A DNA stretch of 64,000 nucleotides, from assembly GCA_025980765.1 (NCBI GenBank), contig JAICXB010000009.1, forward strand, positions 1-64,000, given 5' to 3'. Positions 1 to 64,000 of this stretch are shown piece by piece (within the stretch, counting starts at the first letter, position 1; the number at the start of each line of letters is the position of its first letter). The position numbers were made by a program, and so were the translations under genes. Source of the stretch: Terriglobales bacterium. Its GTDB lineage: Bacteria; Acidobacteriota; Terriglobia; Terriglobales; Acidobacteriaceae. The notes under the pieces were generated by a model, which was given only the letters and a program-made list of their open reading frames with translations, did not search any database and was not told the origin of the DNA.

Positions 1-1
1 G

Positions 2-1273
2 AAGGCTCTGCCCGCGTTCCGCCGCAAGCAGATATTGCTTCAGGTTGCGGCGAGAATAAGCGATCACGCTGCGGTGTTCGTTCGCTTGATGGCGCTCGAA
101 GCCGGCAAGCCCACCAAAGCGGCGCGGGTGGAAGTTGAGCGCGCGATTCTTACCTTCACCACTGCGGCCGAAGAGGCGGTACGGATTTACGGCGACTACC
201 TGCCACTGGATTTCACCGCGTCCACCGAGAATCGCTGGGGAATCGTGCGACGATTTCCCATCGGCCCGATTGCGGCAATCACGCCCTTCAATTTTCCTCT
301 CAATCTCGTCGCCCACAAATTAGCGCCGGCCATGGCTTGCGGATGTCCGGTGCTTCTCAAGCCGGCGCCGCAAACGCCCTTCTGCGCTCTGCTGCTGGCG
401 CAGATCATTCGCGACGCCGGCTGGCCGGCATCTGCGCTGAGCATTTTGCCTTTGAGCAATCAAGATGCGGCTTTACTGGTTGCGGACGAGCGTATGAAGC
501 TGCTGAGTTTTACTGGCAGCGCCGCTGTGGGATGGCAATTGAAACTCGACGCCGGAAAAAAGCGCGTTCTGCTCGAGCTGGGCGGGAACGCTGCGGTGAT
601 CGTCCACCGTGATGCGGATTTGCAGGCAGCGGCGCAGCGCTGCGTCTCCGGAGCTTTCACCTATGCCGGCCAGAGTTGCATTTCGGTACAACGCATTCTG
701 GTGCACGCATCCTGCTTCGACGATTTCACGGCGGCGATGCTCGCGGGCGCGCGGCGGCTGCGGATGGGAGATCCGCTCGATGAGAGCACCGATGTTGGAC
801 CTATGATCCGCGCTTCCGACGTGGAACGCGTGCAGCAGTGGATTGCTCAGGCAACCAGTTCGGGCGCGAAGTTGCTTCTGGGCGGGAAGGCTCAGGGATC
901 GGTGATCGAGCCTACGCTGCTCTCCGCCACCGCTCCGCAGATGAAAATCAACTGCGAAGAGGTATTTGCGCCGGTGGCAACCATCGAGCCGTACGAAGAG
1001 TTCGATTCTGCCCTGGACCAGGTAAACCAATCGCGCTACGGCTTGCAGGCCGGAGTCTTCACCCGCGATGTAGGACTGATCTTTCGCGCCTTCGAGAAAT
1101 TGGAAGTGGGCGGTGTGATAGCGGGCGACGTGCCCACCTTCCGCATCGATCCCATGCCGTACGGAGGAGTCAAGGATTCGGGGCTCGGACGCGAAGGCAT
1201 CCGCTATGCTATGGAAGAGATGACCGAACCCAGGCTGCTGGTGCTGGCTGGAATACAGAACGTCCAGCCGTAG
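2..1273 (+). CDS. NAD(P)-dependent aldehyde dehydrogenase, 5' truncated by window edge
   Basis: Oxidises an aldehyde to the acid with NAD(P)+; substrate cannot be read from sequence. The frame is open from base 2, so the first visible start-like codon (TTG at 35) is not the true start; about 50 N-terminal residues are missing against the usual ~480. Visible family motifs: the cofactor-binding ITPFNFPLN stretch, FTGS, the general-base Glu in ELGGN (codon 575), the nucleophile Cys in GQSC (codon 677) and EEVFAPV near the C-terminus. The catalytic residues are intact. It converges on the methyltransferase gene, with a dispersed repeat between. Family assignment is secure; the subfamily is open. 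Confidence 0.93.
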   Translation, partial: KALPAFRRKQILLQVAARISDHAAVFVRLMALEAGKPTKAARVEVERAILTFTTAAEEAVRIYGDYLPLDFTASTENRWGIVRRFPIGPIAAITPFNFPLNLVAHKLAPAMACGCPVLLKPAPQTPFCALLLAQIIRDAGWPASALSILPLSNQDAALLVADERMKLLSFTGSAAVGWQLKLDAGKKRVLLELGGNAAVIVHRDADLQAAAQRCVSGAFTYAGQSCISVQRILVHASCFDDFTAAMLAGARRLRMGDPLDESTDVGPMIRASDVERVQQWIAQATSSGAKLLLGGKAQGSVIEPTLLSATAPQMKINCEEVFAPVATIEPYEEFDSALDQVNQSRYGLQAGVFTRDVGLIFRAFEKLEVGGVIAGDVPTFRIDPMPYGGVKDSGLGREGIRYAMEEMTEPRLLVLAGIQNVQP

Positions 1274-1340
1274 CGGCCGCGCCGCGTTGCGGTTGGTTTG
1301 GATTTTCAAACACAGTGGCTGTGGAAAAAGCCTTTCGGAA

Positions 1341-1560
1341 GCCTTTCCTGTTCTTCCCCTGTTAATTTGGAGGAAGCTACTGGCTTCTAGCTCCTAGTTG
1401 CTAGCAAACCAAAGACTTAGAGCGAAAACCGAGCCTTTCCTGTTCTTCCCTGTTCGTTTCCTCAGCTTCCGCCGAAATTTGCAGCTTTTGGGCAGAAATC
1501 AACATTTCTTGCCACAACCCAAGAAATTCCCTGTATTTTTGCCCTGTTCTCAGGGAAGGT
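1341..1560 (+). repeat. Dispersed CCCTG element, copy 1
   Basis: This fills the gap between two convergent genes. It contains pairs of TTCCTGTTCTTCCCCTG-like words, a TAGC/CTAG-rich stretch (about 1388-1405), the shared core TTTTGGGCAGAAA (about 1486) and a final block AATTCCCTGTATTTTTGCCC near 1525. That block matches copy 2 (13.45 kb) in inverse orientation almost base for base. See copies 2, 3 and 4. No open frame or promoter is evident in it. Confidence 0.75.
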
Positions 1561-1587
1561 TGAATTTTTCCGGACCTAACCGGCTGG

Positions 1588-2241
1588 CTATCGCATTCCC
1601 ATGAGCACCGCAAATGCTCCTTTGCGCCATAGCATTTCGACCCGGAAGCCGCTGCTGTCGAGCAGCTTGATTTCCGCTTCGAGGGGCACGTAGGTGTCCT
1701 CGCTGGACCAGGCCAATAGAAATTCCTCGGCCTTTGCCGGGGAGTAGGAGCGCTGTAAATGCAACTTCCAAGCCTGGCGCTGCTCGCGGGCGAGGCCGGG
1801 ATTCGATGCTGGATTGCAATCCACGATGATAAAGACACCTCGACGACGTAACGCTCCATGAATGCGTCGATACAAATTGCTCTTCGCGCTGCGCGTCTGC
1901 AGATGATGTAAGGAGAAGGAGGCCACTACCGCGTCGCACGCAGGCAGCGGCGCGCGAGAAAAGGTCGAACAAATGAGGGTGCCGCGGCCGCCTAAGCGTC
2001 GGGCCGCAGCTTTCAGTATTTCCGGATCAAGGTCAATGCCGGTGATTCTGGCTTGAGCTGCCTTTTCCAGGCAGCGCACCGCCAGCGCGCCGGTGCCTGT
2101 GCCCAAATCGATGATCTCACGCGCCTTCGCGGGTACCGCTGCTGCAGCCGTATCGAGCATTTCGTCATAGTTAGGGATAAAGGTGCGAATGCGAGCATCG
2201 TACTCGGCCAAGTCAATTCCCAAATGTGTGGCGACGCCCAT
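1588..2241 (-). CDS. Class I SAM-dependent methyltransferase
   Basis: A 217-residue Rossmann-fold methyltransferase of unknown substrate. Motif I is IDLGTGTGALAV (about residues 43-54), followed by an acidic residue ending strand 2 (ITGIDLD) and a VVASFSLHHL motif IV region. The start is ATG at 2241. It lies 10 bases downstream of a small gene on the same strand and probably shares its transcript. It is soluble, with no signal peptide. Which molecule is methylated cannot be inferred. Confidence 0.85.
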   Translation of the reverse strand: MGVATHLGIDLAEYDARIRTFIPNYDEMLDTAAAAVPAKAREIIDLGTGTGALAVRCLEKAAQARITGIDLDPEILKAAARRLGGRGTLICSTFSRAPLPACDAVVASFSLHHLQTRSAKSNLYRRIHGALRRRGVFIIVDCNPASNPGLAREQRQAWKLHLQRSYSPAKAEEFLLAWSSEDTYVPLEAEIKLLDSSGFRVEMLWRKGAFAVLMGMR

Positions 2242-2251
2242 GATTACGCGA

Positions 2252-2569
2252 TCAGCTCTGGATTAGCTGCGGCCACTCCGATTCCCAGATCCACTCGAAA
2301 TCGACGCAGGTCAAGGTGAAGCGGAAGCGCTTGTTCGGAAGTGTATCAGCGTGAAACGTGACCAGCTCGAGCGGCCAATTCAGTTTCGCGAAATCCACAT
2401 TCTCTTGCCAGGCGGAAACGATTGTGGCGCTGGGGAACCGTGCGGCGATGATTCGCGAAGGATTGGCGCGTGGAAACCCGGAGCAGAAGATATCCCCATC
2501 CTGCATGGAGAAATTGCGCACCATGTAGATGCGGTGCTGCTCGTAAGAATCCAGGGGCAGATCGCTCAT
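2252..2569 (-). CDS. Small conserved-looking hypothetical protein
   Basis: A 105-residue soluble protein, not recognised. It is rich in aromatic residues (for example CVDFEWIWESEWPQL at the C-terminus), with no signal peptide or membrane span. The start ATG at 2569 has a GGCAGG-like ribosome site just upstream. The 10-base gap to the downstream methyltransferase suggests one operon. Confidence 0.6.
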   Translation of the reverse strand: MSDLPLDSYEQHRIYMVRNFSMQDGDIFCSGFPRANPSRIIAARFPSATIVSAWQENVDFAKLNWPLELVTFHADTLPNKRFRFTLTCVDFEWIWESEWPQLIQS

Positions 2570-2940
2570 ACCTGCCTTCGCCAGGAGCGCGGGTCAGCGG
2601 AGGGCAAGGCGCTCAGCAACATCTTGCACCTATTCTCAATGTTTAGCGATGAAGAGTTGGGTACTTCCTAGCCGGCCCGGAATCCGCCGTTGGATATCGC
2701 GCCGGATCTGTTGCCACCTGAGCTCACACTCAAGTTGCTGAAATTGAAGACCTGCCGCCACGACGTTGCTATCGTATCGCTCTTTTTCGAGTCGAATGTA
2801 CTAGCTTCAGCAGGGCTGGGGTGAATCCCCCAGGGCCGAACCGCAACAAAAAAGTGCGAAGAGACCGGCTGAATCCGGGCAGCATCCAAACTATAATCAG
2901 ACAATGCGAGCAGCGGGTATCGCTCTCGCCAGAAGGTCAA
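2570..2940. other. Intergenic region ahead of the S41-like gene
   Basis: 371 bases between divergent genes, with no convincing gene. It holds a small GC hairpin (CTGGGG at 2816-2821 with CCCCAG at 2828-2833) and the promoter-like TATAAT noted separately. Confidence 0.5.
2892..2897 (+). promoter_or_regulatory. Candidate -10 box (TATAAT) for the S41-like gene
   Basis: A perfect TATAAT lies 43 bases before the ATG at 2941, giving a plausible leader of about 37 bases. No good -35 box is seen 17-18 bases upstream, so this is a candidate only. It supports 2941 rather than the earlier GTG as the start. Confidence 0.4.
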
Positions 2941-4161
2941 ATGTCGAAGCAGCTTAAGGTTGGCGTTCTCTCTCTTTCTTTCACAATCGTAATTCTGATG
3001 GTTCTGGGCGGGCTGGGCGTTCACGCTTCCAGTGACGATGGCGCGTATCGCGAGTTGGGCGTTTACAGCGAAGTGCTCTCCCGCATCCGCACGGAATACG
3101 TTGAAGAGCCAAATTTTCCGGCAGTAACCGGCGGCGCTTTGCATGGACTTCTGGAGTCGCTAGACGCCAACTCCAGCTATCTCACGCCCGAAGAATACAA
3201 GTTCTATAAGACGCACATGCATGAAGGCCGCGCGAACATCGGCGCCACCATCAGCAAGCGCGCCGGCTACGCTGCAGTGGTATCGGTAATTCCCGGCGGG
3301 CCGGCGGACAAGGCCGGACTGCAGAGCGGCGACTACATCGAGGCAATCGAAGGCAAAAGCACGCATGAGATGTCGCTGGCGGCTGTGGACGAAGAAATTG
3401 CCGGAAAGCAGGGAACGACAATCAATTTTTCCATGATTCGTCCCGGCAAGGCCGAGCCGCAGAAGATCACGGTAACGCGCGACAACGTTCAGATTCCCGG
3501 CACTACGGACAAGATCCTGGATCAGACGATCGCCGACATCGATCCGCTTACACTGACCAAAGGCAAGGCCCAGGAGATCGCGGCCAGACTGAAGGAAGAC
3601 CAGAAGAACGGCGCGAAGAAAATCATTCTCGATTTGCGCAACGTCTCTGAAGGCGACCCCAACGAAGCCATTGCGGTGGCGAACCTATTTCTGAACCATG
3701 GAGTCATCACCTACTTGCAAGGGCAGAAATTCCCGAAACAGACCTTCACCGCCGATCCGCAGAAGGACGTCACCAACCTGCCTCTAGTCGTGCTGGTAAA
3801 TCGCGGTACGGCTGGGCCGGGAGAAATTGTCGCGGCCGCCATCCTCGATAACAATCGCGGCGACGTTGTAGGCAATAAGACGTTTGGCTCCGGCTCCGTG
3901 CAGAGGGTCATCGACATACCCGACGGTTCGGCGCTGATCCTTTCCGTGGCCAAGTACTACATGCCGAGCGGCAAGGCCATTGAAGATATGGATCCGCTGC
4001 ATGCTGGAGTCACTCCGAACATTCTCGTCGCCAGTAGTGATGATGACGGCTTGCCGGACGACGAAGATTCCGCGACGCCGAGTACGCCGGAGAAGCCTAA
4101 AGCGCAGAAAGACGATGAGCAGCTCCGCCGCGCAGTGCAGGTGCTGAGAGCGCGCAGCTAG
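2941..4161 (+). CDS. S41 (C-terminal processing protease) family protein lacking catalytic Ser and Lys
   Basis: A 406-residue protein with an N-terminal signal/anchor (residues 8-27), a PDZ domain (roughly 85-180) and an S41 core. ATG 2941 is preceded by AGAAGG, and a GTG 120 bases upstream is less likely. The protein aligns with CtpA/Prc, where the nucleophile Ser sits in GSASASE and the general-base Lys 25 residues later in TFGKG. Here the first site reads GTAGPGE (Gly292 where Ser is expected) and the second TFGSG (Ser317 where Lys is expected), both checked in the DNA. It is therefore predicted to bind but not cleave peptides, or to use a different mechanism. PBP1A and PASTA genes follow on the same strand, suggesting an envelope role. 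Confidence 0.85.
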   Translation: MSKQLKVGVLSLSFTIVILMVLGGLGVHASSDDGAYRELGVYSEVLSRIRTEYVEEPNFPAVTGGALHGLLESLDANSSYLTPEEYKFYKTHMHEGRANIGATISKRAGYAAVVSVIPGGPADKAGLQSGDYIEAIEGKSTHEMSLAAVDEEIAGKQGTTINFSMIRPGKAEPQKITVTRDNVQIPGTTDKILDQTIADIDPLTLTKGKAQEIAARLKEDQKNGAKKIILDLRNVSEGDPNEAIAVANLFLNHGVITYLQGQKFPKQTFTADPQKDVTNLPLVVLVNRGTAGPGEIVAAAILDNNRGDVVGNKTFGSGSVQRVIDIPDGSALILSVAKYYMPSGKAIEDMDPLHAGVTPNILVASSDDDGLPDDEDSATPSTPEKPKAQKDDEQLRRAVQVLRARS

Positions 4162-4167
4162 AATCCT

Positions 4168-4252
4168 CCAGTGGACTTGGTGGACTGACTGGATTTCATG
4201 GACAAATTTCTAGAGGTCCATCTCGTCCATTGTGTCCACTGAGTCCACCTGG
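4168..4252. repeat. Palindromic repeat, GTGGACTTG units
   Basis: Left arm CCAGTGGACTTGGTGGACT (4168-4186), right arm of GTCCA words ending GTCCACTGAGTCCACCTGG (4234-4252), imperfectly complementary around a short AT-rich spacer. It lies between the S41-like gene and PBP1A and could act as a transcript hairpin. Confidence 0.65.
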
Positions 4253-4365
4253 TGCGCACCGCACTTTTCTTCTCGACTCCATCCACTCCCTGGCGATAAT
4301 GTGCAGGAGAGCTCCTCACCCCAGCGGTTCTCTTGAACACCTCGCGGCATTGCCGCGATTCAGCC

Positions 4366-6669
4366 ATGCAGGTCGAAACCACTCCCGAAATCCAGAGCCA
4401 GGAAGATACCGAGGTAATTCCTAAGCGCAGAGCCGGCCGTCTTGGTTTCTTGCTGCTCGCTTTGCTGGCGGCGATTGTGGGTGCATCGGTCGGATTGCTG
4501 CTGGTTTATTCCACCGATCTGCCACAGATTAGCGAACTTGAGCAGTATCGCCCCAGCTCGATCACCGAACTTTATGACGATCACGGACGCGAAATTGGCT
4601 CGTTCGCTCTGCAGCGACGGGTGATCGCCACCTACAACGAGATTCCTCGAAACTTACGCGATGCCGTGATCTCGATCGAGGACAAAGATTTCGAGCGGCA
4701 CTGGGGCATCGATTTCTGGCGACTATTTGGCGCCGCTTATCGCGACGTGCGCTCCGGCGGGCGGGTGCAGGGCGCTTCCACGCTCACCATGCAGCTATCG
4801 CGCAACCTATTTCTTTCTGCCGACAAGAATTGGGGACGCAAGGTCCAGGAGATCATGCTGGCCATCCAGATCGAGCGGCGTTTTACGAAACCGCAGATCT
4901 TTACCATGTACGCGAACCAGATCTTTCTTGGCTCGGGTGTATATGGCTTTGAAGCGGGAGCCGAGTTCTACTTCAGCAAGCACGCGAAGGATCTTACTCT
5001 CGAGGAAGCTGCGCTGCTGGCAGGCTTGCCTAAGGGACCGTCGAGTTATTCTCCGGTTCGTTTCCCCGAGCGCGCAGTGCATCGCCGCAACATGGTGATT
5101 AACGCCATGCTGGAAGACGGCAAGATCACAGCCGAAGAAGCCGCGCGCGCAAAATCTGCTCCGCTGCGCCTGCATCTGCAGAATGCCCCAAACTCGATTG
5201 CGCCATATTTTGTCGAAGAGGTGCGCCGTTATCTGGAGAACAAATACGGCGCCGAAGAAGTGCATGAAGGCGGGCTACGCGTCTATACCTCGCTCGATTT
5301 GGACGAGCAGAAGGTGGCAAATCGTGCCGTGCTCGACGGACTGGCGGCCTACGAGCATCGTCATGGCTGGAAGGGAAATCTGGATAATGTGCTCCGCGCC
5401 GGTCAAAAGATTTCCGATTATCAGAACGCCGATTGGGACCAGCTTATTGAGCCGGGCAGCTACGTGCACGCGATCGTGATCGCTACCGCGCCGGGTGTCG
5501 CGTTGGTGAAGCTGGGTAAATACACAGGGCAACTGAGGACTGCCGATATCGCCTGGACGCATGCCAAAGATCCGGCATCCCTGCTGAAACCCGGCGACCT
5601 CGTCTACGTCAGAGTGGTTGAGATGCCTACGCAACGTGGTGATCTGCCCGGCGCGGCCGTCCACATCGCGCTGGAGCAGGAGTCGGGTGTGCAGGGCGCG
5701 CTGATGGCAATGGAGAACTCCACCGGAGATGTGAAGGCGCTGGTAGGCGGGCGTGATTTCGACGAGTCGAAATTCGATCGCGCTACCCAGGCGCTGCGCC
5801 AGACGGGATCTTCGTTCAAGCCCTATGTCTACACTGCTGCCGTCGATGAAGGCGCCAAGCCCGATGACACCATTCTCGATGCGCCGGTCAAATTTCCGAC
5901 TGGGGCAGGCGTGTGGTCGCCGCACAATTACGACAACAGGTTCGAGGGCGAAATCACTTTGCGGCATGCGCTGGCGGACTCCCGCAACATTCCCGCAGTG
6001 AAACTCGCGCAGAAAGTCGGCATGGATAGAGTCATCGCCTACGCGCACAAATTTGGGATCACAACCAGACTGGAGCCGTACCTGCCGGTCGCGCTGGGCG
6101 CGGCGGAGGTTACGCTGCAGGAACAGGTTTCCGCCTACAGCACCTTCCCGAATGATGGAGTGCGAGTTACGCCTCGTTTCATTCGCAAAGTGATGGACTA
6201 CGACGGCCACGTGCTCGAAGAAAACTATCCCCAGGTCAAGGACGTGGTCAGCGTGCAAACTGCGCGGACCATGACCAGTCTTCTCGAGACTGTGGTGCAA
6301 CACGGCACCGCCGCCCGCGCCGGGGCAACGCTGAAACATGCTCTGGGCGGGAAAACAGGAACCGCGAACGACTTCACCGATGCCTGGTTTATCGGCTTCT
6401 CGCCTGCCATCACCTGCGGAGCATGGGTTGGTTTCGATGAGAAGAAGTCTCTGGGAGCCAAAGAGACTGGCGCGCAGGCCGCTCTCCCAATATGGGAAGC
6501 CTACATGCAAAGCGAAATCGCCAAAAATCCCGGAGAGAACTTCCCCGGCGACATGCCCTCTTCGCCGCCGGTTCTCAAAGCGCAAGCCGCAAGCGGACAC
6601 CTGCTGGCCGGCCGCGACGACGGTGGCCGTGTCCACAGCATAGGTCTTGATAGGAAGAAAACACCATGA
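4366..6669 (+). CDS. Bifunctional penicillin-binding protein 1A (glycosyltransferase/transpeptidase)
   Basis: Polymerises lipid II into glycan strands and cross-links the peptides in the periplasm. From ATG 4366 it has 767 residues: short cytoplasmic tail, one membrane span (about 26-48), a GT51 domain with EDKDFERHWG (catalytic Glu105), QGASTLTMQLSRN and a second motif block around AGLPKGPSSYSP. The transpeptidase domain has the nucleophile in SSFK (Ser482), an SRN motif and KTG (Lys663). All catalytic motifs are present. A TTG at 4333 is an alternative start; neither has a good ribosome site. The gene ends in an ATGA overlap with the PASTA protein, so the two are translationally coupled. 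Confidence 0.93.
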   Translation: MQVETTPEIQSQEDTEVIPKRRAGRLGFLLLALLAAIVGASVGLLLVYSTDLPQISELEQYRPSSITELYDDHGREIGSFALQRRVIATYNEIPRNLRDAVISIEDKDFERHWGIDFWRLFGAAYRDVRSGGRVQGASTLTMQLSRNLFLSADKNWGRKVQEIMLAIQIERRFTKPQIFTMYANQIFLGSGVYGFEAGAEFYFSKHAKDLTLEEAALLAGLPKGPSSYSPVRFPERAVHRRNMVINAMLEDGKITAEEAARAKSAPLRLHLQNAPNSIAPYFVEEVRRYLENKYGAEEVHEGGLRVYTSLDLDEQKVANRAVLDGLAAYEHRHGWKGNLDNVLRAGQKISDYQNADWDQLIEPGSYVHAIVIATAPGVALVKLGKYTGQLRTADIAWTHAKDPASLLKPGDLVYVRVVEMPTQRGDLPGAAVHIALEQESGVQGALMAMENSTGDVKALVGGRDFDESKFDRATQALRQTGSSFKPYVYTAAVDEGAKPDDTILDAPVKFPTGAGVWSPHNYDNRFEGEITLRHALADSRNIPAVKLAQKVGMDRVIAYAHKFGITTRLEPYLPVALGAAEVTLQEQVSAYSTFPNDGVRVTPRFIRKVMDYDGHVLEENYPQVKDVVSVQTARTMTSLLETVVQHGTAARAGATLKHALGGKTGTANDFTDAWFIGFSPAITCGAWVGFDEKKSLGAKETGAQAALPIWEAYMQSEIAKNPGENFPGDMPSSPPVLKAQAASGHLLAGRDDGGRVHSIGLDRKKTP

Positions 6670-7424
6670 AGTTCCTGCGCTTCGTGATGCGCTCGCTGGT
6701 CCTGCTCCTGATCGCCCTGTTCTCAGCGGTGATGACGATGAGGGTGGCGATCCATGGGCGCGAAGTGCGGGTTCCCAATCTGGTCGGGATGACAACGGCG
6801 CAGGCCCAGGAAAGCGCTAATAGCAGCGGGCTCATCGTTTCCATTGACGACAAGTTTTATAGCGCCAGCATCCCGCCTGGGAAAGTGATCTCGCAAGCGC
6901 CAGAGGCAAACAGCAAAGTTCGCCGCGGATGGCGCGTTCGCGTCGCGGAAAGCCTGGGCCCGCAACGCGTCGCCATTCCTGACGTCATAGGAGAAAGCGA
7001 GCGTGCAGCGACCATCAATCTGCAGCGCCGCGGATTGGACATCGCAACAGTCGCCAGCGTTCCCTTATCCAGCGCAGCGCCCGAACAGGTAGTCGCCCAA
7101 GTTCCTCCGGCAAATGCGGTAGGCGTGGCTTCTCCGAAGATCAGTTTATTGGTGGCTCAAAAGCCCGATGATCCAGATTATGTGCTTCCCAGCTTCGTAG
7201 GTCGGTCCGTCACAGAAGTTCAAAACAGGATTTCGCAAGCGGGGTTTCCGCCTCCGGTGGTTATAACCCAGTCGAACACGCCGGCTCCCGCGTTGTCTGG
7301 TGCATCAGGAGCAAATACGCCTGCATCCGCTGCGGTCGCCTCGGCAACAGTCGTGAGCCAAAGCCCGGCGGCAGGATCAAGGGTAACTACCGATACCGTT
7401 ATTCATCTGCAGGCTCAGCAATAA
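6666..7424 (+). CDS. Membrane-anchored protein with three PASTA domains
   Basis: 252 residues: an N-terminal hydrophobic anchor (about 8-26), then three PASTA repeats beginning at VPNLVGM, IPDVIGE and LPSFVGR, with a Ser/Ala/Pro-rich linker before the end of the last one. PASTA domains bind peptidoglycan fragments or muropeptides. There is no kinase domain, unlike the Ser/Thr kinases that usually carry them. The start codon overlaps the PBP1A stop (ATGA), so it is co-translated and probably a periplasmic partner of that synthase. In other bacteria the PASTA module is fused to the PBP; here it is a separate subunit. Confidence 0.88.
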   Translation: MKFLRFVMRSLVLLLIALFSAVMTMRVAIHGREVRVPNLVGMTTAQAQESANSSGLIVSIDDKFYSASIPPGKVISQAPEANSKVRRGWRVRVAESLGPQRVAIPDVIGESERAATINLQRRGLDIATVASVPLSSAAPEQVVAQVPPANAVGVASPKISLLVAQKPDDPDYVLPSFVGRSVTEVQNRISQAGFPPPVVITQSNTPAPALSGASGANTPASAAVASATVVSQSPAAGSRVTTDTVIHLQAQQ

Positions 7425-7454
7425 TTCTCACGAGCATGGAAGTTTGCCCCCGCT

Positions 7455-8819
7455 TCACTCGCAGTGCTCGATGATGGCTGCGAAAAAACCATCGCACTGG
7501 TGCACTCCAGGAATCGTTCGCAGGAAGGGTCCTTTGACCAACCTGTCCACTGCATTCGCATGCACCTTGCCGGCTTTAACTAACTCATCGAGTCGCGTGC
7601 AAACTGGTTTCAGATGAAATGCTGGGTGCTGTCGCACAAAGTCTTCCGCGACGCTCTCGCCTTCTTCCGGCTCCAGTGAGCATGTTGAGTAGACGAGAAA
7701 GCCACCACGCACCACCAACGCTGCGGCTGACTCGAGGATCTCGGTTTGGAGCTGTGCCAATCTGGGAATGTCTTCCTCCGTGAGCCGCCACTTGATCTCT
7801 GGATTACGCGCCAGCGTTCCCGTGCCCGTACATGGCAGATCGGCGATGACGCAGTCGAAGAGCTTTACAAACGGTAATCTCCGCGCATCGGCCGCGAGCA
7901 CCTCTCGAGCTCCGGTAAGTTCGCGCATGAGCTTAACGCGATGTAGATGCAGGTCGGCAGAGACGACCAGCGCTGCGGGATTCTGCTCGCTTGCGATAGC
8001 GCTCTTGCCTCCGGGCGCGGCACAACAATCGAGAATGGTCGCGCCCTTCGCCAGCATTCCGACCAGTTGAGAAGCTTCATCCTGGATAACGGAGCGGCGG
8101 AACACTTCGCCCGGCAGGGAACTGGGACGGGAAAAGCCGCGCGGTGTCGCCGGGCGCTGCGTGGCATGATCGCTGATAATGCGCCAAGCGCCCTGTACCA
8201 GCGAACCAGGTTCAAGATGCCATCCGGCGGCCAAATCCGCGGCCGATCTGGACGGATCCGCACGAATCGTCGTTGCCGGACGCTGCTGGTCGTAGGCGCA
8301 GATTCCGCGGGCGATTTCCCACCCATAGTTCTCGACCCAGCGTTGTACCAGCCACAGAGGATGAGCGTACCCGCGGGCAATGCCCTCTGTATCTTCCCGC
8401 ATTGGAACTTCTGCCCGCGGTGTGCCGGCAAGCTTTCGCAAGACAGCGTTTACCAGCGGGCCCGCAGATCGCTTTCCATGCTGCTTTACCAGTTCCACGC
8501 TTTCGTTTACTGCAGCGCGAGCTGGGATTCGATCGAGAAATAGCAGTTGGTAGGCTCCCAGCCGCAATGCCAGCTTTACTTCATCGTCGAACCTGGAGAT
8601 CGATTTTCCTGCTGCTGATTGGAGGTGTTCATCGAGCATCTGCTGCCAGCGCAAGACCCCCATCACCAGTTCGGTAGCGAGTGCGCGATCGGTCAGCGAA
8701 AGGCGTTCGAGAAGATTGGAGTGCAGCAGTTCAACCGCATAGGAATCGCGGGTAGCCACTCGCAGGAGAACTTCGAACGCGGCTGCCCGCGCCGGCGAAA
8801 TCCCGGATGCAGGAGACAC
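7455..8819 (-). CDS. rsmB: 16S rRNA (cytosine967-C5)-methyltransferase
   Basis: Methylates C967 of 16S rRNA using SAM. 454 residues: an N-terminal NusB-like RNA-binding domain (residues 10-140) and a C-terminal Rossmann methyltransferase with LDCCAAPGGKS (SAM loop), the DLPCTGTGTLARNP motif and the catalytic Cys in YSTCSLEPEEGE. The GTG start at 8819 lies two bases after the fmt stop, giving a tight fmt-rsmB operon. Length is normal for the family. Confidence 0.94.
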   Translation of the reverse strand: MSPASGISPARAAAFEVLLRVATRDSYAVELLHSNLLERLSLTDRALATELVMGVLRWQQMLDEHLQSAAGKSISRFDDEVKLALRLGAYQLLFLDRIPARAAVNESVELVKQHGKRSAGPLVNAVLRKLAGTPRAEVPMREDTEGIARGYAHPLWLVQRWVENYGWEIARGICAYDQQRPATTIRADPSRSAADLAAGWHLEPGSLVQGAWRIISDHATQRPATPRGFSRPSSLPGEVFRRSVIQDEASQLVGMLAKGATILDCCAAPGGKSAIASEQNPAALVVSADLHLHRVKLMRELTGAREVLAADARRLPFVKLFDCVIADLPCTGTGTLARNPEIKWRLTEEDIPRLAQLQTEILESAAALVVRGGFLVYSTCSLEPEEGESVAEDFVRQHPAFHLKPVCTRLDELVKAGKVHANAVDRLVKGPFLRTIPGVHQCDGFFAAIIEHCE

Positions 8820-8821
8820 AA

Positions 8822-9796
8822 CTATGTCCCGAGCCTCTCGCCCGCACGCGGGCGATAGCCGCGAACAAAATCGGCGGCCCTCATGCGTTTTTTGCCTTCG
8901 GGTTGTACCTCGAGCAATTCGAGGGCGCTGCCTTCAGCGCATGCGACAAAGAGCCGATCTCGATCAATGGTCAGAGTGCCAGCCACGTTTGTTGTGGCAC
9001 AGGCGCCCTCGCCTGTGACTGGCGGCAACCGCACCGCGCTGTTTTGAGCTTGCGCACCCGTAATCGCCAGCTTCCTGCTGCGAAAGGTTGTATAACACCC
9101 GGGCCACGGCTGGAATCCGCGCAGCCGGTTGTAGATCTGCGATGCGGGAAGCTGAAAGTTCGCGATTCCGTCTTCTTTCTTTAAGATCGGCGCAAGAGAG
9201 GCATAGCGATCGTCCTGTCGCTGCCGGACAATGGTTTCGTTTTCAAAAAGATTCAGCGTTGCCACCATCAACTCGGCGCCGATTACCGCCAGGCGAGCGC
9301 TCAACCGAGGCGCGGTCTCGTCCGGCCCAATTTGCAAGTGGCCTTGCATTAGAATGTCGCCAGTATCGAGTCCCTCGTCGAGCTGCATGGTGGTTACCCC
9401 AGTGACGGTCTCGCCCTCTGCGATGGCCCATTGAATTGGCGCTGCGCCGCGATACTTTGGCAATAGCGACGCATGCACGTTGATGTTGCCGAAACGCGGC
9501 AACGAAAGCATCCACGGTGGAACCAGCCGCCCATATCCCACCACAATGATCGCCTCCGGCGCGATGGATTCTAGTAACGCGCGGAAGCTTTCATTTTTTT
9601 TGATCTTTTCCGGTTGCTCGATCGCGAGTCCGTGTCGCTGAGCACACTCTTTCACCGGCGAGGCGCTCAGTTCCAGTCCGCGTCCGGAAGGACGATCGGG
9701 TTGCGTCACTACCAGCGCGATCTCGTCGCCGCGGGCGATCAACGCGTCCAGAGTGGGAACCGCAAATTTCGGCGTGCCGCAAAAAACCAATCTCAT
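8822..9796 (-). CDS. fmt: Methionyl-tRNA formyltransferase
   Basis: Formylates Met-tRNAfMet with 10-formyl-THF for translation initiation. 324 residues: it begins MRLVFCGTPKFAVPTL and carries the substrate-loop motif HASLLPKYRGAAPIQWA with downstream TGVTTMQLDEGLDTGDIL, then a C-terminal OB-like domain. ATG 9796. First gene of the fmt-rsmB unit. The peptide deformylase gene that often precedes fmt is not next to it. Confidence 0.96.
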   Translation of the reverse strand: MRLVFCGTPKFAVPTLDALIARGDEIALVVTQPDRPSGRGLELSASPVKECAQRHGLAIEQPEKIKKNESFRALLESIAPEAIIVVGYGRLVPPWMLSLPRFGNINVHASLLPKYRGAAPIQWAIAEGETVTGVTTMQLDEGLDTGDILMQGHLQIGPDETAPRLSARLAVIGAELMVATLNLFENETIVRQRQDDRYASLAPILKKEDGIANFQLPASQIYNRLRGFQPWPGCYTTFRSRKLAITGAQAQNSAVRLPPVTGEGACATTNVAGTLTIDRDRLFVACAEGSALELLEVQPEGKKRMRAADFVRGYRPRAGERLGT

Positions 9797-10083
9797 TCAT
9801 TCCATGGTAATGGAGAGACGGGCGCGGCCCTCTGACGTGTTGAAGACCAAGTTGGCCAATGCGCGTGGGGAGAAATCGTGCCCTGATACGAACCTGTCTT
9901 TTGCGAAACTGAAAGTCAGAGCCGGAGTCGCTTACTGGTTTGGGCTCGAGATCATGTTAAAAGCCGATAGAGCGACTAATCTCGGCAACTCGCCCGCCGA
10001 GCATTCTGCATTTCTATACGGAAGGAAGGCTGACGACGGGGAACCTACGAGTTGTAAAACTCATCCAACGTCTGAGACAAACC

Positions 10084-11631
10084 GTGCAGCTCACGACAAC
10101 GGAGAGGTCAGCAATTCCGCAAGATCATTCCGCGAAATACTGGCGGGCAACGCTGTTTTGCGTGCTCGCTCTGCTCTGCGCCGCCATCGTATTCCTAGCC
10201 CTCAAGTGGCCTTTTACCCGCGGCAAAATCATCAGCGATCTGGAAGGCGCGGTTCACGGCCAGGTCGAGATTGGTACATTCCACCACACGTTTTTTCCGC
10301 CCGGCTGCGTAGCGGAAGATGTGCGCCTGCACTCTGATCAGTTCGTTGCCCCAACCAGTGTGGTCACCGTGCAGAGGCTGATTTTCCGGACAAGCTATGG
10401 AAAACTGCTTGGGAAACAAATCGAATTACTCGAAGTGCAGGGCGCGAGCGCAATAATCCCGCCGTCGGGTTCCGCTTCTCATGATTCGTCTCGCAAACAG
10501 ACATCAAAATCCAATGTAGCCAAAGCGCAAATTGAGCGCTTCGAAGTGAACCGCGCCAGCCTTCAGGTGGAACGCTCGGGAGGACAAGCTCCACTAACAT
10601 TTCAAATCGGGCAGTTTGTCCTTCTCCATTCCAACGGTAGTTCTGATCTGCCGTTCACGCTCTCCCTGCGGAACCCGGACCCGCCCGGTGATGTGACGGC
10701 GAATGGATCCATCCATTGGAATCGTGAGCAGCCTTCGCAGAGCGCGATCTCCGGTCGCTATGCGTTTAACCATGCTCAACTTGGCGCCATGAGCGGAATC
10801 GGAGGGGTGCTGTCGTCCACCGGCAAATTCCAAGGACCTATTGATCAGATCGACATTCAGGGCACAGTCAAGGTTCCCGATTTTGAAGTGAAGAAAGCCG
10901 GCCACCCGATGCCGCTGACCGTGGCTTTCACCGCTGCGGTCGATACCAAAAAGGGAACTGTTGAACTAAAGCCGGCGACGGCGCAACTGGGCCAATCCAT
11001 TGTCGATTCGTCGGTAGATATTGGCGAGGCCGCGGACCACGCCGGCGAGAAGACCGATGCCGATCTCTTAGTCAACAGCGGCCGCATACAGGACTTCCTG
11101 TACTTGCTGCTGCAGGCTCCGCAGCCTCCAATGACCGGGGTATTCAGTTTTCAGGGCAAGGCGGCCATACCGCCGGGGAGGAAGCCGTTCCAGCAGAAGG
11201 TGCAATTGCAGGGCGACTTCGGAATTGGTGGCGGCAAATTCACCAATCCCCAAACCCAGCACAATATCGAAAATTTAAGCGAGAAGAGCGAAGGCGATCC
11301 CAAGGGCCCGCCGGAGAGCGTGGTGTCCGATTTGCGCGGCCACGTCGAGCTGAAGGACGGCACGTTCACTTTTTCTTCTTTGTCGTTCAAAGCGCCGGGA
11401 GGAGTTGCGCGGCTGCATGGCACTTACAATCTGCTGACGAAGCAGGTAGACCTGCGAGGCAAAATCTTCACCGAGGCCAAGCTGTCACAAGAGACGACTG
11501 GCGTGAAATCGTTTCTGCTGAAGATCATTGGTCCCTTTCTCAAGAAGAACAAGCACAGCGGCGGGGCAATAATCCCGGTGCACATCGTCGGAACCTATCC
11601 TCACCCCAAGTATCAGATGGACCCGATTTGA
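10084..11631 (+). CDS. AsmA-like inner-membrane-anchored protein
   Basis: 515 residues with one N-terminal membrane span (about 22-42) followed by a long beta-rich periplasmic region and an AsmA-like C-terminus (KAPGGVARLHGTYNLLTKQVDLRGKI). The family takes part in outer-membrane biogenesis and lipid transport between membranes. The GTG start is the only start codon available in this frame after the upstream stop and has no clear ribosome site, so the N-terminus is uncertain. The preceding 290 bases hold no recognisable gene. It stands alone, convergent with a small minus-strand gene. Confidence 0.75.
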   Translation: MQLTTTERSAIPQDHSAKYWRATLFCVLALLCAAIVFLALKWPFTRGKIISDLEGAVHGQVEIGTFHHTFFPPGCVAEDVRLHSDQFVAPTSVVTVQRLIFRTSYGKLLGKQIELLEVQGASAIIPPSGSASHDSSRKQTSKSNVAKAQIERFEVNRASLQVERSGGQAPLTFQIGQFVLLHSNGSSDLPFTLSLRNPDPPGDVTANGSIHWNREQPSQSAISGRYAFNHAQLGAMSGIGGVLSSTGKFQGPIDQIDIQGTVKVPDFEVKKAGHPMPLTVAFTAAVDTKKGTVELKPATAQLGQSIVDSSVDIGEAADHAGEKTDADLLVNSGRIQDFLYLLLQAPQPPMTGVFSFQGKAAIPPGRKPFQQKVQLQGDFGIGGGKFTNPQTQHNIENLSEKSEGDPKGPPESVVSDLRGHVELKDGTFTFSSLSFKAPGGVARLHGTYNLLTKQVDLRGKIFTEAKLSQETTGVKSFLLKIIGPFLKKNKHSGGAIIPVHIVGTYPHPKYQMDPI

Positions 11632-11646
11632 AACAGGGAAGAATTA

Positions 11647-12048
11647 CTACGCCTCAATGCGAGGCATCATCGGGATATTGCGCGTGCTCTTGAATTCAAT
11701 CATCACCGCATGCAGATGGTCGAGGGTTTCGTCTACCGACAACGTGTACATCTCGCGGCCATTGTCGTAGCCGGATTCAATCGCCGATTTCAAGTAGCGG
11801 CCGGCAATTTGAATGGCAAGTGGATCGGTGATCGATTTCCCACTCTGCTCTTTGTACTTCACCCACGCCAGATGCGGGAGTGAGATCCAGACCGGCCTGC
11901 CACCGGCGAGGAATTTGATGTCGATTGCATCGGCGTGTCGGGTAGCGATCGCCACAATCACTGCCTGATATGTGCAGTGCAGCGGTTCACCGCTCCATCG
12001 GTCCACAGCTGTGAAGTCGTCATACATAAGGCATGGAAAATATAACAT
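11647..12048 (-). CDS. Hypothetical soluble protein
   Basis: 133 residues, not recognised. A second ATG at 12027 (MYDDFTAVDRW) may be the real start; neither has a clear ribosome site. Composition and secondary-structure pattern (strand-rich first half, then a helix DPLAIQIAGRYLKSAIESGY) look like a real small domain. It converges on the AsmA-like gene with a 15-base gap. Confidence 0.6.
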   Translation of the reverse strand: MLYFPCLMYDDFTAVDRWSGEPLHCTYQAVIVAIATRHADAIDIKFLAGGRPVWISLPHLAWVKYKEQSGKSITDPLAIQIAGRYLKSAIESGYDNGREMYTLSVDETLDHLHAVMIEFKSTRNIPMMPRIEA

Positions 12049-12193
12049 GCAGCGCGAGTCGAAACCGGGGATCGCCTCTCGGCAGAATCGGGCAGCTTAA
12101 TTCAATGCTTTCCACAAGACTGGACCACGGGATTGCTGAGTCTTTGCTGTTCACCGATTTTTCCCATGCTGCTATAGTAAAAAAATCCCCAAC

Positions 12194-13420
12194 GTGAACC
12201 CCTGGTCTCGCAAGCTTTTCGTTTGCACAAATCTGTTTCTTGTCGCATCGGTGGTCCTGTCTATTCTGACTTTGGCAGCATGCAGCCGTTCGGCCAGCCA
12301 CAATGCTGAGGTCCTGTACGTCTCCGCCACGCAAGCCTTTCTCAGAGACCGCGTTGCTGCGGTTTATGCCAAAACCGGAAGCGTGCACAACGGCGATCGC
12401 GTAATCGTGCTCGAGCATGGCAGGCGATGGATACGCGTGCGCGACGAACGCAACGAAGAAGGATGGCTTCAGGAGCGCTATCTGGTGGATGAGGGTGTCT
12501 TCAAAGCGTTCCACCAACTCTATTCCGAGCACGCCGGAGATGCCGCGCAGGCGCGCGGCGTGTTGCGCAACGATTTCCGCTTGCACGTCATGCCTGGCCG
12601 TGAAACCGATCGGCTATTCCTTTTGAAGGACGGCGACAAAGTTGAGATGTTGGAGCGCGCCTCGGTGCCGAAGAACGGCGCGTTGCCGACTTTCAAATCC
12701 AGCCTTCCATCGGTAATTCCCGCCGACAAGCAAGATGCGGATGCAAAAGATGCAGCCAAAGAGGAAGAGAAGGAGTACTCCGCAGCCGAGCCAACCGATT
12801 CCGACCAAAAAGGTAAAAGAAGAGGTCCAGTTCACGCGCGCAACGCCGCCGACAAGACTCGGCTGAAGCAGAACGTCACTGAGAACGCGCCGCTCTCCCC
12901 GATGGAAGATTGGTGGCTGGTGCGCGACCATCAGGGCCATGCCGGTTGGGTGCTGGCTCGGATGATCGACATCGATGTACCGATCGACATCGCGCAATAC
13001 GCGGAAGGGCAGCGCATCGTCGCATTTTTCCCGCTCACAACCGTGCACGACTCGCAGATGAACAAGGACGAGCCCTATTACCTGGTGCTGCTCACCGAAC
13101 CTCGCGATGGCCAGCCATTCGACTACAACCAGGTGCGTGTCTTCACTTGGAACCTGAAGCGGCATCGCTACGAGACCGCCTACCGCGACCGCAATATCTT
13201 TGGACTACTGCCGGTCACGGTCGGGCATGAAGCATTTGACACAGAAGGCGTTCTGCCGGTTTTCACCCTGCATGTCCGAGATGTGGATGGCCAAACCCGG
13301 CAAGAAAAGTACAAGCTGGAAGGCGTGCTAGTGAAGCGGGTGCTCGCGCCCGGAGAGCAGCCGATCAAGGCCGCTCGCGCCACTCCGGAAGGCGCTAAAT
13401 CGGCGCACAAGAACCGGTAG
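12194..13420 (+). CDS. Lipoprotein with bacterial SH3-like domain
   Basis: 408 residues. The N-terminal signal ends in a lipobox (LTLAACS), so it is predicted to be a lipoprotein. Next comes an SH3b-like segment (about 38-95: VSATQAFLRDRVAAVYAKTG then EGWLQERYLV), a second SH3-like part near DWWLVRDHQGHAGWVLARM (about 240), a charged Lys/Asp/Glu-rich linker between them and a C-terminal beta domain. SH3b domains bind cell-wall or peptide ligands. GTG start at 12194 with no strong ribosome site. Function otherwise unknown. Confidence 0.72.
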   Translation: MNPWSRKLFVCTNLFLVASVVLSILTLAACSRSASHNAEVLYVSATQAFLRDRVAAVYAKTGSVHNGDRVIVLEHGRRWIRVRDERNEEGWLQERYLVDEGVFKAFHQLYSEHAGDAAQARGVLRNDFRLHVMPGRETDRLFLLKDGDKVEMLERASVPKNGALPTFKSSLPSVIPADKQDADAKDAAKEEEKEYSAAEPTDSDQKGKRRGPVHARNAADKTRLKQNVTENAPLSPMEDWWLVRDHQGHAGWVLARMIDIDVPIDIAQYAEGQRIVAFFPLTTVHDSQMNKDEPYYLVLLTEPRDGQPFDYNQVRVFTWNLKRHRYETAYRDRNIFGLLPVTVGHEAFDTEGVLPVFTLHVRDVDGQTRQEKYKLEGVLVKRVLAPGEQPIKAARATPEGAKSAHKNR

Positions 13421-13456
13421 TTCTCACCCCCAGGCTATCGGCTATGGACAGTCTTT

Positions 13457-13704
13457 CCTGAGAACAGGGGAAAAATACAGGGAATTTTCACCGACCCAGC
13501 CCAACCTGCTATAACTCCCGAGTTAATTCCCCTGTTTTCTGGCAGATGCAACCTAGTAGCAAGCCGCTGATTGCAAGAGCTGAGGAAAGGAACAGGAAAG
13601 GAACAGGAAAGGTCAGTATTTTCCACCTAAGCCAATGATTTGCTAGCAGTTAGCAGCCAACAGCTATTAGCTGGCTCCGAAATAACAGGAAAAGAACAGG
13701 GAAC
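13457..13704 (-). repeat. Dispersed CCCTG element, copy 2
   Basis: Inverted relative to copy 1 and sits between two gene 3' ends. Starts CCTGAGAACAGGGG, then AAAAATACAGGGAATTTTC, later AGGAAAGGAACAGGAAAGG (about 13583-13611), a TAGCAGTTAGCAGCC block (about 13644) and AACAGGAAAAGAACAGGG. The block order is the reverse of copy 1. The whole 13421-13855 gap holds nothing else recognisable. Confidence 0.75.
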
Positions 13705-13855
13705 GAGGTGACCCTTGGTTGAGACGAGGGGAGAAGTCCATGCTTCACAGGCCCCGGCGTTCCGCTGAAATTGATAAGGAAGCTTTGGCCCACTAACTAT
13801 GGCCAGCCATCCGCCCGGCCTATTAAATCCCGCTGCCGCTCTTGTGCGTCACTCA

Positions 13856-15631
13856 TCACTGATCGTGACGAATGTGTTCGAGAAGATCCAGAAAGCGCTG
13901 ATCCTGGCGTAGCGGTTTGAAGATCGGGTCCAGCGCGATGGCGGCCATCATCGGAGAACGCTGCTGATATTCCTGTGTCAGGCATTCCAGCGCCTGATCG
14001 TTCTGGCCCAGGCCCACGTACAGCCAAGCCTGAAACATCAGCGATGAATTCGAGGCTTCTGCGCTCCTTAATTGCTGAAGCATCGCCTTCGCCTGCTCGC
14101 GATGACCGCTGACAGCCTGCACGTAGGCAGCAGTCGCGCGAACCCCTACGTTGTTTGGATTCAGCTCCAGAGCTTTGCGCGCCTCCTCCGCAGCCTGCGA
14201 AAACTTTCGCTGTTCCGTATAAGCGATCGCCAGGGAGCGGTGTGCCTCAGAAAACAGCGGATCCAGGTCGATGGTTCGTTGTAGCAGTTGAACTGCCTCG
14301 TCGGTCTGTCCTGCCGAGAGATGGAAGACCGCGTCATCGGTGTTGATGATGGGCGAAACTGGATCGAGTTGGCGGGCGCGCTCCACTTCCGCAAATGCCT
14401 CGTTATGCCGGCCGGTGCGCCACAGGTAAAAGGAGTACCAGTGATGCGCCGTGGCATAGCTGAAGTTAATCTCCAGCGCGCGCTTAAATTCAATTTCAGC
14501 CCCCGGCTGCAGGTAAGCAGTGCGCACCAAGCCCAGCGTCGAATGCGCCTGGAATGTCAGATCATTCAGATGCACCGCGCGTTCCGCCGCTGCCTCGGCC
14601 TTGTGGTACATCTCTTTTGGCGTGGCATGACCGTAATAGGCGTTGACCAGATAGGCCTCGGCTAGATCCGCCTGGGCGGGCGCGTAGGTGGGATCGCGTG
14701 CGATCGCCTGCTGAAAATAGCCGATGGCCTTGGCCAGACCTTCTTCATTGCGCTTGTTCCACTCATAGCGGCCAAGCAGGCAGAGGTCATAGACCTGCGG
14801 ATCTATGGTTGGAGCGCTGTCCAGATGTGCCCGCTGCGCGCCGGAAAGCGCGATCCGGATTTGCGCGGCGATGGCCCGGGCAATATCGCTTTGCAGACGC
14901 AGGATGTCCTGCCGATCGCTGTCGTAGTTCTCCGCCCATACATGCGTCTGATCGCTGGTCTGGATCAACTGAGCGGTTACGCGCACTCGATCACCCCAAC
15001 GTCGAATGCTGCCCTCCAGCAGATATTGCACTCCCAATTCTCGGCCAATCTCGTCCACTGGCTTGGAGGTGTGTTTGTAAGCCATCGAGGAGGTGCGGGC
15101 AATCACGCCCAGGCGGTCCTGCTGCAGTCCCCCGAGTTCGGCAATCATCTCCTCCGTGAAGCCGTCACTCACGAATTCTTGTGCCGGTTCGCCGGTCAGG
15201 TTTTGAAAGGGAAGCACGGCCAGCATCAGTCGGCGTGCAGGAGCCGGACGATGAAGGCGTTGCAGCAGGAGAATGCCGGCGGCTGCCAACAGAACCAGGA
15301 CCGCAGCCGCAATGATTACGGTTGTTCTCCAGGAGCGGCGGCCCGCAGGATCGATCTGAGTTATCGGCGCGGCACCAATCTCAGTTTCGGGGCTTTCCAG
15401 GACTATGCGCCGCTGTCGCCACCAATCATCCAGCTCCGCTTTGTAAGCGTAGATGGTGCCCTGCTTCTTGTGCTGTAAGCGGTGCACCGGGAGCTGCTCT
15501 TCCCGCTCCCAGCGCTGGACGGTGGGAACACTGCGCTTGAGGTAGGCAGCAACGTCCTTCCAGGAGTCCAATCTCTCCTCGGAAGTGTTGGTTGGGAAGG
15601 ATGGTTGTGTGCCCGAAGCGCTACTCATCAT
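13856..15631 (-). CDS. Transmembrane HTH / TolB-like / TPR regulator
   Basis: 591 residues from the ATG-ATG pair at 15631; a TTG at 15733 would add 34. Order: a MerR/excisionase-type helix-turn-helix (residues 22-76, DVAAYLKRSVPTVQRWE), a single membrane span (about 98-122), a TolB-like/adenylate-cyclase-associated periplasmic-type domain (VLPFQNLTGEPAQEFVSDGF onward) and about eight TPR repeats. This resembles one-component transmembrane regulators that couple an envelope signal to DNA binding; that role is inferred. It lies divergent from the first subtilase gene, with about 250 bases between the starts, so it may control that pair. Confidence 0.75.
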   Translation of the reverse strand: MMSSASGTQPSFPTNTSEERLDSWKDVAAYLKRSVPTVQRWEREEQLPVHRLQHKKQGTIYAYKAELDDWWRQRRIVLESPETEIGAAPITQIDPAGRRSWRTTVIIAAAVLVLLAAAGILLLQRLHRPAPARRLMLAVLPFQNLTGEPAQEFVSDGFTEEMIAELGGLQQDRLGVIARTSSMAYKHTSKPVDEIGRELGVQYLLEGSIRRWGDRVRVTAQLIQTSDQTHVWAENYDSDRQDILRLQSDIARAIAAQIRIALSGAQRAHLDSAPTIDPQVYDLCLLGRYEWNKRNEEGLAKAIGYFQQAIARDPTYAPAQADLAEAYLVNAYYGHATPKEMYHKAEAAAERAVHLNDLTFQAHSTLGLVRTAYLQPGAEIEFKRALEINFSYATAHHWYSFYLWRTGRHNEAFAEVERARQLDPVSPIINTDDAVFHLSAGQTDEAVQLLQRTIDLDPLFSEAHRSLAIAYTEQRKFSQAAEEARKALELNPNNVGVRATAAYVQAVSGHREQAKAMLQQLRSAEASNSSLMFQAWLYVGLGQNDQALECLTQEYQQRSPMMAAIALDPIFKPLRQDQRFLDLLEHIRHDQ

Positions 15632-15815
15632 GACCGCCGACGGCCGTTGTGGGGGTGCGGAATCGTACCCTGCTCTGGGTACCGGAATCAAGGATGTTCC
15701 GTCCCATTCTTGCCATACGTCAAAGCGCTTCAAAGCGCGTAATCACTGGATTGAACGGCTTTGATGCTTGCTGCTGGATGTGCTTGTCCGAATAATCCTT
15801 GTGCTTTTTCAAGAA

Positions 15816-15876
15816 TCCGTCCGGCTGTGGCTTTGGGGAGAAGCATGGTGCGGGCGGATTCGCGAAAAGCAGGGGG
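15816..15876 (+). promoter_or_regulatory. Conserved leader, copy 1 (ahead of subtilase 1)
   Basis: Nearly identical to the leader at 19091. CCGTCCG (15817-15823) can pair with CGGGCGG (15851-15857), enclosing a TTTGGGGAGAAGC segment, followed by the ribosome site AGGGGG. It could be a structured 5' UTR or just shared because of recent duplication. Confidence 0.4.
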
Positions 15877-15882
15877 ATGTAC

Positions 15883-18800
15883 ATGCGGAACGCTGTCGCG
15901 ATTGCGGCTTTGACAATTTTTGCGGTTAGCGCGGTTTCCGCCGGTGGAGCCCAGGCGGGTCGGATCGACGGGATCTCACCTGTGGCCGCTCGGGCTGGCG
16001 AGCAGGTTGTGATTAGCGGAATTGGCTTTGGCGGTCCGAATGTGACCATCACCGTCGGCGGCATTCCGGCCAAGCTGGTTGCGGCCACGGGAAACCGGGC
16101 AGTGTTCATCGTTCCGGAGGGAGTGAAGCCGGGCGTCACCACTGTCGACGCAACGAATCCTGGCGGACACGCCGGCAGCATCGCCTTCACCTTCCTGGAA
16201 GGCACGTTGCTGGCCGGCGACCCAACCAAGGGCGTAGCAGACGTAATCCTCGACAAGAGTTCGCCCGGAGTGGGCGGCGACGATCTGCTGAACGGGCTGA
16301 TCCTCACGCGGCTGGAGATTGTGGTCACACCCGATGCTACCGTCGCCGAGTTGAACGCCGCGCTGGAGAAGGTCGAGGGCGGCATTGTCGCCAGCTCGAA
16401 GGGGCTGCGGGACATCACCATCGCGGTGCCGCGCCAAGAGTCGGCGGCAGACCTGGATGCAATTGCAACTACTTTGGAAGCGATGCCGGGCATTCGCCAT
16501 GCCGGCACTACGACCGTGCCCCAGGCGAAATTCCTGTATTTCCCGCCAACCTTCGACTCGGTCGTGGTGCTGCGGCACTTGCTGCCGAGCCGTTTTCCGG
16601 CGGCCTGGAATGTAGCCAACAGGCTGCAGACCTCAGATGATCCAAGCGGCCTATGTACAGTGACGCCGGTAAATCTCCTGGTAGCCGATGAGTTCGGCTC
16701 AACACCGCCGGCCGTTTTTTCTAAAGTGCCGTTGTTCAACCCGCCGGCTACAGCGCCCTTTGGATCGATTGCACCCGACGAACTGCACGGATACGAAGTC
16801 GGCTTGGTGGCCAGCGCATCTGGGATTGGCGCAAATCCAGTGGGCGGGTGCGTGAATGAGGTGCTGACGCAGGTCGCCGGCTTCGGAATCAATGGCACCA
16901 CCGATGCCATCGTGGCAAACATGCCTGCGGGGAGGTTCATCATCAACTACTCGATAGGTTTCCCAGATAACTGTGCCCTCGCCGCATGCCTGCCGCCCAG
17001 CGATCGCATGCCCTCGGCAACCACCAGAGCCTACGAGGGCCTGGACTGGAAGAAGAAAACCAAGAGCCGCTGGCACGATTTTCTAATTGTGGCCGCCGCC
17101 GGCAACGAAGCAGATGAAGAGAGTACGGCCATTTATCCCGGAATGGGAGATGCCCGATATGGGTCGCAGATGGAAATCGCACAAGTTCCCGATCCGCTGA
17201 TGAGCTGGGCTGTAGATGGCAAGCTGTGGGACCCAACTCTGGGCTTTTCCTCGCTCGGTTTCACGTCGCTCGCGGCGAGCCCCACAGCATATTCGTCTTT
17301 AGTGCAGGAAATTACTGACGCGCAGCTCACCGGGCCAGATGCCGTGGCCGACAATGTGATCGTGGTCGGCAGCGCGACAGCAGCGCCGCGTGGAACAGTG
17401 CTGACCCAGCGCGTGGGCCCCGAGCAATTGAGCCCGTCTGACTTTTCCGACCACAATCCCGACGTGCTGGCAGTTGGCGAAAATGTCTTCGACGCACAAG
17501 AACTGCAGGGCACGAGCTTCGCTGCGCCTGCAGTATCGGGACTTGCGGCTTATCTATGGTTGTTGAGTCCGGAGCTGGAAAATCGCGGCCCGGCCACAAC
17601 CAAGCAGGCCATTGTCGCCAATGCGCGCAACAACATCATTGACGCCTATGCGTCAATGCTGTCACTGGATGCGGCAGCGACTCCCGACCCCTCCAGCGCG
17701 CCCATCCGCCGGGCGCTGCTTGATGTGAATCAGGATGGCGTTTTCAATGAGCTCGACCTCATCCTTTTCTTGCAACACCTCTACTTCTTCGATACCAACA
17801 CGAACACCATCACCTTCGAAGCGCCGGCGAGCACGGCTGCCGATTTCAGCGTTTTCGACCTGAACGGCGATGGCTTCACCACCAGCGGATCGCGGCGCGA
17901 GCGCTTCGACCTCGACCGCGTGGGCTCGACCCAATTCGGCGCCGCCAATTACTCAATCGTTACGCAGAGCATTGAAGGCGAGGACGTACGCTTCGATGAG
18001 AACGAACTGACCGATGTAGAGATTCTCTGCTATTACGCCTACTCGCCGATGTACCAGGGCGATACCGACGCGCGCAAGAAGCTGATGGCAGGGCGCTGCG
18101 GCCTGGCTGTCGATCCGCCGACGGTCACGCTTGATCCTGGACACACGCAGCAGTTCACGGTAAATGCGCCCAGCGCCGACCCGGTGACGTGGACGGCGAC
18201 CTGCGGAAACATTGACTCCAACAGTGGTTTCTACACCGCGCCGTCTCAGGGCGGGACGTGCACGGTGCGCGCCACCAGCAATGTCGATTCAACACAATTC
18301 GCGGAGGCGACTGTCACCGTAAACGGCGCAATCGGGCACTTCGATCTGGATACCGGATTCCGCGCGGAACTTCGCGCACTGGTCGGAACTAATCTTCTTT
18401 TTCCCGATCAGGAGCTCACCGCCTCGAACTCCAGCACAGTGAATCCGCCGCTGCCACTTCTGGTCAAAGTCACCGACGTGTTCAATCCCAGCGGCGGAGC
18501 GCCAGCGAATTACAGCTTCAGCGCACAGGCCGATGGTCCGCTTCCAGGCCGCAATGACCCGGACGCTTCTGGCATGTTCAATGGGCAAGTAAATTGCTCG
18601 GGAAGTGGATCTGCGAAGAAGGATGCGGATGGAAACATCATAGCTGCCCCCGCCATTCCACGGTTGCAGCCGTCCACTGCCGGCGACCTCTCCGGCAGTG
18701 TGCGAACGGGCACGGTCACCTTGACGGTGAATGGGCAATTGACAAGGTCAGTGACACCGGCATCGTCGAGCTCTGAAAACGTGTCCATCGAATGGAATTC

Positions 18801-19020
18801 TGCTGGTGGTCTCTCGCAGGCCATGTTGATAAATGCGAATGACTTCGACCCCAGCATGGGCGTGATTCCATTCAGCAAAACAGTGACTATCACAGCGCCG
18901 GGATCGTTCAGTGTGGACTGGGGCGCCGATTTGGACTGTCGTGGCAGTACCGACTCGGACGGCAACCTGAGCGTGAACGGAAAAGCAACAGTCTCGTTCA
19001 GTTACAGCTTGTCGAACTGA
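15883..19020 (+). CDS. Secreted multidomain subtilase (S8), paralog 1
   Basis: 1045 residues from ATG 15883, chosen because AGGGGG sits 6 bases upstream (an ATG at 15877 is too close). Signal peptide 1-25; IPT/TIG domain (28-110); I9-like propeptide (about 140-210); S8 catalytic domain with Asp269 (VADEFGS), His302 (HGYEV), oxyanion Asn408 (AAAGNEADE) and Ser545 (GTSFAAPAVSG); two EF-hand/dockerin-like loops (DVNQDGVFNELDL, DLNGDGFTTSG); an Ig-like domain; and a unique C-terminal beta domain from about 815. The triad is intact and the Asp-His spacing of 33 fits subtilisins. Probably an extracellular protease. Tandem duplicate of the next gene. Confidence 0.87.
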   Translation: MRNAVAIAALTIFAVSAVSAGGAQAGRIDGISPVAARAGEQVVISGIGFGGPNVTITVGGIPAKLVAATGNRAVFIVPEGVKPGVTTVDATNPGGHAGSIAFTFLEGTLLAGDPTKGVADVILDKSSPGVGGDDLLNGLILTRLEIVVTPDATVAELNAALEKVEGGIVASSKGLRDITIAVPRQESAADLDAIATTLEAMPGIRHAGTTTVPQAKFLYFPPTFDSVVVLRHLLPSRFPAAWNVANRLQTSDDPSGLCTVTPVNLLVADEFGSTPPAVFSKVPLFNPPATAPFGSIAPDELHGYEVGLVASASGIGANPVGGCVNEVLTQVAGFGINGTTDAIVANMPAGRFIINYSIGFPDNCALAACLPPSDRMPSATTRAYEGLDWKKKTKSRWHDFLIVAAAGNEADEESTAIYPGMGDARYGSQMEIAQVPDPLMSWAVDGKLWDPTLGFSSLGFTSLAASPTAYSSLVQEITDAQLTGPDAVADNVIVVGSATAAPRGTVLTQRVGPEQLSPSDFSDHNPDVLAVGENVFDAQELQGTSFAAPAVSGLAAYLWLLSPELENRGPATTKQAIVANARNNIIDAYASMLSLDAAATPDPSSAPIRRALLDVNQDGVFNELDLILFLQHLYFFDTNTNTITFEAPASTAADFSVFDLNGDGFTTSGSRRERFDLDRVGSTQFGAANYSIVTQSIEGEDVRFDENELTDVEILCYYAYSPMYQGDTDARKKLMAGRCGLAVDPPTVTLDPGHTQQFTVNAPSADPVTWTATCGNIDSNSGFYTAPSQGGTCTVRATSNVDSTQFAEATVTVNGAIGHFDLDTGFRAELRALVGTNLLFPDQELTASNSSTVNPPLPLLVKVTDVFNPSGGAPANYSFSAQADGPLPGRNDPDASGMFNGQVNCSGSGSAKKDADGNIIAAPAIPRLQPSTAGDLSGSVRTGTVTLTVNGQLTRSVTPASSSSENVSIEWNSAGGLSQAMLINANDFDPSMGVIPFSKTVTITAPGSFSVDWGADLDCRGSTDSDGNLSVNGKATVSFSYSLSN

Positions 19021-19090
19021 GCCTCAAAAAAGTGGGGAGACGGAGCAAGCCGCGTCTTGCGGCTGGGAAGGAAAATTGCTTTATCGAGAG

Positions 19091-19156
19091 TCCGTCCGGC
19101 TGTGATCTTTGGGGAGAAGCCATGGTAACGGGCGGATTCGCGAAAAGCCAAGGGGG
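19091..19156 (+). promoter_or_regulatory. Conserved leader, copy 2 (ahead of subtilase 2)
   Basis: Same layout as the leader at 15816: CCGTCCG (19092-19098), TTTGGGGAGAAGC, CGGGCGG (19129-19135), then AGGGGG before the start. It lies in the 142-base gap between the two subtilase genes, so the second gene may have its own promoter. A small hairpin (AGCCGC/GCGGCT, 19048-19064) precedes it without a T-tract. Confidence 0.4.
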
Positions 19157-19162
19157 ATGTAC

Positions 19163-22100
19163 ATGCGGAACGCTGTCGCGATTGCCGTTTTGACAATTTT
19201 TGCGGTCTGCACGGTCTCTGCCGTTGGCGCCCAGGCGGGTAGAATCGACGGAATCTCACCCGCGGCCGCTCGGGCTGGTGAGCAGGTAGTGATCAGCGGA
19301 ATTGGCTTCGGCGGACCGAACGTGACCATCACCGTCGGCGACATTCCGGCCAAGCTGGTTGCGGCTACGGGAAATCGGGCACTGTTCATCGTGCCGGAGG
19401 GAGTGAAGCCGGGCGTCACCACCATCGACGCAACGAATCCTGGCGGACACGCCGGCAGTATCACGTTCCGATTTCTGGAAGGGACACTGCTGGCCGGCGA
19501 CCCGAGCAAGGATGTAGCCGATGTAATCCTCGACAAAAGCTCGCCGGGCGTAGGTGGCCATGACTTGCTCAACGGGCTGATCCTGACGCGGCTGGAGATC
19601 GTAGTCACCCCCGACGCCACAGTTGAACAGTTGAACGCCGCACTGGAAAAGGTTGAAGGCGGCATCGTCTCCAGCTCGAAGGGGCTGCGGGACATTACCA
19701 TAGCGGTGCCACGTCAGACATCGGCAGCAGACCTGGACGCAATCGCGGCAACGCTGGAAGAGATGCCCGGCATTCGCCATGCCGACAGTACGACCGTGCC
19801 GCAGGCCAAGTTCCTGTATTTCCCGCCGACGTTCGATTCCGTCGTGGCGCTACGACATTTGCTCCCGAGCCGCTTTCCCGCCGCCTGGAATCTCGCCGGG
19901 AGACTGCAAACATCGCCAGATCCGAGCGGGCTATGCGCGGTCACGCCAGTGAACCTCGTCATAGCCGATGAGTTCGGCTCAACCATTCCGGCGGCATTCA
20001 GCAATGTGCCACTCTTCAGTCCTCCGGCTCCCGCGCCCGCAGGATCCATTGCTCCCGACGAACAGCACGGATACGAAGTGGGCTTGGTGGCGAGCGCGTC
20101 GGGAGTGGGCGCCAACCCGGTGGGCGGATGCGTAAACGAGATCTTGGCGCAGGTTGCCGGCTTCGGGATCAATCGCGCTACCGATGCGATTGTGGCCAAT
20201 ATGCCCGCCGGCAAGTTCATCGTGAACTATTCCATGGGCTTCGCAGATAGCTGTGTCCTGGCCGCATGCCTGCCGCCCAGCGATCACATGCGCTCGGCAG
20301 CCACCAGAGCCTACGAGGGTCTGGACTGGAAGAAGAAGACGAAAAGCCGCTGGCAGGACTTCCTGATCGTGGCTGCCGCCGGCAATGAGGCAGACGAAGA
20401 GAGTACAGCGATTTATCCCGGAATGGGAGATGCCCGATTCGGCTCGCAGATGGAGATCGCAAAAGTTCCCGATCCGTTGATGAGTTGGGCTGTCGATGGC
20501 AAGCTGTGGGACCCGACTGCAGGCTTTGCCTCAGAGGGTTTCACGTCGCTCGCGGCGAGCCCCACAGCATATTCGACTTTAGTGCAGGAAATTACTGACG
20601 CGCAGCTCGCCGGGCCAGATGCGGTTGCTGACAATGTGATCGTCGTCGGCAGCGCGACCGCGCCGCCGGACGGAACAGTGCTGACCCAGCGCGTAGGCCC
20701 CGAGCAACTGAGCCCGTCCACATTCTCCGACCACAACTCCGACGTGCTGGCGGTCGGCGAAAATGTCTTCGACATACAAGAATTGCAGGGCACGAGCTTC
20801 GCTGCACCCGCGGTTTCGGGACTTGCGGCATATCTATGGCTGCTGAGTCCGGAGCTGGAAGCCCGCGGTCCGGCCGCGACCAAGCGAGCGATTGTCGGCA
20901 ATGCGCGCAACAACATCATTGACGCGTATGCATCGATGCTGTCGCTGGACGCAGCCACTACGCCCGACCCCTCCAGCGCGCTCATCCGCCGGGCGCTGCT
21001 TGACGTGAATCAGGACGGCGTCTTCAACGAACAGGACCTCATTGCGTTCCTGCAACATCTCTACTTCTTCGACACCAATACGAACACGATCACCTTCGAA
21101 GCGCCGGCGAGCACGGCGGCTGACTTCAGCGTCTTCGACCTGAACGGCGATGGCTTCACCACCAGCGGATCGCGACGCGAGCGCTTCGATCTCGATCGCA
21201 TCGGCTCCACGCAATTCGGCGCCGCCAACTACTCGATCGTCACTCAGAGCATTGAAGGCCAGGATGTCCGCTTTGACGAAAACGAACTCACCGATGTCGA
21301 AATCCTCTGCTATTACGCATACTCGCCGATGTATCAGGGCGACATGGACGCACGCAAAACATTAATGGCTGGGCGCTGCGGCTTGGCAGTCGATCCAGCG
21401 CGGGTCACGCTTAACTCCGGCCAGACGCAGCAGTTCAAAGTAAACGCGCCCACCGCCGATCCGGTGACCTGGACGGCAACGTGCGGAAACGTCGACTCCA
21501 ATAGCGGTTTCTACACCGCGCCCTCCCAGAGCGGGACGTGTACCGTTCGCGCTACCAGCAACGCCAACCCAAGCCAGTTCGGCGAAGCGACCGTCACCGT
21601 CATCGGGTCCAGCGCAAACAAGATCGCGCTGACGTCCAGAAGGTGTCGTACTGAAGCTCAGGCAACCGCAATCTTCACCTTCTCAGATCCGTTCGATATT
21701 GCTGCAAAAAATTGTTCGCCGTTCCCGCCGCCTCCTTACACCGTTCCCGCTGTGAATCTCAACGACGCCACCAGCGGGTTCACCTACTCGGCGAACTATA
21801 TAGAGAGCTTGTCGCCCGTCGAGATCGCAAGCGATTCGATATCGCAGGGCACATTGGACGTCGTGGCGGCTGTTGATCCGCCGGCTATCGTGCCTGGAGG
21901 GATGCCCGATACCACGTTCTTAAGGGCAGCTGGGTCGGTGGACGTATTGCTTCAAGTGAAGGATCTAGGACCTTATCAATTGACGGTCAGCGGCAGTTTT
22001 TCGACTGACAACCAGATTTTGTCGTTTTTCAACGGGACTCAGGTTCAGATCTGCACCGGCGTGATTGACTGCCAAGTCTTCAGGCCGAACTTTCAGAGCG

Positions 22101-22267
22101 AAGCGCTAGGGGGCACCTTCAATTTCTCGCGACGTCTGGGGAGCGGCGGAGCGAATGAGGTCGAGTTCTTCATTGCTGCAGACTCTGGCTTCACCTCAGC
22201 ACTTGACCAGCCCAGGCAAGCCAATGCGGAGGCGACGGTGATCTTCTCGATCCAGAGAGTGCAATGA
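19163..22267 (+). CDS. Secreted multidomain subtilase (S8), paralog 2
   Basis: 1034 residues, start ATG 19163 with the same AGGGGG site. It is collinear and very similar to paralog 1 through signal peptide, IPT/TIG, propeptide, S8 domain (Asp269, His302 and the GTSFAAPAVSG Ser all kept), EF-hand-like loops and Ig-like domain. Similarity stops abruptly after the Ig-like domain (about base 21600), where a different Cys-containing beta-rich tail replaces that of paralog 1. The tail is probably a target- or surface-binding module. Tandem duplication with tail exchange is the simplest history. Confidence 0.87.
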   Translation: MRNAVAIAVLTIFAVCTVSAVGAQAGRIDGISPAAARAGEQVVISGIGFGGPNVTITVGDIPAKLVAATGNRALFIVPEGVKPGVTTIDATNPGGHAGSITFRFLEGTLLAGDPSKDVADVILDKSSPGVGGHDLLNGLILTRLEIVVTPDATVEQLNAALEKVEGGIVSSSKGLRDITIAVPRQTSAADLDAIAATLEEMPGIRHADSTTVPQAKFLYFPPTFDSVVALRHLLPSRFPAAWNLAGRLQTSPDPSGLCAVTPVNLVIADEFGSTIPAAFSNVPLFSPPAPAPAGSIAPDEQHGYEVGLVASASGVGANPVGGCVNEILAQVAGFGINRATDAIVANMPAGKFIVNYSMGFADSCVLAACLPPSDHMRSAATRAYEGLDWKKKTKSRWQDFLIVAAAGNEADEESTAIYPGMGDARFGSQMEIAKVPDPLMSWAVDGKLWDPTAGFASEGFTSLAASPTAYSTLVQEITDAQLAGPDAVADNVIVVGSATAPPDGTVLTQRVGPEQLSPSTFSDHNSDVLAVGENVFDIQELQGTSFAAPAVSGLAAYLWLLSPELEARGPAATKRAIVGNARNNIIDAYASMLSLDAATTPDPSSALIRRALLDVNQDGVFNEQDLIAFLQHLYFFDTNTNTITFEAPASTAADFSVFDLNGDGFTTSGSRRERFDLDRIGSTQFGAANYSIVTQSIEGQDVRFDENELTDVEILCYYAYSPMYQGDMDARKTLMAGRCGLAVDPARVTLNSGQTQQFKVNAPTADPVTWTATCGNVDSNSGFYTAPSQSGTCTVRATSNANPSQFGEATVTVIGSSANKIALTSRRCRTEAQATAIFTFSDPFDIAAKNCSPFPPPPYTVPAVNLNDATSGFTYSANYIESLSPVEIASDSISQGTLDVVAAVDPPAIVPGGMPDTTFLRAAGSVDVLLQVKDLGPYQLTVSGSFSTDNQILSFFNGTQVQICTGVIDCQVFRPNFQSEALGGTFNFSRRLGSGGANEVEFFIAADSGFTSALDQPRQANAEATVIFSIQRVQ

Positions 22268-22460
22268 CATACCTTCAGCTGCCCGTGCCCGCCCTCGCAG
22301 CTCAGCGCCTTATTGGCGACAGAGGTATTTAGCTTCTTCAGAGACGAATCTGCACAATATTCTAAAGCTGCGCTCACCCGAAACCCGCATCCAGGACTTC
22401 CATCCCTGGATGCTTAGCAGGAGCTACTCTCTCAACCTCCTGTGCTGCGCAGGGAATGTT
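22268..22460. other. Intergenic region after the subtilases
   Basis: No gene seen. It contains a 7-bp hairpin (ATCCAGG at 22389-22395 with CCTGGAT at 22405-22411) lacking a T-tract; possibly a weak terminator. Confidence 0.35.
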
Positions 22461-22665
22461 AGGAAGCTATTTACGAAACATCTTTGTGTGCAATCTCGAC
22501 TTCAAAGTTCTCGGAAGAACAACTGCGATCCGAATTCGCGCAGTTAGCAGCGGTGGAACCCGTTACCATCATGCGCGACAGTTTGCCGGCCAGCAGCGAG
22601 GCTTCTGGTTTGTCGAGATTGCCAGTGGTGAGCAGGACGGCTTTTCGGTAATTTCTACAATTTGA
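22461..22665 (+). pseudogene. Relic of an RRM RNA-binding protein gene
   Basis: The DNA aligns along its whole length with the intact RRM gene at 34296-34655, including the AGGAAGCT leader. The first part reads RNIFVCNLDFKV. An extra C near 22510 shifts the frame, so SEEQLRSEFAQLAAVEPVTI is encoded in a second frame, and a one-base loss near 22579 restores the first (GQQRGFWFVEI). RNP2 has Gly to Cys and RNP1 has RGFGFV to RGFWFV. It stops right after the RRM, without the Gly/Arg tail. Clearly a decayed paralog. Confidence 0.85.
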
Positions 22666-22765
22666 CCGATCGGGTACTTTGAACCCATGCTCCGTGTCTC
22701 GTGTCTGCGTTTGAAACCTAATTTCCTGAGGCATCAGGCGGGGAGCCAGGCCCATCCAACGCAAC

Positions 22766-22996
22766 ATGGCGGAAAAGGTCAATAAACTCGGGCTGAAGCG
22801 CGATTACAGCAAGTACCTCTACTTCCTCGACAAGGATGGCAATGTTTGCCAGAAGGCCAAATCGGGCGACGGCAAGACCGAAGTGGTGGTGAAGAACGCG
22901 GTTGATCGCGACAATCAATTCTTGTACTTCATTGATAAGGATGGCGACGTTTCGCGCTCTCCTCGTGTGACCCGCGGTAAAAATAAGGCAGCATAG
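22766..22996 (+). CDS. Small basic protein with two DKDG-type repeats
   Basis: 76 residues. Two internal repeats, YLYFLDKDGNVCQKAK and FLYFIDKDGDVSRSPR, spaced 34 residues apart, each an aromatic strand followed by an Asp-rich turn. It is Lys-rich, with no signal peptide. The family is not recognised; the repeats suggest a tiny two-bladed beta unit. It lies 15 bases before the phosphoribosyltransferase-like gene and is probably co-transcribed. Confidence 0.7.
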   Translation: MAEKVNKLGLKRDYSKYLYFLDKDGNVCQKAKSGDGKTEVVVKNAVDRDNQFLYFIDKDGDVSRSPRVTRGKNKAA

Positions 22997-23011
22997 GCGC
23001 AGCCCAAGAAC

Positions 23012-24706
23012 GTGAGCGTAAGCGACAGTTGGAAGCTCCTGGTCTTCCGCGATGGGAAAGTTTTGCGCGACGCGCGCGAGCTGCTGCTCGAATTCCGCCA
23101 TACTCTCCAGAGCGTTTGCGAGCTATCAGATTTCGCTTCAGGTCCTGCGCGAGATGCGCTCCTGGAAGCGCTGCTTCGCTGTGGAGAACTGGAATGCGCG
23201 CTCGCCGACGCGGGCGGCGATTCTGCTCAGATCATCTGCATCGCTGCGATCACCGATCGTCTGGCCACGGCCTTACTCTCCGGACAGGCGCCAGAAATTC
23301 CCGGAATTGCACTCGACAATTTGGAAGAACTCGTTTCTCGCAGCATCGTCGGGGTTTCCCCTCCGGAAGGTTTTTCCTACTACGCGCTGCATCCGCTCGA
23401 TTGCGCCGATCTGCTTTCGGAGCTGCAGCTTCGTCCTGCCGCTGCTGCCGTGATCGGCATCCGTTCGATTGGGACAACGCTCAGCGCGGTTGTGCGCGGC
23501 TGGTTTGAATTGCACGGCATTCCGGCGGAACGGATTTGCGTGCGCCCCGACGGGCATCCGTTTGATCGCCGGCTTAACTTAAGCGTCGACGAGCGCTGCT
23601 GGATCCGATCTCAGAGCGGGCGCGGCGCCATGTTCCTGGTTGTCGATGAAGGACCCGGCCTGAGTGGCTCCTCGTTTCTTGCCGTGGGCGAAGCGCTGCT
23701 CGAAAACGGCGTGGCTCCCGAGCAAATTATTTTTATTCCGAGCTCGGAACCGGACCTCGATGCGCTGCTGGCTCCCCAAGCTGCTGCGCGGTGGAGCAAA
23801 TTTCGCACCGTGGCGCTGAAGCCCACACGCCACATTCCGCAGGATGCCCAAGAGGATGTCAGCGCCGGCCGCTGGCGCAATGTGGTATTCCCATGCGCAA
23901 GTGATTGGCCGGCGAGCTGGATATGGACTGAGCGGAAAAAGTACTTGTCGGGAAGCCGAGACCATCTCTTCCGCTTCGACGGCTTGGGGCATTATGGGAC
24001 AGCGGTGCGCCGCCGTTCCCAATTGCTCGCAGAATACGGTTGGGGACCAGCGGCCGAAGCCGCCGGAAGCGGCTTCACCGCATTTCCCTGGCTGGATTCT
24101 AACGGCGTGGCACAACAGCTTTTGCCTGTGAAGTTAGCCCCCGCCAGGGTTAGCCAGAAAGAGATCCTGCAGGCTGCGCAATACTGTGCCTTCCGCGCAG
24201 AGCATTTCCAAACCGAAGTTCAAGATCAAAGTGCGCTCGAGCATATGGCGCGTACCAATCTGGAGCGCGCGATGGGCATACATTTGCCCAAGGATTTTCA
24301 ACTACCAATCGAGCGAGCAGTGATTGCGGATGCACGCGTGATGCCTTACGAGTGGATGGTCAGAGATGGCCGTCTGCTCAAAAGCGACGCCTCCTGCCAT
24401 GGTGACGATCATTTTTTCCCTGGCCCAACCGACATCGCATGGGATTTGGCCGGACTGATTGTGGAATGGGGTCTGGATGGAGATGGCAGTCGCGTTGTTC
24501 TCGACGAATACTCGCGAATTGCACGGGACAATGCCTCGCCTCGTCTCCCTAACTACCTGGTTGCATATTGCGCGTTCCGACTGGGGTTTTCCGTGAGCGC
24601 AGCGCAGTCAATCACAGATTCGGCGGAGCAGCAACGATTCGCGAAAGAAGCGCGGAAGTATCGAGAAAAACTGGGCAATTTACTGCACACATCAACAGCA
24701 GCGTGA
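23012..24706 (+). CDS. Phosphoribosyltransferase-like / kinase-like fusion protein
   Basis: 564 residues, GTG start. The first half contains a type-I phosphoribosyltransferase-like core: GIRSIGTTLSAVVRGWFE, and a PRPP-loop-like VVDEGPGLSGSSF (about 210-222). The C-terminal half contains SDASCHGDDHFFPGPTDIAW (HGDD at 463-466) followed by DLAGLIVEW, reminiscent of the catalytic loop of aminoglycoside-phosphotransferase-type kinases. The combination points to a nucleotide- or sugar-handling enzyme, but the substrate is unknown and the kinase similarity rests on short motifs. No signal peptide. Follows the DKDG-repeat gene by 15 bases. Confidence 0.65.
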   Translation: MSVSDSWKLLVFRDGKVLRDARELLLEFRHTLQSVCELSDFASGPARDALLEALLRCGELECALADAGGDSAQIICIAAITDRLATALLSGQAPEIPGIALDNLEELVSRSIVGVSPPEGFSYYALHPLDCADLLSELQLRPAAAAVIGIRSIGTTLSAVVRGWFELHGIPAERICVRPDGHPFDRRLNLSVDERCWIRSQSGRGAMFLVVDEGPGLSGSSFLAVGEALLENGVAPEQIIFIPSSEPDLDALLAPQAAARWSKFRTVALKPTRHIPQDAQEDVSAGRWRNVVFPCASDWPASWIWTERKKYLSGSRDHLFRFDGLGHYGTAVRRRSQLLAEYGWGPAAEAAGSGFTAFPWLDSNGVAQQLLPVKLAPARVSQKEILQAAQYCAFRAEHFQTEVQDQSALEHMARTNLERAMGIHLPKDFQLPIERAVIADARVMPYEWMVRDGRLLKSDASCHGDDHFFPGPTDIAWDLAGLIVEWGLDGDGSRVVLDEYSRIARDNASPRLPNYLVAYCAFRLGFSVSAAQSITDSAEQQRFAKEARKYREKLGNLLHTSTAA

Positions 24707-24731
24707 TTCAATCGAAAAACACAAAAATCGA

Positions 24732-24848
24732 TTGAACACGGAGGACACGAAGGGAACGAAGGTAAGAACGAGGAACAAACTTTGCAATCACCGAATGCCC
24801 TCGCCGGCCAATCAAGTCCTCTGTGACCTCCGTGTCCTCCGTGTTCAA
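24732..24848. repeat. Palindromic repeat, GAGGACACG units, copy 1
   Basis: Perfect 18-bp inverted arms: TTGAACACGGAGGACACG (24732-24749) and its complement at 24831-24848, with an 81-base spacer carrying more degenerate units. Located between convergent genes, where it could form a bidirectional transcript hairpin. Confidence 0.8.
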
Positions 24849-24881
24849 AGGTTTTGACTTGGCCGAATGCTGATTGCTATC

Positions 24882-26054
24882 TCACGAATAGAAATCGGCA
24901 ATGGCCGCTACCACCGTTTGCTGCTCATCCTGGGTGATCTCGGCGAACATCGGCAATGAGAGCGCTTCGCGCGCAGCTTGTTCCGTTTTGGGTAAGGAAC
25001 CTTCACCATATCCCAGATAGTCGAAGCAGGGTTGACGGTGAATCGGAATGGGATAGAAGATCTCAGAGCCGATCTGGCGTTCGGTGAGGAATTTGCGCAG
25101 CTCGTCCCGCGCCGCAGCCAGAATGGTGAACTGGTGGTAAATGTGCGAAGCCGGCGGCGAGCTCTGAGGTAAGCGGATGGGGGAATTCGCTCCTGCAAGT
25201 CCAGCCGATTCGAACAGATTGAAGTAAGTGCGGGCGCGCTCCTGGCGCTCGCGGTTCCAGCGCTCCAGGTGCTTCAACTTCACCGAGAGCACGGCCGCCT
25301 GGATGGAATCGAGACGGCTGTTCCAGCCGATCTCTTCATGCAGATATCGCCGCGGCATTCCGTGGTTGCGCAGCAGGCGCACTCGTGCGGCCAGCGCCTC
25401 GTCGTTGCTGGTTACGCATCCGGCGTCGCCGAAAGCGCTGAGGTTCTTGGTGGGATAAAAGCTGAAACAGCCCAGATCGCCCAAAGCACCTGCGCGTCGC
25501 CCGCGCCAGGTAGCGCCGAAAGCCTGAGCGGCGTCCTCGATGATGGCCAGTTTGCGTTGTTTGCCGATGCTGCAGAATTTGTCCATGTCCGCGCACTGTC
25601 CAAATAAATGCACTGGCATGGTGGCTTTGACGCGCACGCGGTGGTCCAGCATCTGCTCGACCGCCGAAGCATCGAGATTGAACGTTCCCAAATCGATATC
25701 GGCAAAGACCGGACGTGCTCCGACGCGCACGATAGCGCTGGCGGAAGCGAAGAAACTGAAGGCGGTGGTAACCACTTCGTCCCCAGCTCCGATTCCGGCA
25801 GCGGCCAACGCCAGGAACAATGCATCGGTACCCGAGTTGCACCCGATGCAGGCGGACGTGCCCAAGAACTGCGCAGCGGATTTTTCGAACTCCGCAACGG
25901 CTTCGCCGAGGATGAAATGCTGCGAGTCGCAGACTTGCCCAATGGCCGCAAGAATTTCTGCGCGAATGGGCGCGTACTGGCGCGAGAGGTCGAGGAGCGG
26001 GACAGCTTCCCCTGATCGGGTAACCAGGCCTGCCGGAACTGCTTTGGCATTCAC
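24882..26054 (-). CDS. DegT/DnrJ/EryC1/StrS-family sugar aminotransferase
   Basis: A PLP enzyme that transaminates nucleotide-linked keto-sugars for surface polysaccharides or secondary metabolites. 390 residues, GTG start at 26054. Visible: GCNSGTDALFLAL (cofactor phosphate region), IIEDAAQAFGA with the pyridine-binding Asp, and the Schiff-base Lys in FYPTKNLSAFGDAG. Length is normal. No other sugar-nucleotide genes are next to it, so the pathway cannot be named. Confidence 0.9.
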   Translation of the reverse strand: MNAKAVPAGLVTRSGEAVPLLDLSRQYAPIRAEILAAIGQVCDSQHFILGEAVAEFEKSAAQFLGTSACIGCNSGTDALFLALAAAGIGAGDEVVTTAFSFFASASAIVRVGARPVFADIDLGTFNLDASAVEQMLDHRVRVKATMPVHLFGQCADMDKFCSIGKQRKLAIIEDAAQAFGATWRGRRAGALGDLGCFSFYPTKNLSAFGDAGCVTSNDEALAARVRLLRNHGMPRRYLHEEIGWNSRLDSIQAAVLSVKLKHLERWNRERQERARTYFNLFESAGLAGANSPIRLPQSSPPASHIYHQFTILAAARDELRKFLTERQIGSEIFYPIPIHRQPCFDYLGYGEGSLPKTEQAAREALSLPMFAEITQDEQQTVVAAIADFYS

Positions 26055-26209
26055 AGGACACGAATTCTAGCACTGCCTTGGAGCCGCGAGAGCACTTCCA
26101 TTTCATCCCAAAATGAATTGCCGCAACCTCAAGTAATCGAGCAGCTTATCCTGCTATTCCCGTCAGTTATCCCAAAAATAATAGGATTCATCCCATTTAT
26201 TCCAAAAGC

Positions 26210-26243
26210 AGAATTCCTGGCCTGCCGACCCCTGTGGAATTCT
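26210..26243. promoter_or_regulatory. Inverted repeat upstream of the TonB-dependent receptor
   Basis: AGAATTCC (26210-26217) and GGAATTCT (26236-26243), perfect 8-bp arms with an 18-base spacer, about 110 bases before the receptor start. Candidate operator; no known regulator motif is recognised. The rest of 26055-26354 is AT-rich promoter-like DNA without a gene. Confidence 0.4.
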
Positions 26244-26354
26244 CGTGTAAGTAGCTGGATTTAAAGAAAAATTTACAAATTCTTAACAATGGTCTACCGA
26301 CTGCATTCGGTTTTTGCATCGTTTCCCCCCAGAACTCTCAGGAGAAATCAAAAC

Positions 26355-29300
26355 ATGACCAAGAAAACGCTCCTGCGGTTTATCTCGGTCGCCTTCTGCT
26401 TCCTTCTCTTCGGGGTGGCAGTTTGTGCGGCCGATGTAACTGCGCGAATTCGAGGTACGGTTACGGATCCTAGTGGCGCCGTTCTACCGAATGTCGCCCT
26501 GACCGCGACAAATACCCAAACCGGAATAACCTACAATGCCACTTCTCAGGCCAATGGCACCTACGAATTCCTGAATTTACCCGTAGGTACTTACAACCTG
26601 TCAGCCGCTGCTCAGGGATTTCAGAAGTTCTCTGCCACAGGCATCGTTCTCAACATTGACCAGGCTTATGTTGAGCCGGTGAAGATGACGGTTGGTCAAA
26701 CCACTGAGACGGTCGAAGTTCAAGCCAACTCGGTGCAGGTGGACACCACCAACATGCAGCTCAGCAACGTGGTGGAAGCGAAGCAGATCGTGGATCTGCC
26801 GCTGATTACCCGCAACTTCACCCAGCTTGAGCTGATCCAGCCGGGCGTGCAGGCTTCCAATGACCGTTTTGGCACCTTCTCCGCAAACGGTGGGCAGACC
26901 CAGCAGTCGAGCTTCTTGATCAACGGAACCGACACTAACGACCTGCCCCTGAACACGGCGATGTACCTGCCCAGTCCCGATGCTCTCGCCGAATTCAACT
27001 TGGTCACCAGTTCATTGAATCCGGAGTACGACCGCAACTCCGGCGCCATCGTGAACGCGAGCATCAAGAATGGAACGAACTCGTTCCACGGTGACGCATT
27101 CGATTTTTACCGCGACACCTTCCTGAACACACACAACTTTTTCCAGCTGACAGCTCCTAAGTTCCACCAGAACATCTTCGGTGGCACGCTAGGCGGACCA
27201 GTTCTGAAGGACAAGGTGTTCTTCTTTGGCTCCTATCAGGGGATCCGGGCTGTACAGCCGCAGACAGTGGCCAACAATACGGTTTTCTCGGCCGCTCAAC
27301 TAAATGGACAATTCGGTGGGACGCTGTCGAAGAATGCGATTCCGGGAACTTTGCTTGGTCCGACTGGCTGCCCTGCGGGATCAACCTGGGCGTCGTGCTT
27401 CCCCGCCGGAAACGTGCCGGTATCGGCATTCAATCCGATCTCGCTGGCATTGGTGAAGCAATTCGTTCCTCTCCCAAATGCTTCCGCCAATCAATTTCTC
27501 TTCAATCCGACAACTAACACCATACAAGACCAGGGTATCGGTCGAATTGACGCCAATGTGACCTCCAAAGATCAGCTTTGGGGAGTTTTGGTATTCCAGC
27601 ATGCTCCCTCCAGCGATGTTCTCCCTTTTACCGGCGCAACCCTACCGGGATTTGGGGATACGAGCCGGCGTGAAACCCATCAGTTCACTGCCTCATGGAC
27701 TCACACTTTTAACCCGAATACGTTGAATGAATTCCGTTTGGGTTATTCGCGGTTCAACTTTGACGCAGTGGAGCCCCAGAACCCAGTTCAGCCGTCATCG
27801 GTTGGCTTCGCAATTAATCCGCAAAACAAGACAGGAGCCGGATTGCCGTTGATCAGCGTAACCGGCATGTTTAGTTTGGGATTCAGCAACAACGGGCCCC
27901 AACCTCGCAAAGACCAGACGTATCAGATCACCGACAACTTCTCGAAGATTTTAGGCAGACACTCCTTGAAGTTCGGCTACGAAGGACGTCGATTCAATGT
28001 CGACAATCCCTTCTTTGGCAACAACAACGGCAATTACGCCTTTGGCGGCACCGGCACCTTCAGCACCGGCAATGCAGGTCTCGATTTTCTACTGGGCAAT
28101 CCCGACAGCTATGGACAGGGCGCCGGTGGCATCATTAACGCCAGGGCCTACGAAAGCTACATCTACGGTCAGGATGTTTGGAAGATGCGTGACAACCTGA
28201 CCCTGACCTACGGTCTGGGTTGGCAGATCGACACTCCGTTCCACAATCGCCAATTCAATGGTCTTGCGGTCAACTGTTTCATTCCGGGACAGCAGTCGAC
28301 GGTCTTCGCGACGGCTCCTACCGGCTTCGACTTCCCTGGCGACCCCGGCTGCAATGATGCCGGCGGCGCGAAGACTGCGTGGAAGGACGTGGGACCGCGA
28401 ATTGGCTTTGCCTATTCGCCGGATCTCGGGTTCCTTTCAGGCGGCTCATCGCACAAACTCGCGATCCGCGGCGGCTATGGAATCTACTTCAACCGCTCGG
28501 AGGAAGAAACTTCACTGCAAAACCTTGGAGCACCGCCGTTCGGATTGGGATCCGCAGGAGCCAACGATTTCCCGGGCGGTACAGCTCCATCGTTTGCCAA
28601 TCCATACCAGGACATCAACACGGGAGTCGTATTCGGCAACAAGTTCCCGTTCACCTTCCCCAGTGCTGGAGCGGCAGTGGATTTCGGTCCATTTGAGCCA
28701 CTGTCTGTCAGCACTTACAGCCCACATTTCCGTATTCCATACTCGGAAAACTTCAATCTCACCGTTGAACGCGAATTGCCCAGCAGCATGGTCATGCGCC
28801 TCAGCTATGTCGGCTCACTTGGTCGTCACGAGCAGATCGACTATGAGGCCAATCCAATCAGCGCTGCGGGTCAGGCTGCTTGCCTGGCGGATCCGGTTTG
28901 CATCAAGAACAGAAACAACCAATCGGTGCTGTTCCCGACCCACACTGCATTTGCTCCGGGCGATCTGATCGCCAGCGTGGGAACGATCGATACCATTGGT
29001 TCCTCCAACTACAATGCCTTCCAAGCCAGCCTGCAGAAGGGCTTCACCCGTGGGCTGCTGTTCCAGATGAGCTACACCTATGCTCATGCTCTTGATAACG
29101 GATCGAGCTTCGAAAACTCTGGCTTTGGCGGCGCCAACCGCGGCTTCAACCAATTTGTGCCGAGTCTGAACTATGGAGATTCCGCTTTTGATGTGCGGCA
29201 CCGCCTAGTATTCAGTCCGGTTTATCAAGTCCCGAATTGGAAAGAGCTGCCGGGACTGCACTGGCTGCCGGACGTTGTCGGCAGGGGCTGGGGCATCTCC

Positions 29301-29771
29301 GGAATTGAGACTCTGGCAACGGGGTTCCCGATCGATATTCGCACGAGTTCCGGATCTCTGTCTCTGTTCTGCTCGTCAAACTTCCAGTTCTATGCCTGCC
29401 CGGATATTCCTAATCAAGTTGCTCCAATCAAGGAACTCGATCCGCGCGTGGGTAAGAACTTCTGGTTTGATCCCAGCAGCTTCTCCAAGGAAGCGATTGG
29501 CACCTTCGGTAACGTTCACCGCAATCCGCTTCATGGACCTGGAATCAACAACACCGACGTAGCTATCAGCAAGGACATCTATTGGCCGGGCAGCGAGAGC
29601 AAGTACATCGAGCTGCGGCTGGAGAGCTACAACGTGTTCAACCACACCCAGTTCTATAACCCAGCATCGCCCAACAACATCTCGAACAGCATCACCAGCG
29701 GGACGTTTGGTCGTGTGCTTTCGGCTGCACCCGGTCGGCAGTCGCAGCTAGCAATGAAAATCTACTTCTAA
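26355..29771 (+). CDS. TonB-dependent receptor with N-terminal carboxypeptidase-regulatory domain (Oar-like)
   Basis: 1138 residues from ATG 26355 (AGGAGA upstream). Signal peptide about 1-27 (ends CAADVTA), then a beta-sandwich CarboxypepD_reg domain (28-115: GTVTDPSGAVLPNVALTATN), a plug domain (about 120-240) and a long beta-barrel ending in KIYF with a C-terminal aromatic residue. These proteins take up large substrates such as glycans or peptides across the outer membrane using TonB/ExbBD energy. No TonB or sigma/anti-sigma genes are adjacent. Ligand unknown. Ends in a strong terminator. Confidence 0.92.
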   Translation: MTKKTLLRFISVAFCFLLFGVAVCAADVTARIRGTVTDPSGAVLPNVALTATNTQTGITYNATSQANGTYEFLNLPVGTYNLSAAAQGFQKFSATGIVLNIDQAYVEPVKMTVGQTTETVEVQANSVQVDTTNMQLSNVVEAKQIVDLPLITRNFTQLELIQPGVQASNDRFGTFSANGGQTQQSSFLINGTDTNDLPLNTAMYLPSPDALAEFNLVTSSLNPEYDRNSGAIVNASIKNGTNSFHGDAFDFYRDTFLNTHNFFQLTAPKFHQNIFGGTLGGPVLKDKVFFFGSYQGIRAVQPQTVANNTVFSAAQLNGQFGGTLSKNAIPGTLLGPTGCPAGSTWASCFPAGNVPVSAFNPISLALVKQFVPLPNASANQFLFNPTTNTIQDQGIGRIDANVTSKDQLWGVLVFQHAPSSDVLPFTGATLPGFGDTSRRETHQFTASWTHTFNPNTLNEFRLGYSRFNFDAVEPQNPVQPSSVGFAINPQNKTGAGLPLISVTGMFSLGFSNNGPQPRKDQTYQITDNFSKILGRHSLKFGYEGRRFNVDNPFFGNNNGNYAFGGTGTFSTGNAGLDFLLGNPDSYGQGAGGIINARAYESYIYGQDVWKMRDNLTLTYGLGWQIDTPFHNRQFNGLAVNCFIPGQQSTVFATAPTGFDFPGDPGCNDAGGAKTAWKDVGPRIGFAYSPDLGFLSGGSSHKLAIRGGYGIYFNRSEEETSLQNLGAPPFGLGSAGANDFPGGTAPSFANPYQDINTGVVFGNKFPFTFPSAGAAVDFGPFEPLSVSTYSPHFRIPYSENFNLTVERELPSSMVMRLSYVGSLGRHEQIDYEANPISAAGQAACLADPVCIKNRNNQSVLFPTHTAFAPGDLIASVGTIDTIGSSNYNAFQASLQKGFTRGLLFQMSYTYAHALDNGSSFENSGFGGANRGFNQFVPSLNYGDSAFDVRHRLVFSPVYQVPNWKELPGLHWLPDVVGRGWGISGIETLATGFPIDIRTSSGSLSLFCSSNFQFYACPDIPNQVAPIKELDPRVGKNFWFDPSSFSKEAIGTFGNVHRNPLHGPGINNTDVAISKDIYWPGSESKYIELRLESYNVFNHTQFYNPASPNNISNSITSGTFGRVLSAAPGRQSQLAMKIYF

Positions 29772-29790
29772 CCAGAAGAAGTTCTGGCAG

Positions 29791-29816
29791 GGCACCGTGC
29801 AAACGGTGCCTTTTTT
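29791..29816 (+). terminator. Rho-independent terminator after the TonB-dependent receptor
   Basis: GGCACCGT and ACGGTGCC form a perfect 8-bp stem with a GCAA loop, followed by six T. It starts 20 bases after the receptor stop. The clearest terminator in the window. Confidence 0.93.
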
Positions 29817-29830
29817 CTGCTCGATTGGGG

Positions 29831-30187
29831 CTACACTTCCAACAGCTCTTGGAGGGAGAACTCGCTGGTCGGACTTTCGGAGAGAAATGAGTGAATCATG
29901 AGGTCGGCTTTGAACATCGGCCTTGAACCCGCTTGAGATTTGGCACAGAATCGAGCCTGAATTCCGCGCGCCCACGTGAACTTTAAGATCGTCGGCAAAA
30001 ATTCATTCAGGTGATCGCGAGCGGCAGCGGGATTCGGACGCTTACCCGGCTGCGCAAGAACTACGGCCCAGGTCGGTGGCGAAAAATGAAAGGTATTACA
30101 GTCGTTCAATTCAGAGCGGCCAAAAAGGAAAGTCGAGCTACATTGGTATGAAGCGCATGGCATCGGCAAAAAAGAATTCAAGATCAA
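29831..30187 (-). CDS. Possible hypothetical protein, weak support
   Basis: An open frame of 118 codons. The C-terminal part (FLPTILKFTWARGIQARFC then SEFSLQELLEV) looks protein-like, but the N-terminal part overlaps the start of the plus-strand gene at 30148 and codon use is weak. Could be a relic or chance. Otherwise 29817-30147 holds nothing recognisable. Confidence 0.25.
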   Translation of the reverse strand: MILNSFLPMPCASYQCSSTFLFGRSELNDCNTFHFSPPTWAVVLAQPGKRPNPAAARDHLNEFLPTILKFTWARGIQARFCAKSQAGSRPMFKADLMIHSFLSESPTSEFSLQELLEV

Positions 30188-30429
30188 ACGGTTCCTCGAA
30201 GAAGAAGCGCAAGACTGGATCTGAGTTCGCGGTCTGTATAGGAAATTCGAAATATCCGGCCTCCCTTGAGCTGCGAAAAATTTATCGCGTTCTTCCCGAC
30301 GACCTCGCTGCTGTCGAGGGTCTGCTCAGGGTCATCGACGAATCGGGAGAGGACTACCTCTATCCCGAGGATTACTTCCTCTCCATTCAACTGCCCAATC
30401 CGCTCGAAAAGGCAGTGCTGGCATCGTAA
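30148..30429 (+). CDS. Small conserved-type hypothetical protein
   Basis: 93 residues from ATG 30148; ATG 30157 and an upstream GTG at 30076 are alternatives. Basic Ser/Lys-rich N-terminus, then a compact domain EFAVCIGNSKYPASLELRKI, YRVLPDDLAAVEGLLRVIDE, SGEDYLYPEDYFLSIQLP. The last part matches, from memory, a widespread short family of unknown function with the same LYP.DYF pattern. Soluble. No operon partner. Confidence 0.65.
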   Translation: MKRMASAKKNSRSNGSSKKKRKTGSEFAVCIGNSKYPASLELRKIYRVLPDDLAAVEGLLRVIDESGEDYLYPEDYFLSIQLPNPLEKAVLAS

Positions 30430-30485
30430 GCCACGGCTAGTTGCAGCACTTTTCTGGGCCACACCAAAGCTGAATCTGCTCTGAA

Positions 30486-31229
30486 TTAAATCCCGAACAG
30501 CGGGAAGTGGCTAGCGGCCGCCATGAAGAAGATGATGACCAATGTCAGATAGAAGCTGAATCTCGCGGTCAGTGCCGATTGTCGGGCCAGCGTGGGTGTT
30601 GCTGAAGGCATTGCGGCGCCGGTTGCGATTGCCGCTTCCATTGCGCGCAGGATCTTCTTGTTCACGCGCCAGACTATGCCCCACACGTTCAGCAGCAGGA
30701 AGAAGCCCATCCCGCCGCCGATCCCGATGCACAGCGCGCGATTGCTCTCCCATCCATGAGAGTTCAGGACCAGAAATATCCAGCTTGCCAGCGCGACTAC
30801 CACGGCCGCACCCACATAGACCAGCGGAGCCTTGCCCGTGCGCAGCAAGCCGTAGAAGATCCCCCAGGCCACGATCCAGATCACAAAAAAACTGGCCCAG
30901 TAAGTGCCTTGATGTGCGTTGCCGTTGTGTGCGTCTGCAGTCACGATGTTGCCGAGATAGGCGAGTCCGGAGAGCACCGTCACCAGCGATGCCCAGCGAA
31001 ACCAATTCAGCGCGGGCCACATCAGGGGCGGTAGAATCCGCATGCGAGTGGGGACATCAAGTGTGCCCGCAAATGGAGAGCTGACCAGATTGAAAAAGTA
31101 GAGAAAGCCGATCCACAAAATAGCGCTCACGATGTGCAGCCATCGCCACAGCATCTCCACATTGACCAGACTTGTTTCGGGCCAATGGACGAGAGGTGCG
31201 GCAGCGACAGCCAAATCCACTACTGCCAC
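30486..31229 (-). CDS. Urate-hydroxylase (PuuD)-like membrane protein, short form
   Basis: 247 residues with about seven hydrophobic spans; the first, LHIVSAILWIGFLYFFNLV, is the hallmark of the PuuD membrane domain. Full-length PuuD enzymes carry a C-terminal cytochrome c domain; none is present here, so this is the membrane part only and urate oxidation is not assured. The GTG start at 31229 overlaps a 43-residue ORF on the same strand. No purine-catabolism genes are nearby. Confidence 0.75.
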   Translation of the reverse strand: MAVVDLAVAAAPLVHWPETSLVNVEMLWRWLHIVSAILWIGFLYFFNLVSSPFAGTLDVPTRMRILPPLMWPALNWFRWASLVTVLSGLAYLGNIVTADAHNGNAHQGTYWASFFVIWIVAWGIFYGLLRTGKAPLVYVGAAVVVALASWIFLVLNSHGWESNRALCIGIGGGMGFFLLLNVWGIVWRVNKKILRAMEAAIATGAAMPSATPTLARQSALTARFSFYLTLVIIFFMAAASHFPLFGI

Positions 31230-31351
31230 ACCATGTAGCCGACTCCGGCGAGCAGGACGGCCAGCGTGAGAGCGATGGCAATCGAGATCAGCAGCGTGAA
31301 AGCGAATTCGAAGCGGGCGGCATTGGACCGCTCAGTATTTGCATTGCTCAT
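31220..31351 (-). CDS. 43-residue single-span membrane protein
   Basis: Short frame MSNANTERSNAARFEFAFTL followed by a strongly hydrophobic segment LISIAIALTLAVLLAGVGYM and VWQ. It ends 10 bases inside the start of the PuuD-like gene (shared GTGGCAGTAG), implying translational coupling. Probably a small subunit or assembly factor of that membrane protein; inferred from overlap only. No clear ribosome site ahead of ATG 31351. Confidence 0.55.
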   Translation of the reverse strand: MSNANTERSNAARFEFAFTLLISIAIALTLAVLLAGVGYMVWQ

Positions 31352-31515
31352 GGTCAATAAATCTATTGCGAATGGCTCTCAACCGCAAGTATGAACACGC
31401 ATATCGCAATGGGTTACACTCGATGGTTCACGGAACGGCCTGTGTAACATCTGCCGCGCATGAGCAGATAAGACAGAATCACCTGCGGTCGCGGGGTGTT
31501 TTTCATGGAGGGAAT

Positions 31516-33879
31516 TTGTTCTCATTCAAATCGCCGGTTTTAGTTGCTGTCTTGACCTTCGCTTGCGCCGCCACCGCGCGGCCCGCTACTTCAGGGCTTG
31601 CTGCAGACCCAACTGCACGGCCCGCTACCGCAGGCCGTTCCGCGAACTCTGTCCAAGCACCTGCGGCCAGCAACAGCTCTAAGCCGATGATCGGCTATAC
31701 CGCTTACGATTCCCGTACCGAGACCGAATGGGAACAAAAGTTTCGTGCGCTGCCCGTGCCCGAGAACATGCGCGAGAATATGCGCCGGCTTAGCGCCTTT
31801 CCCCACAATGTTGGCTCCGCTTACGACAAGGACAACGCCGAATGGATGCTGGCAAAATTCAAAGAGTGGGGATTTGACGCGCAGATCGAAACTTTCGACG
31901 TCCTCTTTCCTACGCCAAAGCAGCGGATGGTGGAGCTGATCGCCCCCACGAAATATCAGGCCACACTTCAGGAGCCGCCAGTCGCCGGCGATCCGACCTC
32001 GGGTCAAACCAATCTGCAATTGCCAACTTATAACGCCTACTCGGCCGATGGAGATGTGACCGGCCCGCTGGTGTACGTCAATTACGGCATGCGCGACGAT
32101 TACGAGGAACTCGATCGCCTGGGCGTCTCGGTCAAAGGTGCGATCGTTATAGCGCGCTATGGCGGAGGCTGGCGCGGTATCAAGCCGAAAGTGGCATATG
32201 AACATGGCGCAGTGGGCTGCATCATCTACTCCGATCCGGCTGACGATGGATATGATCGCGGCGACGTCTTTCCGAAGGGCGCATATCGTCCGAAAGACGC
32301 TGTCCAGCGCGGCAGCGTAGAAGATACTGATTATCCCGGCGACCCGCTCACGCCCGGCGTAGGCGCCACGAAGGACGCGAAGCGCCTGCCGATCAGCGAG
32401 TCGAAGGTCATTGAGAAAATTCCGGTAATTCCCATTTCGTATGCAGACGCACAGCCGCTGCTCGCCGCAATTACCGGCCGCACCGCTCCGGCAAAGTGGG
32501 TGGGCGGGCTGCCCATCACGTACCACGTGGGTCCGGGCGCCGCGCAGGTGCATCTGGTGATGAAGTCAAATTGGGACTTGAAAACGATCTACGACGTGAT
32601 CGCCCGCATTCCCGGCTCGATCTATCCCGATGAATGGGTCATTCGCGGAAATCATCACGATGCCTGGGTGAATGGCGCCGACGATCCCGTTTCGGGAGCC
32701 TCGGCGTTGCTGGAAGAAGCGCGTTCTCTCGGCGAATTGATGAAGCAGGGATGGAAGCCCAAGCGCACCATCATTTACTGCGCCTGGGACGGCGAAGAGC
32801 CCGGCCTGCTAGGCTCAACCGAATGGGTGGAAACGCACATGCCGGAGCTCGAGCAGCATGCGGTGACATATATCAATTCCGACAGCAACGGCCGCGGATA
32901 CCTTTTCGCCTCCGGCGATCATCGTCTGGAGCGGTTTATCAACGATGTCGCCAAAGATATCCAGGACCCGGAAAAACAAATCTCCGTTTGGCAGCGGTCG
33001 CGGGACCAGCGCCTCGTGCGCGCCAGCGCCGCCGATGATCGCAGCGAACTTCGCCATCGTCCCGACCTGCGCATCGGCGCGCTCGGCGATGGATCAGACT
33101 ATGCTCCGTTTCTTGATCATGCTGGAATTGCCGCACTGAATTTGGGCTTTGGCGGAGAGAGCGGCGGAGGCGTTTATCACTCCGTCTACGACGATTTCTA
33201 CTGGTACACGCATTTTGGAGATACCAAATTTGTCTATGAACGCGCGCTTGCGCAACTGGTTGGCACGGCGGTGATGCGTATGAGCGACGCCGATCTCATC
33301 CCGCTCAGCTTCGGCGACGCCGCCGACACGATCGCAAAGTACGTGAAGGAACTAGAGTCGCTGCTGAAAACCGAGCAGGAGAAAACTAAAGAAACGGACC
33401 AGGAGCTGGAGGAAGGCGTATTTGAAGCCACATCCGATCCTGAGCGAGCGACGGTCCCTCCGAAGCGCGAAGACTATCCGCCGTTCATGAACTTCGCTCC
33501 GCTGGAAAACGGCAGCGCCGCGCTCACGCGCAGCTCGGACCATTTCGAGAAGGCGCTGGCGAAAGCCCAGGAGCACGGCGGGAATGCGTACTCGAACAAA
33601 GCCGTGCAGGAACTGAATCAGAAATTGATTCAGAGCGAACGAGGATATCTAACCGAAGCAGGTCTTCCCGAGCGGCCCTGGTTCAAGAATCAGATTTACG
33701 CGCCCGGCGCCTACACCGGCTACGGCGTAAAAACCATTCCCGCAGTCCGCGAAGCCATTGAAGAAAGAAAATGGATGCAGGCCGAAACCGGGGCTGAAGT
33801 GGTGGGCAAAGTCCTGGAACACGAGGCCACCATGATCGAAGATGCAGCCAAACAGTTGGAATCGATGGAAAGCAAATAG
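31516..33879 (+). CDS. M28 metallopeptidase, glutamate carboxypeptidase II / transferrin-receptor-like
   Basis: 787 residues from TTG 31516, chosen because GGAGGG lies 4 bases upstream and a signal peptide (FSFKSPVLVAVLTFACAA) follows directly. Domains in PSMA order: PA-type insert domain (GPLVYVNYGMRDDYEEL and VKGAIVIARYGGG), M28 catalytic domain with zinc ligands in NHHDAW (His381), the bridging Asp in ADDPVSG, the Glu pair in DGEEPG (427-428), Asp in NSDSNGRG and His in VYHSVYDD, then a C-terminal helical dimerisation domain. The dinuclear zinc site is complete. Expected to trim peptides outside the cytoplasm; specificity unknown. Confidence 0.92.
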   Translation: MFSFKSPVLVAVLTFACAATARPATSGLAADPTARPATAGRSANSVQAPAASNSSKPMIGYTAYDSRTETEWEQKFRALPVPENMRENMRRLSAFPHNVGSAYDKDNAEWMLAKFKEWGFDAQIETFDVLFPTPKQRMVELIAPTKYQATLQEPPVAGDPTSGQTNLQLPTYNAYSADGDVTGPLVYVNYGMRDDYEELDRLGVSVKGAIVIARYGGGWRGIKPKVAYEHGAVGCIIYSDPADDGYDRGDVFPKGAYRPKDAVQRGSVEDTDYPGDPLTPGVGATKDAKRLPISESKVIEKIPVIPISYADAQPLLAAITGRTAPAKWVGGLPITYHVGPGAAQVHLVMKSNWDLKTIYDVIARIPGSIYPDEWVIRGNHHDAWVNGADDPVSGASALLEEARSLGELMKQGWKPKRTIIYCAWDGEEPGLLGSTEWVETHMPELEQHAVTYINSDSNGRGYLFASGDHRLERFINDVAKDIQDPEKQISVWQRSRDQRLVRASAADDRSELRHRPDLRIGALGDGSDYAPFLDHAGIAALNLGFGGESGGGVYHSVYDDFYWYTHFGDTKFVYERALAQLVGTAVMRMSDADLIPLSFGDAADTIAKYVKELESLLKTEQEKTKETDQELEEGVFEATSDPERATVPPKREDYPPFMNFAPLENGSAALTRSSDHFEKALAKAQEHGGNAYSNKAVQELNQKLIQSERGYLTEAGLPERPWFKNQIYAPGAYTGYGVKTIPAVREAIEERKWMQAETGAEVVGKVLEHEATMIEDAAKQLESMESK

Positions 33880-33886
33880 TGTTTGC

Positions 33887-34078
33887 TCACTGCGCAGCGA
33901 CTTCGACCTTGTACTCGCCTGCTCCGTGAACCTGAAGCAGCGTTCCCTTATGTCTGGAGATGACGGCCTCCGGAGTGAGCCGAATGGTTATCGAGGTGGC
34001 CTCTTCGGAAAGCTCGATTGGTTCGGGTTGGAAGTTATCTTCCGTAAGCTCCTGCTCACTGAAGTACCCAGGCTTCAC
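33887..34078 (-). CDS. Small hypothetical protein, possibly the 3' part of a frameshifted secreted protein
   Basis: From GTG 34078 it encodes 63 residues (VKPGYFSEQELTEDNFQPEP onward), strand-rich and coding-like. The same frame stays open upstream without a start (SRYQSRPVEAVNHVLSGV), while another frame upstream (ATG 34233 or 34227) encodes a signal-peptide-like MRRFSGWGTLFRISVLLFSA. Joining them needs one frame change near 34140. So this is either a stand-alone short gene or the remains of a roughly 110-residue exported protein. Confidence 0.45.
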   Translation of the reverse strand: MKPGYFSEQELTEDNFQPEPIELSEEATSITIRLTPEAVISRHKGTLLQVHGAGEYKVEVAAQ

Positions 34079-34295
34079 TACGCCACTGAGAACGTGATTG
34101 ACAGCTTCGACCGGCCGCGATTGATAACGGGAGAGAGTTGAGGAAACGCAACAGCGCAGAAGCCCGCAGCAGAGAACAATAGGACGCTTATGCGGAAGAG
34201 CGTCCCCCAGCCAGAGAAGCGCCGCATCCGCATTAAGCTAGTCCAGAGTTGTTGAAGAATGCAAACTGTGCCGGATTTCAAAACCCGGAGCAGTT

Positions 34296-34655
34296 CTACC
34301 AGCGATTGCCGCGATCGCCACGATCGCCGCCTCGACCACCGCCGCGTCCGCCACCGTAGCCGCCCTGTTTGTGGCCGCCGCGACCGCCGCCGCCACCCGG
34401 GCCACGCTCTTCTCGCGGACGCGCTTCATTCACCGCTACTGGGCGGTTTCCAATCTTCTTGCCGTTCAAAGAGGAGATGGCCTGCTGAGCTGCCTGCTCA
34501 TCCGCCATCTCGACAAAGCCGAAGCCTCGAGGTTGACCGGTGAACTTATCGCGCATAATGGTGACGCGTTCTACTGCTCCGAATTGCGCGAATTCGGTCT
34601 GCAGTTGTTCTTCCGAAACGTTGAAGTCGAGATTACCTACGAAGATGTTTCTCAC
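34296..34655 (-). CDS. RRM-type RNA-binding protein with Gly/Arg-rich tail
   Basis: 119 residues. A single RRM (1-80) with RNP2 IFVGNL and RNP1 RGFGFVEM, followed by an RGG-type tail rich in Gly and Arg (85-119). Such proteins bind single-stranded RNA and act in RNA stability or cold adaptation in several phyla. GTG start at 34655 with AGGAAG about 8 bases upstream. The RNP aromatic residues are intact, unlike in the relic at 22.46 kb. Confidence 0.92.
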   Translation of the reverse strand: MRNIFVGNLDFNVSEEQLQTEFAQFGAVERVTIMRDKFTGQPRGFGFVEMADEQAAQQAISSLNGKKIGNRPVAVNEARPREERGPGGGGGRGGHKQGGYGGGRGGGRGGDRGDRGNRW

Positions 34656-34795
34656 CGAAGCTTCCTAGCCTTCCTGTCTCGAGCAGGAAGTAAGCAACCT
34701 GCTCCTGCTGAGCATCCAGATATGGTACTCCCAGCCCTGAATTTGGGCTAATCTCAACTCTTGAGAAGTGATCTCTCAGTCCAATCCCAAGGACC

Positions 34796-35887
34796 TCAAC
34801 TGAATAGTTCGGGCAGGGCAAGGCGCAATTGCTCCAGGCTGTCGCGCACGTCTTCGGTTGCGCCTCCTACGCCGATTCTTATCCGCTCTGGATCTTCGAA
34901 AAAATGTCCTGGGACGACGCTGATCTCGTATTCGCGTTTGAGCCGCTCGCAGAATTTTTCGACGTTTCCGCTTCGCAGTCGGGGAAAAACCACGGTTCCG
35001 TGCTCCGGCCAAAAATATTCAAGCGCCGATTGCGATTCCAGGACCTCTCGCAACAGCCGGCGATTTTGGTTGAGGACAGATTTCTGCTTTGCCGCAATCT
35101 CGTCGAGTTTGCTGAACGCAATCACGCTCAACAATTCGGCAGGATAGACAGCGGTCGCGCCGTGCAGATCGTTGATGTGCCACATGCGTTCCGCCACTTC
35201 CGGCGAGGCGAGCGCCCAGCCGCAGCGGAGGCCGCTCAATCCATAAGCCTTGGTCAGGCTGTTCGTGCTGATGAAGGCATCTGGAGCAACGTGAACTGCG
35301 CTCTGCGGCTGCGATTGCCAGAGCATCTCCAGGTAAACCTCATCGACCAGCACGCGTGCGCCGACTGATCCGGCGATGCGGCCAATCTCCTGCAGCGTGT
35401 CGTTCGCTAGCAAAGCACTGCTGGGATTGTGGAGATTGCACAGCACGATCAGTTTTGTCCTATCCGAGACACTTCGCTTTAAGTCCTCTAGATCGACCTG
35501 AAAGTCCCGGGCCGCCGGGCGCTGGAATCGCCGTACCGTCAGCCCTAAATATCGGGCGGTATCGAGCAACAGCCCATATGTGGGCTGCTCGATCAACACT
35601 TCGTCTCCTGGATCCGCGCATGCCGCCATCGCGAGATAGTTCGCCATCGACGTTCCCGCAGCCGTGACCACGCACTCTTCCGCCACTCGGTATCTATGCG
35701 CGATCGCCTGCTTCAGCGGCTCATATCCATAGTTGTCCGGACCATTGATTTCGAGTTGCTCGATTCCAACGCCGAGCTCCCTTAATGGGAATGCCGCCAT
35801 GCCGCTGCTCGCGAGATTGAATCTCGCGCCAGAGCGTAACTTTGCGAACTCCATGTAGGCCGAGCGACTCTGTGTTCTGTTGGTCAT
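34796..35887 (-). CDS. PLP-dependent class I aminotransferase
   Basis: 363 residues. Fold-type I motifs: YGYEPLKQAIAHRY, the Asn in LCNLHNPSS, the pyridine-binding Asp in VLVDEVY and the Schiff-base Lys in SLTKAYGLSGLRCGW. ATG 35887 overlaps the stop of the upstream permease gene (ATGA), so the two are translationally coupled. Likely transaminates an amino acid imported by that permease; substrate unknown. Confidence 0.88.
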   Translation of the reverse strand: MTNRTQSRSAYMEFAKLRSGARFNLASSGMAAFPLRELGVGIEQLEINGPDNYGYEPLKQAIAHRYRVAEECVVTAAGTSMANYLAMAACADPGDEVLIEQPTYGLLLDTARYLGLTVRRFQRPAARDFQVDLEDLKRSVSDRTKLIVLCNLHNPSSALLANDTLQEIGRIAGSVGARVLVDEVYLEMLWQSQPQSAVHVAPDAFISTNSLTKAYGLSGLRCGWALASPEVAERMWHINDLHGATAVYPAELLSVIAFSKLDEIAAKQKSVLNQNRRLLREVLESQSALEYFWPEHGTVVFPRLRSGNVEKFCERLKREYEISVVPGHFFEDPERIRIGVGGATEDVRDSLEQLRLALPELFS

Positions 35888-37224
35888 CGAATGCGGTTCA
35901 TCCTCCTCCAAATGTAGAACATGGGAATTCCGGAAAACAGAATGGAAATCGCGATTCCTGTGTTAGCGGGAAAACGAATGATGGTGTTCAGCACCACCAG
36001 CGCGCAGATCAGGCAGAACACTGCGGTGCTCCAGGGATGTCCTGGCATTTTGAGTTGCGCGTCTCCAACGCGCCTCCGACGAAAGATGAAAAGGCAGCCG
36101 GCCGACAATCCGAAGAAGACCCAATCCATCACTACGACATAGCTGAGAATCTGCTCGTAGCGCCCGGTGAGCATGATGACCATCGTCCAGACGCTCTGCA
36201 GCACGATGGCTACCACGGGCACGCGCGTCGCGGGATGAACCCAGGCAACGCTGCGAAAGAACACGCGGTCTTCAGCCATGGCAAAGTACACACGTGGCGC
36301 AGTCAAGATTCCCTGGCTGAGAAATCCGATGGTGGAAATCGCAATCCCGCAAGCGATGATGGTTCCGCCGATTCTTCCCATAGCCGCGTTCATGACCGCC
36401 GACGCCGGAGTGTGACTGAGTGCAAGTTGCGCCGGCCCCAGCGCGCGCAGGCAAACGAAATTCACCGAGACGTACAGCGTCGCCACCGCGGCCACTCCCA
36501 GCAGAAGGCCGCGGGGAAGATCGCGGCGAGGATTCTTCAATTCCGCCGCTACAAAGTTCGTCGTCTGCCATCCGCCGTAGGCGAAGAGCACCGGAACCAT
36601 TGCAGCGCCAAATTCCGATAGCAGCCCAATCGAAGCCGGACGGTCTGCGATCGGCAGCCAATGGCTTTGCGGCACGCGCAAGAAGAAGAATCCCGCGGCC
36701 ACCAGAAAGACGATCGCGGCAATTTTGGTCACCATCAGCGCGCTCTGCACTGTGCTGCCTGTCTTCACGCCGAGGCAATTGACCAGAGTCAATATCGCCA
36801 GTGCCACCACCGCCACACTCGCTTCCGGCAAACGCAATCCTGTAAGCTCAAGAAAATACCGGGAAAAAGTGACGGTCACGGCCGCCATTCCGCCGGTTTG
36901 GATCACCAGCAGCAGCACCCATCCGTAGAGAAATCCGATCAGCGGATGATAGGCCTCGCGAAGATATGCGTACTGTCCACCGACCTGCGGCAGACGCTCC
37001 GCGAGTTCCGAGTAGATAAAGGCGCCCGCCAGCGCGATGATTCCGCCCACCACCCAAGCGCCCAGGATGAGCGCGGGAGTGTGAACCTGCTCAGCGACCA
37101 CATAGGGATTAATGAATATGCCGCTGCCGATGATGCCGCCCATCACCAGCATGGTCGCGTCGAATGCGCCTAATCGACGCGCCAGGCGTGGCGTCGAAAC
37201 AGCTTCCGGTTGGCTGCTCGCCAT
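35884..37224 (-). CDS. APC-superfamily amino acid permease
   Basis: 446 residues and about 12 membrane spans. The first span has the family signature GGIIGSGIFINPY; the second bundle contains VLFAYGGWQTTNFVAAELKN. Proton- or antiport-driven amino acid transporter in the inner membrane. Forms an operon with the downstream aminotransferase through an ATGA overlap. Divergent from the ADOP permease gene. Confidence 0.91.
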   Translation of the reverse strand: MASSQPEAVSTPRLARRLGAFDATMLVMGGIIGSGIFINPYVVAEQVHTPALILGAWVVGGIIALAGAFIYSELAERLPQVGGQYAYLREAYHPLIGFLYGWVLLLVIQTGGMAAVTVTFSRYFLELTGLRLPEASVAVVALAILTLVNCLGVKTGSTVQSALMVTKIAAIVFLVAAGFFFLRVPQSHWLPIADRPASIGLLSEFGAAMVPVLFAYGGWQTTNFVAAELKNPRRDLPRGLLLGVAAVATLYVSVNFVCLRALGPAQLALSHTPASAVMNAAMGRIGGTIIACGIAISTIGFLSQGILTAPRVYFAMAEDRVFFRSVAWVHPATRVPVVAIVLQSVWTMVIMLTGRYEQILSYVVVMDWVFFGLSAGCLFIFRRRRVGDAQLKMPGHPWSTAVFCLICALVVLNTIIRFPANTGIAISILFSGIPMFYIWRRMNRIR

Positions 37225-37528
37225 TCGAGGAGTTTACATGCGGGATTGGTGAGTTGTGGCTTCGACTAGCGAACACATCCTGGTTGAGTAAGACTTAAGA
37301 GTATTGCTTTCGTTCCGCACATGCTTCGAACTTCAGAAAGCTGTGGGCCAAATCTTCCCTTTTTAGGCTGGGCGAAAATGGACACCAACCAGCACACTTG
37401 AACATCGAGTTTTCGATGCTTAGCGCTTATTCCTCGATTCTTCTGACATTTGCATTACTGCGGTTATGGCAAAGTACGTGCGTATTCACACGGAGAGCTA
37501 GCGAGACATCGTCATTCCAGGAGGGAAC
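37225..37528. other. Divergent intergenic region between permease genes
   Basis: 304 bases without a convincing gene; presumably both promoters. The ADOP gene's ribosome site AGGAGG (37519-37524) is at its right end. No clear -35/-10 pair or operator palindrome was found. Confidence 0.4.
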
Positions 37529-39964
37529 TTGGGCAATCTGGGGCAAGAGATTCGCCAGACCGTGCGACAGTTGCGGAAGTCTCCCGCATTCACTGTTACC
37601 GCCATGCTGACGCTGGCCTTCGGCATAGGCGCCAACGTTGCCGTCTTCAGTGTGATGAACGCTGTGCTGCTCAATCCCAGCGGCATCCCAAACTCTCAGG
37701 GGCTGGTTGCGCTTCGCGCCAAATACATCATGGGCGGATTGAGCAACATTTCTATCTCCGCTCCTGACTTCCAGGATTCTGTCGACGGCGCTCAGATCTT
37801 CCAGTCGGCAGCGATTATGCAGCCGGGCAGCTTCAATTACAGCGCGCCCAACGCGCAACCGGTGCGGATCACCGGCGCGAGAGTCTCCTCCAGTTGGTTT
37901 GATGTATTTCAAGTGAAGCCGCTGCTGGGGCGCAATTTCACTCCGGAAGAAGATCTGCCCAACGCCAATTTCTCCGCGATTCTCTCGTATCAATCGTGGC
38001 AGAAGCGTTTCGGAGGCGATCCGAACATTGTCGGCAAGACGGTGGAACTCAACCAGGTGCCGTTCCAAATCGTCGGCGTCATGGGCCCTGAGTTCGATTG
38101 GCCCAATGCCGCCGAGCTGTGGACCCCGCTCGGCATGCAGCCGGAGCGTTTTCATGACCGCAACTTCCGCTTCAATGAAAATCTCTTCGGCGTCGCCCGC
38201 CTCCGTCCGGGAGTCACGCTGCAACAAGCCAATGCTTATGAGCAGTCGCGCGCTCAACTGGAAATCACTAATGAGGGCGCTAACAGCTTCGCGCAGCGCT
38301 CCGGCTGGGGCATGTTCTGCCTGCCGTTAATTGACTATGTCGCCGGAGACTTGCGTCAGCCCTTGCTGTTGTTGTTGGCGGCCGTGGCTTTGGTACTGCT
38401 GATCGCGTCGTTCAATATCGCCGGTCTGCAGCTTGCGCGCGGATCGGACCGCCAGCGTGAGCTTTCCATCAAGATCGCCCTGGGGGCGCCCCGGCGCAGA
38501 TTAATCGTGCAGGCGTTTGTGGAGAGCGTGTTGCTCGCTTGTGGCGGAGTGTTGTTTGGGATTCTCCTCGCAAAAACTGTGATTCCTCTTCTGCTGCTGC
38601 TGGCTCCGGAGAGTTTGGTGCGCAACATCAATGTGCAGTTGCAGATTCCGGTGCTGTTCTTCATCGCAGCCATTGCTGCGCTTTGCGCGGTGCTGTGCGG
38701 CGGCGCTCCAGCATGGCAGACCACGCGAATCAAGTGGATGCAAACCATCCGCGATAGCGGCCGCTCCGAAACCTCTGGAACCGCTCAACAGAACCTGCGC
38801 TCGGGTCTGGTGGTCTGTGAAATTGCTATGGCCATGCTGCTGCTCGTCAGCGCGGGATTGCTGTTGCAAAGTTTGAAGCACGTGGAGCGGGTGCAAACCG
38901 GATTCGATGCTCAGGGTCTGATGTCTGCCCAGATATCTTTGCCGCGCTCCGTCTATAAAACCGACGAGCAGCGCGCCGCCTTTTTCACCGCCGTGGAACA
39001 ACAACTCAAGACCATTCCGGGAATCACCGATGCTGCTCTGACCGACACTCTGCCGTTTACCGGCAATGGCGGCAGCTCCTCGTTTCAGATCCAGGGACGA
39101 CCTCTGGCGCCCGGCGATCCTGGCCCGCATGGCAATGTTCGCCTCGCCTCTCCCGATTATTTCGCCACGCTGCGGATTCCGCTGCTGCGCGGCCGCACTT
39201 TCACTGCTGAAGACCGCGCCTCCACAGAAAAAGTTGCGATTATCGACGAGACCCTCGCGCGGCAGTACTGGCCGAACCAGGACCCGCTGGGGCAACACCT
39301 CGATCTTGGCGGCAAGGAGCCTTACACAATCGTCGGTCTGGTGAAACACGCGCGCATCTCATCGCTAGATGCCGATTCCAGCGAAGGCACGTACTACGTC
39401 GCAATGGCTCAGGTTCCGGACAGCAGCGCCGGCCTGGTCGTGCGCACGAAGTTATCGGACCCGGTGCGGCTCGGCGGAGCCATCGAGAGAGCCGTTCATG
39501 CTGTCGATCCGGACCAGCCCGTGTATGACCTGCAAACGATGGTGCAGCGCGTTGATGCGTCGCTAGTAAGCCGCCGCTTTCTGGTGGTGTTGCTCTCCGC
39601 TTTCGCCGGCCTCTCGCTTTTCCTGGCGGTGCTGGGACTTTATGGCGTAGTCACTTATATGGTGAAGATGAGGGTAAGGGAAATCGGCATCCGGATGGCG
39701 CTGGGCGCGCAGCGCTGGGACGTACTGCGCATGGTTCTCAAAAACGGGATTCAACTCGCGGCGGTTGGAGTACTCATCGGCGTAGCGTCAACTTTCATTG
39801 CCGGACGCGCGATCTCCAGCTTGCTGTACGAAGTGAAGCTCTATAACCCGGCGACGCTGCTGGAAACCTCGCTGCTGCTGGGTGCGGTGGTAGTCATCGC
39901 CAGTTTCCTGCCCGCCCGCCGCGCCTCCCGGCTCGATCCCATGGACACGCTGCGCGACAATTAG
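37529..39964 (+). CDS. ADOP-type MacB/FtsX permease
   Basis: 811 residues, TTG start with a perfect AGGAGG 4 bases ahead. Two tandem MacB-PCD/FtsX units: membrane spans at about 22-42, 280-300, 330-350, 375-395, 430-450, 690-710, 740-765 and 780-800. This architecture is the acidobacterial duplicated orphan permease: no ATPase or membrane-fusion gene nearby. The acidobacterial N-terminal prefix domain seen in the second copy (52.9 kb) is absent here. FtsX-type proteins transmit mechanical signals to the periplasm or export peptides/lipoproteins; the substrate is unknown. Confidence 0.9.
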   Translation: MGNLGQEIRQTVRQLRKSPAFTVTAMLTLAFGIGANVAVFSVMNAVLLNPSGIPNSQGLVALRAKYIMGGLSNISISAPDFQDSVDGAQIFQSAAIMQPGSFNYSAPNAQPVRITGARVSSSWFDVFQVKPLLGRNFTPEEDLPNANFSAILSYQSWQKRFGGDPNIVGKTVELNQVPFQIVGVMGPEFDWPNAAELWTPLGMQPERFHDRNFRFNENLFGVARLRPGVTLQQANAYEQSRAQLEITNEGANSFAQRSGWGMFCLPLIDYVAGDLRQPLLLLLAAVALVLLIASFNIAGLQLARGSDRQRELSIKIALGAPRRRLIVQAFVESVLLACGGVLFGILLAKTVIPLLLLLAPESLVRNINVQLQIPVLFFIAAIAALCAVLCGGAPAWQTTRIKWMQTIRDSGRSETSGTAQQNLRSGLVVCEIAMAMLLLVSAGLLLQSLKHVERVQTGFDAQGLMSAQISLPRSVYKTDEQRAAFFTAVEQQLKTIPGITDAALTDTLPFTGNGGSSSFQIQGRPLAPGDPGPHGNVRLASPDYFATLRIPLLRGRTFTAEDRASTEKVAIIDETLARQYWPNQDPLGQHLDLGGKEPYTIVGLVKHARISSLDADSSEGTYYVAMAQVPDSSAGLVVRTKLSDPVRLGGAIERAVHAVDPDQPVYDLQTMVQRVDASLVSRRFLVVLLSAFAGLSLFLAVLGLYGVVTYMVKMRVREIGIRMALGAQRWDVLRMVLKNGIQLAAVGVLIGVASTFIAGRAISSLLYEVKLYNPATLLETSLLLGAVVVIASFLPARRASRLDPMDTLRDN

Positions 39965-40084
39965 TTTGCGGGTGGCAAACGGAACGACCTGTCGTAGCGG
40001 GTGGCGCAATGGCGCGTGGGTCTTCCGGCTTCCGAGGATCGGGTAGCAACAATCGTGACTGCGATTCTTGCCGTTTCCGTCTGG

Positions 40085-40297
40085 TTACGCAGAGGCAGTG
40101 CCCGTCAATTGCACTGATACGGCATCGTCTGGGTGTTCCATAAAACGCTTAAAGAAGTCGACGATTGTGATGCCGACCACCTCGTTCGTGTCGGGCTTGA
40201 CTCGCACTATCACGCCGTTCGCTTGTTCAACGCTGAGGGCCGGTTGGGGATCGCCGAATGAACAGTAAAGGACGTCTGCCTCTCGGTCATACTTCAT
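40085..40297 (-). CDS. DUF2283-family small protein
   Basis: 70 residues. MKYDREADVLYCSFGD, then GVIVRVKPDTNEVVGITIVD is the DUF2283 pattern. Start ATG 40297, two bases after the stop of the upstream gene, so the pair is co-transcribed. DUF2283 proteins are often found beside small toxin-like genes and may act as partners; that is inference here. Confidence 0.82.
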   Translation of the reverse strand: MKYDREADVLYCSFGDPQPALSVEQANGVIVRVKPDTNEVVGITIVDFFKRFMEHPDDAVSVQLTGTASA

Positions 40298-40299
40298 TT

Positions 40300-40644
40300 T
40301 TAGGTCGGCTGCGGCCGGAACCATACTACTTCTCCGTCTCTGCGTGGTTTGCGTACCAAGTGGGCCGTCATTACGCGACCAACTTTGTTCGCCTCCAAGC
40401 GTTCTACGACAGCACTCATTAAGATGTTTTCGCGTCCTAAGACAGTGCGTTCACTACTCCGATAATAATAATGAATTGCCCGCCGCTGAGGGTCGCGCTT
40501 GACGAGATTAGGATCTCGAATTGTCTCTTCCAGAAGATCTAAAAGTCCCGCAATCTCAGGATGGCCTTCGAGGATATGGTCCCATCGCTCATCATCCAGC
40601 GTCACGTCGTATCCCTGAGTATCCGTGACGCGAAATATGGCCAT
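40300..40644 (-). CDS. Small nuclease-like protein (PBECR-type), partner of DUF2283
   Basis: 114 residues. DDERWDHILEGHPEI, then LEETIRDPNLV, and a strand-rich end HYYYRSSERTV with HLVRKPRRDGEVVWF. The HI..HPE / I..P pattern resembles the barnase/EndoU/colicin E5/RelE-fold PBECR domains. ATG 40644. The tight two-gene unit looks like a toxin-antitoxin-type module, but no toxicity is shown by sequence. Conserved His and Arg/Tyr residues could be catalytic. Confidence 0.6.
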   Translation of the reverse strand: MAIFRVTDTQGYDVTLDDERWDHILEGHPEIAGLLDLLEETIRDPNLVKRDPQRRAIHYYYRSSERTVLGRENILMSAVVERLEANKVGRVMTAHLVRKPRRDGEVVWFRPQPT

Positions 40645-40760
40645 TAATTTGCGCGAACTGACACTTCCATTAACTCACGTCTGTCCGCCCGGAGAAAGTA
40701 AATAGTACAGAACGGTGGAGAGCCAATCGAGCAGTCCGCAGCAGGCAGTAGCAGCAAATC

Positions 40761-40780
40761 GGCCCCGCCTGCGCGGGGCC
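40761..40780 (-). terminator. GC-rich hairpin downstream of isocitrate lyase
   Basis: GGCCCCGC and GCGGGGCC pair perfectly (8 bp, 4-base loop), 31 bases past the aceA stop. The following minus-strand bases (GATTTGCTGCT) have only a poor T-tract, so termination efficiency is uncertain. Confidence 0.5.
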
Positions 40781-40810
40781 GTTGGTTGGCGTTCAGTTTG
40801 GGTTGTGGCG

Positions 40811-42235
40811 TTAGTCTCCCGATGGCATTAACGTGAGCTCTTCCGACTCCGCGAGCATGGGCACGTATTCGGGGACATGGCCATTGCTTGACGGCCGTGC
40901 ATGGCCGTTGTTCTTAGCTGGCGCGTGGCCATTGTGTGCTGTCTTCGAGTGGCCATTGCCGGCGTGCTTCTCGAACTGCGCGGCTTCGGTGGAACCTGCC
41001 AGAGCGCAGGTTGAAGTCTGGCCGGCGGAGATCACGGTGGCAACGGAATCAAAGTATCCGGTCCCGACAAAGCGCTGGTGTTTCACCGCTCCGTATCCGT
41101 GATGCTCCGCCAAATCGAATTCTTTCTGCTGCAGTGTGGAATAAGCCGCCATTCCCGTTTTGGCATATTCTTTGGCCAGCTCGAACATCGACAGGTTCAG
41201 CGCGTGGAAGCCCGCCAGCGTGACGAACTGGAAGCGATAGCCCATCCTGCCCAACTCGCGCTGGAACTGCGCGATATCATGATCAGACAACTTGGCCTTC
41301 CAGTTGAATGAAGGCGAGCAGTTGTATGCCAGAAGTTTCCCTGGGAACTGCGCATGGATGGCCTGGGCGAAGTGGCGCGCTTCTTCCATGTTCGGCTCGG
41401 AGGTTTCACACCAGATCATGTCGGCATATGGCGCGTACGCCAGCCCGCGAGCGATAGCGCACTCAAGGCCGCCATGGATGCGGTAGAAACCCTCGACGGT
41501 GCGTTCGCCGGTCACGAACTGGCGATCGCGTTCGTCGCAGTCACTGGTCAGGAGCTGCGCGGAGTGAGCATCTGTGCGCGCCACAATCAGCGTGGGCACG
41601 CCCATCACATCCGCCGCGAGGCGGGCGGCCACGAGTTTTTGCACCGCTTCCTGCGTGGGCACCAGGACTTTTCCGCCCAGGTGGCCGCATTTCTTGGCTG
41701 ACGAAAGTTGATCTTCGAAATGGACGGCGGCGGCACCGGCTTCAATCATCGCCTTCATCAACTCAAACGCATTCAGACATCCGCCAAATCCGGCTTCGGC
41801 ATCCGCAACGATAGGCAGCATCCAATCCACGCCGTTTCGGCCTTCGCTGTGCGAGATCTGATCGGCGCGCAACAGAGCGTTGTTGATTGCACGTACCACA
41901 TTGGGAACGCTGTTCACAGGATAGAGGCTCTGGTCGGGATACATCTGTCCGCTCAGGTTGGCATCGGCCGCGACCTGCCAGCCACTCAAGTAGATCGCCT
42001 TGAGCCCGGCGCTGGCCATCTCGACCGCCTGATTTCCGGTCAGTGCGCCCAGGGCGGGAACATGCGATTCTTCGTGCAGCAGCTTCCAAAGCTTCTCCGC
42101 ACCGGCCCGCGCCAGTGAGTGTTCAACGCGAACCGTGCCGCGAAGACGTTCGACATCTTCGGCGGTGTACGGACGCGTAATTCCGTCCCATCGTGAAGAA
42201 TTCCAGTCGGTCCCGTTGCTGTGGTTCGTGCGCAT
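40811..42235 (-). CDS. aceA: Isocitrate lyase with NGH-rich tail
   Basis: Cleaves isocitrate to glyoxylate and succinate (glyoxylate shunt, growth on acetate or fatty acids). 474 residues from ATG 42235 (GGAG 8 bases upstream; an earlier TTG/ATG at 42274 is unlikely). The signature with catalytic Cys is [26 protein letters not shown] and the metal-binding VADAEAGF are intact. About 45 extra C-terminal residues carry four NGH tripeptides ([17 protein letters not shown] and so on), absent from typical ~430-residue enzymes. Malate synthase is not in the window. Divergent from a TPR-HTH protein that may regulate it. Confidence 0.95.
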
Positions 42236-42310
42236 ATTGCGTTCTCCAGAATTGGCATTCAACAACCACTGCATTAGAAGCCAAAACGCTGGTTCGCGAC
42301 AATGCTGGTA

Positions 42311-42323
42311 GTCCGATTCGGAC
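42311..42323. promoter_or_regulatory. Palindrome in the aceA upstream region
   Basis: GTCCGATTCGGAC is a perfect 13-base dyad, 76 bases before the aceA start on the minus strand. It shares CCGA/TCGG half-sites with the palindrome at 42435. Confidence 0.45.
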
Positions 42324-42430
42324 GGCCGGACGGATCATCCTATGCAGTAACTACTTACGATTTAAGCCATTGATTAATAAAGTCTTATTATTTGATTCCG
42401 CAGAATTTGAGCCCCAGATCCAATCCGCCC

Positions 42431-42460
42431 TAGACCGAGTCGGATGATTGGAGATACAAT
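42431..42460 (+). promoter_or_regulatory. Candidate promoter of the TPR-HTH gene with embedded palindrome
   Basis: TAGACC (42431-42436), 18 bases, TACAAT (42455-42460) resembles a sigma-70 promoter. The -10 ends 8 bases before ATG 42469, so the transcript would be leaderless or nearly so. CCGAGTCGG (42435-42443) lies between the boxes, where a bound protein would block RNA polymerase. Confidence 0.4.
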
Positions 42461-42468
42461 CCCGACCG

Positions 42469-44094
42469 ATGTCCGACCCGGAAACCGATATCGGCCAGCG
42501 CCTAAATGCCACGCTGGATGCCCGCCAGATCGGCGAAGGCTTCAGCCTGCTCGAAAAGGCGCACCAATCCTTGGAGAAGCTGGATCCGAAGGCCAAGTGG
42601 GCGGCAGCCCTGGTGCTCTGCGTGTCGGAATGGGTGGACGCCGGGTACAGCGATCATCGCTTCATTGAAGCCCTTTTGGAGCGGTTTCCCAACGATCTGC
42701 GCCGTGCCATGCCGATCTCCGAGTACCTGCTGTTGCGCATGGCCGAGGCTTTTTCCTGTATCGCCCAGGAGGAGGCCGACGATGCCATCGGCCTGCTCGA
42801 GTTTGTATTGAGGGCCGAACGCGAATTGGGCGATCCGCGTCTGATGGTGCTTGCGCATTTCTGGAAGGGACGCGCCCACCGCAAAAAGGGCGAGTACGAT
42901 GCCGCCTTGCGCGACATCGTCGAAGCTCGCCGGCTCTCTAACCGGCTGAACACGTCGAAGCTGACCGCGCTGATCCAGATTCAGGAAGGCTGGATCCAAT
43001 TCCAATTAGGGAAGCCCAAAGAAGGACTCAAAGTGCTCGATCACGCCGAGGCCACCCTCAAGGGCACCGATGACTGGCTGGCGCTGGGAAATATTGAGTC
43101 TGCCCGCGGCCGAATTGTGCGCCGCTCCGGCGAGTACGCGCAGGCGCTGCAGCATTTCGATCGTGCAGTCGCGATTTATTCGCACCGTTATCCTAATCAT
43201 CGCAATCTGGCGCGCGCGCTGGTGAATGCCGCCTATGTGAAGCGGCTGATCGCTTTGCAATTGCGCAAGCGCATCGATTCGCGCGCAGCCACGGCTTCTC
43301 GCAAACCAAAAGAGGAAGGCGATTCCGGCGGAGGTTATCAGGCGCGCTACAACCAACTGTGCCGCGAAGCTCTTGAGCAGCTTCATCACGCGGGAGAGAT
43401 TTATGCCCATCATCAGCATCATGGGGGTACCGGCACTGTGCTGGTCAACGCCGGCCAGCTCCATCTCGATCGCGGAGACCTCGATCGTGCGACGCAGGAA
43501 GCTTTGAAAGCCTACGAGCTCGCGCAGCAGAAACACGATCACATCCTGATGGCCCGTGCTCGCGTGCTCGAAGCCGCGGCGGAGAATGCGCGCGTCGAAG
43601 AGCAGGCGGGAGAAGAGGCCGACATGGCGCATCATGCCAACCTGGCGCGACAGTATTCCGAAGAAGCCATCGCCTTGGCCCAGCACACGGAAAATCGCCG
43701 CCTGACAGCAGGCGCATATCTGGCGCGGGGCAGCACCGCCGCCAATGATTTCTTTCAGGATTGGGATGAGGCCAAGAAGTACGTCGATCTTGCCAGTTCG
43801 CTGCTCAGCGCCGACGATCGCGACCATCTCTGGGAAGAGATGTCCATGCTCAAATCGCGGCTGCTGCGCGTTTCAAAAGTGGATGACACCCTTCGCGCCT
43901 GGTCAGAAGGCATGCTCGGCAACAAGACCTTCCAGCAGGTGACAGAAGAGTTCGCCGAGATTGTGATTCCCAAAGTCTGGATGAGGGAAGGGAAGAAGGT
44001 ATCGCGCGTGGCCCAGCGCCTGTCGGTCTCGCCCAAGAAAGTGCGCCGCATCCTGCGCAACGCCGGCCTGCTGGAAAACGGCCAGGGTGGCTGA
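42469..44094 (+). CDS. TPR protein with C-terminal helix-turn-helix
   Basis: 541 residues. Mostly helical TPR-like repeats (about 60-460), then a C-terminal HTH (about 505-535: GKKVSRVAQRLSVSPKKVRR). No membrane span. It is divergent from aceA across 233 bases containing two related palindromes, so a DNA-binding regulator of the glyoxylate shunt is a reasonable inference. ATG 42469 follows the candidate -10 box closely; an upstream ATG at 42448 lies inside the promoter. His-rich stretch YAHHQHHGGTGT in one repeat. Confidence 0.72.
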   Translation: MSDPETDIGQRLNATLDARQIGEGFSLLEKAHQSLEKLDPKAKWAAALVLCVSEWVDAGYSDHRFIEALLERFPNDLRRAMPISEYLLLRMAEAFSCIAQEEADDAIGLLEFVLRAERELGDPRLMVLAHFWKGRAHRKKGEYDAALRDIVEARRLSNRLNTSKLTALIQIQEGWIQFQLGKPKEGLKVLDHAEATLKGTDDWLALGNIESARGRIVRRSGEYAQALQHFDRAVAIYSHRYPNHRNLARALVNAAYVKRLIALQLRKRIDSRAATASRKPKEEGDSGGGYQARYNQLCREALEQLHHAGEIYAHHQHHGGTGTVLVNAGQLHLDRGDLDRATQEALKAYELAQQKHDHILMARARVLEAAAENARVEEQAGEEADMAHHANLARQYSEEAIALAQHTENRRLTAGAYLARGSTAANDFFQDWDEAKKYVDLASSLLSADDRDHLWEEMSMLKSRLLRVSKVDDTLRAWSEGMLGNKTFQQVTEEFAEIVIPKVWMREGKKVSRVAQRLSVSPKKVRRILRNAGLLENGQGG

Positions 44095-44143
44095 ACGCAT
44101 TTCTCACGACAGATCTGGTCCCGCTCTTATCACGGGAAAACCA

Positions 44144-44274
44144 GACGCGGATCACGCGGATGTGACGCGGATTCCAAGCAAAATGGTGAGAGCTGTATGG
44201 TGTGGTGACAACAATCAATTCCTTCCTGATTACTCCACCACCAATCACCCAATCCGATCCGCGTGATCCGCGTC
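44144..44274. repeat. Palindromic repeat, GCGGATCAC units
   Basis: Perfect 18-bp arms: GACGCGGATCACGCGGAT (44144-44161) and its complement (44257-44274). Further degenerate units flank both arms out to about 44295. Lies between convergent gene ends. Confidence 0.8.
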
Positions 44275-44314
44275 TCATCCGCGAAATCCGCGTCGGGTTT
44301 GTGAGAAAAGCAGG

Positions 44315-46144
44315 TTAGCTTTCCTCCAGGTGTGGAGGTCCGGCAAGTCTGAGCCAGTCTCGGTGATAGATATATGAAATTCCCATCAACACAACTCCCA
44401 ACGCGATGAAGCTGACGATTCGATAGCCCTGTTGCAGCCCCGAGGTGTCAAAGAGGAAGACCTTGGCGACGGTGAACGCGATCAGAACCAGGGCCTGCCA
44501 GCGTGCGAATGCAGATCGTCGCCAAAAGCCGAACATCATCAGGCCCGCTCCATAGGCCAGCCATACGACCGAATAGCTAAGGTGACGCGCAAATTCGATC
44601 TGCTGGAGTGCCTCTGCCCGGCTGTGAGTGGAATGCCGCCACGCAGAAAGCTGCACAGCGAAATAGCTGGACACTTCCAGGGACAGCGCGATGACCGCAA
44701 GCAGATTCAGTAAAATGCCGGCCACTCCCTTCCATGAGTTCTGACGGGTCAAGGGCAGACGCTCGCAAAGGAGAATGATGCCGGCGAGAATCGCAATTGC
44801 AAACAGATATTCGCCAAAGCGCGCGTTGAAAATCAGGGTACGAACATGAAAGTCATCGATGACCAGCAGGCGCACGATCCCCAAGCCGAGGATGGCAGCA
44901 GCGAAATACAATGCGAAGACAATTCGCTTCCACCTCGCTATGTAAAGCAGGACCGCAGATTCGATCAACCAGCCGAGAGTGATCCAACTCGAACTAAGCT
45001 CCAGTGGAATGGCCAACGTAAAAAACGCAATTGCAATGGCAGCGTGCAACAGCTTCATTGATCTTGCTATTTGCGCGTCGCGCCGCCTGATTCGCTCAAA
45101 TTGCGCACTGAGAGCGAGCGCGAACGCCCCCAGTCCGAGAGCAAACCACCCCAGAGGCGCATCGTCGTACATCGCGCGCAAAGCCAGAAACACTGCGGTC
45201 GCGTTAAGGGGTTGCAGGGAGAAGAAAATCGACGAGCGCGCCTGTGACGGCTCGTTGTTGCGCGAATTAAGCAGCGCAAACGCGGCAAACACCGCGGCAA
45301 AGGCCAGCAAAAATGCAGTGGTCAGCGCTCGCTGATCTTTGCTGTAATACTCACTGAACCAGGCAACGTAAATCGCAGCAGTACCGAAAAATCCACTCAG
45401 TTGCAGACGAGGCCAGCGCTTGAACACAACAATCGCCAGAATGGAGATATCTAAAATACAGACATAGGAGAAGAGAATCGCCTCGCGATTTTGACCGGTC
45501 GATAACAGGAGGGGCGTGCTGAACCCGCCGATCAAGGCGAAGAACGCCAGAACTTCGGAGTCCTGCATCAACGACAACCAGACCGTCACGCCGGAAATCA
45601 GGACCATGGCGGCGAACGCGAGACCAACTGGAATCAGGTGATAGCTCTGGAACGCGCCCCACACTGACAGATACAACGTGCCAATGCCAAGAGCTTTCAA
45701 CGTGTAGGAGAAGGGAACGTGTCCGCGGGCGCGGAGGCGCTCGCTCCAAAGGATCAGGCCAATTCCTGCCAGCAGTCCCGCCGCGATCTTGGCTTTCGGA
45801 CCGATCCAGCCAGCGTCGAAGGCATAGCTGATGAAATAAGAAGCGCCGGTGAGGATGGCGATAATGCCAATTCGGTTCAGCCAAAATTTGCCGATTTGAC
45901 CTTCAAGTTGGCCACGACTGAGCCGGGGCGATTCAGCGCGATTCAGCAGTTGCAGCCTCCTTGGCGGCTGGCTAGGAATCTCCGTCTCCGATGCCCCGGC
46001 TGGCGCAAATCGCTGCTCGCTCGCCTGTGGCTGGCTATGTAAGCCTTGGTCTTGCTCCAGCCGAGAGAGGCGCTCTCGCAGGGCAGTCAGCTCTGCCCGA
46101 ACTTTGGTGAGCTCATCTCTAAGCTCATCTTGAGGATCGGCCAT
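44315..46144 (-). CDS. DUF2339 polytopic membrane protein
   Basis: 609 residues: an N-terminal coiled coil (about 5-33, KVRAELTALRERLSRLEQD), a Pro/Gln-rich linker, then about 16 hydrophobic spans from residue 90, starting IGKFWLNRIGIIAILTGASY, which is the family hallmark. The role of DUF2339 proteins is unknown; they resemble large membrane scaffolds. ATG 46144. Stand-alone gene. Confidence 0.86.
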   Translation of the reverse strand: MADPQDELRDELTKVRAELTALRERLSRLEQDQGLHSQPQASEQRFAPAGASETEIPSQPPRRLQLLNRAESPRLSRGQLEGQIGKFWLNRIGIIAILTGASYFISYAFDAGWIGPKAKIAAGLLAGIGLILWSERLRARGHVPFSYTLKALGIGTLYLSVWGAFQSYHLIPVGLAFAAMVLISGVTVWLSLMQDSEVLAFFALIGGFSTPLLLSTGQNREAILFSYVCILDISILAIVVFKRWPRLQLSGFFGTAAIYVAWFSEYYSKDQRALTTAFLLAFAAVFAAFALLNSRNNEPSQARSSIFFSLQPLNATAVFLALRAMYDDAPLGWFALGLGAFALALSAQFERIRRRDAQIARSMKLLHAAIAIAFFTLAIPLELSSSWITLGWLIESAVLLYIARWKRIVFALYFAAAILGLGIVRLLVIDDFHVRTLIFNARFGEYLFAIAILAGIILLCERLPLTRQNSWKGVAGILLNLLAVIALSLEVSSYFAVQLSAWRHSTHSRAEALQQIEFARHLSYSVVWLAYGAGLMMFGFWRRSAFARWQALVLIAFTVAKVFLFDTSGLQQGYRIVSFIALGVVLMGISYIYHRDWLRLAGPPHLEES

Positions 46145-46235
46145 AGCAGTAGGCTATCTCACCTCTCAACCGATGACCGGCCGGATTGCGAAACCGGACA
46201 TTTTCATGCGCCTCACCCCCGGGGGGCACTCCAGG

Positions 46236-46440
46236 TGGAAAAAATTCCCTGCTAAATCCCTGCTCTTTGGCACTTTCTTCAAAAACTGTCACTTTCGTGA
46301 GTGTTTGCGGGGCTCCTGCGACTTTTCCACACATTCCCTGCTAATTCCCTGTTCTTTTGCAAGATTTGCGATTTTTGGGCAGAATTTGACGATTCCACAG
46401 GCCGCAGAAAAAAATTCCCTGCAAATTTCCCTGTTATTCT
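46236..46440 (+). repeat. Dispersed CCCTG element, copy 3
   Basis: Three paired modules in order: AAATTCCCTGCTAAATCCC; ATTCCCTGCTAATTCCCTG (about 46333) followed by GCGATTTTTGGGCAGAAT; and AAATTCCCTGCAAATTTCCC (about 46412). Same order as copy 4 read on the opposite strand. Lies between divergent genes and ends about 50 bases before the thiE start. Nothing else in the 46145-46487 gap. Confidence 0.78.
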
Positions 46441-46487
46441 TGCGAATCGCATCTTCCTACACTTTTTTGGCCGCCCAGCTTTGCCTC

Positions 46488-47144
46488 TTGCTGCTCTACT
46501 ACATCACCGACCGCCGGCAACTTTCACAGAACGAGGTCGAGTCACGCCGTCTGCTGCTCCATTGCATTCGCCGAGCGGCCGAAGCTACGGTCGACTTTAT
46601 TCAGTTGCGAGAGCGAGATTTGCCGACTCGTGATCTGTTTGAGTTGGCGATGACAGCAGCAAGGATCGTGGAAGAAGCCAACTCCTCGCGGGATGCCAAA
46701 ACCTGTTTGCTGATCAATTCACGAATGGATATCGCGGTGGCCTGCGGGGCTGCCGGGGTTCACCTGCGGGCGAGCGATCTCTCCGCTGCGGATGCGCGCT
46801 CGGTGATGATGGCTGCCGGCCCGAGTAGGCCGGTCGTGGGCGTCTCCTGCCACAGCATGGGCGAGGTGGAGCTTGCCGAAGGACAGGGAGCGGACTTCGC
46901 AGTTTTCGGTCCGGTGTTCGAGAAGTCTGGTTCCGATTTGGCCATCCCAGGCCTACGCGGTCTCGAGCAGGTTTGCCGCAATCGGCGAGCGGCGAGACCT
47001 CCCATGCCGGTGCTCGCCATCGGCGGCGTGGATGTGAATAATGCCGCAGCTTGTCTTGCCGCTGGAGCCCATGGCATTGCCGGAATCCGTCTTTTTCAGC
47101 GAGAGGACGTGCGCGAGTTGGTGAAAGGCTTGCGCAACGGCTGA
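46488..47144 (+). CDS. thiE: Thiamine phosphate synthase
   Basis: Joins HMP-PP and thiazole phosphate to thiamine phosphate. 218 residues from TTG 46488 (MLLYYITDRR); TTG 46467 is an alternative and neither has a ribosome site, so the start is uncertain. TIM-barrel motifs: YYITDRRQL, DFIQLRERDL (diphosphate), LLINSRMDIA, GAAGVHLRASDL, ADFAVFGPVFEKSG and VLAIGGVDVNNA. Length normal. No TPP riboswitch was recognised upstream; instead the leader region is copy 3 of the repeat. No other thi genes nearby. Confidence 0.88.
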   Translation: MLLYYITDRRQLSQNEVESRRLLLHCIRRAAEATVDFIQLRERDLPTRDLFELAMTAARIVEEANSSRDAKTCLLINSRMDIAVACGAAGVHLRASDLSAADARSVMMAAGPSRPVVGVSCHSMGEVELAEGQGADFAVFGPVFEKSGSDLAIPGLRGLEQVCRNRRAARPPMPVLAIGGVDVNNAAACLAAGAHGIAGIRLFQREDVRELVKGLRNG

Positions 47145-47195
47145 CAGTTTTGTAACCAAAGCGCCTGAAAGGCGGATGTCACAGGACCCGTCTCA

Positions 47196-47219
47196 CCGCA
47201 CCTGAAAAATGCGGGTTTT
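47196..47219 (+). terminator. Candidate terminator after thiE
   Basis: CCGCA (47196-47200) and TGCGG (47210-47214) with an A-rich loop, followed by GTTTT. A weak 5-bp stem, 52 bases past the thiE stop. Confidence 0.4.
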
Positions 47220-47297
47220 ACCCGTCGATCTATTTTCGCTGCTCGGATTGGTCCATGCGGCATCTGAATGACTGTGGATTCAGGCCCGCAGATCGAA

Positions 47298-48090
47298 ATG
47301 ATGGAAACTTCGCATGAGTCTGCCCATACGGGGATTGAGGAGCACCGGGCAGAGTCGCTGATCGGTTATCTGCGGGCGGTATTTCAGATTCGCGGATCGC
47401 TTCCCCCTTTCCGGAATGCGCCGCAACGAGCTCTGGTTCCGTGGTGCCGATCGTGAGCACGATCCCATTCCCAGTCTGTTTCGCTACGAGCATGCCAGCG
47501 ATTGGGACATTCGGCGGGAGTTTCGCCGTCGCGGCGTACAGATGCTTTCGGAACGGGAACCGCAGGACCAGTGGGAATGGTACATCCTAATGCGTCACCA
47601 CAATGCGCCTACGCGCCTGCTCGACTGGACTGACAGCGCTCTGATCGCTCTTTATTTTGCGTTGCGCTCGCCGTTGCCCGAGTACGTTCCACCGGCAGTC
47701 TGGGCGCTCGATCCGGTGCGCCTGAATCAGGTGGTATGCAACTGCGACTCAGTAGTTTTAAGCAATGAGCCGCAGGCGGCCGACTATCTGACCGAGTCGC
47801 AACAAGATGAACTCCGACCGGAGTTGCCCATTGCCGTGGATCCTGTTCACGTTTCGCGGCGGTTGGCAGTTCAGAGAAGCCGCTTTACCATTCACGGCAC
47901 CGACCGCAATGGATTGATCACCGTTGCAGCACGAAATCCCGGCGTGCTGTTCTGCATCACCATCGCTAGCAAGTCGGCGTCGGAGATTTTCGAGGACCTG
48001 CGCACCTGCGGGGTTTCCGAGACGACAATTTTCCCCGATCTCGAAGGCTTATCGCGTGAGCTGCTGCGCGAATGCGGGAACGAGAGCTGA
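47298..48090 (+). pseudogene. FRG-domain protein, apparently frameshifted
   Basis: From ATG 47416 the frame encodes the FRG core: ELWFRGADREHDPIPSLFR, then RHHNAPTRLLDWT and ALIALYFAL. The typical N-terminal helix of this domain is encoded just upstream in another frame (ESLIGYLRAVFQIRGSLP from ATG 47298/47301 or 47268). Removing one C from the CCCCC run at 47403-47407 fuses the two into one continuous ~265-codon gene. So it is either a frameshifted gene or an assembly error; a shortened protein starting at 47416 is also possible. FRG proteins are of unknown biochemical role and often occur in mobile or defence contexts. Confidence 0.7.
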
Positions 48091-48205
48091 GGAAGCAGTG
48101 CTGCGCGAATTCTTCTCTTAGTTACTCCTAGAACCCACGCGCATGCTGCGCGTCGCATCTAAACCTTGTACCAGTCAGCAAATCCAGTAAGTCACGAGCG
48201 CCACC

Positions 48206-48553
48206 GTGCAATGGGATTCCGCCATCACTCTCGCCTACGCCGCGGAGCAGCTATTCGCCGCCTCCCAGCTTCTGACCAGCGATTTGGTTCCGGGTAGTCG
48301 CGCCCTGCGCATGGCCTATGATCGCCACATTGTTCCACTTCTCGAAAACGAACGATTCCTGCCCGAGGACATACGGGAAAAACTTATGGGAGCACACCAA
48401 TCATTTGTTAGCGCGAATTGCACCGGATTGAGCCACGACTGCGCGCGCCAGCTTGCTTCAGAGTTGATGAACATTCTCAGAGACGTTAGTAGGACCCTCA
48501 ATCGAAATTCCGGTCCTCCATCCTGGAATGTAATTGATGAACGCATCGCTTAG
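48206..48553 (+). CDS. Hypothetical helical protein
   Basis: 115 residues from GTG 48206. Predominantly helical (SAITLAYAAEQLFAASQLL and CARQLASELMNILRDV), soluble, not recognised. It lies 115 bases after the FRG gene on the same strand; a functional link is possible but unsupported. Confidence 0.55.
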   Translation: MQWDSAITLAYAAEQLFAASQLLTSDLVPGSRALRMAYDRHIVPLLENERFLPEDIREKLMGAHQSFVSANCTGLSHDCARQLASELMNILRDVSRTLNRNSGPPSWNVIDERIA

Positions 48554-48694
48554 AATTTTGCGCGAACCTCTCTTTGACTGAGCGTAGATTTGAAATCCCG
48601 CGGCGCCCTGCGTTATCTGCAGCCATGGCACGGCAGTCGACGCCAACAGCTGCGAGGGCCTGCAGCGCGCGGAACCGAGGAAAGAGAATTCGGG

Positions 48695-49087
48695 CTAGCG
48701 GTGGCCGTTCTCGCCGGCCTTGAAGATGTATTTGATATTCGCCTTATAGAGCAGCAGATTGGAGGCTCCATTGCGATTCAGCTTGATGGAGTTGCGATCG
48801 TACCACTCGATCCAGCCATGCAATTCCTCGCCATCTTTCAGCACCACCACCATCGGGGTGCGACTCTGCATTTGTTTTTGAAAGTAGAAGGTTTCGGCAT
48901 GTGTCTGCTCCGGCGCATTAGACCTGCGCGGCACGCGTTGCTCCGCACTGGTTAAACGATCACTGTCGGAGCGCTGTTGCTGGTTGGAAAGCGGCGGACG
49001 AATGAGCTTGCGACTTACGAACTCATCTGTCTCAGGGGACCGCTCTGGCGCGCGCCCGACGGCGGCGGAATTGCCGGAATCTTTCAT
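48695..49087 (-). CDS. Hfq-like (Sm-fold) protein with N-terminal extension
   Basis: 130 residues. The first ~64 are polar and probably disordered (Gln/Arg/Ser/Pro-rich). Residues 65-124 match the Hfq Sm fold: FYFQKQMQSRTPMVVVLKDG, then EELHGWIEWYDRNSIKL (Sm1) and LLLYKANIKYIF (Sm2). In classical Hfq the Sm2 reads YKHAIS with His57 in the proximal RNA-binding site; here it is YKAN (Tyr114, Lys115, Ala116). Likely an RNA-binding hexamer with altered specificity. ATG 49087, no strong ribosome site. Lies downstream of holB on the same strand with a 224-base gap. Confidence 0.78.
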   Translation of the reverse strand: MKDSGNSAAVGRAPERSPETDEFVSRKLIRPPLSNQQQRSDSDRLTSAEQRVPRRSNAPEQTHAETFYFQKQMQSRTPMVVVLKDGEELHGWIEWYDRNSIKLNRNGASNLLLYKANIKYIFKAGENGHR

Positions 49088-49311
49088 GGAATCTTAACTC
49101 CACAATACATCGCATCCTCAACTTCTCGTCCCGCCAACATGCGCCTAATCTTAAGCTCCCGGCTGCCAGCTATCAGCTTCCGGTTCTCGAAAGCTTTGGC
49201 ACGAATTTGGAAGCCTTCGCGAGTCGCTGGTACCAGAATGGGTCTTCAGAGTCTATCATTGCTAGCGGCTGTCAATCTCCCAAAGTTACCCGGAAGCTGG
49301 GTGGACGATAG

Positions 49312-50406
49312 CTATTTTTCCAACGAGGTAGCAAAGGCATCTAGCGACAGCGATCGCAAGAGATTGCGGCGCATGCCGCGCTCGACTTCCGCAAGTCGCT
49401 GCGATGCCGACACGATCCAATCAAAATCGATCCCTTCAGCCAGGCGCCCCAGTTCACCCTGAATATCGGTGTTGCGCACCAGTTCTGGCGAACCGGATTT
49501 CAGCATCAGCAGGTCCTCGAGCAGCGCATAGATGGTCCTTAGAAATTTTTCGATCTGTTCGCGCCCTTCGGCGCCCGCTCGATAGCTTTCCGTGATCTTG
49601 AAAAGCTCGCTGTGATCGCTTCCGCTCACAACAGTTCGCAGCACCGTGAACGCGGCGGAACGGGCCTCGACGTACTCGTTCAGTTTGAAGCTGAGTGCGC
49701 GGCCGATGGCTCCATTGGCGAGCCGCGCAATCAATGCGCGCTGCTGCGGTTTGAGCTCCTTGCGCGCCGAAGCCAGCGCCGATTCGAGATCGGCAACCGG
49801 CAGAGCGCTCAGCGTGAAGGTTACTCCGCGCGAGCGAATCGTAGGGAGCAGTTCACCTGGATTGGTCGTAAGCAGAATGAGCGTGGCATATTCGGGCGGC
49901 TCTTCCAGCACCTTCAAAAGAGAGTTGGCCGCCTCTTTCATGAACGATGATTCCGTGAAGATGAACACCTTGCGTCGCGAGTCCACGGGCTTGTAGTAAA
50001 CCGAGTCGATCACCTGGCGGACTTGCCCAATTTTGATCAGCATCTGCGGGGGATCGGGAGGAACGACCATCACTTCGGGATGCGTCTGGATCAGGATGCG
50101 AGACTCTCGTTTGTCTGCCTCGCGCATGGATTCGCGCGCTTCCACCGCTTCGGCAAAGCGTGCCTCGAGATCGTCGGCCTGCGCAATTCGCGTGCAGTTG
50201 GTGCAGCGGCCGCAAAAATCGGGCAGATCGTCGGATTGGGGACGATCCAGGCAATTGAGAGCTTTGGCGATCATCTGCGCCAAAGCATATTTGCCGGCGC
50301 CCTCTGGTCCGGCCAGGATAGCGGCATGGGGGAAGCGGTCGCGGGCGAGCATCTCGCGGATGCGGACAATGGTTTCCGTATTGCCATGAAAGTTGCTGAA
50401 TGACAC
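49312..50406 (-). CDS. holB: DNA polymerase III delta' subunit
   Basis: Clamp-loader subunit that helps place the beta clamp on primed DNA. 364 residues from GTG 50406, one base after the P450 stop; a TTG at 50424 is the longer option. AAA+ fold: Walker-A-like GPEGAGKYAL, the zinc cysteines (Cys in ALNC and FCGRCTNC), the sensor region NSLLKVLEEPP and the arginine-finger-type TIRSRG. Normally next to tmk; here a P450 pseudogene intervenes. Confidence 0.9.
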   Translation of the reverse strand: MSFSNFHGNTETIVRIREMLARDRFPHAAILAGPEGAGKYALAQMIAKALNCLDRPQSDDLPDFCGRCTNCTRIAQADDLEARFAEAVEARESMREADKRESRILIQTHPEVMVVPPDPPQMLIKIGQVRQVIDSVYYKPVDSRRKVFIFTESSFMKEAANSLLKVLEEPPEYATLILLTTNPGELLPTIRSRGVTFTLSALPVADLESALASARKELKPQQRALIARLANGAIGRALSFKLNEYVEARSAAFTVLRTVVSGSDHSELFKITESYRAGAEGREQIEKFLRTIYALLEDLLMLKSGSPELVRNTDIQGELGRLAEGIDFDWIVSASQRLAEVERGMRRNLLRSLSLDAFATSLEK

Positions 50407-50407
50407 G

Positions 50408-51795
50408 CTAGCTACGCTCCTCAATTGTCATCTGCATTCCGTATTTGGGGCGCAGTGTGATCAGCGGCTGTGGTTGGACGCGGTGCCCCGGCACCAGGCG
50501 CAAACGCCAGCGTTGCGCGAAAGTCGCGAGAATCAGGATGCCCTCCATCCAGGCGAAGGACTCGCCAATGCACTGGCGCGCGCCGCCTCCAAAAGGGAAG
50601 TAGCTGAAGCGTGGCCGGGCGGCTTTCGCTTCCGGCCTCCAGCGCTCGGGATCGAAGCGTTCCGGATCGGGAAAATAGCGCGAATCGCGCTGTGTGACGT
50701 ACTGGCTCAAAAAGATATTCGTGCCCTTCGGCATGAAATACGGGCCGAGGGCGAAATCATCGATGGCTGTTCGACCCATCGCCCAAGCCGGCGGATACAG
50801 CCGCATCGACTCTGCTAATACCATTTCTGTGTATTTCAGTTTTGCAACATCTTCGAAACCAAGCTCGCGGCCGGCCACAACAGCATCGACTTCCTGGTGA
50901 AAGCGGCGCTCCACTTCGGGATCCTGCGAGAGCAGATACCACGTCAGCTCAAAGCATTGGCAGTGGTTTCATATCCCGCTAGGAAGATAGTCATCACCTC
51001 ATCGCGGATCTGCCGGTCAGACATTGCGCTGCCATCGTCGTAACGCGCGGCCAGAAGCATGGAGAGCAGGTCGCCGCGGTCGCCTCTATCTGCACGATGT
51101 TCCGCAATCATCCGGTACACGATGGCATCGAGCCGCGCGCGAGCTCGGCGAAAACGCCGCATTCCGGGAAGCGGATAATTCTGCAGAGTCTCGGCAAACG
51201 GAACGATCACCAGGAAGTTGTAAAGCCGCATGATCGCGTTTACTTCACGGCTGATCGCATCGACCTCTGCGGCGACATCGGAATCGAACAGCGTTTTCGC
51301 CACGACGTCAAGCGCAAGATGCATCATCTCCAGTGAGACGTCGAGGGTCTGCCCAGCTCGCCAGCGCCCGCGAACGTTGGTCGCTTTCCCAACAATATCT
51401 TTCCCATATGCGGAAATCCGCTGGCGATAGAATGCGGGCTGCGCGAGACTGCGCTGCGTGCGGTGGAATGGGTCCTCACTCGTGATGAGGCCTTCGCCGA
51501 TGAGCATCTTCATTCGCTGGACGGTGCGCTCTTTGACAAAGTTTTGGTTCTGCACCACCAGGATTTCCCGAATGTATTCGGGATTGTTGAGGAGAACAAC
51601 ATGCCTATGGCCCAGACGGTAATGCGCCGCATCGCCGAAGGTGTGGCTCAGGTGCTGAAAGAGGCCAATAGGATTGTCAGGACGAAATCGCTTGAAGATA
51701 TAGAACCACAAATTGCGCTGCAGTCCCGGAGGAAAGACGTAGGGGCGAGGACCACTTTGGGCCGAGGCCATCGGCAGGTTTGAAGCGACGCTCAT
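50408..51795 (-). pseudogene. Cytochrome P450 broken by a frameshift
   Basis: Two frames together give a complete ~460-residue P450. The N-terminal part (51795-50944) ends at the I-helix AGYETTANA, then LS and a stop. The C-terminal part (open from about 50942, first start GTG-like at 50914) continues [15 protein letters not shown] in another frame, with ESMRLYPP (ExxR) and the haem ligand [10 protein letters not shown]. Five extra bases (AGCTG between GCTTTG and ACGTGG, near 50947) explain the break. All family motifs survive, so inactivation is recent or the insertion is an assembly error. The ATG at 51795 is two bases after the tmk stop. Confidence 0.88.
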
Positions 51796-51797
51796 GG

Positions 51798-52469
51798 TTA
51801 TTGGCTCACAGCGGCGTGCTTGCTCAGCTCTGGAAACGCGACATCCACGATTTTCAGGATCTCGGTTTGGATCGACTGGATTGACCCCGGTGAAATCCGC
51901 TTCACGCGGTGAGTATCGCGTTGCGCGATCTCCTCAAAACCGCGCTGAACTCGACGAAAGAACGAAGCGCCTTCATTTTCGAAGCGTTCTTCGTCCGCAG
52001 TGGCGTTTTGATTGCGATTGCGGGCGCGAGCGATGCTGGCGTCCAGGTCGGAATCTAGCAGCAAGGTTAGATTGGGCCAGAGATCGTGGCAAAGCTCGCG
52101 GTGAAGTTCGAGCACAATCTGCGACCCGAGTTCTCGGCCGCTGCCTTGATACGCTTCAGTGCTGTCGGTGTAACGGTCGCAGAGAACAACTCTCCTGGCG
52201 CGCAGCGCGGGGAGAATCACTTCGTCCACGTGCTGCGCGCGGTCGGCGAACATGAGCGCGAGCTCGGCGGAGGGACTCAACCCCGCAGTGCGGGAATCGA
52301 GCAGAATTGCGCGGATGCGCTCGCCAATGGCGCTTCCGCCCGGCTCGCGTGTGGCCAGCACATCGAAGCCGCGGGCGATGAGCGTTGCCGCCAAACGTTC
52401 GATTTGCGTGGTCTTCCCGCAACCATCCAGTCCTTCAAATGTGATGAAGATGCCGCGCGACAGGGGCAT
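51798..52469 (-). CDS. tmk: Thymidylate kinase
   Basis: Phosphorylates dTMP to dTDP. 223 residues: P-loop FEGLDGCGKTTQ, DR motif in VLCDRYTDSTEAYQGSGR, TREPGG and the LID region around NRNQNATADEERFENE. ATG 52469. First gene of the tmk-(P450)-holB unit. About 15 residues longer than average at the C-terminus, otherwise typical. Confidence 0.95.
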   Translation of the reverse strand: MPLSRGIFITFEGLDGCGKTTQIERLAATLIARGFDVLATREPGGSAIGERIRAILLDSRTAGLSPSAELALMFADRAQHVDEVILPALRARRVVLCDRYTDSTEAYQGSGRELGSQIVLELHRELCHDLWPNLTLLLDSDLDASIARARNRNQNATADEERFENEGASFFRRVQRGFEEIAQRDTHRVKRISPGSIQSIQTEILKIVDVAFPELSKHAAVSQ

Positions 52470-52517
52470 AGCTGAAGTCTAGCATCGGACTTGCATACTG
52501 GAAGCACAGCTCTTTTG

Positions 52518-52629
52518 CCACGGAGGACACGGAGGAATACTGAGGAACACAGATCAGACGAGAAGGAAAAGCGGTAAGCAGCGGTGAAATCAGGTTTCCA
52601 AACCTCTGTGGCCTCCGCGTCCTCTGTGG
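52518..52629. repeat. Palindromic repeat, GAGGACACG units, copy 2
   Basis: Arms CCACGGAGGACACGGAGG (52518-52535) and 52612-52629 pair at 16 of 18 positions. Same family as the repeat at 24732. Here it lies between divergent gene starts (tmk and the zinc-ribbon gene). Confidence 0.78.
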
Positions 52630-52676
52630 TTAAATGACCCAGTATTTCGCACGACGCAAACTGGCAGGAGGTTCGT

Positions 52677-52925
52677 ATGCCCAGACTTGGCGATGACATC
52701 GATGATTACTGCTCGCGTTGTCAGCGCACCACCGATCATTCCGTGGTGGTGATGTCCGGTGAAGAGGTTGAGAAGACGCGCTGTCGGACCTGCAATTACG
52801 AGCACAGGTTTCGAAAAAACAAAGGCGGAAGGAAAGAAATGTCGGCGCAGGAGGCCTTCGCCAAGGTGCTGGCCAGCGTGAGCGGCCAGATGAGCGAAGC
52901 TCCCAAAACGAAAAAGAAACCATGA
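52677..52925 (+). CDS. Small zinc-ribbon protein
   Basis: 82 residues. Two CxxC pairs (YCSRCQRT and CRTCNYEH) spaced 22 residues form a zinc ribbon, followed by a basic helical tail (SAQEAFAKVLASVSGQM and a Lys-rich end). ATG 52677 with AGGAGG about 10 bases upstream. Soluble, possibly nucleic-acid- or ribosome-binding. Not recognised further. Converges on the ADOP gene with a 4-base gap. Confidence 0.75.
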   Translation: MPRLGDDIDDYCSRCQRTTDHSVVVMSGEEVEKTRCRTCNYEHRFRKNKGGRKEMSAQEAFAKVLASVSGQMSEAPKTKKKP

Positions 52926-52929
52926 TTCT

Positions 52930-55596
52930 CTACTCGTATTTCAGCGCAATTACCGGGTCTACGCGCATGGCGCGGCGCGCGGGGATGTAGCAGGCGGCGA
53001 GCGCCACAACCAGCAAGACCACTATGCTCACAACCAGTGTGACGGGATCGTAAGCGGCCACACCATAGAGCTGTCCTTTGAGGAAGCGAGTCAGGCCGAG
53101 CGCTGCGGCCAATCCGACTGCCAGTCCCGAACACGCGAGCACGAGCCCTTCCCTCAGCACCATCTGGCTGAGATTTCCCGGCGTGGCGCCCAGCGAGGCG
53201 CGAACTCCGAACTCACGAGTGCGGCTGGCCACCGAAAAGGAGACCACGCCAAAAACTCCCGCAGCAGCCAGCAGCAGGGCTATCAGTCCAAAGCCGCTGA
53301 CCAGATAAGTGCGAAATCTGGGTTGCTGAACTGAAGCATCAACTATCTCGGACATGGTAGCGATATCGGTAATGGGAAGGTCCTTATCGACGCTTGCGAC
53401 CGACTGACGAATCGCTCCTAGCACATTCGTAAGCGGGAGTGTGCTCCTGACCACAACCATTCCACCCCAAAATGGTTCCTGATCAAACGGTACATACATC
53501 ATCGGTCCGGGCTCCTGACTCAGGCCGGCATCGTGCACGTTGCCGACCACGCCAACAATTTCGTGAACCTCCGGCGAACCCGGTGGAAACCCAAACGAAA
53601 TCTTCTCGCCGACCGGGTTTTTGTCGCGGAAATACATTCGCGCGAGCGACTCAGTGATGATGGCCACGTGGGGCGAGGAAGCCGTATCGTGGCGATCGAA
53701 GTTCCGGCCGCGCAACAATGGAATTCCCATTACGCGAAAGTAGTTGGGCGCGACGGAAGCATAATCGGCGGTCTGCGCTCTTTGCGCAGATGCCGGGCGG
53801 TCAGGAAAAGAGATCGGCAGGTTTACTGGAGCGTCGGCCAATGGCAGCGGGACGGCCAGGGCGGAATCCTGCATCCCTGGCTCTGCTTGAAGGCGCTCCA
53901 TGAAGGCATCGGAGAACGCCGTCCACTGCTGTGGTGTGGAGTATTGATAGCGGGGCAGCGACACCTCCGCCTTCACCACATGCGCGACCGTAAAGCCGGG
54001 ATTCACCGATGTCATCTTGATCAAGCTGCGCCCCAGCAGGCCGGCTCCTGCGACCAGGACCATGGCCAGAGCGATTTCCGCGCGGGTGAGCAAACCGCGC
54101 AGCCGCATGCCGCCACGGTCGGCGCCGGATTGGGCTGCGTTGCTCTTCAGGTTTGACTGCACGTCAGCTCCGGCAGTCAGCAGCGCGGGAGCCATGCCAA
54201 ACCCGATGCTCACGGCCAGGGAGAGCAACAATGCGAATCCCACGACCCAGCCGTCGAGCTGCGCGGGTTGCGTCGCCGGCGCATCCGCAGGCAGGAATGA
54301 CACGAGCGCCCGCGTGCTCCAGGATCCAAGAGCTAAGCCGGCAGCGGCCCCAAGCAAACCAAGCACGACGCTTTCGGTCAAGAATTGCCGCACGATGCGT
54401 CCGCGGCCGGCACCGAAGGCTTGCCGCACTGCGACTTCCCGAATGCGCGAAGTCGCGCGCGCCAGGAGCAGATTGGCAATGTTGACGCAGGCCAGCAAAA
54501 GCACCAGCGCGACGGCGCCGAGAAGCACCAGCAGCGGAGCTTTCATATCGCCGACGAGCACCGCCTGCAGTGGCACCACGCGCGGTTTCCAGCCGCCATC
54601 CTCGGCTGGAAACTGCTCCCGAAGCCGCTGCGTAAGCGCATCCATCTGCGACTTCACACTTACCAGCGAGGCGCCGGGACGCAACCTGCCCACCACCGGC
54701 ACAAAATGCAACGCGGGTTTTTCCATCCACGGCCCGAAAAGCGGATCTTGAACCAGAGGGATCCAAATCTCCTGATGCAAGCCAAAAATGGGAACTCGAA
54801 AGCGGCCGGGCATAATTCCCACAACGGTAAAGGCCCGCTGGTCGAGATGAATGGAATGGCCCAGAATGTTTGGATCCGCGCCGAAGCGGGTGCGCCACAG
54901 CCCTTCGCTGAGCAGCACGACTGCGCCGGCGCCCTTTTTGTTGTCTCCGGGAAAAAGGTAGCGTCCTTGGAGCGGACTTACTCCGAGCAGGGAAAACATC
55001 CCCGGTGTGACGCTAACAGTGGTGACCACCGTCGGATCGCCCGCGCCAGTCAGGGTGAGGTCATGGCGATCGGCTCCCGCCACCTCCGCAAAAATCCCGC
55101 TTTGCTCGAGAGCCTCGAAATCCCGATAAGAGAAGCCGTTCGCTTTGATTCCCTGCTGGGCATTGGCTTCGAGCACACTGATCAGTTGGTCGGCATGAGG
55201 ATAAGGCAGCGGCTGTAGCAGCACCGCGTTGACGACGCTGAAGATTGCCGTGTTTGCGCCGATGGCAAGTGCCAGAGTGAGGACCACGGCGCAGGTGAAA
55301 CCCGGTGACTTGCGCAGCAGGCGAAACCCATAGCCGAGGTCTTGACGCAGGTTGTCGATCCAGTTCCACCCCCATGCCTCGTGGATCTCTTCCCGCAATC
55401 GCAGAGTGCTCCCGAATCTGCGATGCGCTGCAACGCGGGCTTCATCTATCTGTCTGCCATCATGGCGGAGTTCACGAGCACGCAGTTCGCGATGTAGGCG
55501 CATTTCTTCGTCGAGTTCCTGGTTAAAGTGCTCGCGATTCGCGAAGAGCATGCGAACGCGTCTGAGGTTCTCAAGCACCCATTCCCAGAAGTCCAT
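52930..55596 (-). CDS. ADOP-type MacB/FtsX permease with acidobacterial N-terminal domain
   Basis: 888 residues from ATG 55596 (GGGAG 7 bases upstream). N-terminal prefix domain (1-80: FNQELDEEMRLHRELRARE) typical of ADOP proteins, then duplicated MacB-PCD/FtsX halves with about eight spans; the first follows LLRKSPGFTCAVVLTLALAI. No ATPase gene adjacent, hence an orphan permease. A PadR regulator gene lies 72 bases upstream on the same strand, the usual ADOP pairing, so expression is probably PadR-controlled. Substrate unknown. Confidence 0.92.
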   Translation of the reverse strand: MDFWEWVLENLRRVRMLFANREHFNQELDEEMRLHRELRARELRHDGRQIDEARVAAHRRFGSTLRLREEIHEAWGWNWIDNLRQDLGYGFRLLRKSPGFTCAVVLTLALAIGANTAIFSVVNAVLLQPLPYPHADQLISVLEANAQQGIKANGFSYRDFEALEQSGIFAEVAGADRHDLTLTGAGDPTVVTTVSVTPGMFSLLGVSPLQGRYLFPGDNKKGAGAVVLLSEGLWRTRFGADPNILGHSIHLDQRAFTVVGIMPGRFRVPIFGLHQEIWIPLVQDPLFGPWMEKPALHFVPVVGRLRPGASLVSVKSQMDALTQRLREQFPAEDGGWKPRVVPLQAVLVGDMKAPLLVLLGAVALVLLLACVNIANLLLARATSRIREVAVRQAFGAGRGRIVRQFLTESVVLGLLGAAAGLALGSWSTRALVSFLPADAPATQPAQLDGWVVGFALLLSLAVSIGFGMAPALLTAGADVQSNLKSNAAQSGADRGGMRLRGLLTRAEIALAMVLVAGAGLLGRSLIKMTSVNPGFTVAHVVKAEVSLPRYQYSTPQQWTAFSDAFMERLQAEPGMQDSALAVPLPLADAPVNLPISFPDRPASAQRAQTADYASVAPNYFRVMGIPLLRGRNFDRHDTASSPHVAIITESLARMYFRDKNPVGEKISFGFPPGSPEVHEIVGVVGNVHDAGLSQEPGPMMYVPFDQEPFWGGMVVVRSTLPLTNVLGAIRQSVASVDKDLPITDIATMSEIVDASVQQPRFRTYLVSGFGLIALLLAAAGVFGVVSFSVASRTREFGVRASLGATPGNLSQMVLREGLVLACSGLAVGLAAALGLTRFLKGQLYGVAAYDPVTLVVSIVVLLVVALAACYIPARRAMRVDPVIALKYE

Positions 55597-55668
55597 CTTC
55601 TTCTCCCAATTCAGTACCACGCCCAGTGGCAGGGGGCCAGGTTACCGGTCCGCTTCCGCGGATCGTAC

Positions 55669-55998
55669 TTAGGCGGTCTGGATCACCCGTGTGACCGCCC
55701 CAATCACGCGCTCGAAGCGCGATATCTCCTGTTCTAACTGCTTGCGACCGGCGGTTGTCAGGCGATAGTAGCGGGCTCGTCGGTTTTCTGCGGTGACGCC
55801 CCACTCGGCTTTGACCCACCCCTTCATCAGCATCCGTTGCAGCGCGGGATACAGCGAACCCTCTTCCACTTGAAGAACATCTTGCGAGAGCAATTCAATA
55901 CATTTTGCGATCTCGAAGCCGTGCAACTCGCCATTGCGAGCCAGCACGCGCAGGATCAGCATGTACAGAGTGCCAGGCGGGATTTCGTCGCGGGACAC
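55669..55998 (-). CDS. PadR-family transcriptional repressor
   Basis: 109 residues. Winged helix with GTLYMLILRVLARNGELHGF, EGSLYPALQRMLMKGWV and a C-terminal dimerisation helix. GTG start at 55998. Transcribed toward the ADOP permease, 72 bases away; a dyad at 56006-56018 just upstream of its start could be its own operator. Confidence 0.92.
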   Translation of the reverse strand: MSRDEIPPGTLYMLILRVLARNGELHGFEIAKCIELLSQDVLQVEEGSLYPALQRMLMKGWVKAEWGVTAENRRARYYRLTTAGRKQLEQEISRFERVIGAVTRVIQTA

Positions 55999-56005
55999 GA
56001 ACGCT

Positions 56006-56018
56006 CTCGTATATCGAG
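56006..56018. promoter_or_regulatory. Candidate PadR operator
   Basis: CTCGTATATCGAG: CTCG/CGAG arms around an AT-rich centre, 7 bases upstream of the padR-type start. Position suggests autoregulation; the AT-rich dyad type fits PadR sites in general. Confidence 0.45.
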
Positions 56019-56179
56019 TTACATAGGTAGACTATGCCAGCCAGGACAGGTTAGCAAGAGCTTCGATTTTGATCTTTGAAGCCACGGCCGACGGCGCCTG
56101 AACCAATGGCACTTTTGGGGCACACTCATGGCGGGCGCCTCGCGCTCGCTTTTTAGCCGAAACAGGTGTCCCTGTGTTG

Positions 56180-56923
56180 TCAGTCTTCGATCACTCCAGC
56201 AAATAAATCGGTCTCCATCGCGATCTCGCGCGGCTTGCTGGTCGCCGCCAGGTGAAATAGCTCTCTGGTTCCGAACCTGCAGATGTTCTTTGAGAAGCGC
56301 TCATACAACGGATTCTGAGTTGTGTGAGCTTTGAAAGCGGCCAGCTTCAAATCGAACAGTTCGCCAATTTCAATTGAAGCTGTCCACGGTGGCAATGAAA
56401 CAGGTTGTCCGTCAGACAAGAAGCCTGGCCAGGTGGAGTAATACAGTTTTTGCGTTTGCCAGGGTTGTAGAACGGCATCGATTTGCTCAGTGAAGCGATT
56501 CGTTCGCGCTGCCCAATGAAAAGCCATGGTTCCTACCAGCGATGCCATGGAGTGATCGACGTGAGCGGTGATTGCGCCTTCGGGTCCGAACGTGAGCATT
56601 ACATGAGGTTTGAATTGTCGCACCCGCTCCGTGACCTGCTCGGTCATGGAATAGAAGTTTGTGCGATCCAGCTTCGCATCGGGAAAATCGAGTACCTCGC
56701 CGCGGCTGACTTCGAGGATCTTGCAGGCACGGGCAAACTCCCGGCGGCGCATGGCTGCAAGTTCATCATCTGAGTGCGCAGGCCCGCGGTTGCGCGCTGC
56801 CTGCCCCGGAGTGAGGCAGATAACGTGAGTCTCTACTCCGCGCCGCCGGTACAAGACCAGAGAACCACCAAAACCGCCGGCCTCGTCATCCGGGTGAGCG
56901 GTCACTACTAAGAGTCGCAGCAT
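56180..56923 (-). CDS. PIG-L/LmbE-family N-acetylglucosaminyl deacetylase-like protein
   Basis: 247 residues from ATG 56923 (AGGAAAG upstream). Zinc-site motifs AHPDDEAGGFGGSL (His10, Asp13) and HVDH (about 115-118), plus a catalytic-type Asp after HPD. Related enzymes deacetylate GlcNAc conjugates in bacillithiol or mycothiol synthesis and other sugar conjugates; the substrate here is unknown. Divergent from the next gene with 54 bases between starts. Confidence 0.88.
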   Translation of the reverse strand: MLRLLVVTAHPDDEAGGFGGSLVLYRRRGVETHVICLTPGQAARNRGPAHSDDELAAMRRREFARACKILEVSRGEVLDFPDAKLDRTNFYSMTEQVTERVRQFKPHVMLTFGPEGAITAHVDHSMASLVGTMAFHWAARTNRFTEQIDAVLQPWQTQKLYYSTWPGFLSDGQPVSLPPWTASIEIGELFDLKLAAFKAHTTQNPLYERFSKNICRFGTRELFHLAATSKPREIAMETDLFAGVIED

Positions 56924-56977
56924 CTTTCCTCGCCTGACACAACATCCAAATCTGTACGGCAGACAAGCTGCCACGTC

Positions 56978-57619
56978 ATGTCTAACACGCACCCCATTCC
57001 AACATCCAGTTCCCGCATTGCCGTCGTCGTGCTGGGCATCATTGTCACGCTATTTGCCGCGGGCTATATGGTGGGGCAAGCTTCAAAGCAATCCGGTACG
57101 CGGGCCTCGCAGGCATGGCACTTGCATTCTCGTGTTCCACTTGGCTCCGATACGCTTTTGCTGAATCCAGCGCATGAAGTAGTCAGCATTCTTGCGCTGG
57201 CAGAATCTCCTCAGTTCGAAGGCTGGAGTCTCGCTCTAAACCACCAGAAGCCGGCGCTGCTTGACGTCTCCGGCAAGCCGGTGCAAGCCCTTCCGCGAGT
57301 GGTCACCTTTCGCGTGACCGCAGGTACTCGCGACAAAGTGATGGACGGCAATCCGTTGCCGCTGGATGTTTCTCAAGATCTGAATTCATTCCTGCTGGGG
57401 CTGCACTTTCAGGCTGAAGTATTTCGCGGCATGCAAATGCGGCGATTGCAGCCGGTAAGCGCGGCGATGATCGGCGTGCCCGCGACGGAAGCCTCCAATG
57501 AACGCATCTATCGCGTGAAATTCAACTTCGGAAGTGTGCGTCCCGATGACCGCATCGTGCTGATCGTCACCGATGCCAGAGGTCAGCGACTGACGAAGTT
57601 CCATCTGGAATTTCTGTAG
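56978..57619 (+). CDS. Membrane-anchored hypothetical protein
   Basis: 213 residues. One N-terminal hydrophobic span (about 14-34, IAVVVLGIIVTLFAAGYMVG), then a mixed alpha/beta periplasmic part with no recognised motif. ATG 56978. Possibly an envelope accessory protein. Not recognised. Confidence 0.65.
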   Translation: MSNTHPIPTSSSRIAVVVLGIIVTLFAAGYMVGQASKQSGTRASQAWHLHSRVPLGSDTLLLNPAHEVVSILALAESPQFEGWSLALNHQKPALLDVSGKPVQALPRVVTFRVTAGTRDKVMDGNPLPLDVSQDLNSFLLGLHFQAEVFRGMQMRRLQPVSAAMIGVPATEASNERIYRVKFNFGSVRPDDRIVLIVTDARGQRLTKFHLEFL

Positions 57620-57797
57620 TCCGCCTTTGGATCCGCAAAGCATCGGTAATTCCGACTTTGCGGAGCCAATGCCAGTCTCGCCAATTGTCGATCTCATCGG
57701 CAAATCGCTAGAGGATCCATTTACATCTAGTCCGACGGACTAGCGAACGCATGCTATGCAATACAATAGCCGCGCTCAGAGGAGAGCTCTTACTGGC

Positions 57798-58421
57798 ATG
57801 AGAATGATCGCGGCGATATTGGTATTGCTGGTTGCGGGGCTACAGTCGTCATGGTCGCAGTCCACCGAAATGGTCCGCGGCACGAAAGAAGGCGAGACCT
57901 TTGTCGCTGGAGGCCACAGTGTTCCCGGGGGGCGCGGCGACAGCGGCGTTTTCCAGGCGGGTTTCCGTTTCGGTCGCGTATTGCTCTCGCGTCCATCGGC
58001 TAACCTGGAATACTCGATTGATTTGATTCCGGTTTATGTGATCACCCAGCGGCAGAATGCCTACGGCGCGAGTTTTACTCCGTTCAATCTGAAATACAAT
58101 TTCACTTCCTTCCGACGAGTGGTCCCTTATGCTGAACTTGGTGGTGGGGTGCTCTTCACTAATCACGACGTCCCCGATGGTACAAACAGCGTCAACTTCA
58201 CGCCGCAGGCGGGCATTGGAGTGCATGTACCTATACATTCAGGCTCGAACCGTCATCTCTCGATCGCTCTGAAATACGTTCATATTTCAAATGCCGGACT
58301 CGCTGTTCCCAATCCGGGACTGAATACAGTGCAATTCAAGATCTCGATTGGACACTTCTGCAGCCCGGACTCTTCCGCCTATAACGATCAAACTGGAAAA
58401 TGCAAGTATTACCGCCCCTAG
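57798..58421 (+). CDS. PagL-like lipid A 3-O-deacylase / acyloxyacyl hydrolase
   Basis: Outer-membrane beta-barrel that removes an ester-linked acyl chain from lipid A. 207 residues from ATG 57798 (GAGGAG about 13 bases upstream; ATG 57756 is an alternative). Signal peptide 1-20. The PagL catalytic motif LKYVHISNAGLAVPNPG is present with His162 and Ser164. C-terminal Cys-containing extension (residues 188-207) after the last strand. Suggests this organism remodels its LPS. Confidence 0.85.
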   Translation: MRMIAAILVLLVAGLQSSWSQSTEMVRGTKEGETFVAGGHSVPGGRGDSGVFQAGFRFGRVLLSRPSANLEYSIDLIPVYVITQRQNAYGASFTPFNLKYNFTSFRRVVPYAELGGGVLFTNHDVPDGTNSVNFTPQAGIGVHVPIHSGSNRHLSIALKYVHISNAGLAVPNPGLNTVQFKISIGHFCSPDSSAYNDQTGKCKYYRP

Positions 58422-58538
58422 ATCCGCGCGTCGGCAGCCAACCTGATCGGGGCGCAAGAACTAACGGGCTTAATCCCCCAGCCCCCTCGCCCACCGCCTG
58501 AACGGGTACGGCGGGCACCACGCCCAGGTTGTCGTAGC

Positions 58539-60248
58539 TCAGAACTGGAACATGTCGAGCATGTCTCCGGACAAGTCGTTGCGGGGATTCAAGCTGCCCA
58601 ATTTCCAGTTCCACTGAATAAGCTTCAGAATGGAAACGTGGTCCATCTGCACATGAGACACGTACCCCTTCTTAGCGAAAGGTGAAATAACCAGGGTGGG
58701 CACGCGCGGCCCCAAACCCTGCGCATCGAGCTGGGGTGGAGGAACATGGTCGTACCATCCCCCCGCGGTGTCGAAGGTGACGATGATTGCGGTCGTGTTC
58801 CAGATTGGAGACGCCTGTACCTCATGGACCAAAGCATCGATGAAGCCAATGCCCACTGAGAGCGGCTTGTTATTGCCAGGATGTAGGTCCTCGGAGCCGC
58901 TGGGGATGATGAACGAGACTGCGGGCACGTTCCCGCTCTTCAGCAGCCCGGCAAATTTTACGTAATCCTGAGTGCTCGCTTCAGTAGAGGTGAAGTACTG
59001 GAAGGGATTGTGTACGGAGCTCGAATCTGAACAGATGCCGAACGATTGCTGGAATACGCCCCAGGTGAATCCCTTCGCAGTCAGCTGATCCGCGGCATTT
59101 GTGAAGGTCAGGGCAGGCGATGGCGTTCCCTGTTGATTGCAGGGACCGAAGGCTGGATCAATCGTCTTGGTGTTGTTGCTGTCTTGCGCGGCAATCATAT
59201 ACAGCTGATTTGTCGGTGCTTCGGCAATGACCGAACTGAAATAATGATCGGCCAGGGCGAACTGGTCGGCATAACCCCACAATGTGGCAATACCAGGAAC
59301 GGTATTGTCGAAGTAGCCCAGGCCTACATCACCATCGAAAGCGGCGTACTTGTCCATCAGCCCGCCATCGATTTCTCCCAAATATGCGGTGCGACTCTCC
59401 GGTAGCAGCGGTGAAACCGGATTTGTTTGCAGGAACGGTGAAATCGTTTTTCCCGCTTTGTCGACCTGTGTGAAACCGGGAATGCCAGGACGAATGCCCT
59501 CGACCGTGTTGCCGTTGGTCCCGGGATAAACGCCAAAAAGCTGATCAAAACTTCGGTTTTGCATGATCACAACGATGATGTGTTGCAGCGGCGAAGCCGT
59601 AGGCCCGGGCGCATTCACTGTTACCACTGCCATTTGTGTCACGGTTTGGTTGTCGGCAGAAGTTGCAGTTGCGGTATAGGTTGTCGTGACGGTTGGTGTG
59701 ACCGCAACGCTGCCGGTCGCAACGTTTTGCTGAGCCCCCACTCCGTTATCGATTGTCAAGGAGGTCGCGTTGGTTGTTGTCCAGCTCAAAGTTGACGAGC
59801 TGCCGCTGTCGATTGTGGCTGGACTTGCTGCAAACGTCAGTGTTGGCGCTGGCCCAGGAGTGGTCGGAGGCGTCACCGTAACCGTCACCTGCTGCGTGAC
59901 GCTGTGGTTGTTAGCACCTGAAGCGGTTGCGGTATAGGTGGTTGTCGACGTCGGAGAAACACTCACGCTTCCTGCGGCGATATTCTGCTGCGCTCCAACT
60001 CCATTGTCGATCGTAAGTGAGGTCGCGTTGGTGGTTGTCCAACTCAATGTTGATGAGCTGCCGCTGACAATAGTCGCGGGAGCGGCGGCAAAGCTCAGAG
60101 TTGGCGCTGGATCTGTAGGCGGCGGATTGGTCGCAGGTTGCACCGTTCCACCGCCGCAACCGACCGCGATGACTATGCTTAGAATTGCAAAGAATAAGAA
60201 AGCAAAGCGAATTCCGGGGAACGATTTCAATGCCCTTACCTCTTGCAT
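58539..60248 (-). CDS. Phospholipase-C-like phosphoesterase lipoprotein with altered metal site and two Ig-like repeats
   Basis: 569 residues. Lipobox AVGCGGG (Cys31); two almost identical Ig-like repeats (about 49-130 and 135-212) sharing SGSSSTLSWTTTNATSLTID; then a phosphoesterase (PF04185-type) domain. In active relatives the metal site includes Glu in ENRSFD and an acidic pair near TxDE/DD.GGWYDHVPPP. Here the first reads IMQNRSFD (Gln230-Asn231, no Glu) and the second FDTAGGWYDHVPPP (Asp493-Thr494). Both changes were checked in the DNA. The fold is likely kept but activity may be lost or altered. ATG 60248. Cell-surface location. Confidence 0.85.
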   Translation of the reverse strand: MQEVRALKSFPGIRFAFLFFAILSIVIAVGCGGGTVQPATNPPPTDPAPTLSFAAAPATIVSGSSSTLSWTTTNATSLTIDNGVGAQQNIAAGSVSVSPTSTTTYTATASGANNHSVTQQVTVTVTPPTTPGPAPTLTFAASPATIDSGSSSTLSWTTTNATSLTIDNGVGAQQNVATGSVAVTPTVTTTYTATATSADNQTVTQMAVVTVNAPGPTASPLQHIIVVIMQNRSFDQLFGVYPGTNGNTVEGIRPGIPGFTQVDKAGKTISPFLQTNPVSPLLPESRTAYLGEIDGGLMDKYAAFDGDVGLGYFDNTVPGIATLWGYADQFALADHYFSSVIAEAPTNQLYMIAAQDSNNTKTIDPAFGPCNQQGTPSPALTFTNAADQLTAKGFTWGVFQQSFGICSDSSSVHNPFQYFTSTEASTQDYVKFAGLLKSGNVPAVSFIIPSGSEDLHPGNNKPLSVGIGFIDALVHEVQASPIWNTTAIIVTFDTAGGWYDHVPPPQLDAQGLGPRVPTLVISPFAKKGYVSHVQMDHVSILKLIQWNWKLGSLNPRNDLSGDMLDMFQF

Positions 60249-60376
60249 TGAAGTTGGAAGGGGCAGCTCTGGAGGGGGTTGTTCGGTAAAGAACGATTAA
60301 CAGTCTCGTACCGTCAAATCCAGTGACTCACCCCAAAGTCGTTTCGAACCTCCTGATTTAGAATCGTCTTGGTCCT

Positions 60377-61735
60377 ATGTTTGAAAATCTCTCCGAAAAG
60401 CTGCAACGAACATTCAAAAACCTGCGCGGACAGGGCTCCCTCAACGAAGAAAACATGCAGGAAGCGCTGCGGGAGATCCGCCTGGCGCTGCTCGAAGCGG
60501 ATGTCAATTTCAAAGTAGTCAAAGAACTCATCGACCACATTCGGGAAAAAGCCATTGGCGCCGAGGTGATGCTGAAGATCTCGCCGACTGAGCAGGTCGT
60601 GAAGATCGTCCATGACGAATTGATCAACATCCTGGGCAAGGACACGGCCAAATTGAAATTTGCCTCGCAGCCGCCGACGGTGGTGCTAATGGCCGGCCTA
60701 CAGGGATCGGGTAAAACCACATCTTCAGGCAAGTTGGCGGCTTGGCTGAAAAAAGGCGGACATCGCCCCATGCTGGTGTCGGTGGACGTGTATCGTCCCG
60801 CCGCGCGCCAGCAATTGAAAATCGTCGCCAATGCCATCTCAGCCAATATCTATGAAGGAAAGATCGATGGCGAGGCGAATACGGCTGTGGTGGAAAGGTT
60901 GGCCAAGGAGGCACGCCGCGAGGCGATGAATTCGGGATGCGACGTGCTGATCGTCGATACGGCAGGCCGGCTGCATATCGACGATGAATTGATGAGCGAG
61001 ATGCAGCAACTCAAGAACCTGCTGAACCCGCAGGAAATCTTGTTTGTCGCCGACGCCATGACCGGACAGGATGCCGTAAATTCCGCCAACGAGTTCCACA
61101 AAAAACTGAATCTTACCGGGGTCATTCTCACGAAAATGGATGGCGATGCCCGAGGCGGCGCGGCGCTCTCGATCCGCAATGTCACCGGACAGCCAATCAA
61201 ATTCCTCGGTGTTGGCGAAAAATACGATGCGCTGGAGCCGTTTCATCCCGATCGCATCGCCGGCCGCATTCTTGGCATGGGCGACATCCTCTCGCTGGTC
61301 GAAAAAGCCCAGGAGACGCTCGACGCTAAGAAGTCCGAAGCTTTCGCAAAAAAGGCACTCAGTGGCGACGGCTTCTCGCTCGAAGACTTCCGCGAACAAT
61401 TGCGGCAGATCAAGAAGCTGGGCTCCTTGCAAAGCATTGTGAAGATGCTGCCCAGCATAGGTCCCTTTGCCGGCATCCAGAACATGGCCGACAAGGTGGA
61501 TGACAAAGAATTAAATCGGGTGGAAGCGATCATCAATTCGATGACCGTGCACGAGCGCGATCACCATGAAGTGATCAATGGCAGCCGCCGCAAGCGCATC
61601 GCCCGCGGCTCCGGAACCAGCGTACAAGAGGTGAATCAGCTCCTTAAGCAATACGCCATGATGAAGAAGCAGTTCAAGAGCCTGAGCAAGGGCGGCGGGC
61701 TCTCGCGCAAACTGGCAGGTATGCGATTCCGGTGA
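60377..61735 (+). CDS. ffh: Signal recognition particle protein Ffh
   Basis: SRP GTPase that targets nascent membrane proteins with 4.5S RNA. 452 residues: N domain (1-95), G domain with GLQGSGKTT (107-115), DVYRPAARQQL, VDTAGRLH and TKMDGDARGGA, then a methionine-rich M domain with the RNA-binding RRKRIARGSGTSVQEVNQLL. All motifs intact. ATG 60377. Heads the conserved ffh-rpsP-khpA-rimM order, interrupted here by a repeat element and one small gene. Confidence 0.97.
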   Translation: MFENLSEKLQRTFKNLRGQGSLNEENMQEALREIRLALLEADVNFKVVKELIDHIREKAIGAEVMLKISPTEQVVKIVHDELINILGKDTAKLKFASQPPTVVLMAGLQGSGKTTSSGKLAAWLKKGGHRPMLVSVDVYRPAARQQLKIVANAISANIYEGKIDGEANTAVVERLAKEARREAMNSGCDVLIVDTAGRLHIDDELMSEMQQLKNLLNPQEILFVADAMTGQDAVNSANEFHKKLNLTGVILTKMDGDARGGAALSIRNVTGQPIKFLGVGEKYDALEPFHPDRIAGRILGMGDILSLVEKAQETLDAKKSEAFAKKALSGDGFSLEDFREQLRQIKKLGSLQSIVKMLPSIGPFAGIQNMADKVDDKELNRVEAIINSMTVHERDHHEVINGSRRKRIARGSGTSVQEVNQLLKQYAMMKKQFKSLSKGGGLSRKLAGMRFR

Positions 61736-61805
61736 ACCGATCAGGCTGATTCCGTAGCTTTTCAGTTAAGAAACCAAACCGGCCATAGACCGCTACTTCT
61801 CAATC

Positions 61806-62034
61806 CAGAATTCCCTGCTCCGGAAAAGAACAGGGAAATTTGCAGGGAATTTTGTGACGGAGCTCCAAAAAGCTCGAGATTCTGCCCAAAATCCGCGAAT
61901 TCCGTCGCCGAGCAGGGAATTAACAGGGAATTTGTAAATATTCGAATAAAGCTTTGCGGCTGAACGGCTTATGACCATTTGGGAGAGATTCAGGAAATCA
62001 GCAGGGAATTTTGCAGGGAATTTCTTGTTTTCCA
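61806..62034 (-). repeat. Dispersed CCCTG element, copy 4
   Basis: Reads, on the minus strand, in the same module order as copy 3. A perfect 10-bp inverted pair AATTCCCTGC (61809-61818) / GCAGGGAATT (61842-61851) lies at one end; the middle has GAGCAGGGAATTAACAGGGA and ATTCTGCCCAAAATCCGCG (the shared core, inverted). The right end AGCAGGGAATTTTGCAGGG runs to within 25 bases of the next gene's start. Inserted between ffh and the following small gene. Confidence 0.78.
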
Positions 62035-62059
62035 CAGCCGACCCTGGTGCTTGGTAGGA

Positions 62060-62506
62060 ATGCGGGCTAACGCCGAGCTATCTGAAGTGCCTGTTCCCAC
62101 ATCCCATATTCTCGTGAGCGCCGACCCTATCAATCACGAGAAGATGTTTGCCGATCTTGCCCTCCAGCACTGGCGGCAACTGGGTGAGGAGTTGAAAGCG
62201 GATGTTGAGCAGTACGTCCAGGCCGGCGGTTCAGCTTCGTTTTCAGAATCTGCGGAGGGCGAGTATCGGGTCAGCAGCTCCGACTCTGGTTTGGAAATGC
62301 GGATTGTTGCCGATCCCGCCGACCGTATAGCTCGTTATGACTTCATTCGAACCAACGATCACAGCGCTGGAGCTCCTGAAGGGGGCATTTTTTCCATGCG
62401 TGTGAGCCGGAATAACCGGGTGGAGTTCTACTCCTCTGACCAGGAGCTCCAGGCGGAGGAGGCCCGCAAGCTGTTGCTCGATCCAGTCTTGGCGCCGGCG
62501 GCCTGA
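62060..62506 (+). CDS. Hypothetical protein between ffh and rpsP
   Basis: 148 residues from ATG 62060, with GGTAGG directly ahead. Soluble, acidic, with regular strands (EYRVSSSDSGLEMRIVADPA, SMRVSRNNRVEFYS). Not recognised. Its presence breaks the usual direct ffh-rpsP neighbourhood. Confidence 0.65.
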   Translation: MRANAELSEVPVPTSHILVSADPINHEKMFADLALQHWRQLGEELKADVEQYVQAGGSASFSESAEGEYRVSSSDSGLEMRIVADPADRIARYDFIRTNDHSAGAPEGGIFSMRVSRNNRVEFYSSDQELQAEEARKLLLDPVLAPAA

Positions 62507-62660
62507 ATTTCCCGTATTGAACTTTGGGCACCCCTCGGCAGTTACCCTAAATTTGTCATTTTTCAGGGGAATACGCCATAATCTTAAACTGGCTGTCTTG
62601 AGTTCGCCGCGACGTGAACCATTATTTTGCAGCCTTTTTCGGAAAGGACAATAGATTTCT

Positions 62661-62918
62661 GTGTTAATGATTCGATTAGCGCGCGTAGGTGCGCGCAAGC
62701 AACCGTATTATCGCGTGGTGGTTATCGACAAAGAACGTGCCCGGAATGGCCGTGCTTTGGAAGTGGTTGGGCTGTACAATCCGCGAACCAGTCCTGCAAC
62801 CGTAGATCTGAAGCGAGAGCGTATTGAGCATTGGGTCTCAAAGGGCGCTCAGATGTCGGATACGGTTGGCAAACTGATGTCGAAAGCGCCAGCCCCGGCA
62901 GCGGAGACAGCGGCGTAG
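62661..62918 (+). CDS. rpsP: 30S ribosomal protein S16
   Basis: 85 residues. MLMIRLARVGARKQPYYRVV is the S16 N-terminus; VVGLYNPRTSP and IEHWVSKGAQMSDTV complete the fold. GTG 62661 (AGGAC upstream) gives the conserved N-terminus; ATG 62667 is possible. Ala/Pro-rich tail of about 10 residues. Confidence 0.97.
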   Translation: MLMIRLARVGARKQPYYRVVVIDKERARNGRALEVVGLYNPRTSPATVDLKRERIEHWVSKGAQMSDTVGKLMSKAPAPAAETAA

Positions 62919-62935
62919 AGAGATTGTGGACAGTT

Positions 62936-62998
62936 GACTTTGGAATTTTGAGTGGGAAACTCGCTTTCAAAACAACGTTCAAAATTCACGAGTTCAGA
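62936..62998. repeat. Short palindromic repeat, ACTTTGGA/ATTTTGAG units
   Basis: GACTTTGGAATTTTGAG on the left and a degenerate complement TTCAAAATTCACGAGTT on the right, in the gap between rpsP and khpA. Weaker than the other palindromic families but of the same design. Confidence 0.45.
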
Positions 62999-63077
62999 TT
63001 CTCGCAGATGTTTGGGGCATTGAATTCCTTTAAAAATCCTGGGCTCGGCCTGCGTGCCGCCCATACTGGAGCTGCTT

Positions 63078-63359
63078 ATGCCGAATGAGCAAGAAGGGGA
63101 CGTGCGAGCGCTGGTGCTGGAAATTGCCAAGGCGCTGGTGGATGAGCCCGACTTGGTCACGGTGGAGGCCGTCGACGGACCGGAGAGCACGATTCTGGAA
63201 TTGCGCGTGGCGCAGCGGGACTTGGGCAAAGTTATTGGCAAGCAGGGACGAACTGCCCGTTCCTTACGTACCATTATCGGCGCAGCCAGCATGAAGCTGC
63301 ACAAGCGCCACACCCTCGAAATCATTGAGGATGGACTGCCAGGTGGACCAGCAGCGTAG
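63078..63359 (+). CDS. khpA: KH-domain RNA-binding protein KhpA
   Basis: 93 residues from ATG 63078 (GGAG 7 bases upstream). One KH domain with the GKQG loop in LGKVIGKQGRTARSLRTII. In other bacteria it pairs with KhpB and affects cell division and small-RNA stability. Position between rpsP and rimM is canonical. Confidence 0.92.
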   Translation: MPNEQEGDVRALVLEIAKALVDEPDLVTVEAVDGPESTILELRVAQRDLGKVIGKQGRTARSLRTIIGAASMKLHKRHTLEIIEDGLPGGPAA

Positions 63360-63388
63360 AGGTCTCTTGCGGATTCACGCTTCATACC

Positions 63389-63466
63389 GATCGGGTGATT
63401 TCGTGATCGGGTGATCGGGTGATTTGAAATCGCGAAATCACACAATCACGAAATCGCGAAATTTGC
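63389..63466. repeat. Palindromic repeat, GATCGGGT units, abutting rimM
   Basis: Left arm GATCGGGTGATTTCGTGAT, two more GATCGGGT copies, right arm of ATCGCGAAATC-type units. Perfect 11-bp pairing GATTTCGTGAT (63397-63407) / ATCACGAAATC (63445-63455). It runs directly into the rimM coding frame. Confidence 0.75.
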
Positions 63467-63473
63467 GAAAACA

Positions 63474-64000
63474 GACTTTGTCGTCATCGCTCGCTTAGTG
63501 CGTCCTCAAGGGCGGTGCGGAGAAGTGCTCGCCGATATCCTCACAGATTTCCCGGAAAAATTCGGCGAACGGCGACAACTCTGGGTTTCGGGTAACGGCC
63601 GGCCGCGCCGAGAACTTCAACTTGAATCAGCATGGACGCACAAGGGAAGAGTGGTCCTGAAATTCGCCGGGATAGATTCCATCAATGATGCTGAGAAGCT
63701 AACCGGCATGCTGGTCGAGATCCCGCATTCGCAGCGTGCAGTCCTCGAAAGTGGTTCGTTTTACGTAAGTGATCTGGTAGGCAGCGAACTCGTCGATGTC
63801 TCCGCCCGCCGCAATAAAGTGGGAATCATCGAAGATGTTGAGCAGGGATTGGCAGCGCCGCTTTTGATTGTGCGCGAAGGAGACCGGAAATACGAGGTCC
63901 CGTTTGCAGCAGAATATGTAGTGCGCTTCAACCCAGCCCAACGCACGCTTGAGATGAAGCTTCCACCAGGACTGCTGGAGATCAATGCCCCGCTCTCTCC
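63474..64000 (+). CDS. rimM: 16S rRNA processing protein RimM, 3' truncated by window edge, start unclear
   Basis: Binds ribosomal protein S19 and helps mature the 30S subunit head. The reading starts DFVVIARLVRPQGRCGEVLA, matching the RimM N-terminus, then TDFPEKFGERRQLWV, a PRC-barrel region (SFYVSDLVGSELVDVS) and VPFAAEYVVRFN. The frame opens after a stop at 63420 but contains no ATG, GTG or TTG before 63498, where GTG would drop the first strand (DFVVIARL). The palindromic repeat abuts this spot. The gene runs off the window at 64000; only about 175 codons are visible. Confidence 0.85.

Follow-up and report, generated by a model that had tools for sequence, protein, structure and literature searches.

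Four AT-rich elements in a 64,000-nucleotide stretch of a Terriglobales contig (family Acidobacteriaceae; hereafter the window) are members of a multi-copy family with a fixed architecture, built from arrays of a short direct word that reads TTCCCTG in this genome. Many of these arrays are inherited at fixed places within the genus, and between species the word has been respelled in place, at orthologous sites and specifically within the arrays. In our reading, for which we estimate a probability of about 0.52, the arrays are protein-binding platforms, probably derived from the ends of recombinase-encoding elements and read by a putative co-evolving protein.

All four copies were located at the positions given by the initial annotation, which had described them from the letters alone as AT-rich, intergenic arrangements of paired words, at least three of them with a shared core. 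Their GC content is indeed low (0.43-0.47), the 500-bp flanks standing at 0.55-0.59 and the window as a whole at 0.573, and a relaxed word-pair pattern (≤3 mismatches) matched the window 22 times, compared with 5.9 ± 2.4 matches (maximum 13) in 100 shuffles. Copy 1 (1341-1560, plus strand; alignment and word-pair pattern) comprises the modules M1 (1344-1361) and M2 (1434-1463), both seen in the sequence and by the relaxed pattern, a TTTTGGGCAGAA core (1486-1497), M3 (1524-1546) and a closing inverted word on the minus strand (1551-1557, CAGGGAA on the plus strand). Copy 2 (13457-13704, minus strand; alignment and word-pair pattern) contains M1 (13686-13703), M2 (13582-13612) and M3 (13465-13486), all three seen in the sequence and by the relaxed pattern; it is the one copy without the TTTTGGGCAGAA core, and its M2-M3 stretch is longer. 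The M1 and M2 words of these two copies are degenerate (TTTCCTG and similar). Copy 3 (46236-46440, plus strand; alignment) has M1 (46243-46262) and M2 (46332-46351) as word-pair matches, followed by the core (46373-46384) and M3 (46413-46433). Copy 4 (61806-62034, minus strand; alignment) consists of a three-word M1 (61991-62022; sequence and word-pair match), M2 (61913-61932; word-pair match), the core (61880-61891), M3 (61831-61851) and, as in copy 1, a single inverted CAGGGAA word after the third module (61811-61817, plus strand). A profile of the M2-M3 part (R1), whose training set included copies 3 and 4 (matches at 46332-46444 and 61819-61933) and left out copies 1 and 2, matched the latter at E-values of 4e-10 (1470-1552) and 9e-5 (13457-13505), respectively.

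The proposed layout needed adjustment. There are three modules at near-fixed spacing, and the gap between words is not a uniform three bases: M2 has a word spacing of 11 bp and M3 one of 12 bp. As to the strictly intergenic location, a rough gene caller placed copy 3 within an upstream-extended open reading frame, yet this copy is very probably intergenic because the frame that begins at 46440 contains a thiamine-phosphate-synthase domain (Pfam).

The initial annotation had named two outcomes that would count against it, an absence of further copies and a similarity limited to the CCCTG words, and neither holds. A word-pair search of the source genome returned 39 matches (reversed control, 0), and word-only similarity is excluded because the core and the spacings are common to the copies as well. 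The shared plan comprises M1, M2 and M3, each of direct words 11-12 bp apart, and a TTTTGGGCAGAA-type core; in the source genome, module starts are separated by ~89 bp (M1 to M2) and ~81 bp (M2 to M3), and of the 24 arrays in which the gap between M2 and M3 was measured, 21 have a gap of 70 or 71 bp. Compared with copy 3, the M2-M3 part of the copies in this genome is ~70-82% alike. The arrays combine fixed spacing and conserved words with diverged spacers, as expected of a protein-binding array. In six genomes of the genus, a profile trained on the source-genome copies gave 32-106 matches per genome among the best candidates (at most 150 in each), a count in which modules of one array may figure separately. 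A pair pattern neutral at the fourth base of the word matched 34, 113, 73, 11, 97 and 70 times in these genomes (G000, the source genome, to G005, respectively), and 0-7 times in each of 55 other relatives. Across a phylum sample of 297 genomes without a congener, the source genome alone was multi-copy, and plasmid and phage collections searched with copy 4 yielded no match. Literature searches with the literal words and with topics returned titles and abstract openings in which no description of the array family was found.

Neighbouring genes were compared across genomes for 163 retrieved arrays, a subset of all. Of the resulting matches, 30 were concordant (several of these pairs share a member and are not independent), one was flipped and eight fell into neither class, which argues that many copies are inherited in place. 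With the words masked, 12 concordant pairs out of 30, and none of the nine remaining ones, were among the top 5% in spacer similarity. Several arrays with a shared neighbour have different core types, or spacers no more similar than by chance; some shared sites may therefore be repeat insertions.

Array words read TTC(A/G)CTG in G005, and ATCCCTG and ATCGCTG are frequent spellings in the 13 loci of G003 that were read. The fourth base of the word is C in 150/153 words of G000, 76/84 of G004 and 32/44 of G001, fractions that are biased upward because all G000 loci and most of those from G001 and G004 had been chosen via TTCCCTG-biased searches, and in 13/256 words of G005, whose loci came from the fourth-base-neutral pattern; G004 matches listed by this same pattern are still mostly C. 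In four orthologous pairs with a G005 member, picked for their alignable spacers, the fourth base was kept in 9 of 27 words and the other word bases at 140 of 162 positions. A fifth concordant pair, L333/L278, which stands outside these totals, retains TTCCCTG unchanged in every word. Outside arrays, TTCCCTG accounts for 19 of 86 TTCNCTG words in G005 vs 44 of 206 in G004, and since it is thus undepleted in G005, restriction-driven avoidance of the word was rejected as the cause of the spelling change. When a repeated word is rewritten in a coordinated manner, in place and across orthologous non-coding sites, a trans-acting reader is strongly indicated, and the change offers a direct handle for finding the reader protein.

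Similar arrays adjoin recombinase genes in other bacteria. Outside the genus, a scan of 257 Gb of public genomes listed at least 57 arrays. Of those listed, 23 are preceded on their own strand by the gene of a large serine recombinase, the recombinase match ending 7-333 bp upstream of the exact word pair; by comparison, this holds for 192 of 11,400 positions drawn at random from these loci. Two of the 23 loci were the sources of query proteins, and for 27 of the 57 at least 700 bp of upstream sequence was available and contained no such recombinase. A tRNA 3′ end lies 168-182 bp away at 19 of the 54 loci listed, some contigs ending before a tRNA could show. Because many of these loci come from related Rhodobacterales, neither 23/57 nor 19/54 represents independent events. 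The array-adjacent recombinases carry Resolvase and Recombinase domains, and a different genus of the same bacterial family has a full-length recombinase gene (44% identity) that is directly followed on its 3′ side by word pairs and an inverted word. In many recombinase-linked arrays, both pairs are spaced at 11 bp, or single words stand 21-22 bp apart. Eight plasmid and phage loci with such recombinases were read and contained no word array (0/8), so the array is optional to the recombinase module. The layout also occurs beside recombinases in other phyla, where it can serve to recognize, from sequence, a class of integrative elements that was likewise not found described in the titles and abstract openings retrieved. 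Within the genus, tRNA targeting was rejected, as a tRNA scan of 45 loci found tRNAs in two, neither with its array at the 168-182 bp distance; the window contained no tRNA.

Of the three options offered by the initial annotation, a protein-binding array is thus the best supported: the direct words repeat at roughly the pitch of the helix, their spacing is fixed, and at inherited sites their spelling differs from species to species. In the mechanism we propose, molecules of a sequence-specific DNA-binding protein would sit next to one another on the words, which are arranged in the pairs or triplets of M1, M2 and M3. M2 and M3 stand on either side of the ~70-bp core, with an inverted word closing about half of the sets, and a looped complex may join the two modules over the core, as a recombinase does at an attachment site. 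An origin of the platform from the end of an element encoding a large serine recombinase is probable, given that in other bacteria such genes are adjoined on their 3′ side by a similar word layout. In the acidobacterial genus, the platform would then have reached tens of intergenic positions with no recombinase gene adjoining, many copies now being inherited in place, apparently under selection by the putative protein, whose preferred word would have changed between species. In its present host, the platform may have a chromosome-organising or recombination-related role. More tentatively, and at odds that we place below even, the arrays could be chromosome-wide platforms domesticated from serine-recombinase attachment ends, the enzyme having been lost, the sites fixed and the word rewritten site by site to follow the co-evolving protein, giving rise to species 'dialects'. 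Should the reader prove to be architectural or to act in recombination, the family would exemplify how the end of a mobile element can become a host site used across the chromosome.

The recombinase itself does not qualify as the present reader. The Resolvase family (PF00239, E 1e-5) had no match in G000, G001 and G003, of which G001 is 99% complete and has 113 pair matches and G000 is incomplete, and a search of the genus for the C-terminal domain of the recombinases gave no convincing match (best E 0.12), which also argues against a stand-alone C-terminal domain as reader. These searches identified no binding protein. No serine recombinase gene was found near the genus arrays listed, in contrast to the recombinase-linked arrays elsewhere. 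Tyrosine integrases (Phage_integrase) gave 51 matches in the genus genomes (4-14 per genome); compared by eye, none lay near a listed array apart from a 127-aa fragment in G004 (G004:C55:11909-12148) at ~0.46 kb. Of 42 Y1_Tnp matches in the six genomes, three were seen by eye within ~2.5 kb of a listed array, close to a rough chance estimate, and the array units are direct words, not palindromes; a RAYT/REP system was therefore rejected.

It is possible, if on balance doubtful, that the arrays are instead the recognition ends of still-mobile, MITE-like elements moved in trans by a putative recombinase or transposase, with inherited copies representing old insertions. In line with this, G005 harbors a sharp-edged repeat of ~350 bp that carries the array and occurs in ~15 long copies (one of them cut short) that are 83-94% identical to a reference copy; three further copies match only from position -24 on (76-84%), and the inner unit starts with GAGCAACGGAT and ends with ATCCGTTGCTC. 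The adjoining recombinase genes in other bacteria and the presence of arrays in every kind of gene gap would likewise suit a mobile element, and the tandem partial duplication at L251 and the different core types at the place shared by L219 and L249 fit repeated insertion. However, the preponderance of concordant over flipped neighbourhoods, together with respelling in place, would be unexpected for dead old insertions, and since the source-genome copies are only ~70-82% alike to copy 3, no recent burst has occurred there. Of the three mobility families searched in the genus, serine recombinases were absent from the surroundings of the listed arrays, Phage_integrase gave one nearby fragment, that in G004, and Y1_Tnp showed no clear excess. 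Neither terminal repeats in the window copies nor terminal inverted repeats in the aligned source-genome copies were evident, and no target-site duplication was noticed by eye around the G005 repeat copies; congeners, being ~65-74% identical in the genes compared, are too diverged for empty sites to be read. The MITE-like option of the initial annotation is thus borne out in part, by the G005 repeat and the recombinase-adjacent arrays elsewhere, and weakened by the lack of visible terminal repeats in the window copies and the many copies inherited in place.

A separate question, compatible with any of these readings, is whether the likeness to recombinase-linked arrays reflects common origin or convergence on a short AT-rich word. 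Convergence would be helped by the shortness of the word, by at least 32 'bare' pairs in the 257-Gb scan (with a recombinase upstream in three of those listed), and by a word-group gap of ~85-107 bp in recombinase-linked arrays vs 70-71 bp in the genus. We nonetheless judge it unlikely, as the combination of an 11-bp pair, a 12-bp pair and an inverted word recurs at several alphaproteobacterial loci (e.g., L055, L070 and L124) and in G016, and so many of the listed arrays follow the same kind of gene.

That the words are operators of one transcription factor regulating the adjacent genes is improbable. Intergenic arrays inherited beside the same gene in the same orientation, and a word that changes its spelling, would fit operators, but the gap types occupied by 72 arrays in classified gaps (20 convergent, 11 divergent, 41 tandem) are near those of 144 background gaps (35, 30 and 79, respectively; crude gene calls, no statistical test), which also led us to reject a terminator or promoter role. 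Neighbouring genes look diverse, both by Pfam domains and by eye, with no common function evident, and six or more words over 200 bp would be large for an operator. The structured RNA suggested by the initial annotation, or a bidirectional terminator hairpin of M3 and the inverted word, can be set aside as highly improbable: the two can pair in some copies (e.g., L015 and L019), but the inverted word is missing, as read by eye, in about half of 27 aligned copies, a consensus fold of 25 copies yielded five weak pairs and no compensatory changes, Rfam gave no match at the gathering score in the window and 13 genus loci, and arrays occupy all gap types with no excess of convergent ones.

Among known systems, the attachment sites recognized by the lambda and Tn916 integrases contain arrays of arm sites. 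The arrays described here resemble them in having direct words about one helical turn apart, grouped on either side of a core, and, elsewhere, in following a recombinase gene on its 3′ side and often keeping a constant distance from the 3′ end of a tRNA. Whereas lambda and Tn916 employ tyrosine recombinases, the enzyme beside arrays in other bacteria is a serine recombinase, and the genus arrays differ in occurring in tens of copies, those listed having no adjoining serine recombinase gene. Large serine recombinase/DUF2924 modules of plasmids and phages are related to the array-adjacent recombinases, phage WO enzymes being among the matches, but differ in the absence of word arrays from the eight loci read. 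REP/BIME repeats with their RAYT transposases and MITEs are short, intergenic and present in tens of copies per genome, as are the arrays, which, however, consist of direct words rather than a single palindrome and, in the window copies, show no terminal inverted repeats. Finally, in the DNA uptake sequence dialects of the Neisseriaceae, a repeated genomic word differs in spelling between related species. Species-specific spelling of a repeated word is common to both systems, but the words in this genus form arrays of fixed geometry.

The four copies in the window (1341-1560, plus strand; 13457-13704, minus; 46236-46440, plus; 61806-62034, minus) are, on direct reading, arrays of 205-250 bp each composed of direct words (TTCCCTG), paired about one helical turn apart; their GC content lies 11-16 points below that of the flanks, bearing out the AT-richness reported in the initial annotation. 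Alignment of 27 own-genome copies revealed a fixed order of modules: M1, ~78 bp, M2 (AATTCCCTGCTAATTCCCTG), a 70-bp gap with a AATTTGCGGATTTTGGGCAGAATTCGA-like core, and M3 (AATTCCCTGCAnATTTCCCTG), with an inverted word (CAGGGAA) at most ~20 bp after M3 in about half of the copies, as judged by eye. Words are spaced by 11 bp in M2 and 12 bp in M3. Of the 24 arrays measured from the 27 regions, 21 had an M2-M3 gap of 70 or 71 bp; the M1-M2 spacer is of at least two types by sequence. Other repeats also occur in the window: two long adjoining ORFs (15799-19020 and 19109-22267; 1073 and 1052 aa) that share a 300-bp stretch (91% identity) repeated at a distance of 3280 bp, which points to a tandem duplication; a 254-nt direct repeat (59615-60126; 258-bp spacing, 70% identical); and CCTCCGTGTCCTCCGTG-type inverted repeats (24725-24855 and 52512-52535) distinct from the word arrays.

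Allowing at most two mismatches, the strict pair pattern was matched at 39 places in the own genome (3.5 Mb) and its reversed form at none. A sequence-only M2-M3 profile trained on 23 own-genome copies (E-value cut-off 0.01; at most 150 candidates scored per genome, modules of one array possibly counting separately) yielded 106, 85, 67, 32, 90 and 48 matches in the own genome (G000) and its congeners G001-G005, respectively. When the fourth word base was left free, the pair pattern gave 34, 113, 73, 11, 97 and 70 matches in these genomes and 0-7 in 55 other relatives. Within a 297-genome phylum sample from which congeners were absent, the family was multi-copy in the own genome only, with one match in each of three others.

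For 163 arrays from the six genomes, neighbors within 1.7 kb of flank were compared by cross-genome protein matches (≥50% identity), each classed by its side of the array and its orientation to it. This gave 30 concordant pairs, one flipped and eight other; with words masked, the spacers of 12 of the 30 concordant pairs, versus 0 of the remaining 9, ranked in the top 5% of similarity relative to non-orthologous pairs. Thus, many copies are inherited in position and orientation. Some shared places may instead represent repeat insertions: 18 concordant pairs were not outstanding, and some differ in core type. The signal arose mostly among G001, G004 and G005, while G000 contributed two concordant places. 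As copy 3 had one flipped partner and copy 4 two in the "other" class, in-place inheritance is demonstrated for none of the four window copies.

Spelling of the words varies between genomes. In the arrays retrieved from G000 and G004, nearly every word reads TTCCCTG; ATCCCTG and ATCGCTG are common in G003 (13 loci read); and the fourth base in G005 is A in 147 words, G in 95, C in 13 and T in one, A being preferred in M2 and G in M3 (15 arrays). Across the four alignable orthologous pairs, this base was identical in 9/27 words, the other six word positions in 140/162 and spacer positions in 335/502. Spelling has changed in place, at separate loci, with word frames conserved. Outside its arrays, G005 showed no depletion of TTCCCTG. 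Mainly A/G spelling was found in 12 of the 13 G005 arrays in concordant pairs; the other, L278, has C throughout. Array and spacer of L278 are almost identical to those of its G004 partner L333, both spelled TTCCCTG, unlike other shared G005 arrays, and L278 may be a recent transfer. The simplest cause of these dialects would be a putative word-reading protein with altered preference, although no protein that reads the words was found; judged from its spread, C is probably the older state.

Sites that keep their place appear to be under selection, and the likeliest function is a host role, perhaps in chromosome organisation or recombination control. A putative protein would load at each word, the array serving as a platform, and M2 and M3 would be brought together over the core. 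The main rival is a still-mobile family served by a trans-acting enzyme. In its favor, a longer repeat in G005 (~350 bp, -142 to +207 around M2; L241-L276) holds the array between sharp edges and is present in ~15 copies, one shortened, 83-94% identical to one reference copy; three more match only from -24. Its left edge bears a GCACCGAAC..GTTCGGTGCTACCACG palindrome, and its inner unit GAGCAACGGAT / ATCCGTTGCTC at the edges. The array can therefore multiply, leaving the mobile-element reading viable. One G005 array, L251 (C35:5124-5354), has M2 and core partially duplicated in tandem, the first M2 partly in TTCCCTG and the second in A/G spelling. No serine recombinase lies near any listed array of the genus, and G001 lacks a Resolvase match despite its 113 word-pair matches. 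Among 51 integrase matches, the sole closeness to an array noticed was a Phage_integrase fragment (127-aa frame) ~0.46 kb away, at the locus G004:C55:11349-12148.

Regulation of neighboring genes is less likely than a host role because gaps and neighbors are diverse. A terminator appears unlikely from the gap types of 72 classified arrays (20 convergent, 11 divergent, 41 tandem, the latter 17 with and 24 against gene direction) set beside those of 144 background gaps (35, 30 and 79), both from crude gene calls; two further arrays were scored within an ORF and eight lacked a gap assignment. A structured RNA, as initially considered, was rejected: RNAalifold returned five pairs and 0 compensatory changes over 25 copies, and Rfam no match in the window or 13 genus loci.

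The exact pair occurs in at least 109 stretches of public genomes, many of them alphaproteobacterial. Once 20 stretches from the genus were set aside, the matches listed comprised 57 loci with at least four words and 32 bare pairs. Among these, 23/57 arrays had a same-strand match to a large serine recombinase (Resolvase plus Recombinase domains) ending 7-333 bp upstream of the pair, two query loci included; the recombinase was absent from ≥700 bp of upstream DNA in 27, upstream DNA was shorter in six, and one had the recombinase elsewhere. Bare pairs had it upstream in 3/32 cases and random positions in the same loci in 192/11,400. ARAGORN placed a tRNA gene 3′ end 168-182 bp beyond the array in 19/54 loci (15 Ser, 3 Gln, 1 Trp); three further loci had one at 110-212 bp. 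By eye, arrays without a downstream tRNA are instead followed by a shared stretch resembling GAGACnGGTTCGCnnnGGACTGnnnnCACCGCCA (L065, L066, L070, L080, L085, L101, L119, L133, L137, L155, L159; weaker in L163), which matched no Rfam family and is a candidate for a further insertion target or core site.

Elsewhere in the same acidobacterial family, a different genus encodes a full-length recombinase followed immediately 3′ by two word pairs plus an inverted word. Among 24 viral-contig stretches with the pair, the recombinase lay 61-181 bp upstream of three multi-word arrays, 190 bp upstream of one bare pair, and ~3.6 and ~4.3 kb upstream in two. Word arrays were absent from eight plasmid/phage recombinase loci chosen independently of the words. 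Being present at some recombinase loci and absent at others, the array is an optional part of these elements, with the enzyme gene on one side of it and the presumed insertion site on the other. Separate N- and C-terminal serine recombinase matches of the array-linked kind lie ~17 kb apart in a further genome (G011:C23:317488-317979 and 334866-335060). Likeness to recombinase attachment sites suggests an origin of the array as an attachment-type end, that is, it would have begun as the end of a recombinase element; recombinase-linked arrays have a wider gap between word groups (~85-107 bp) than arrays of the acidobacterial genus.
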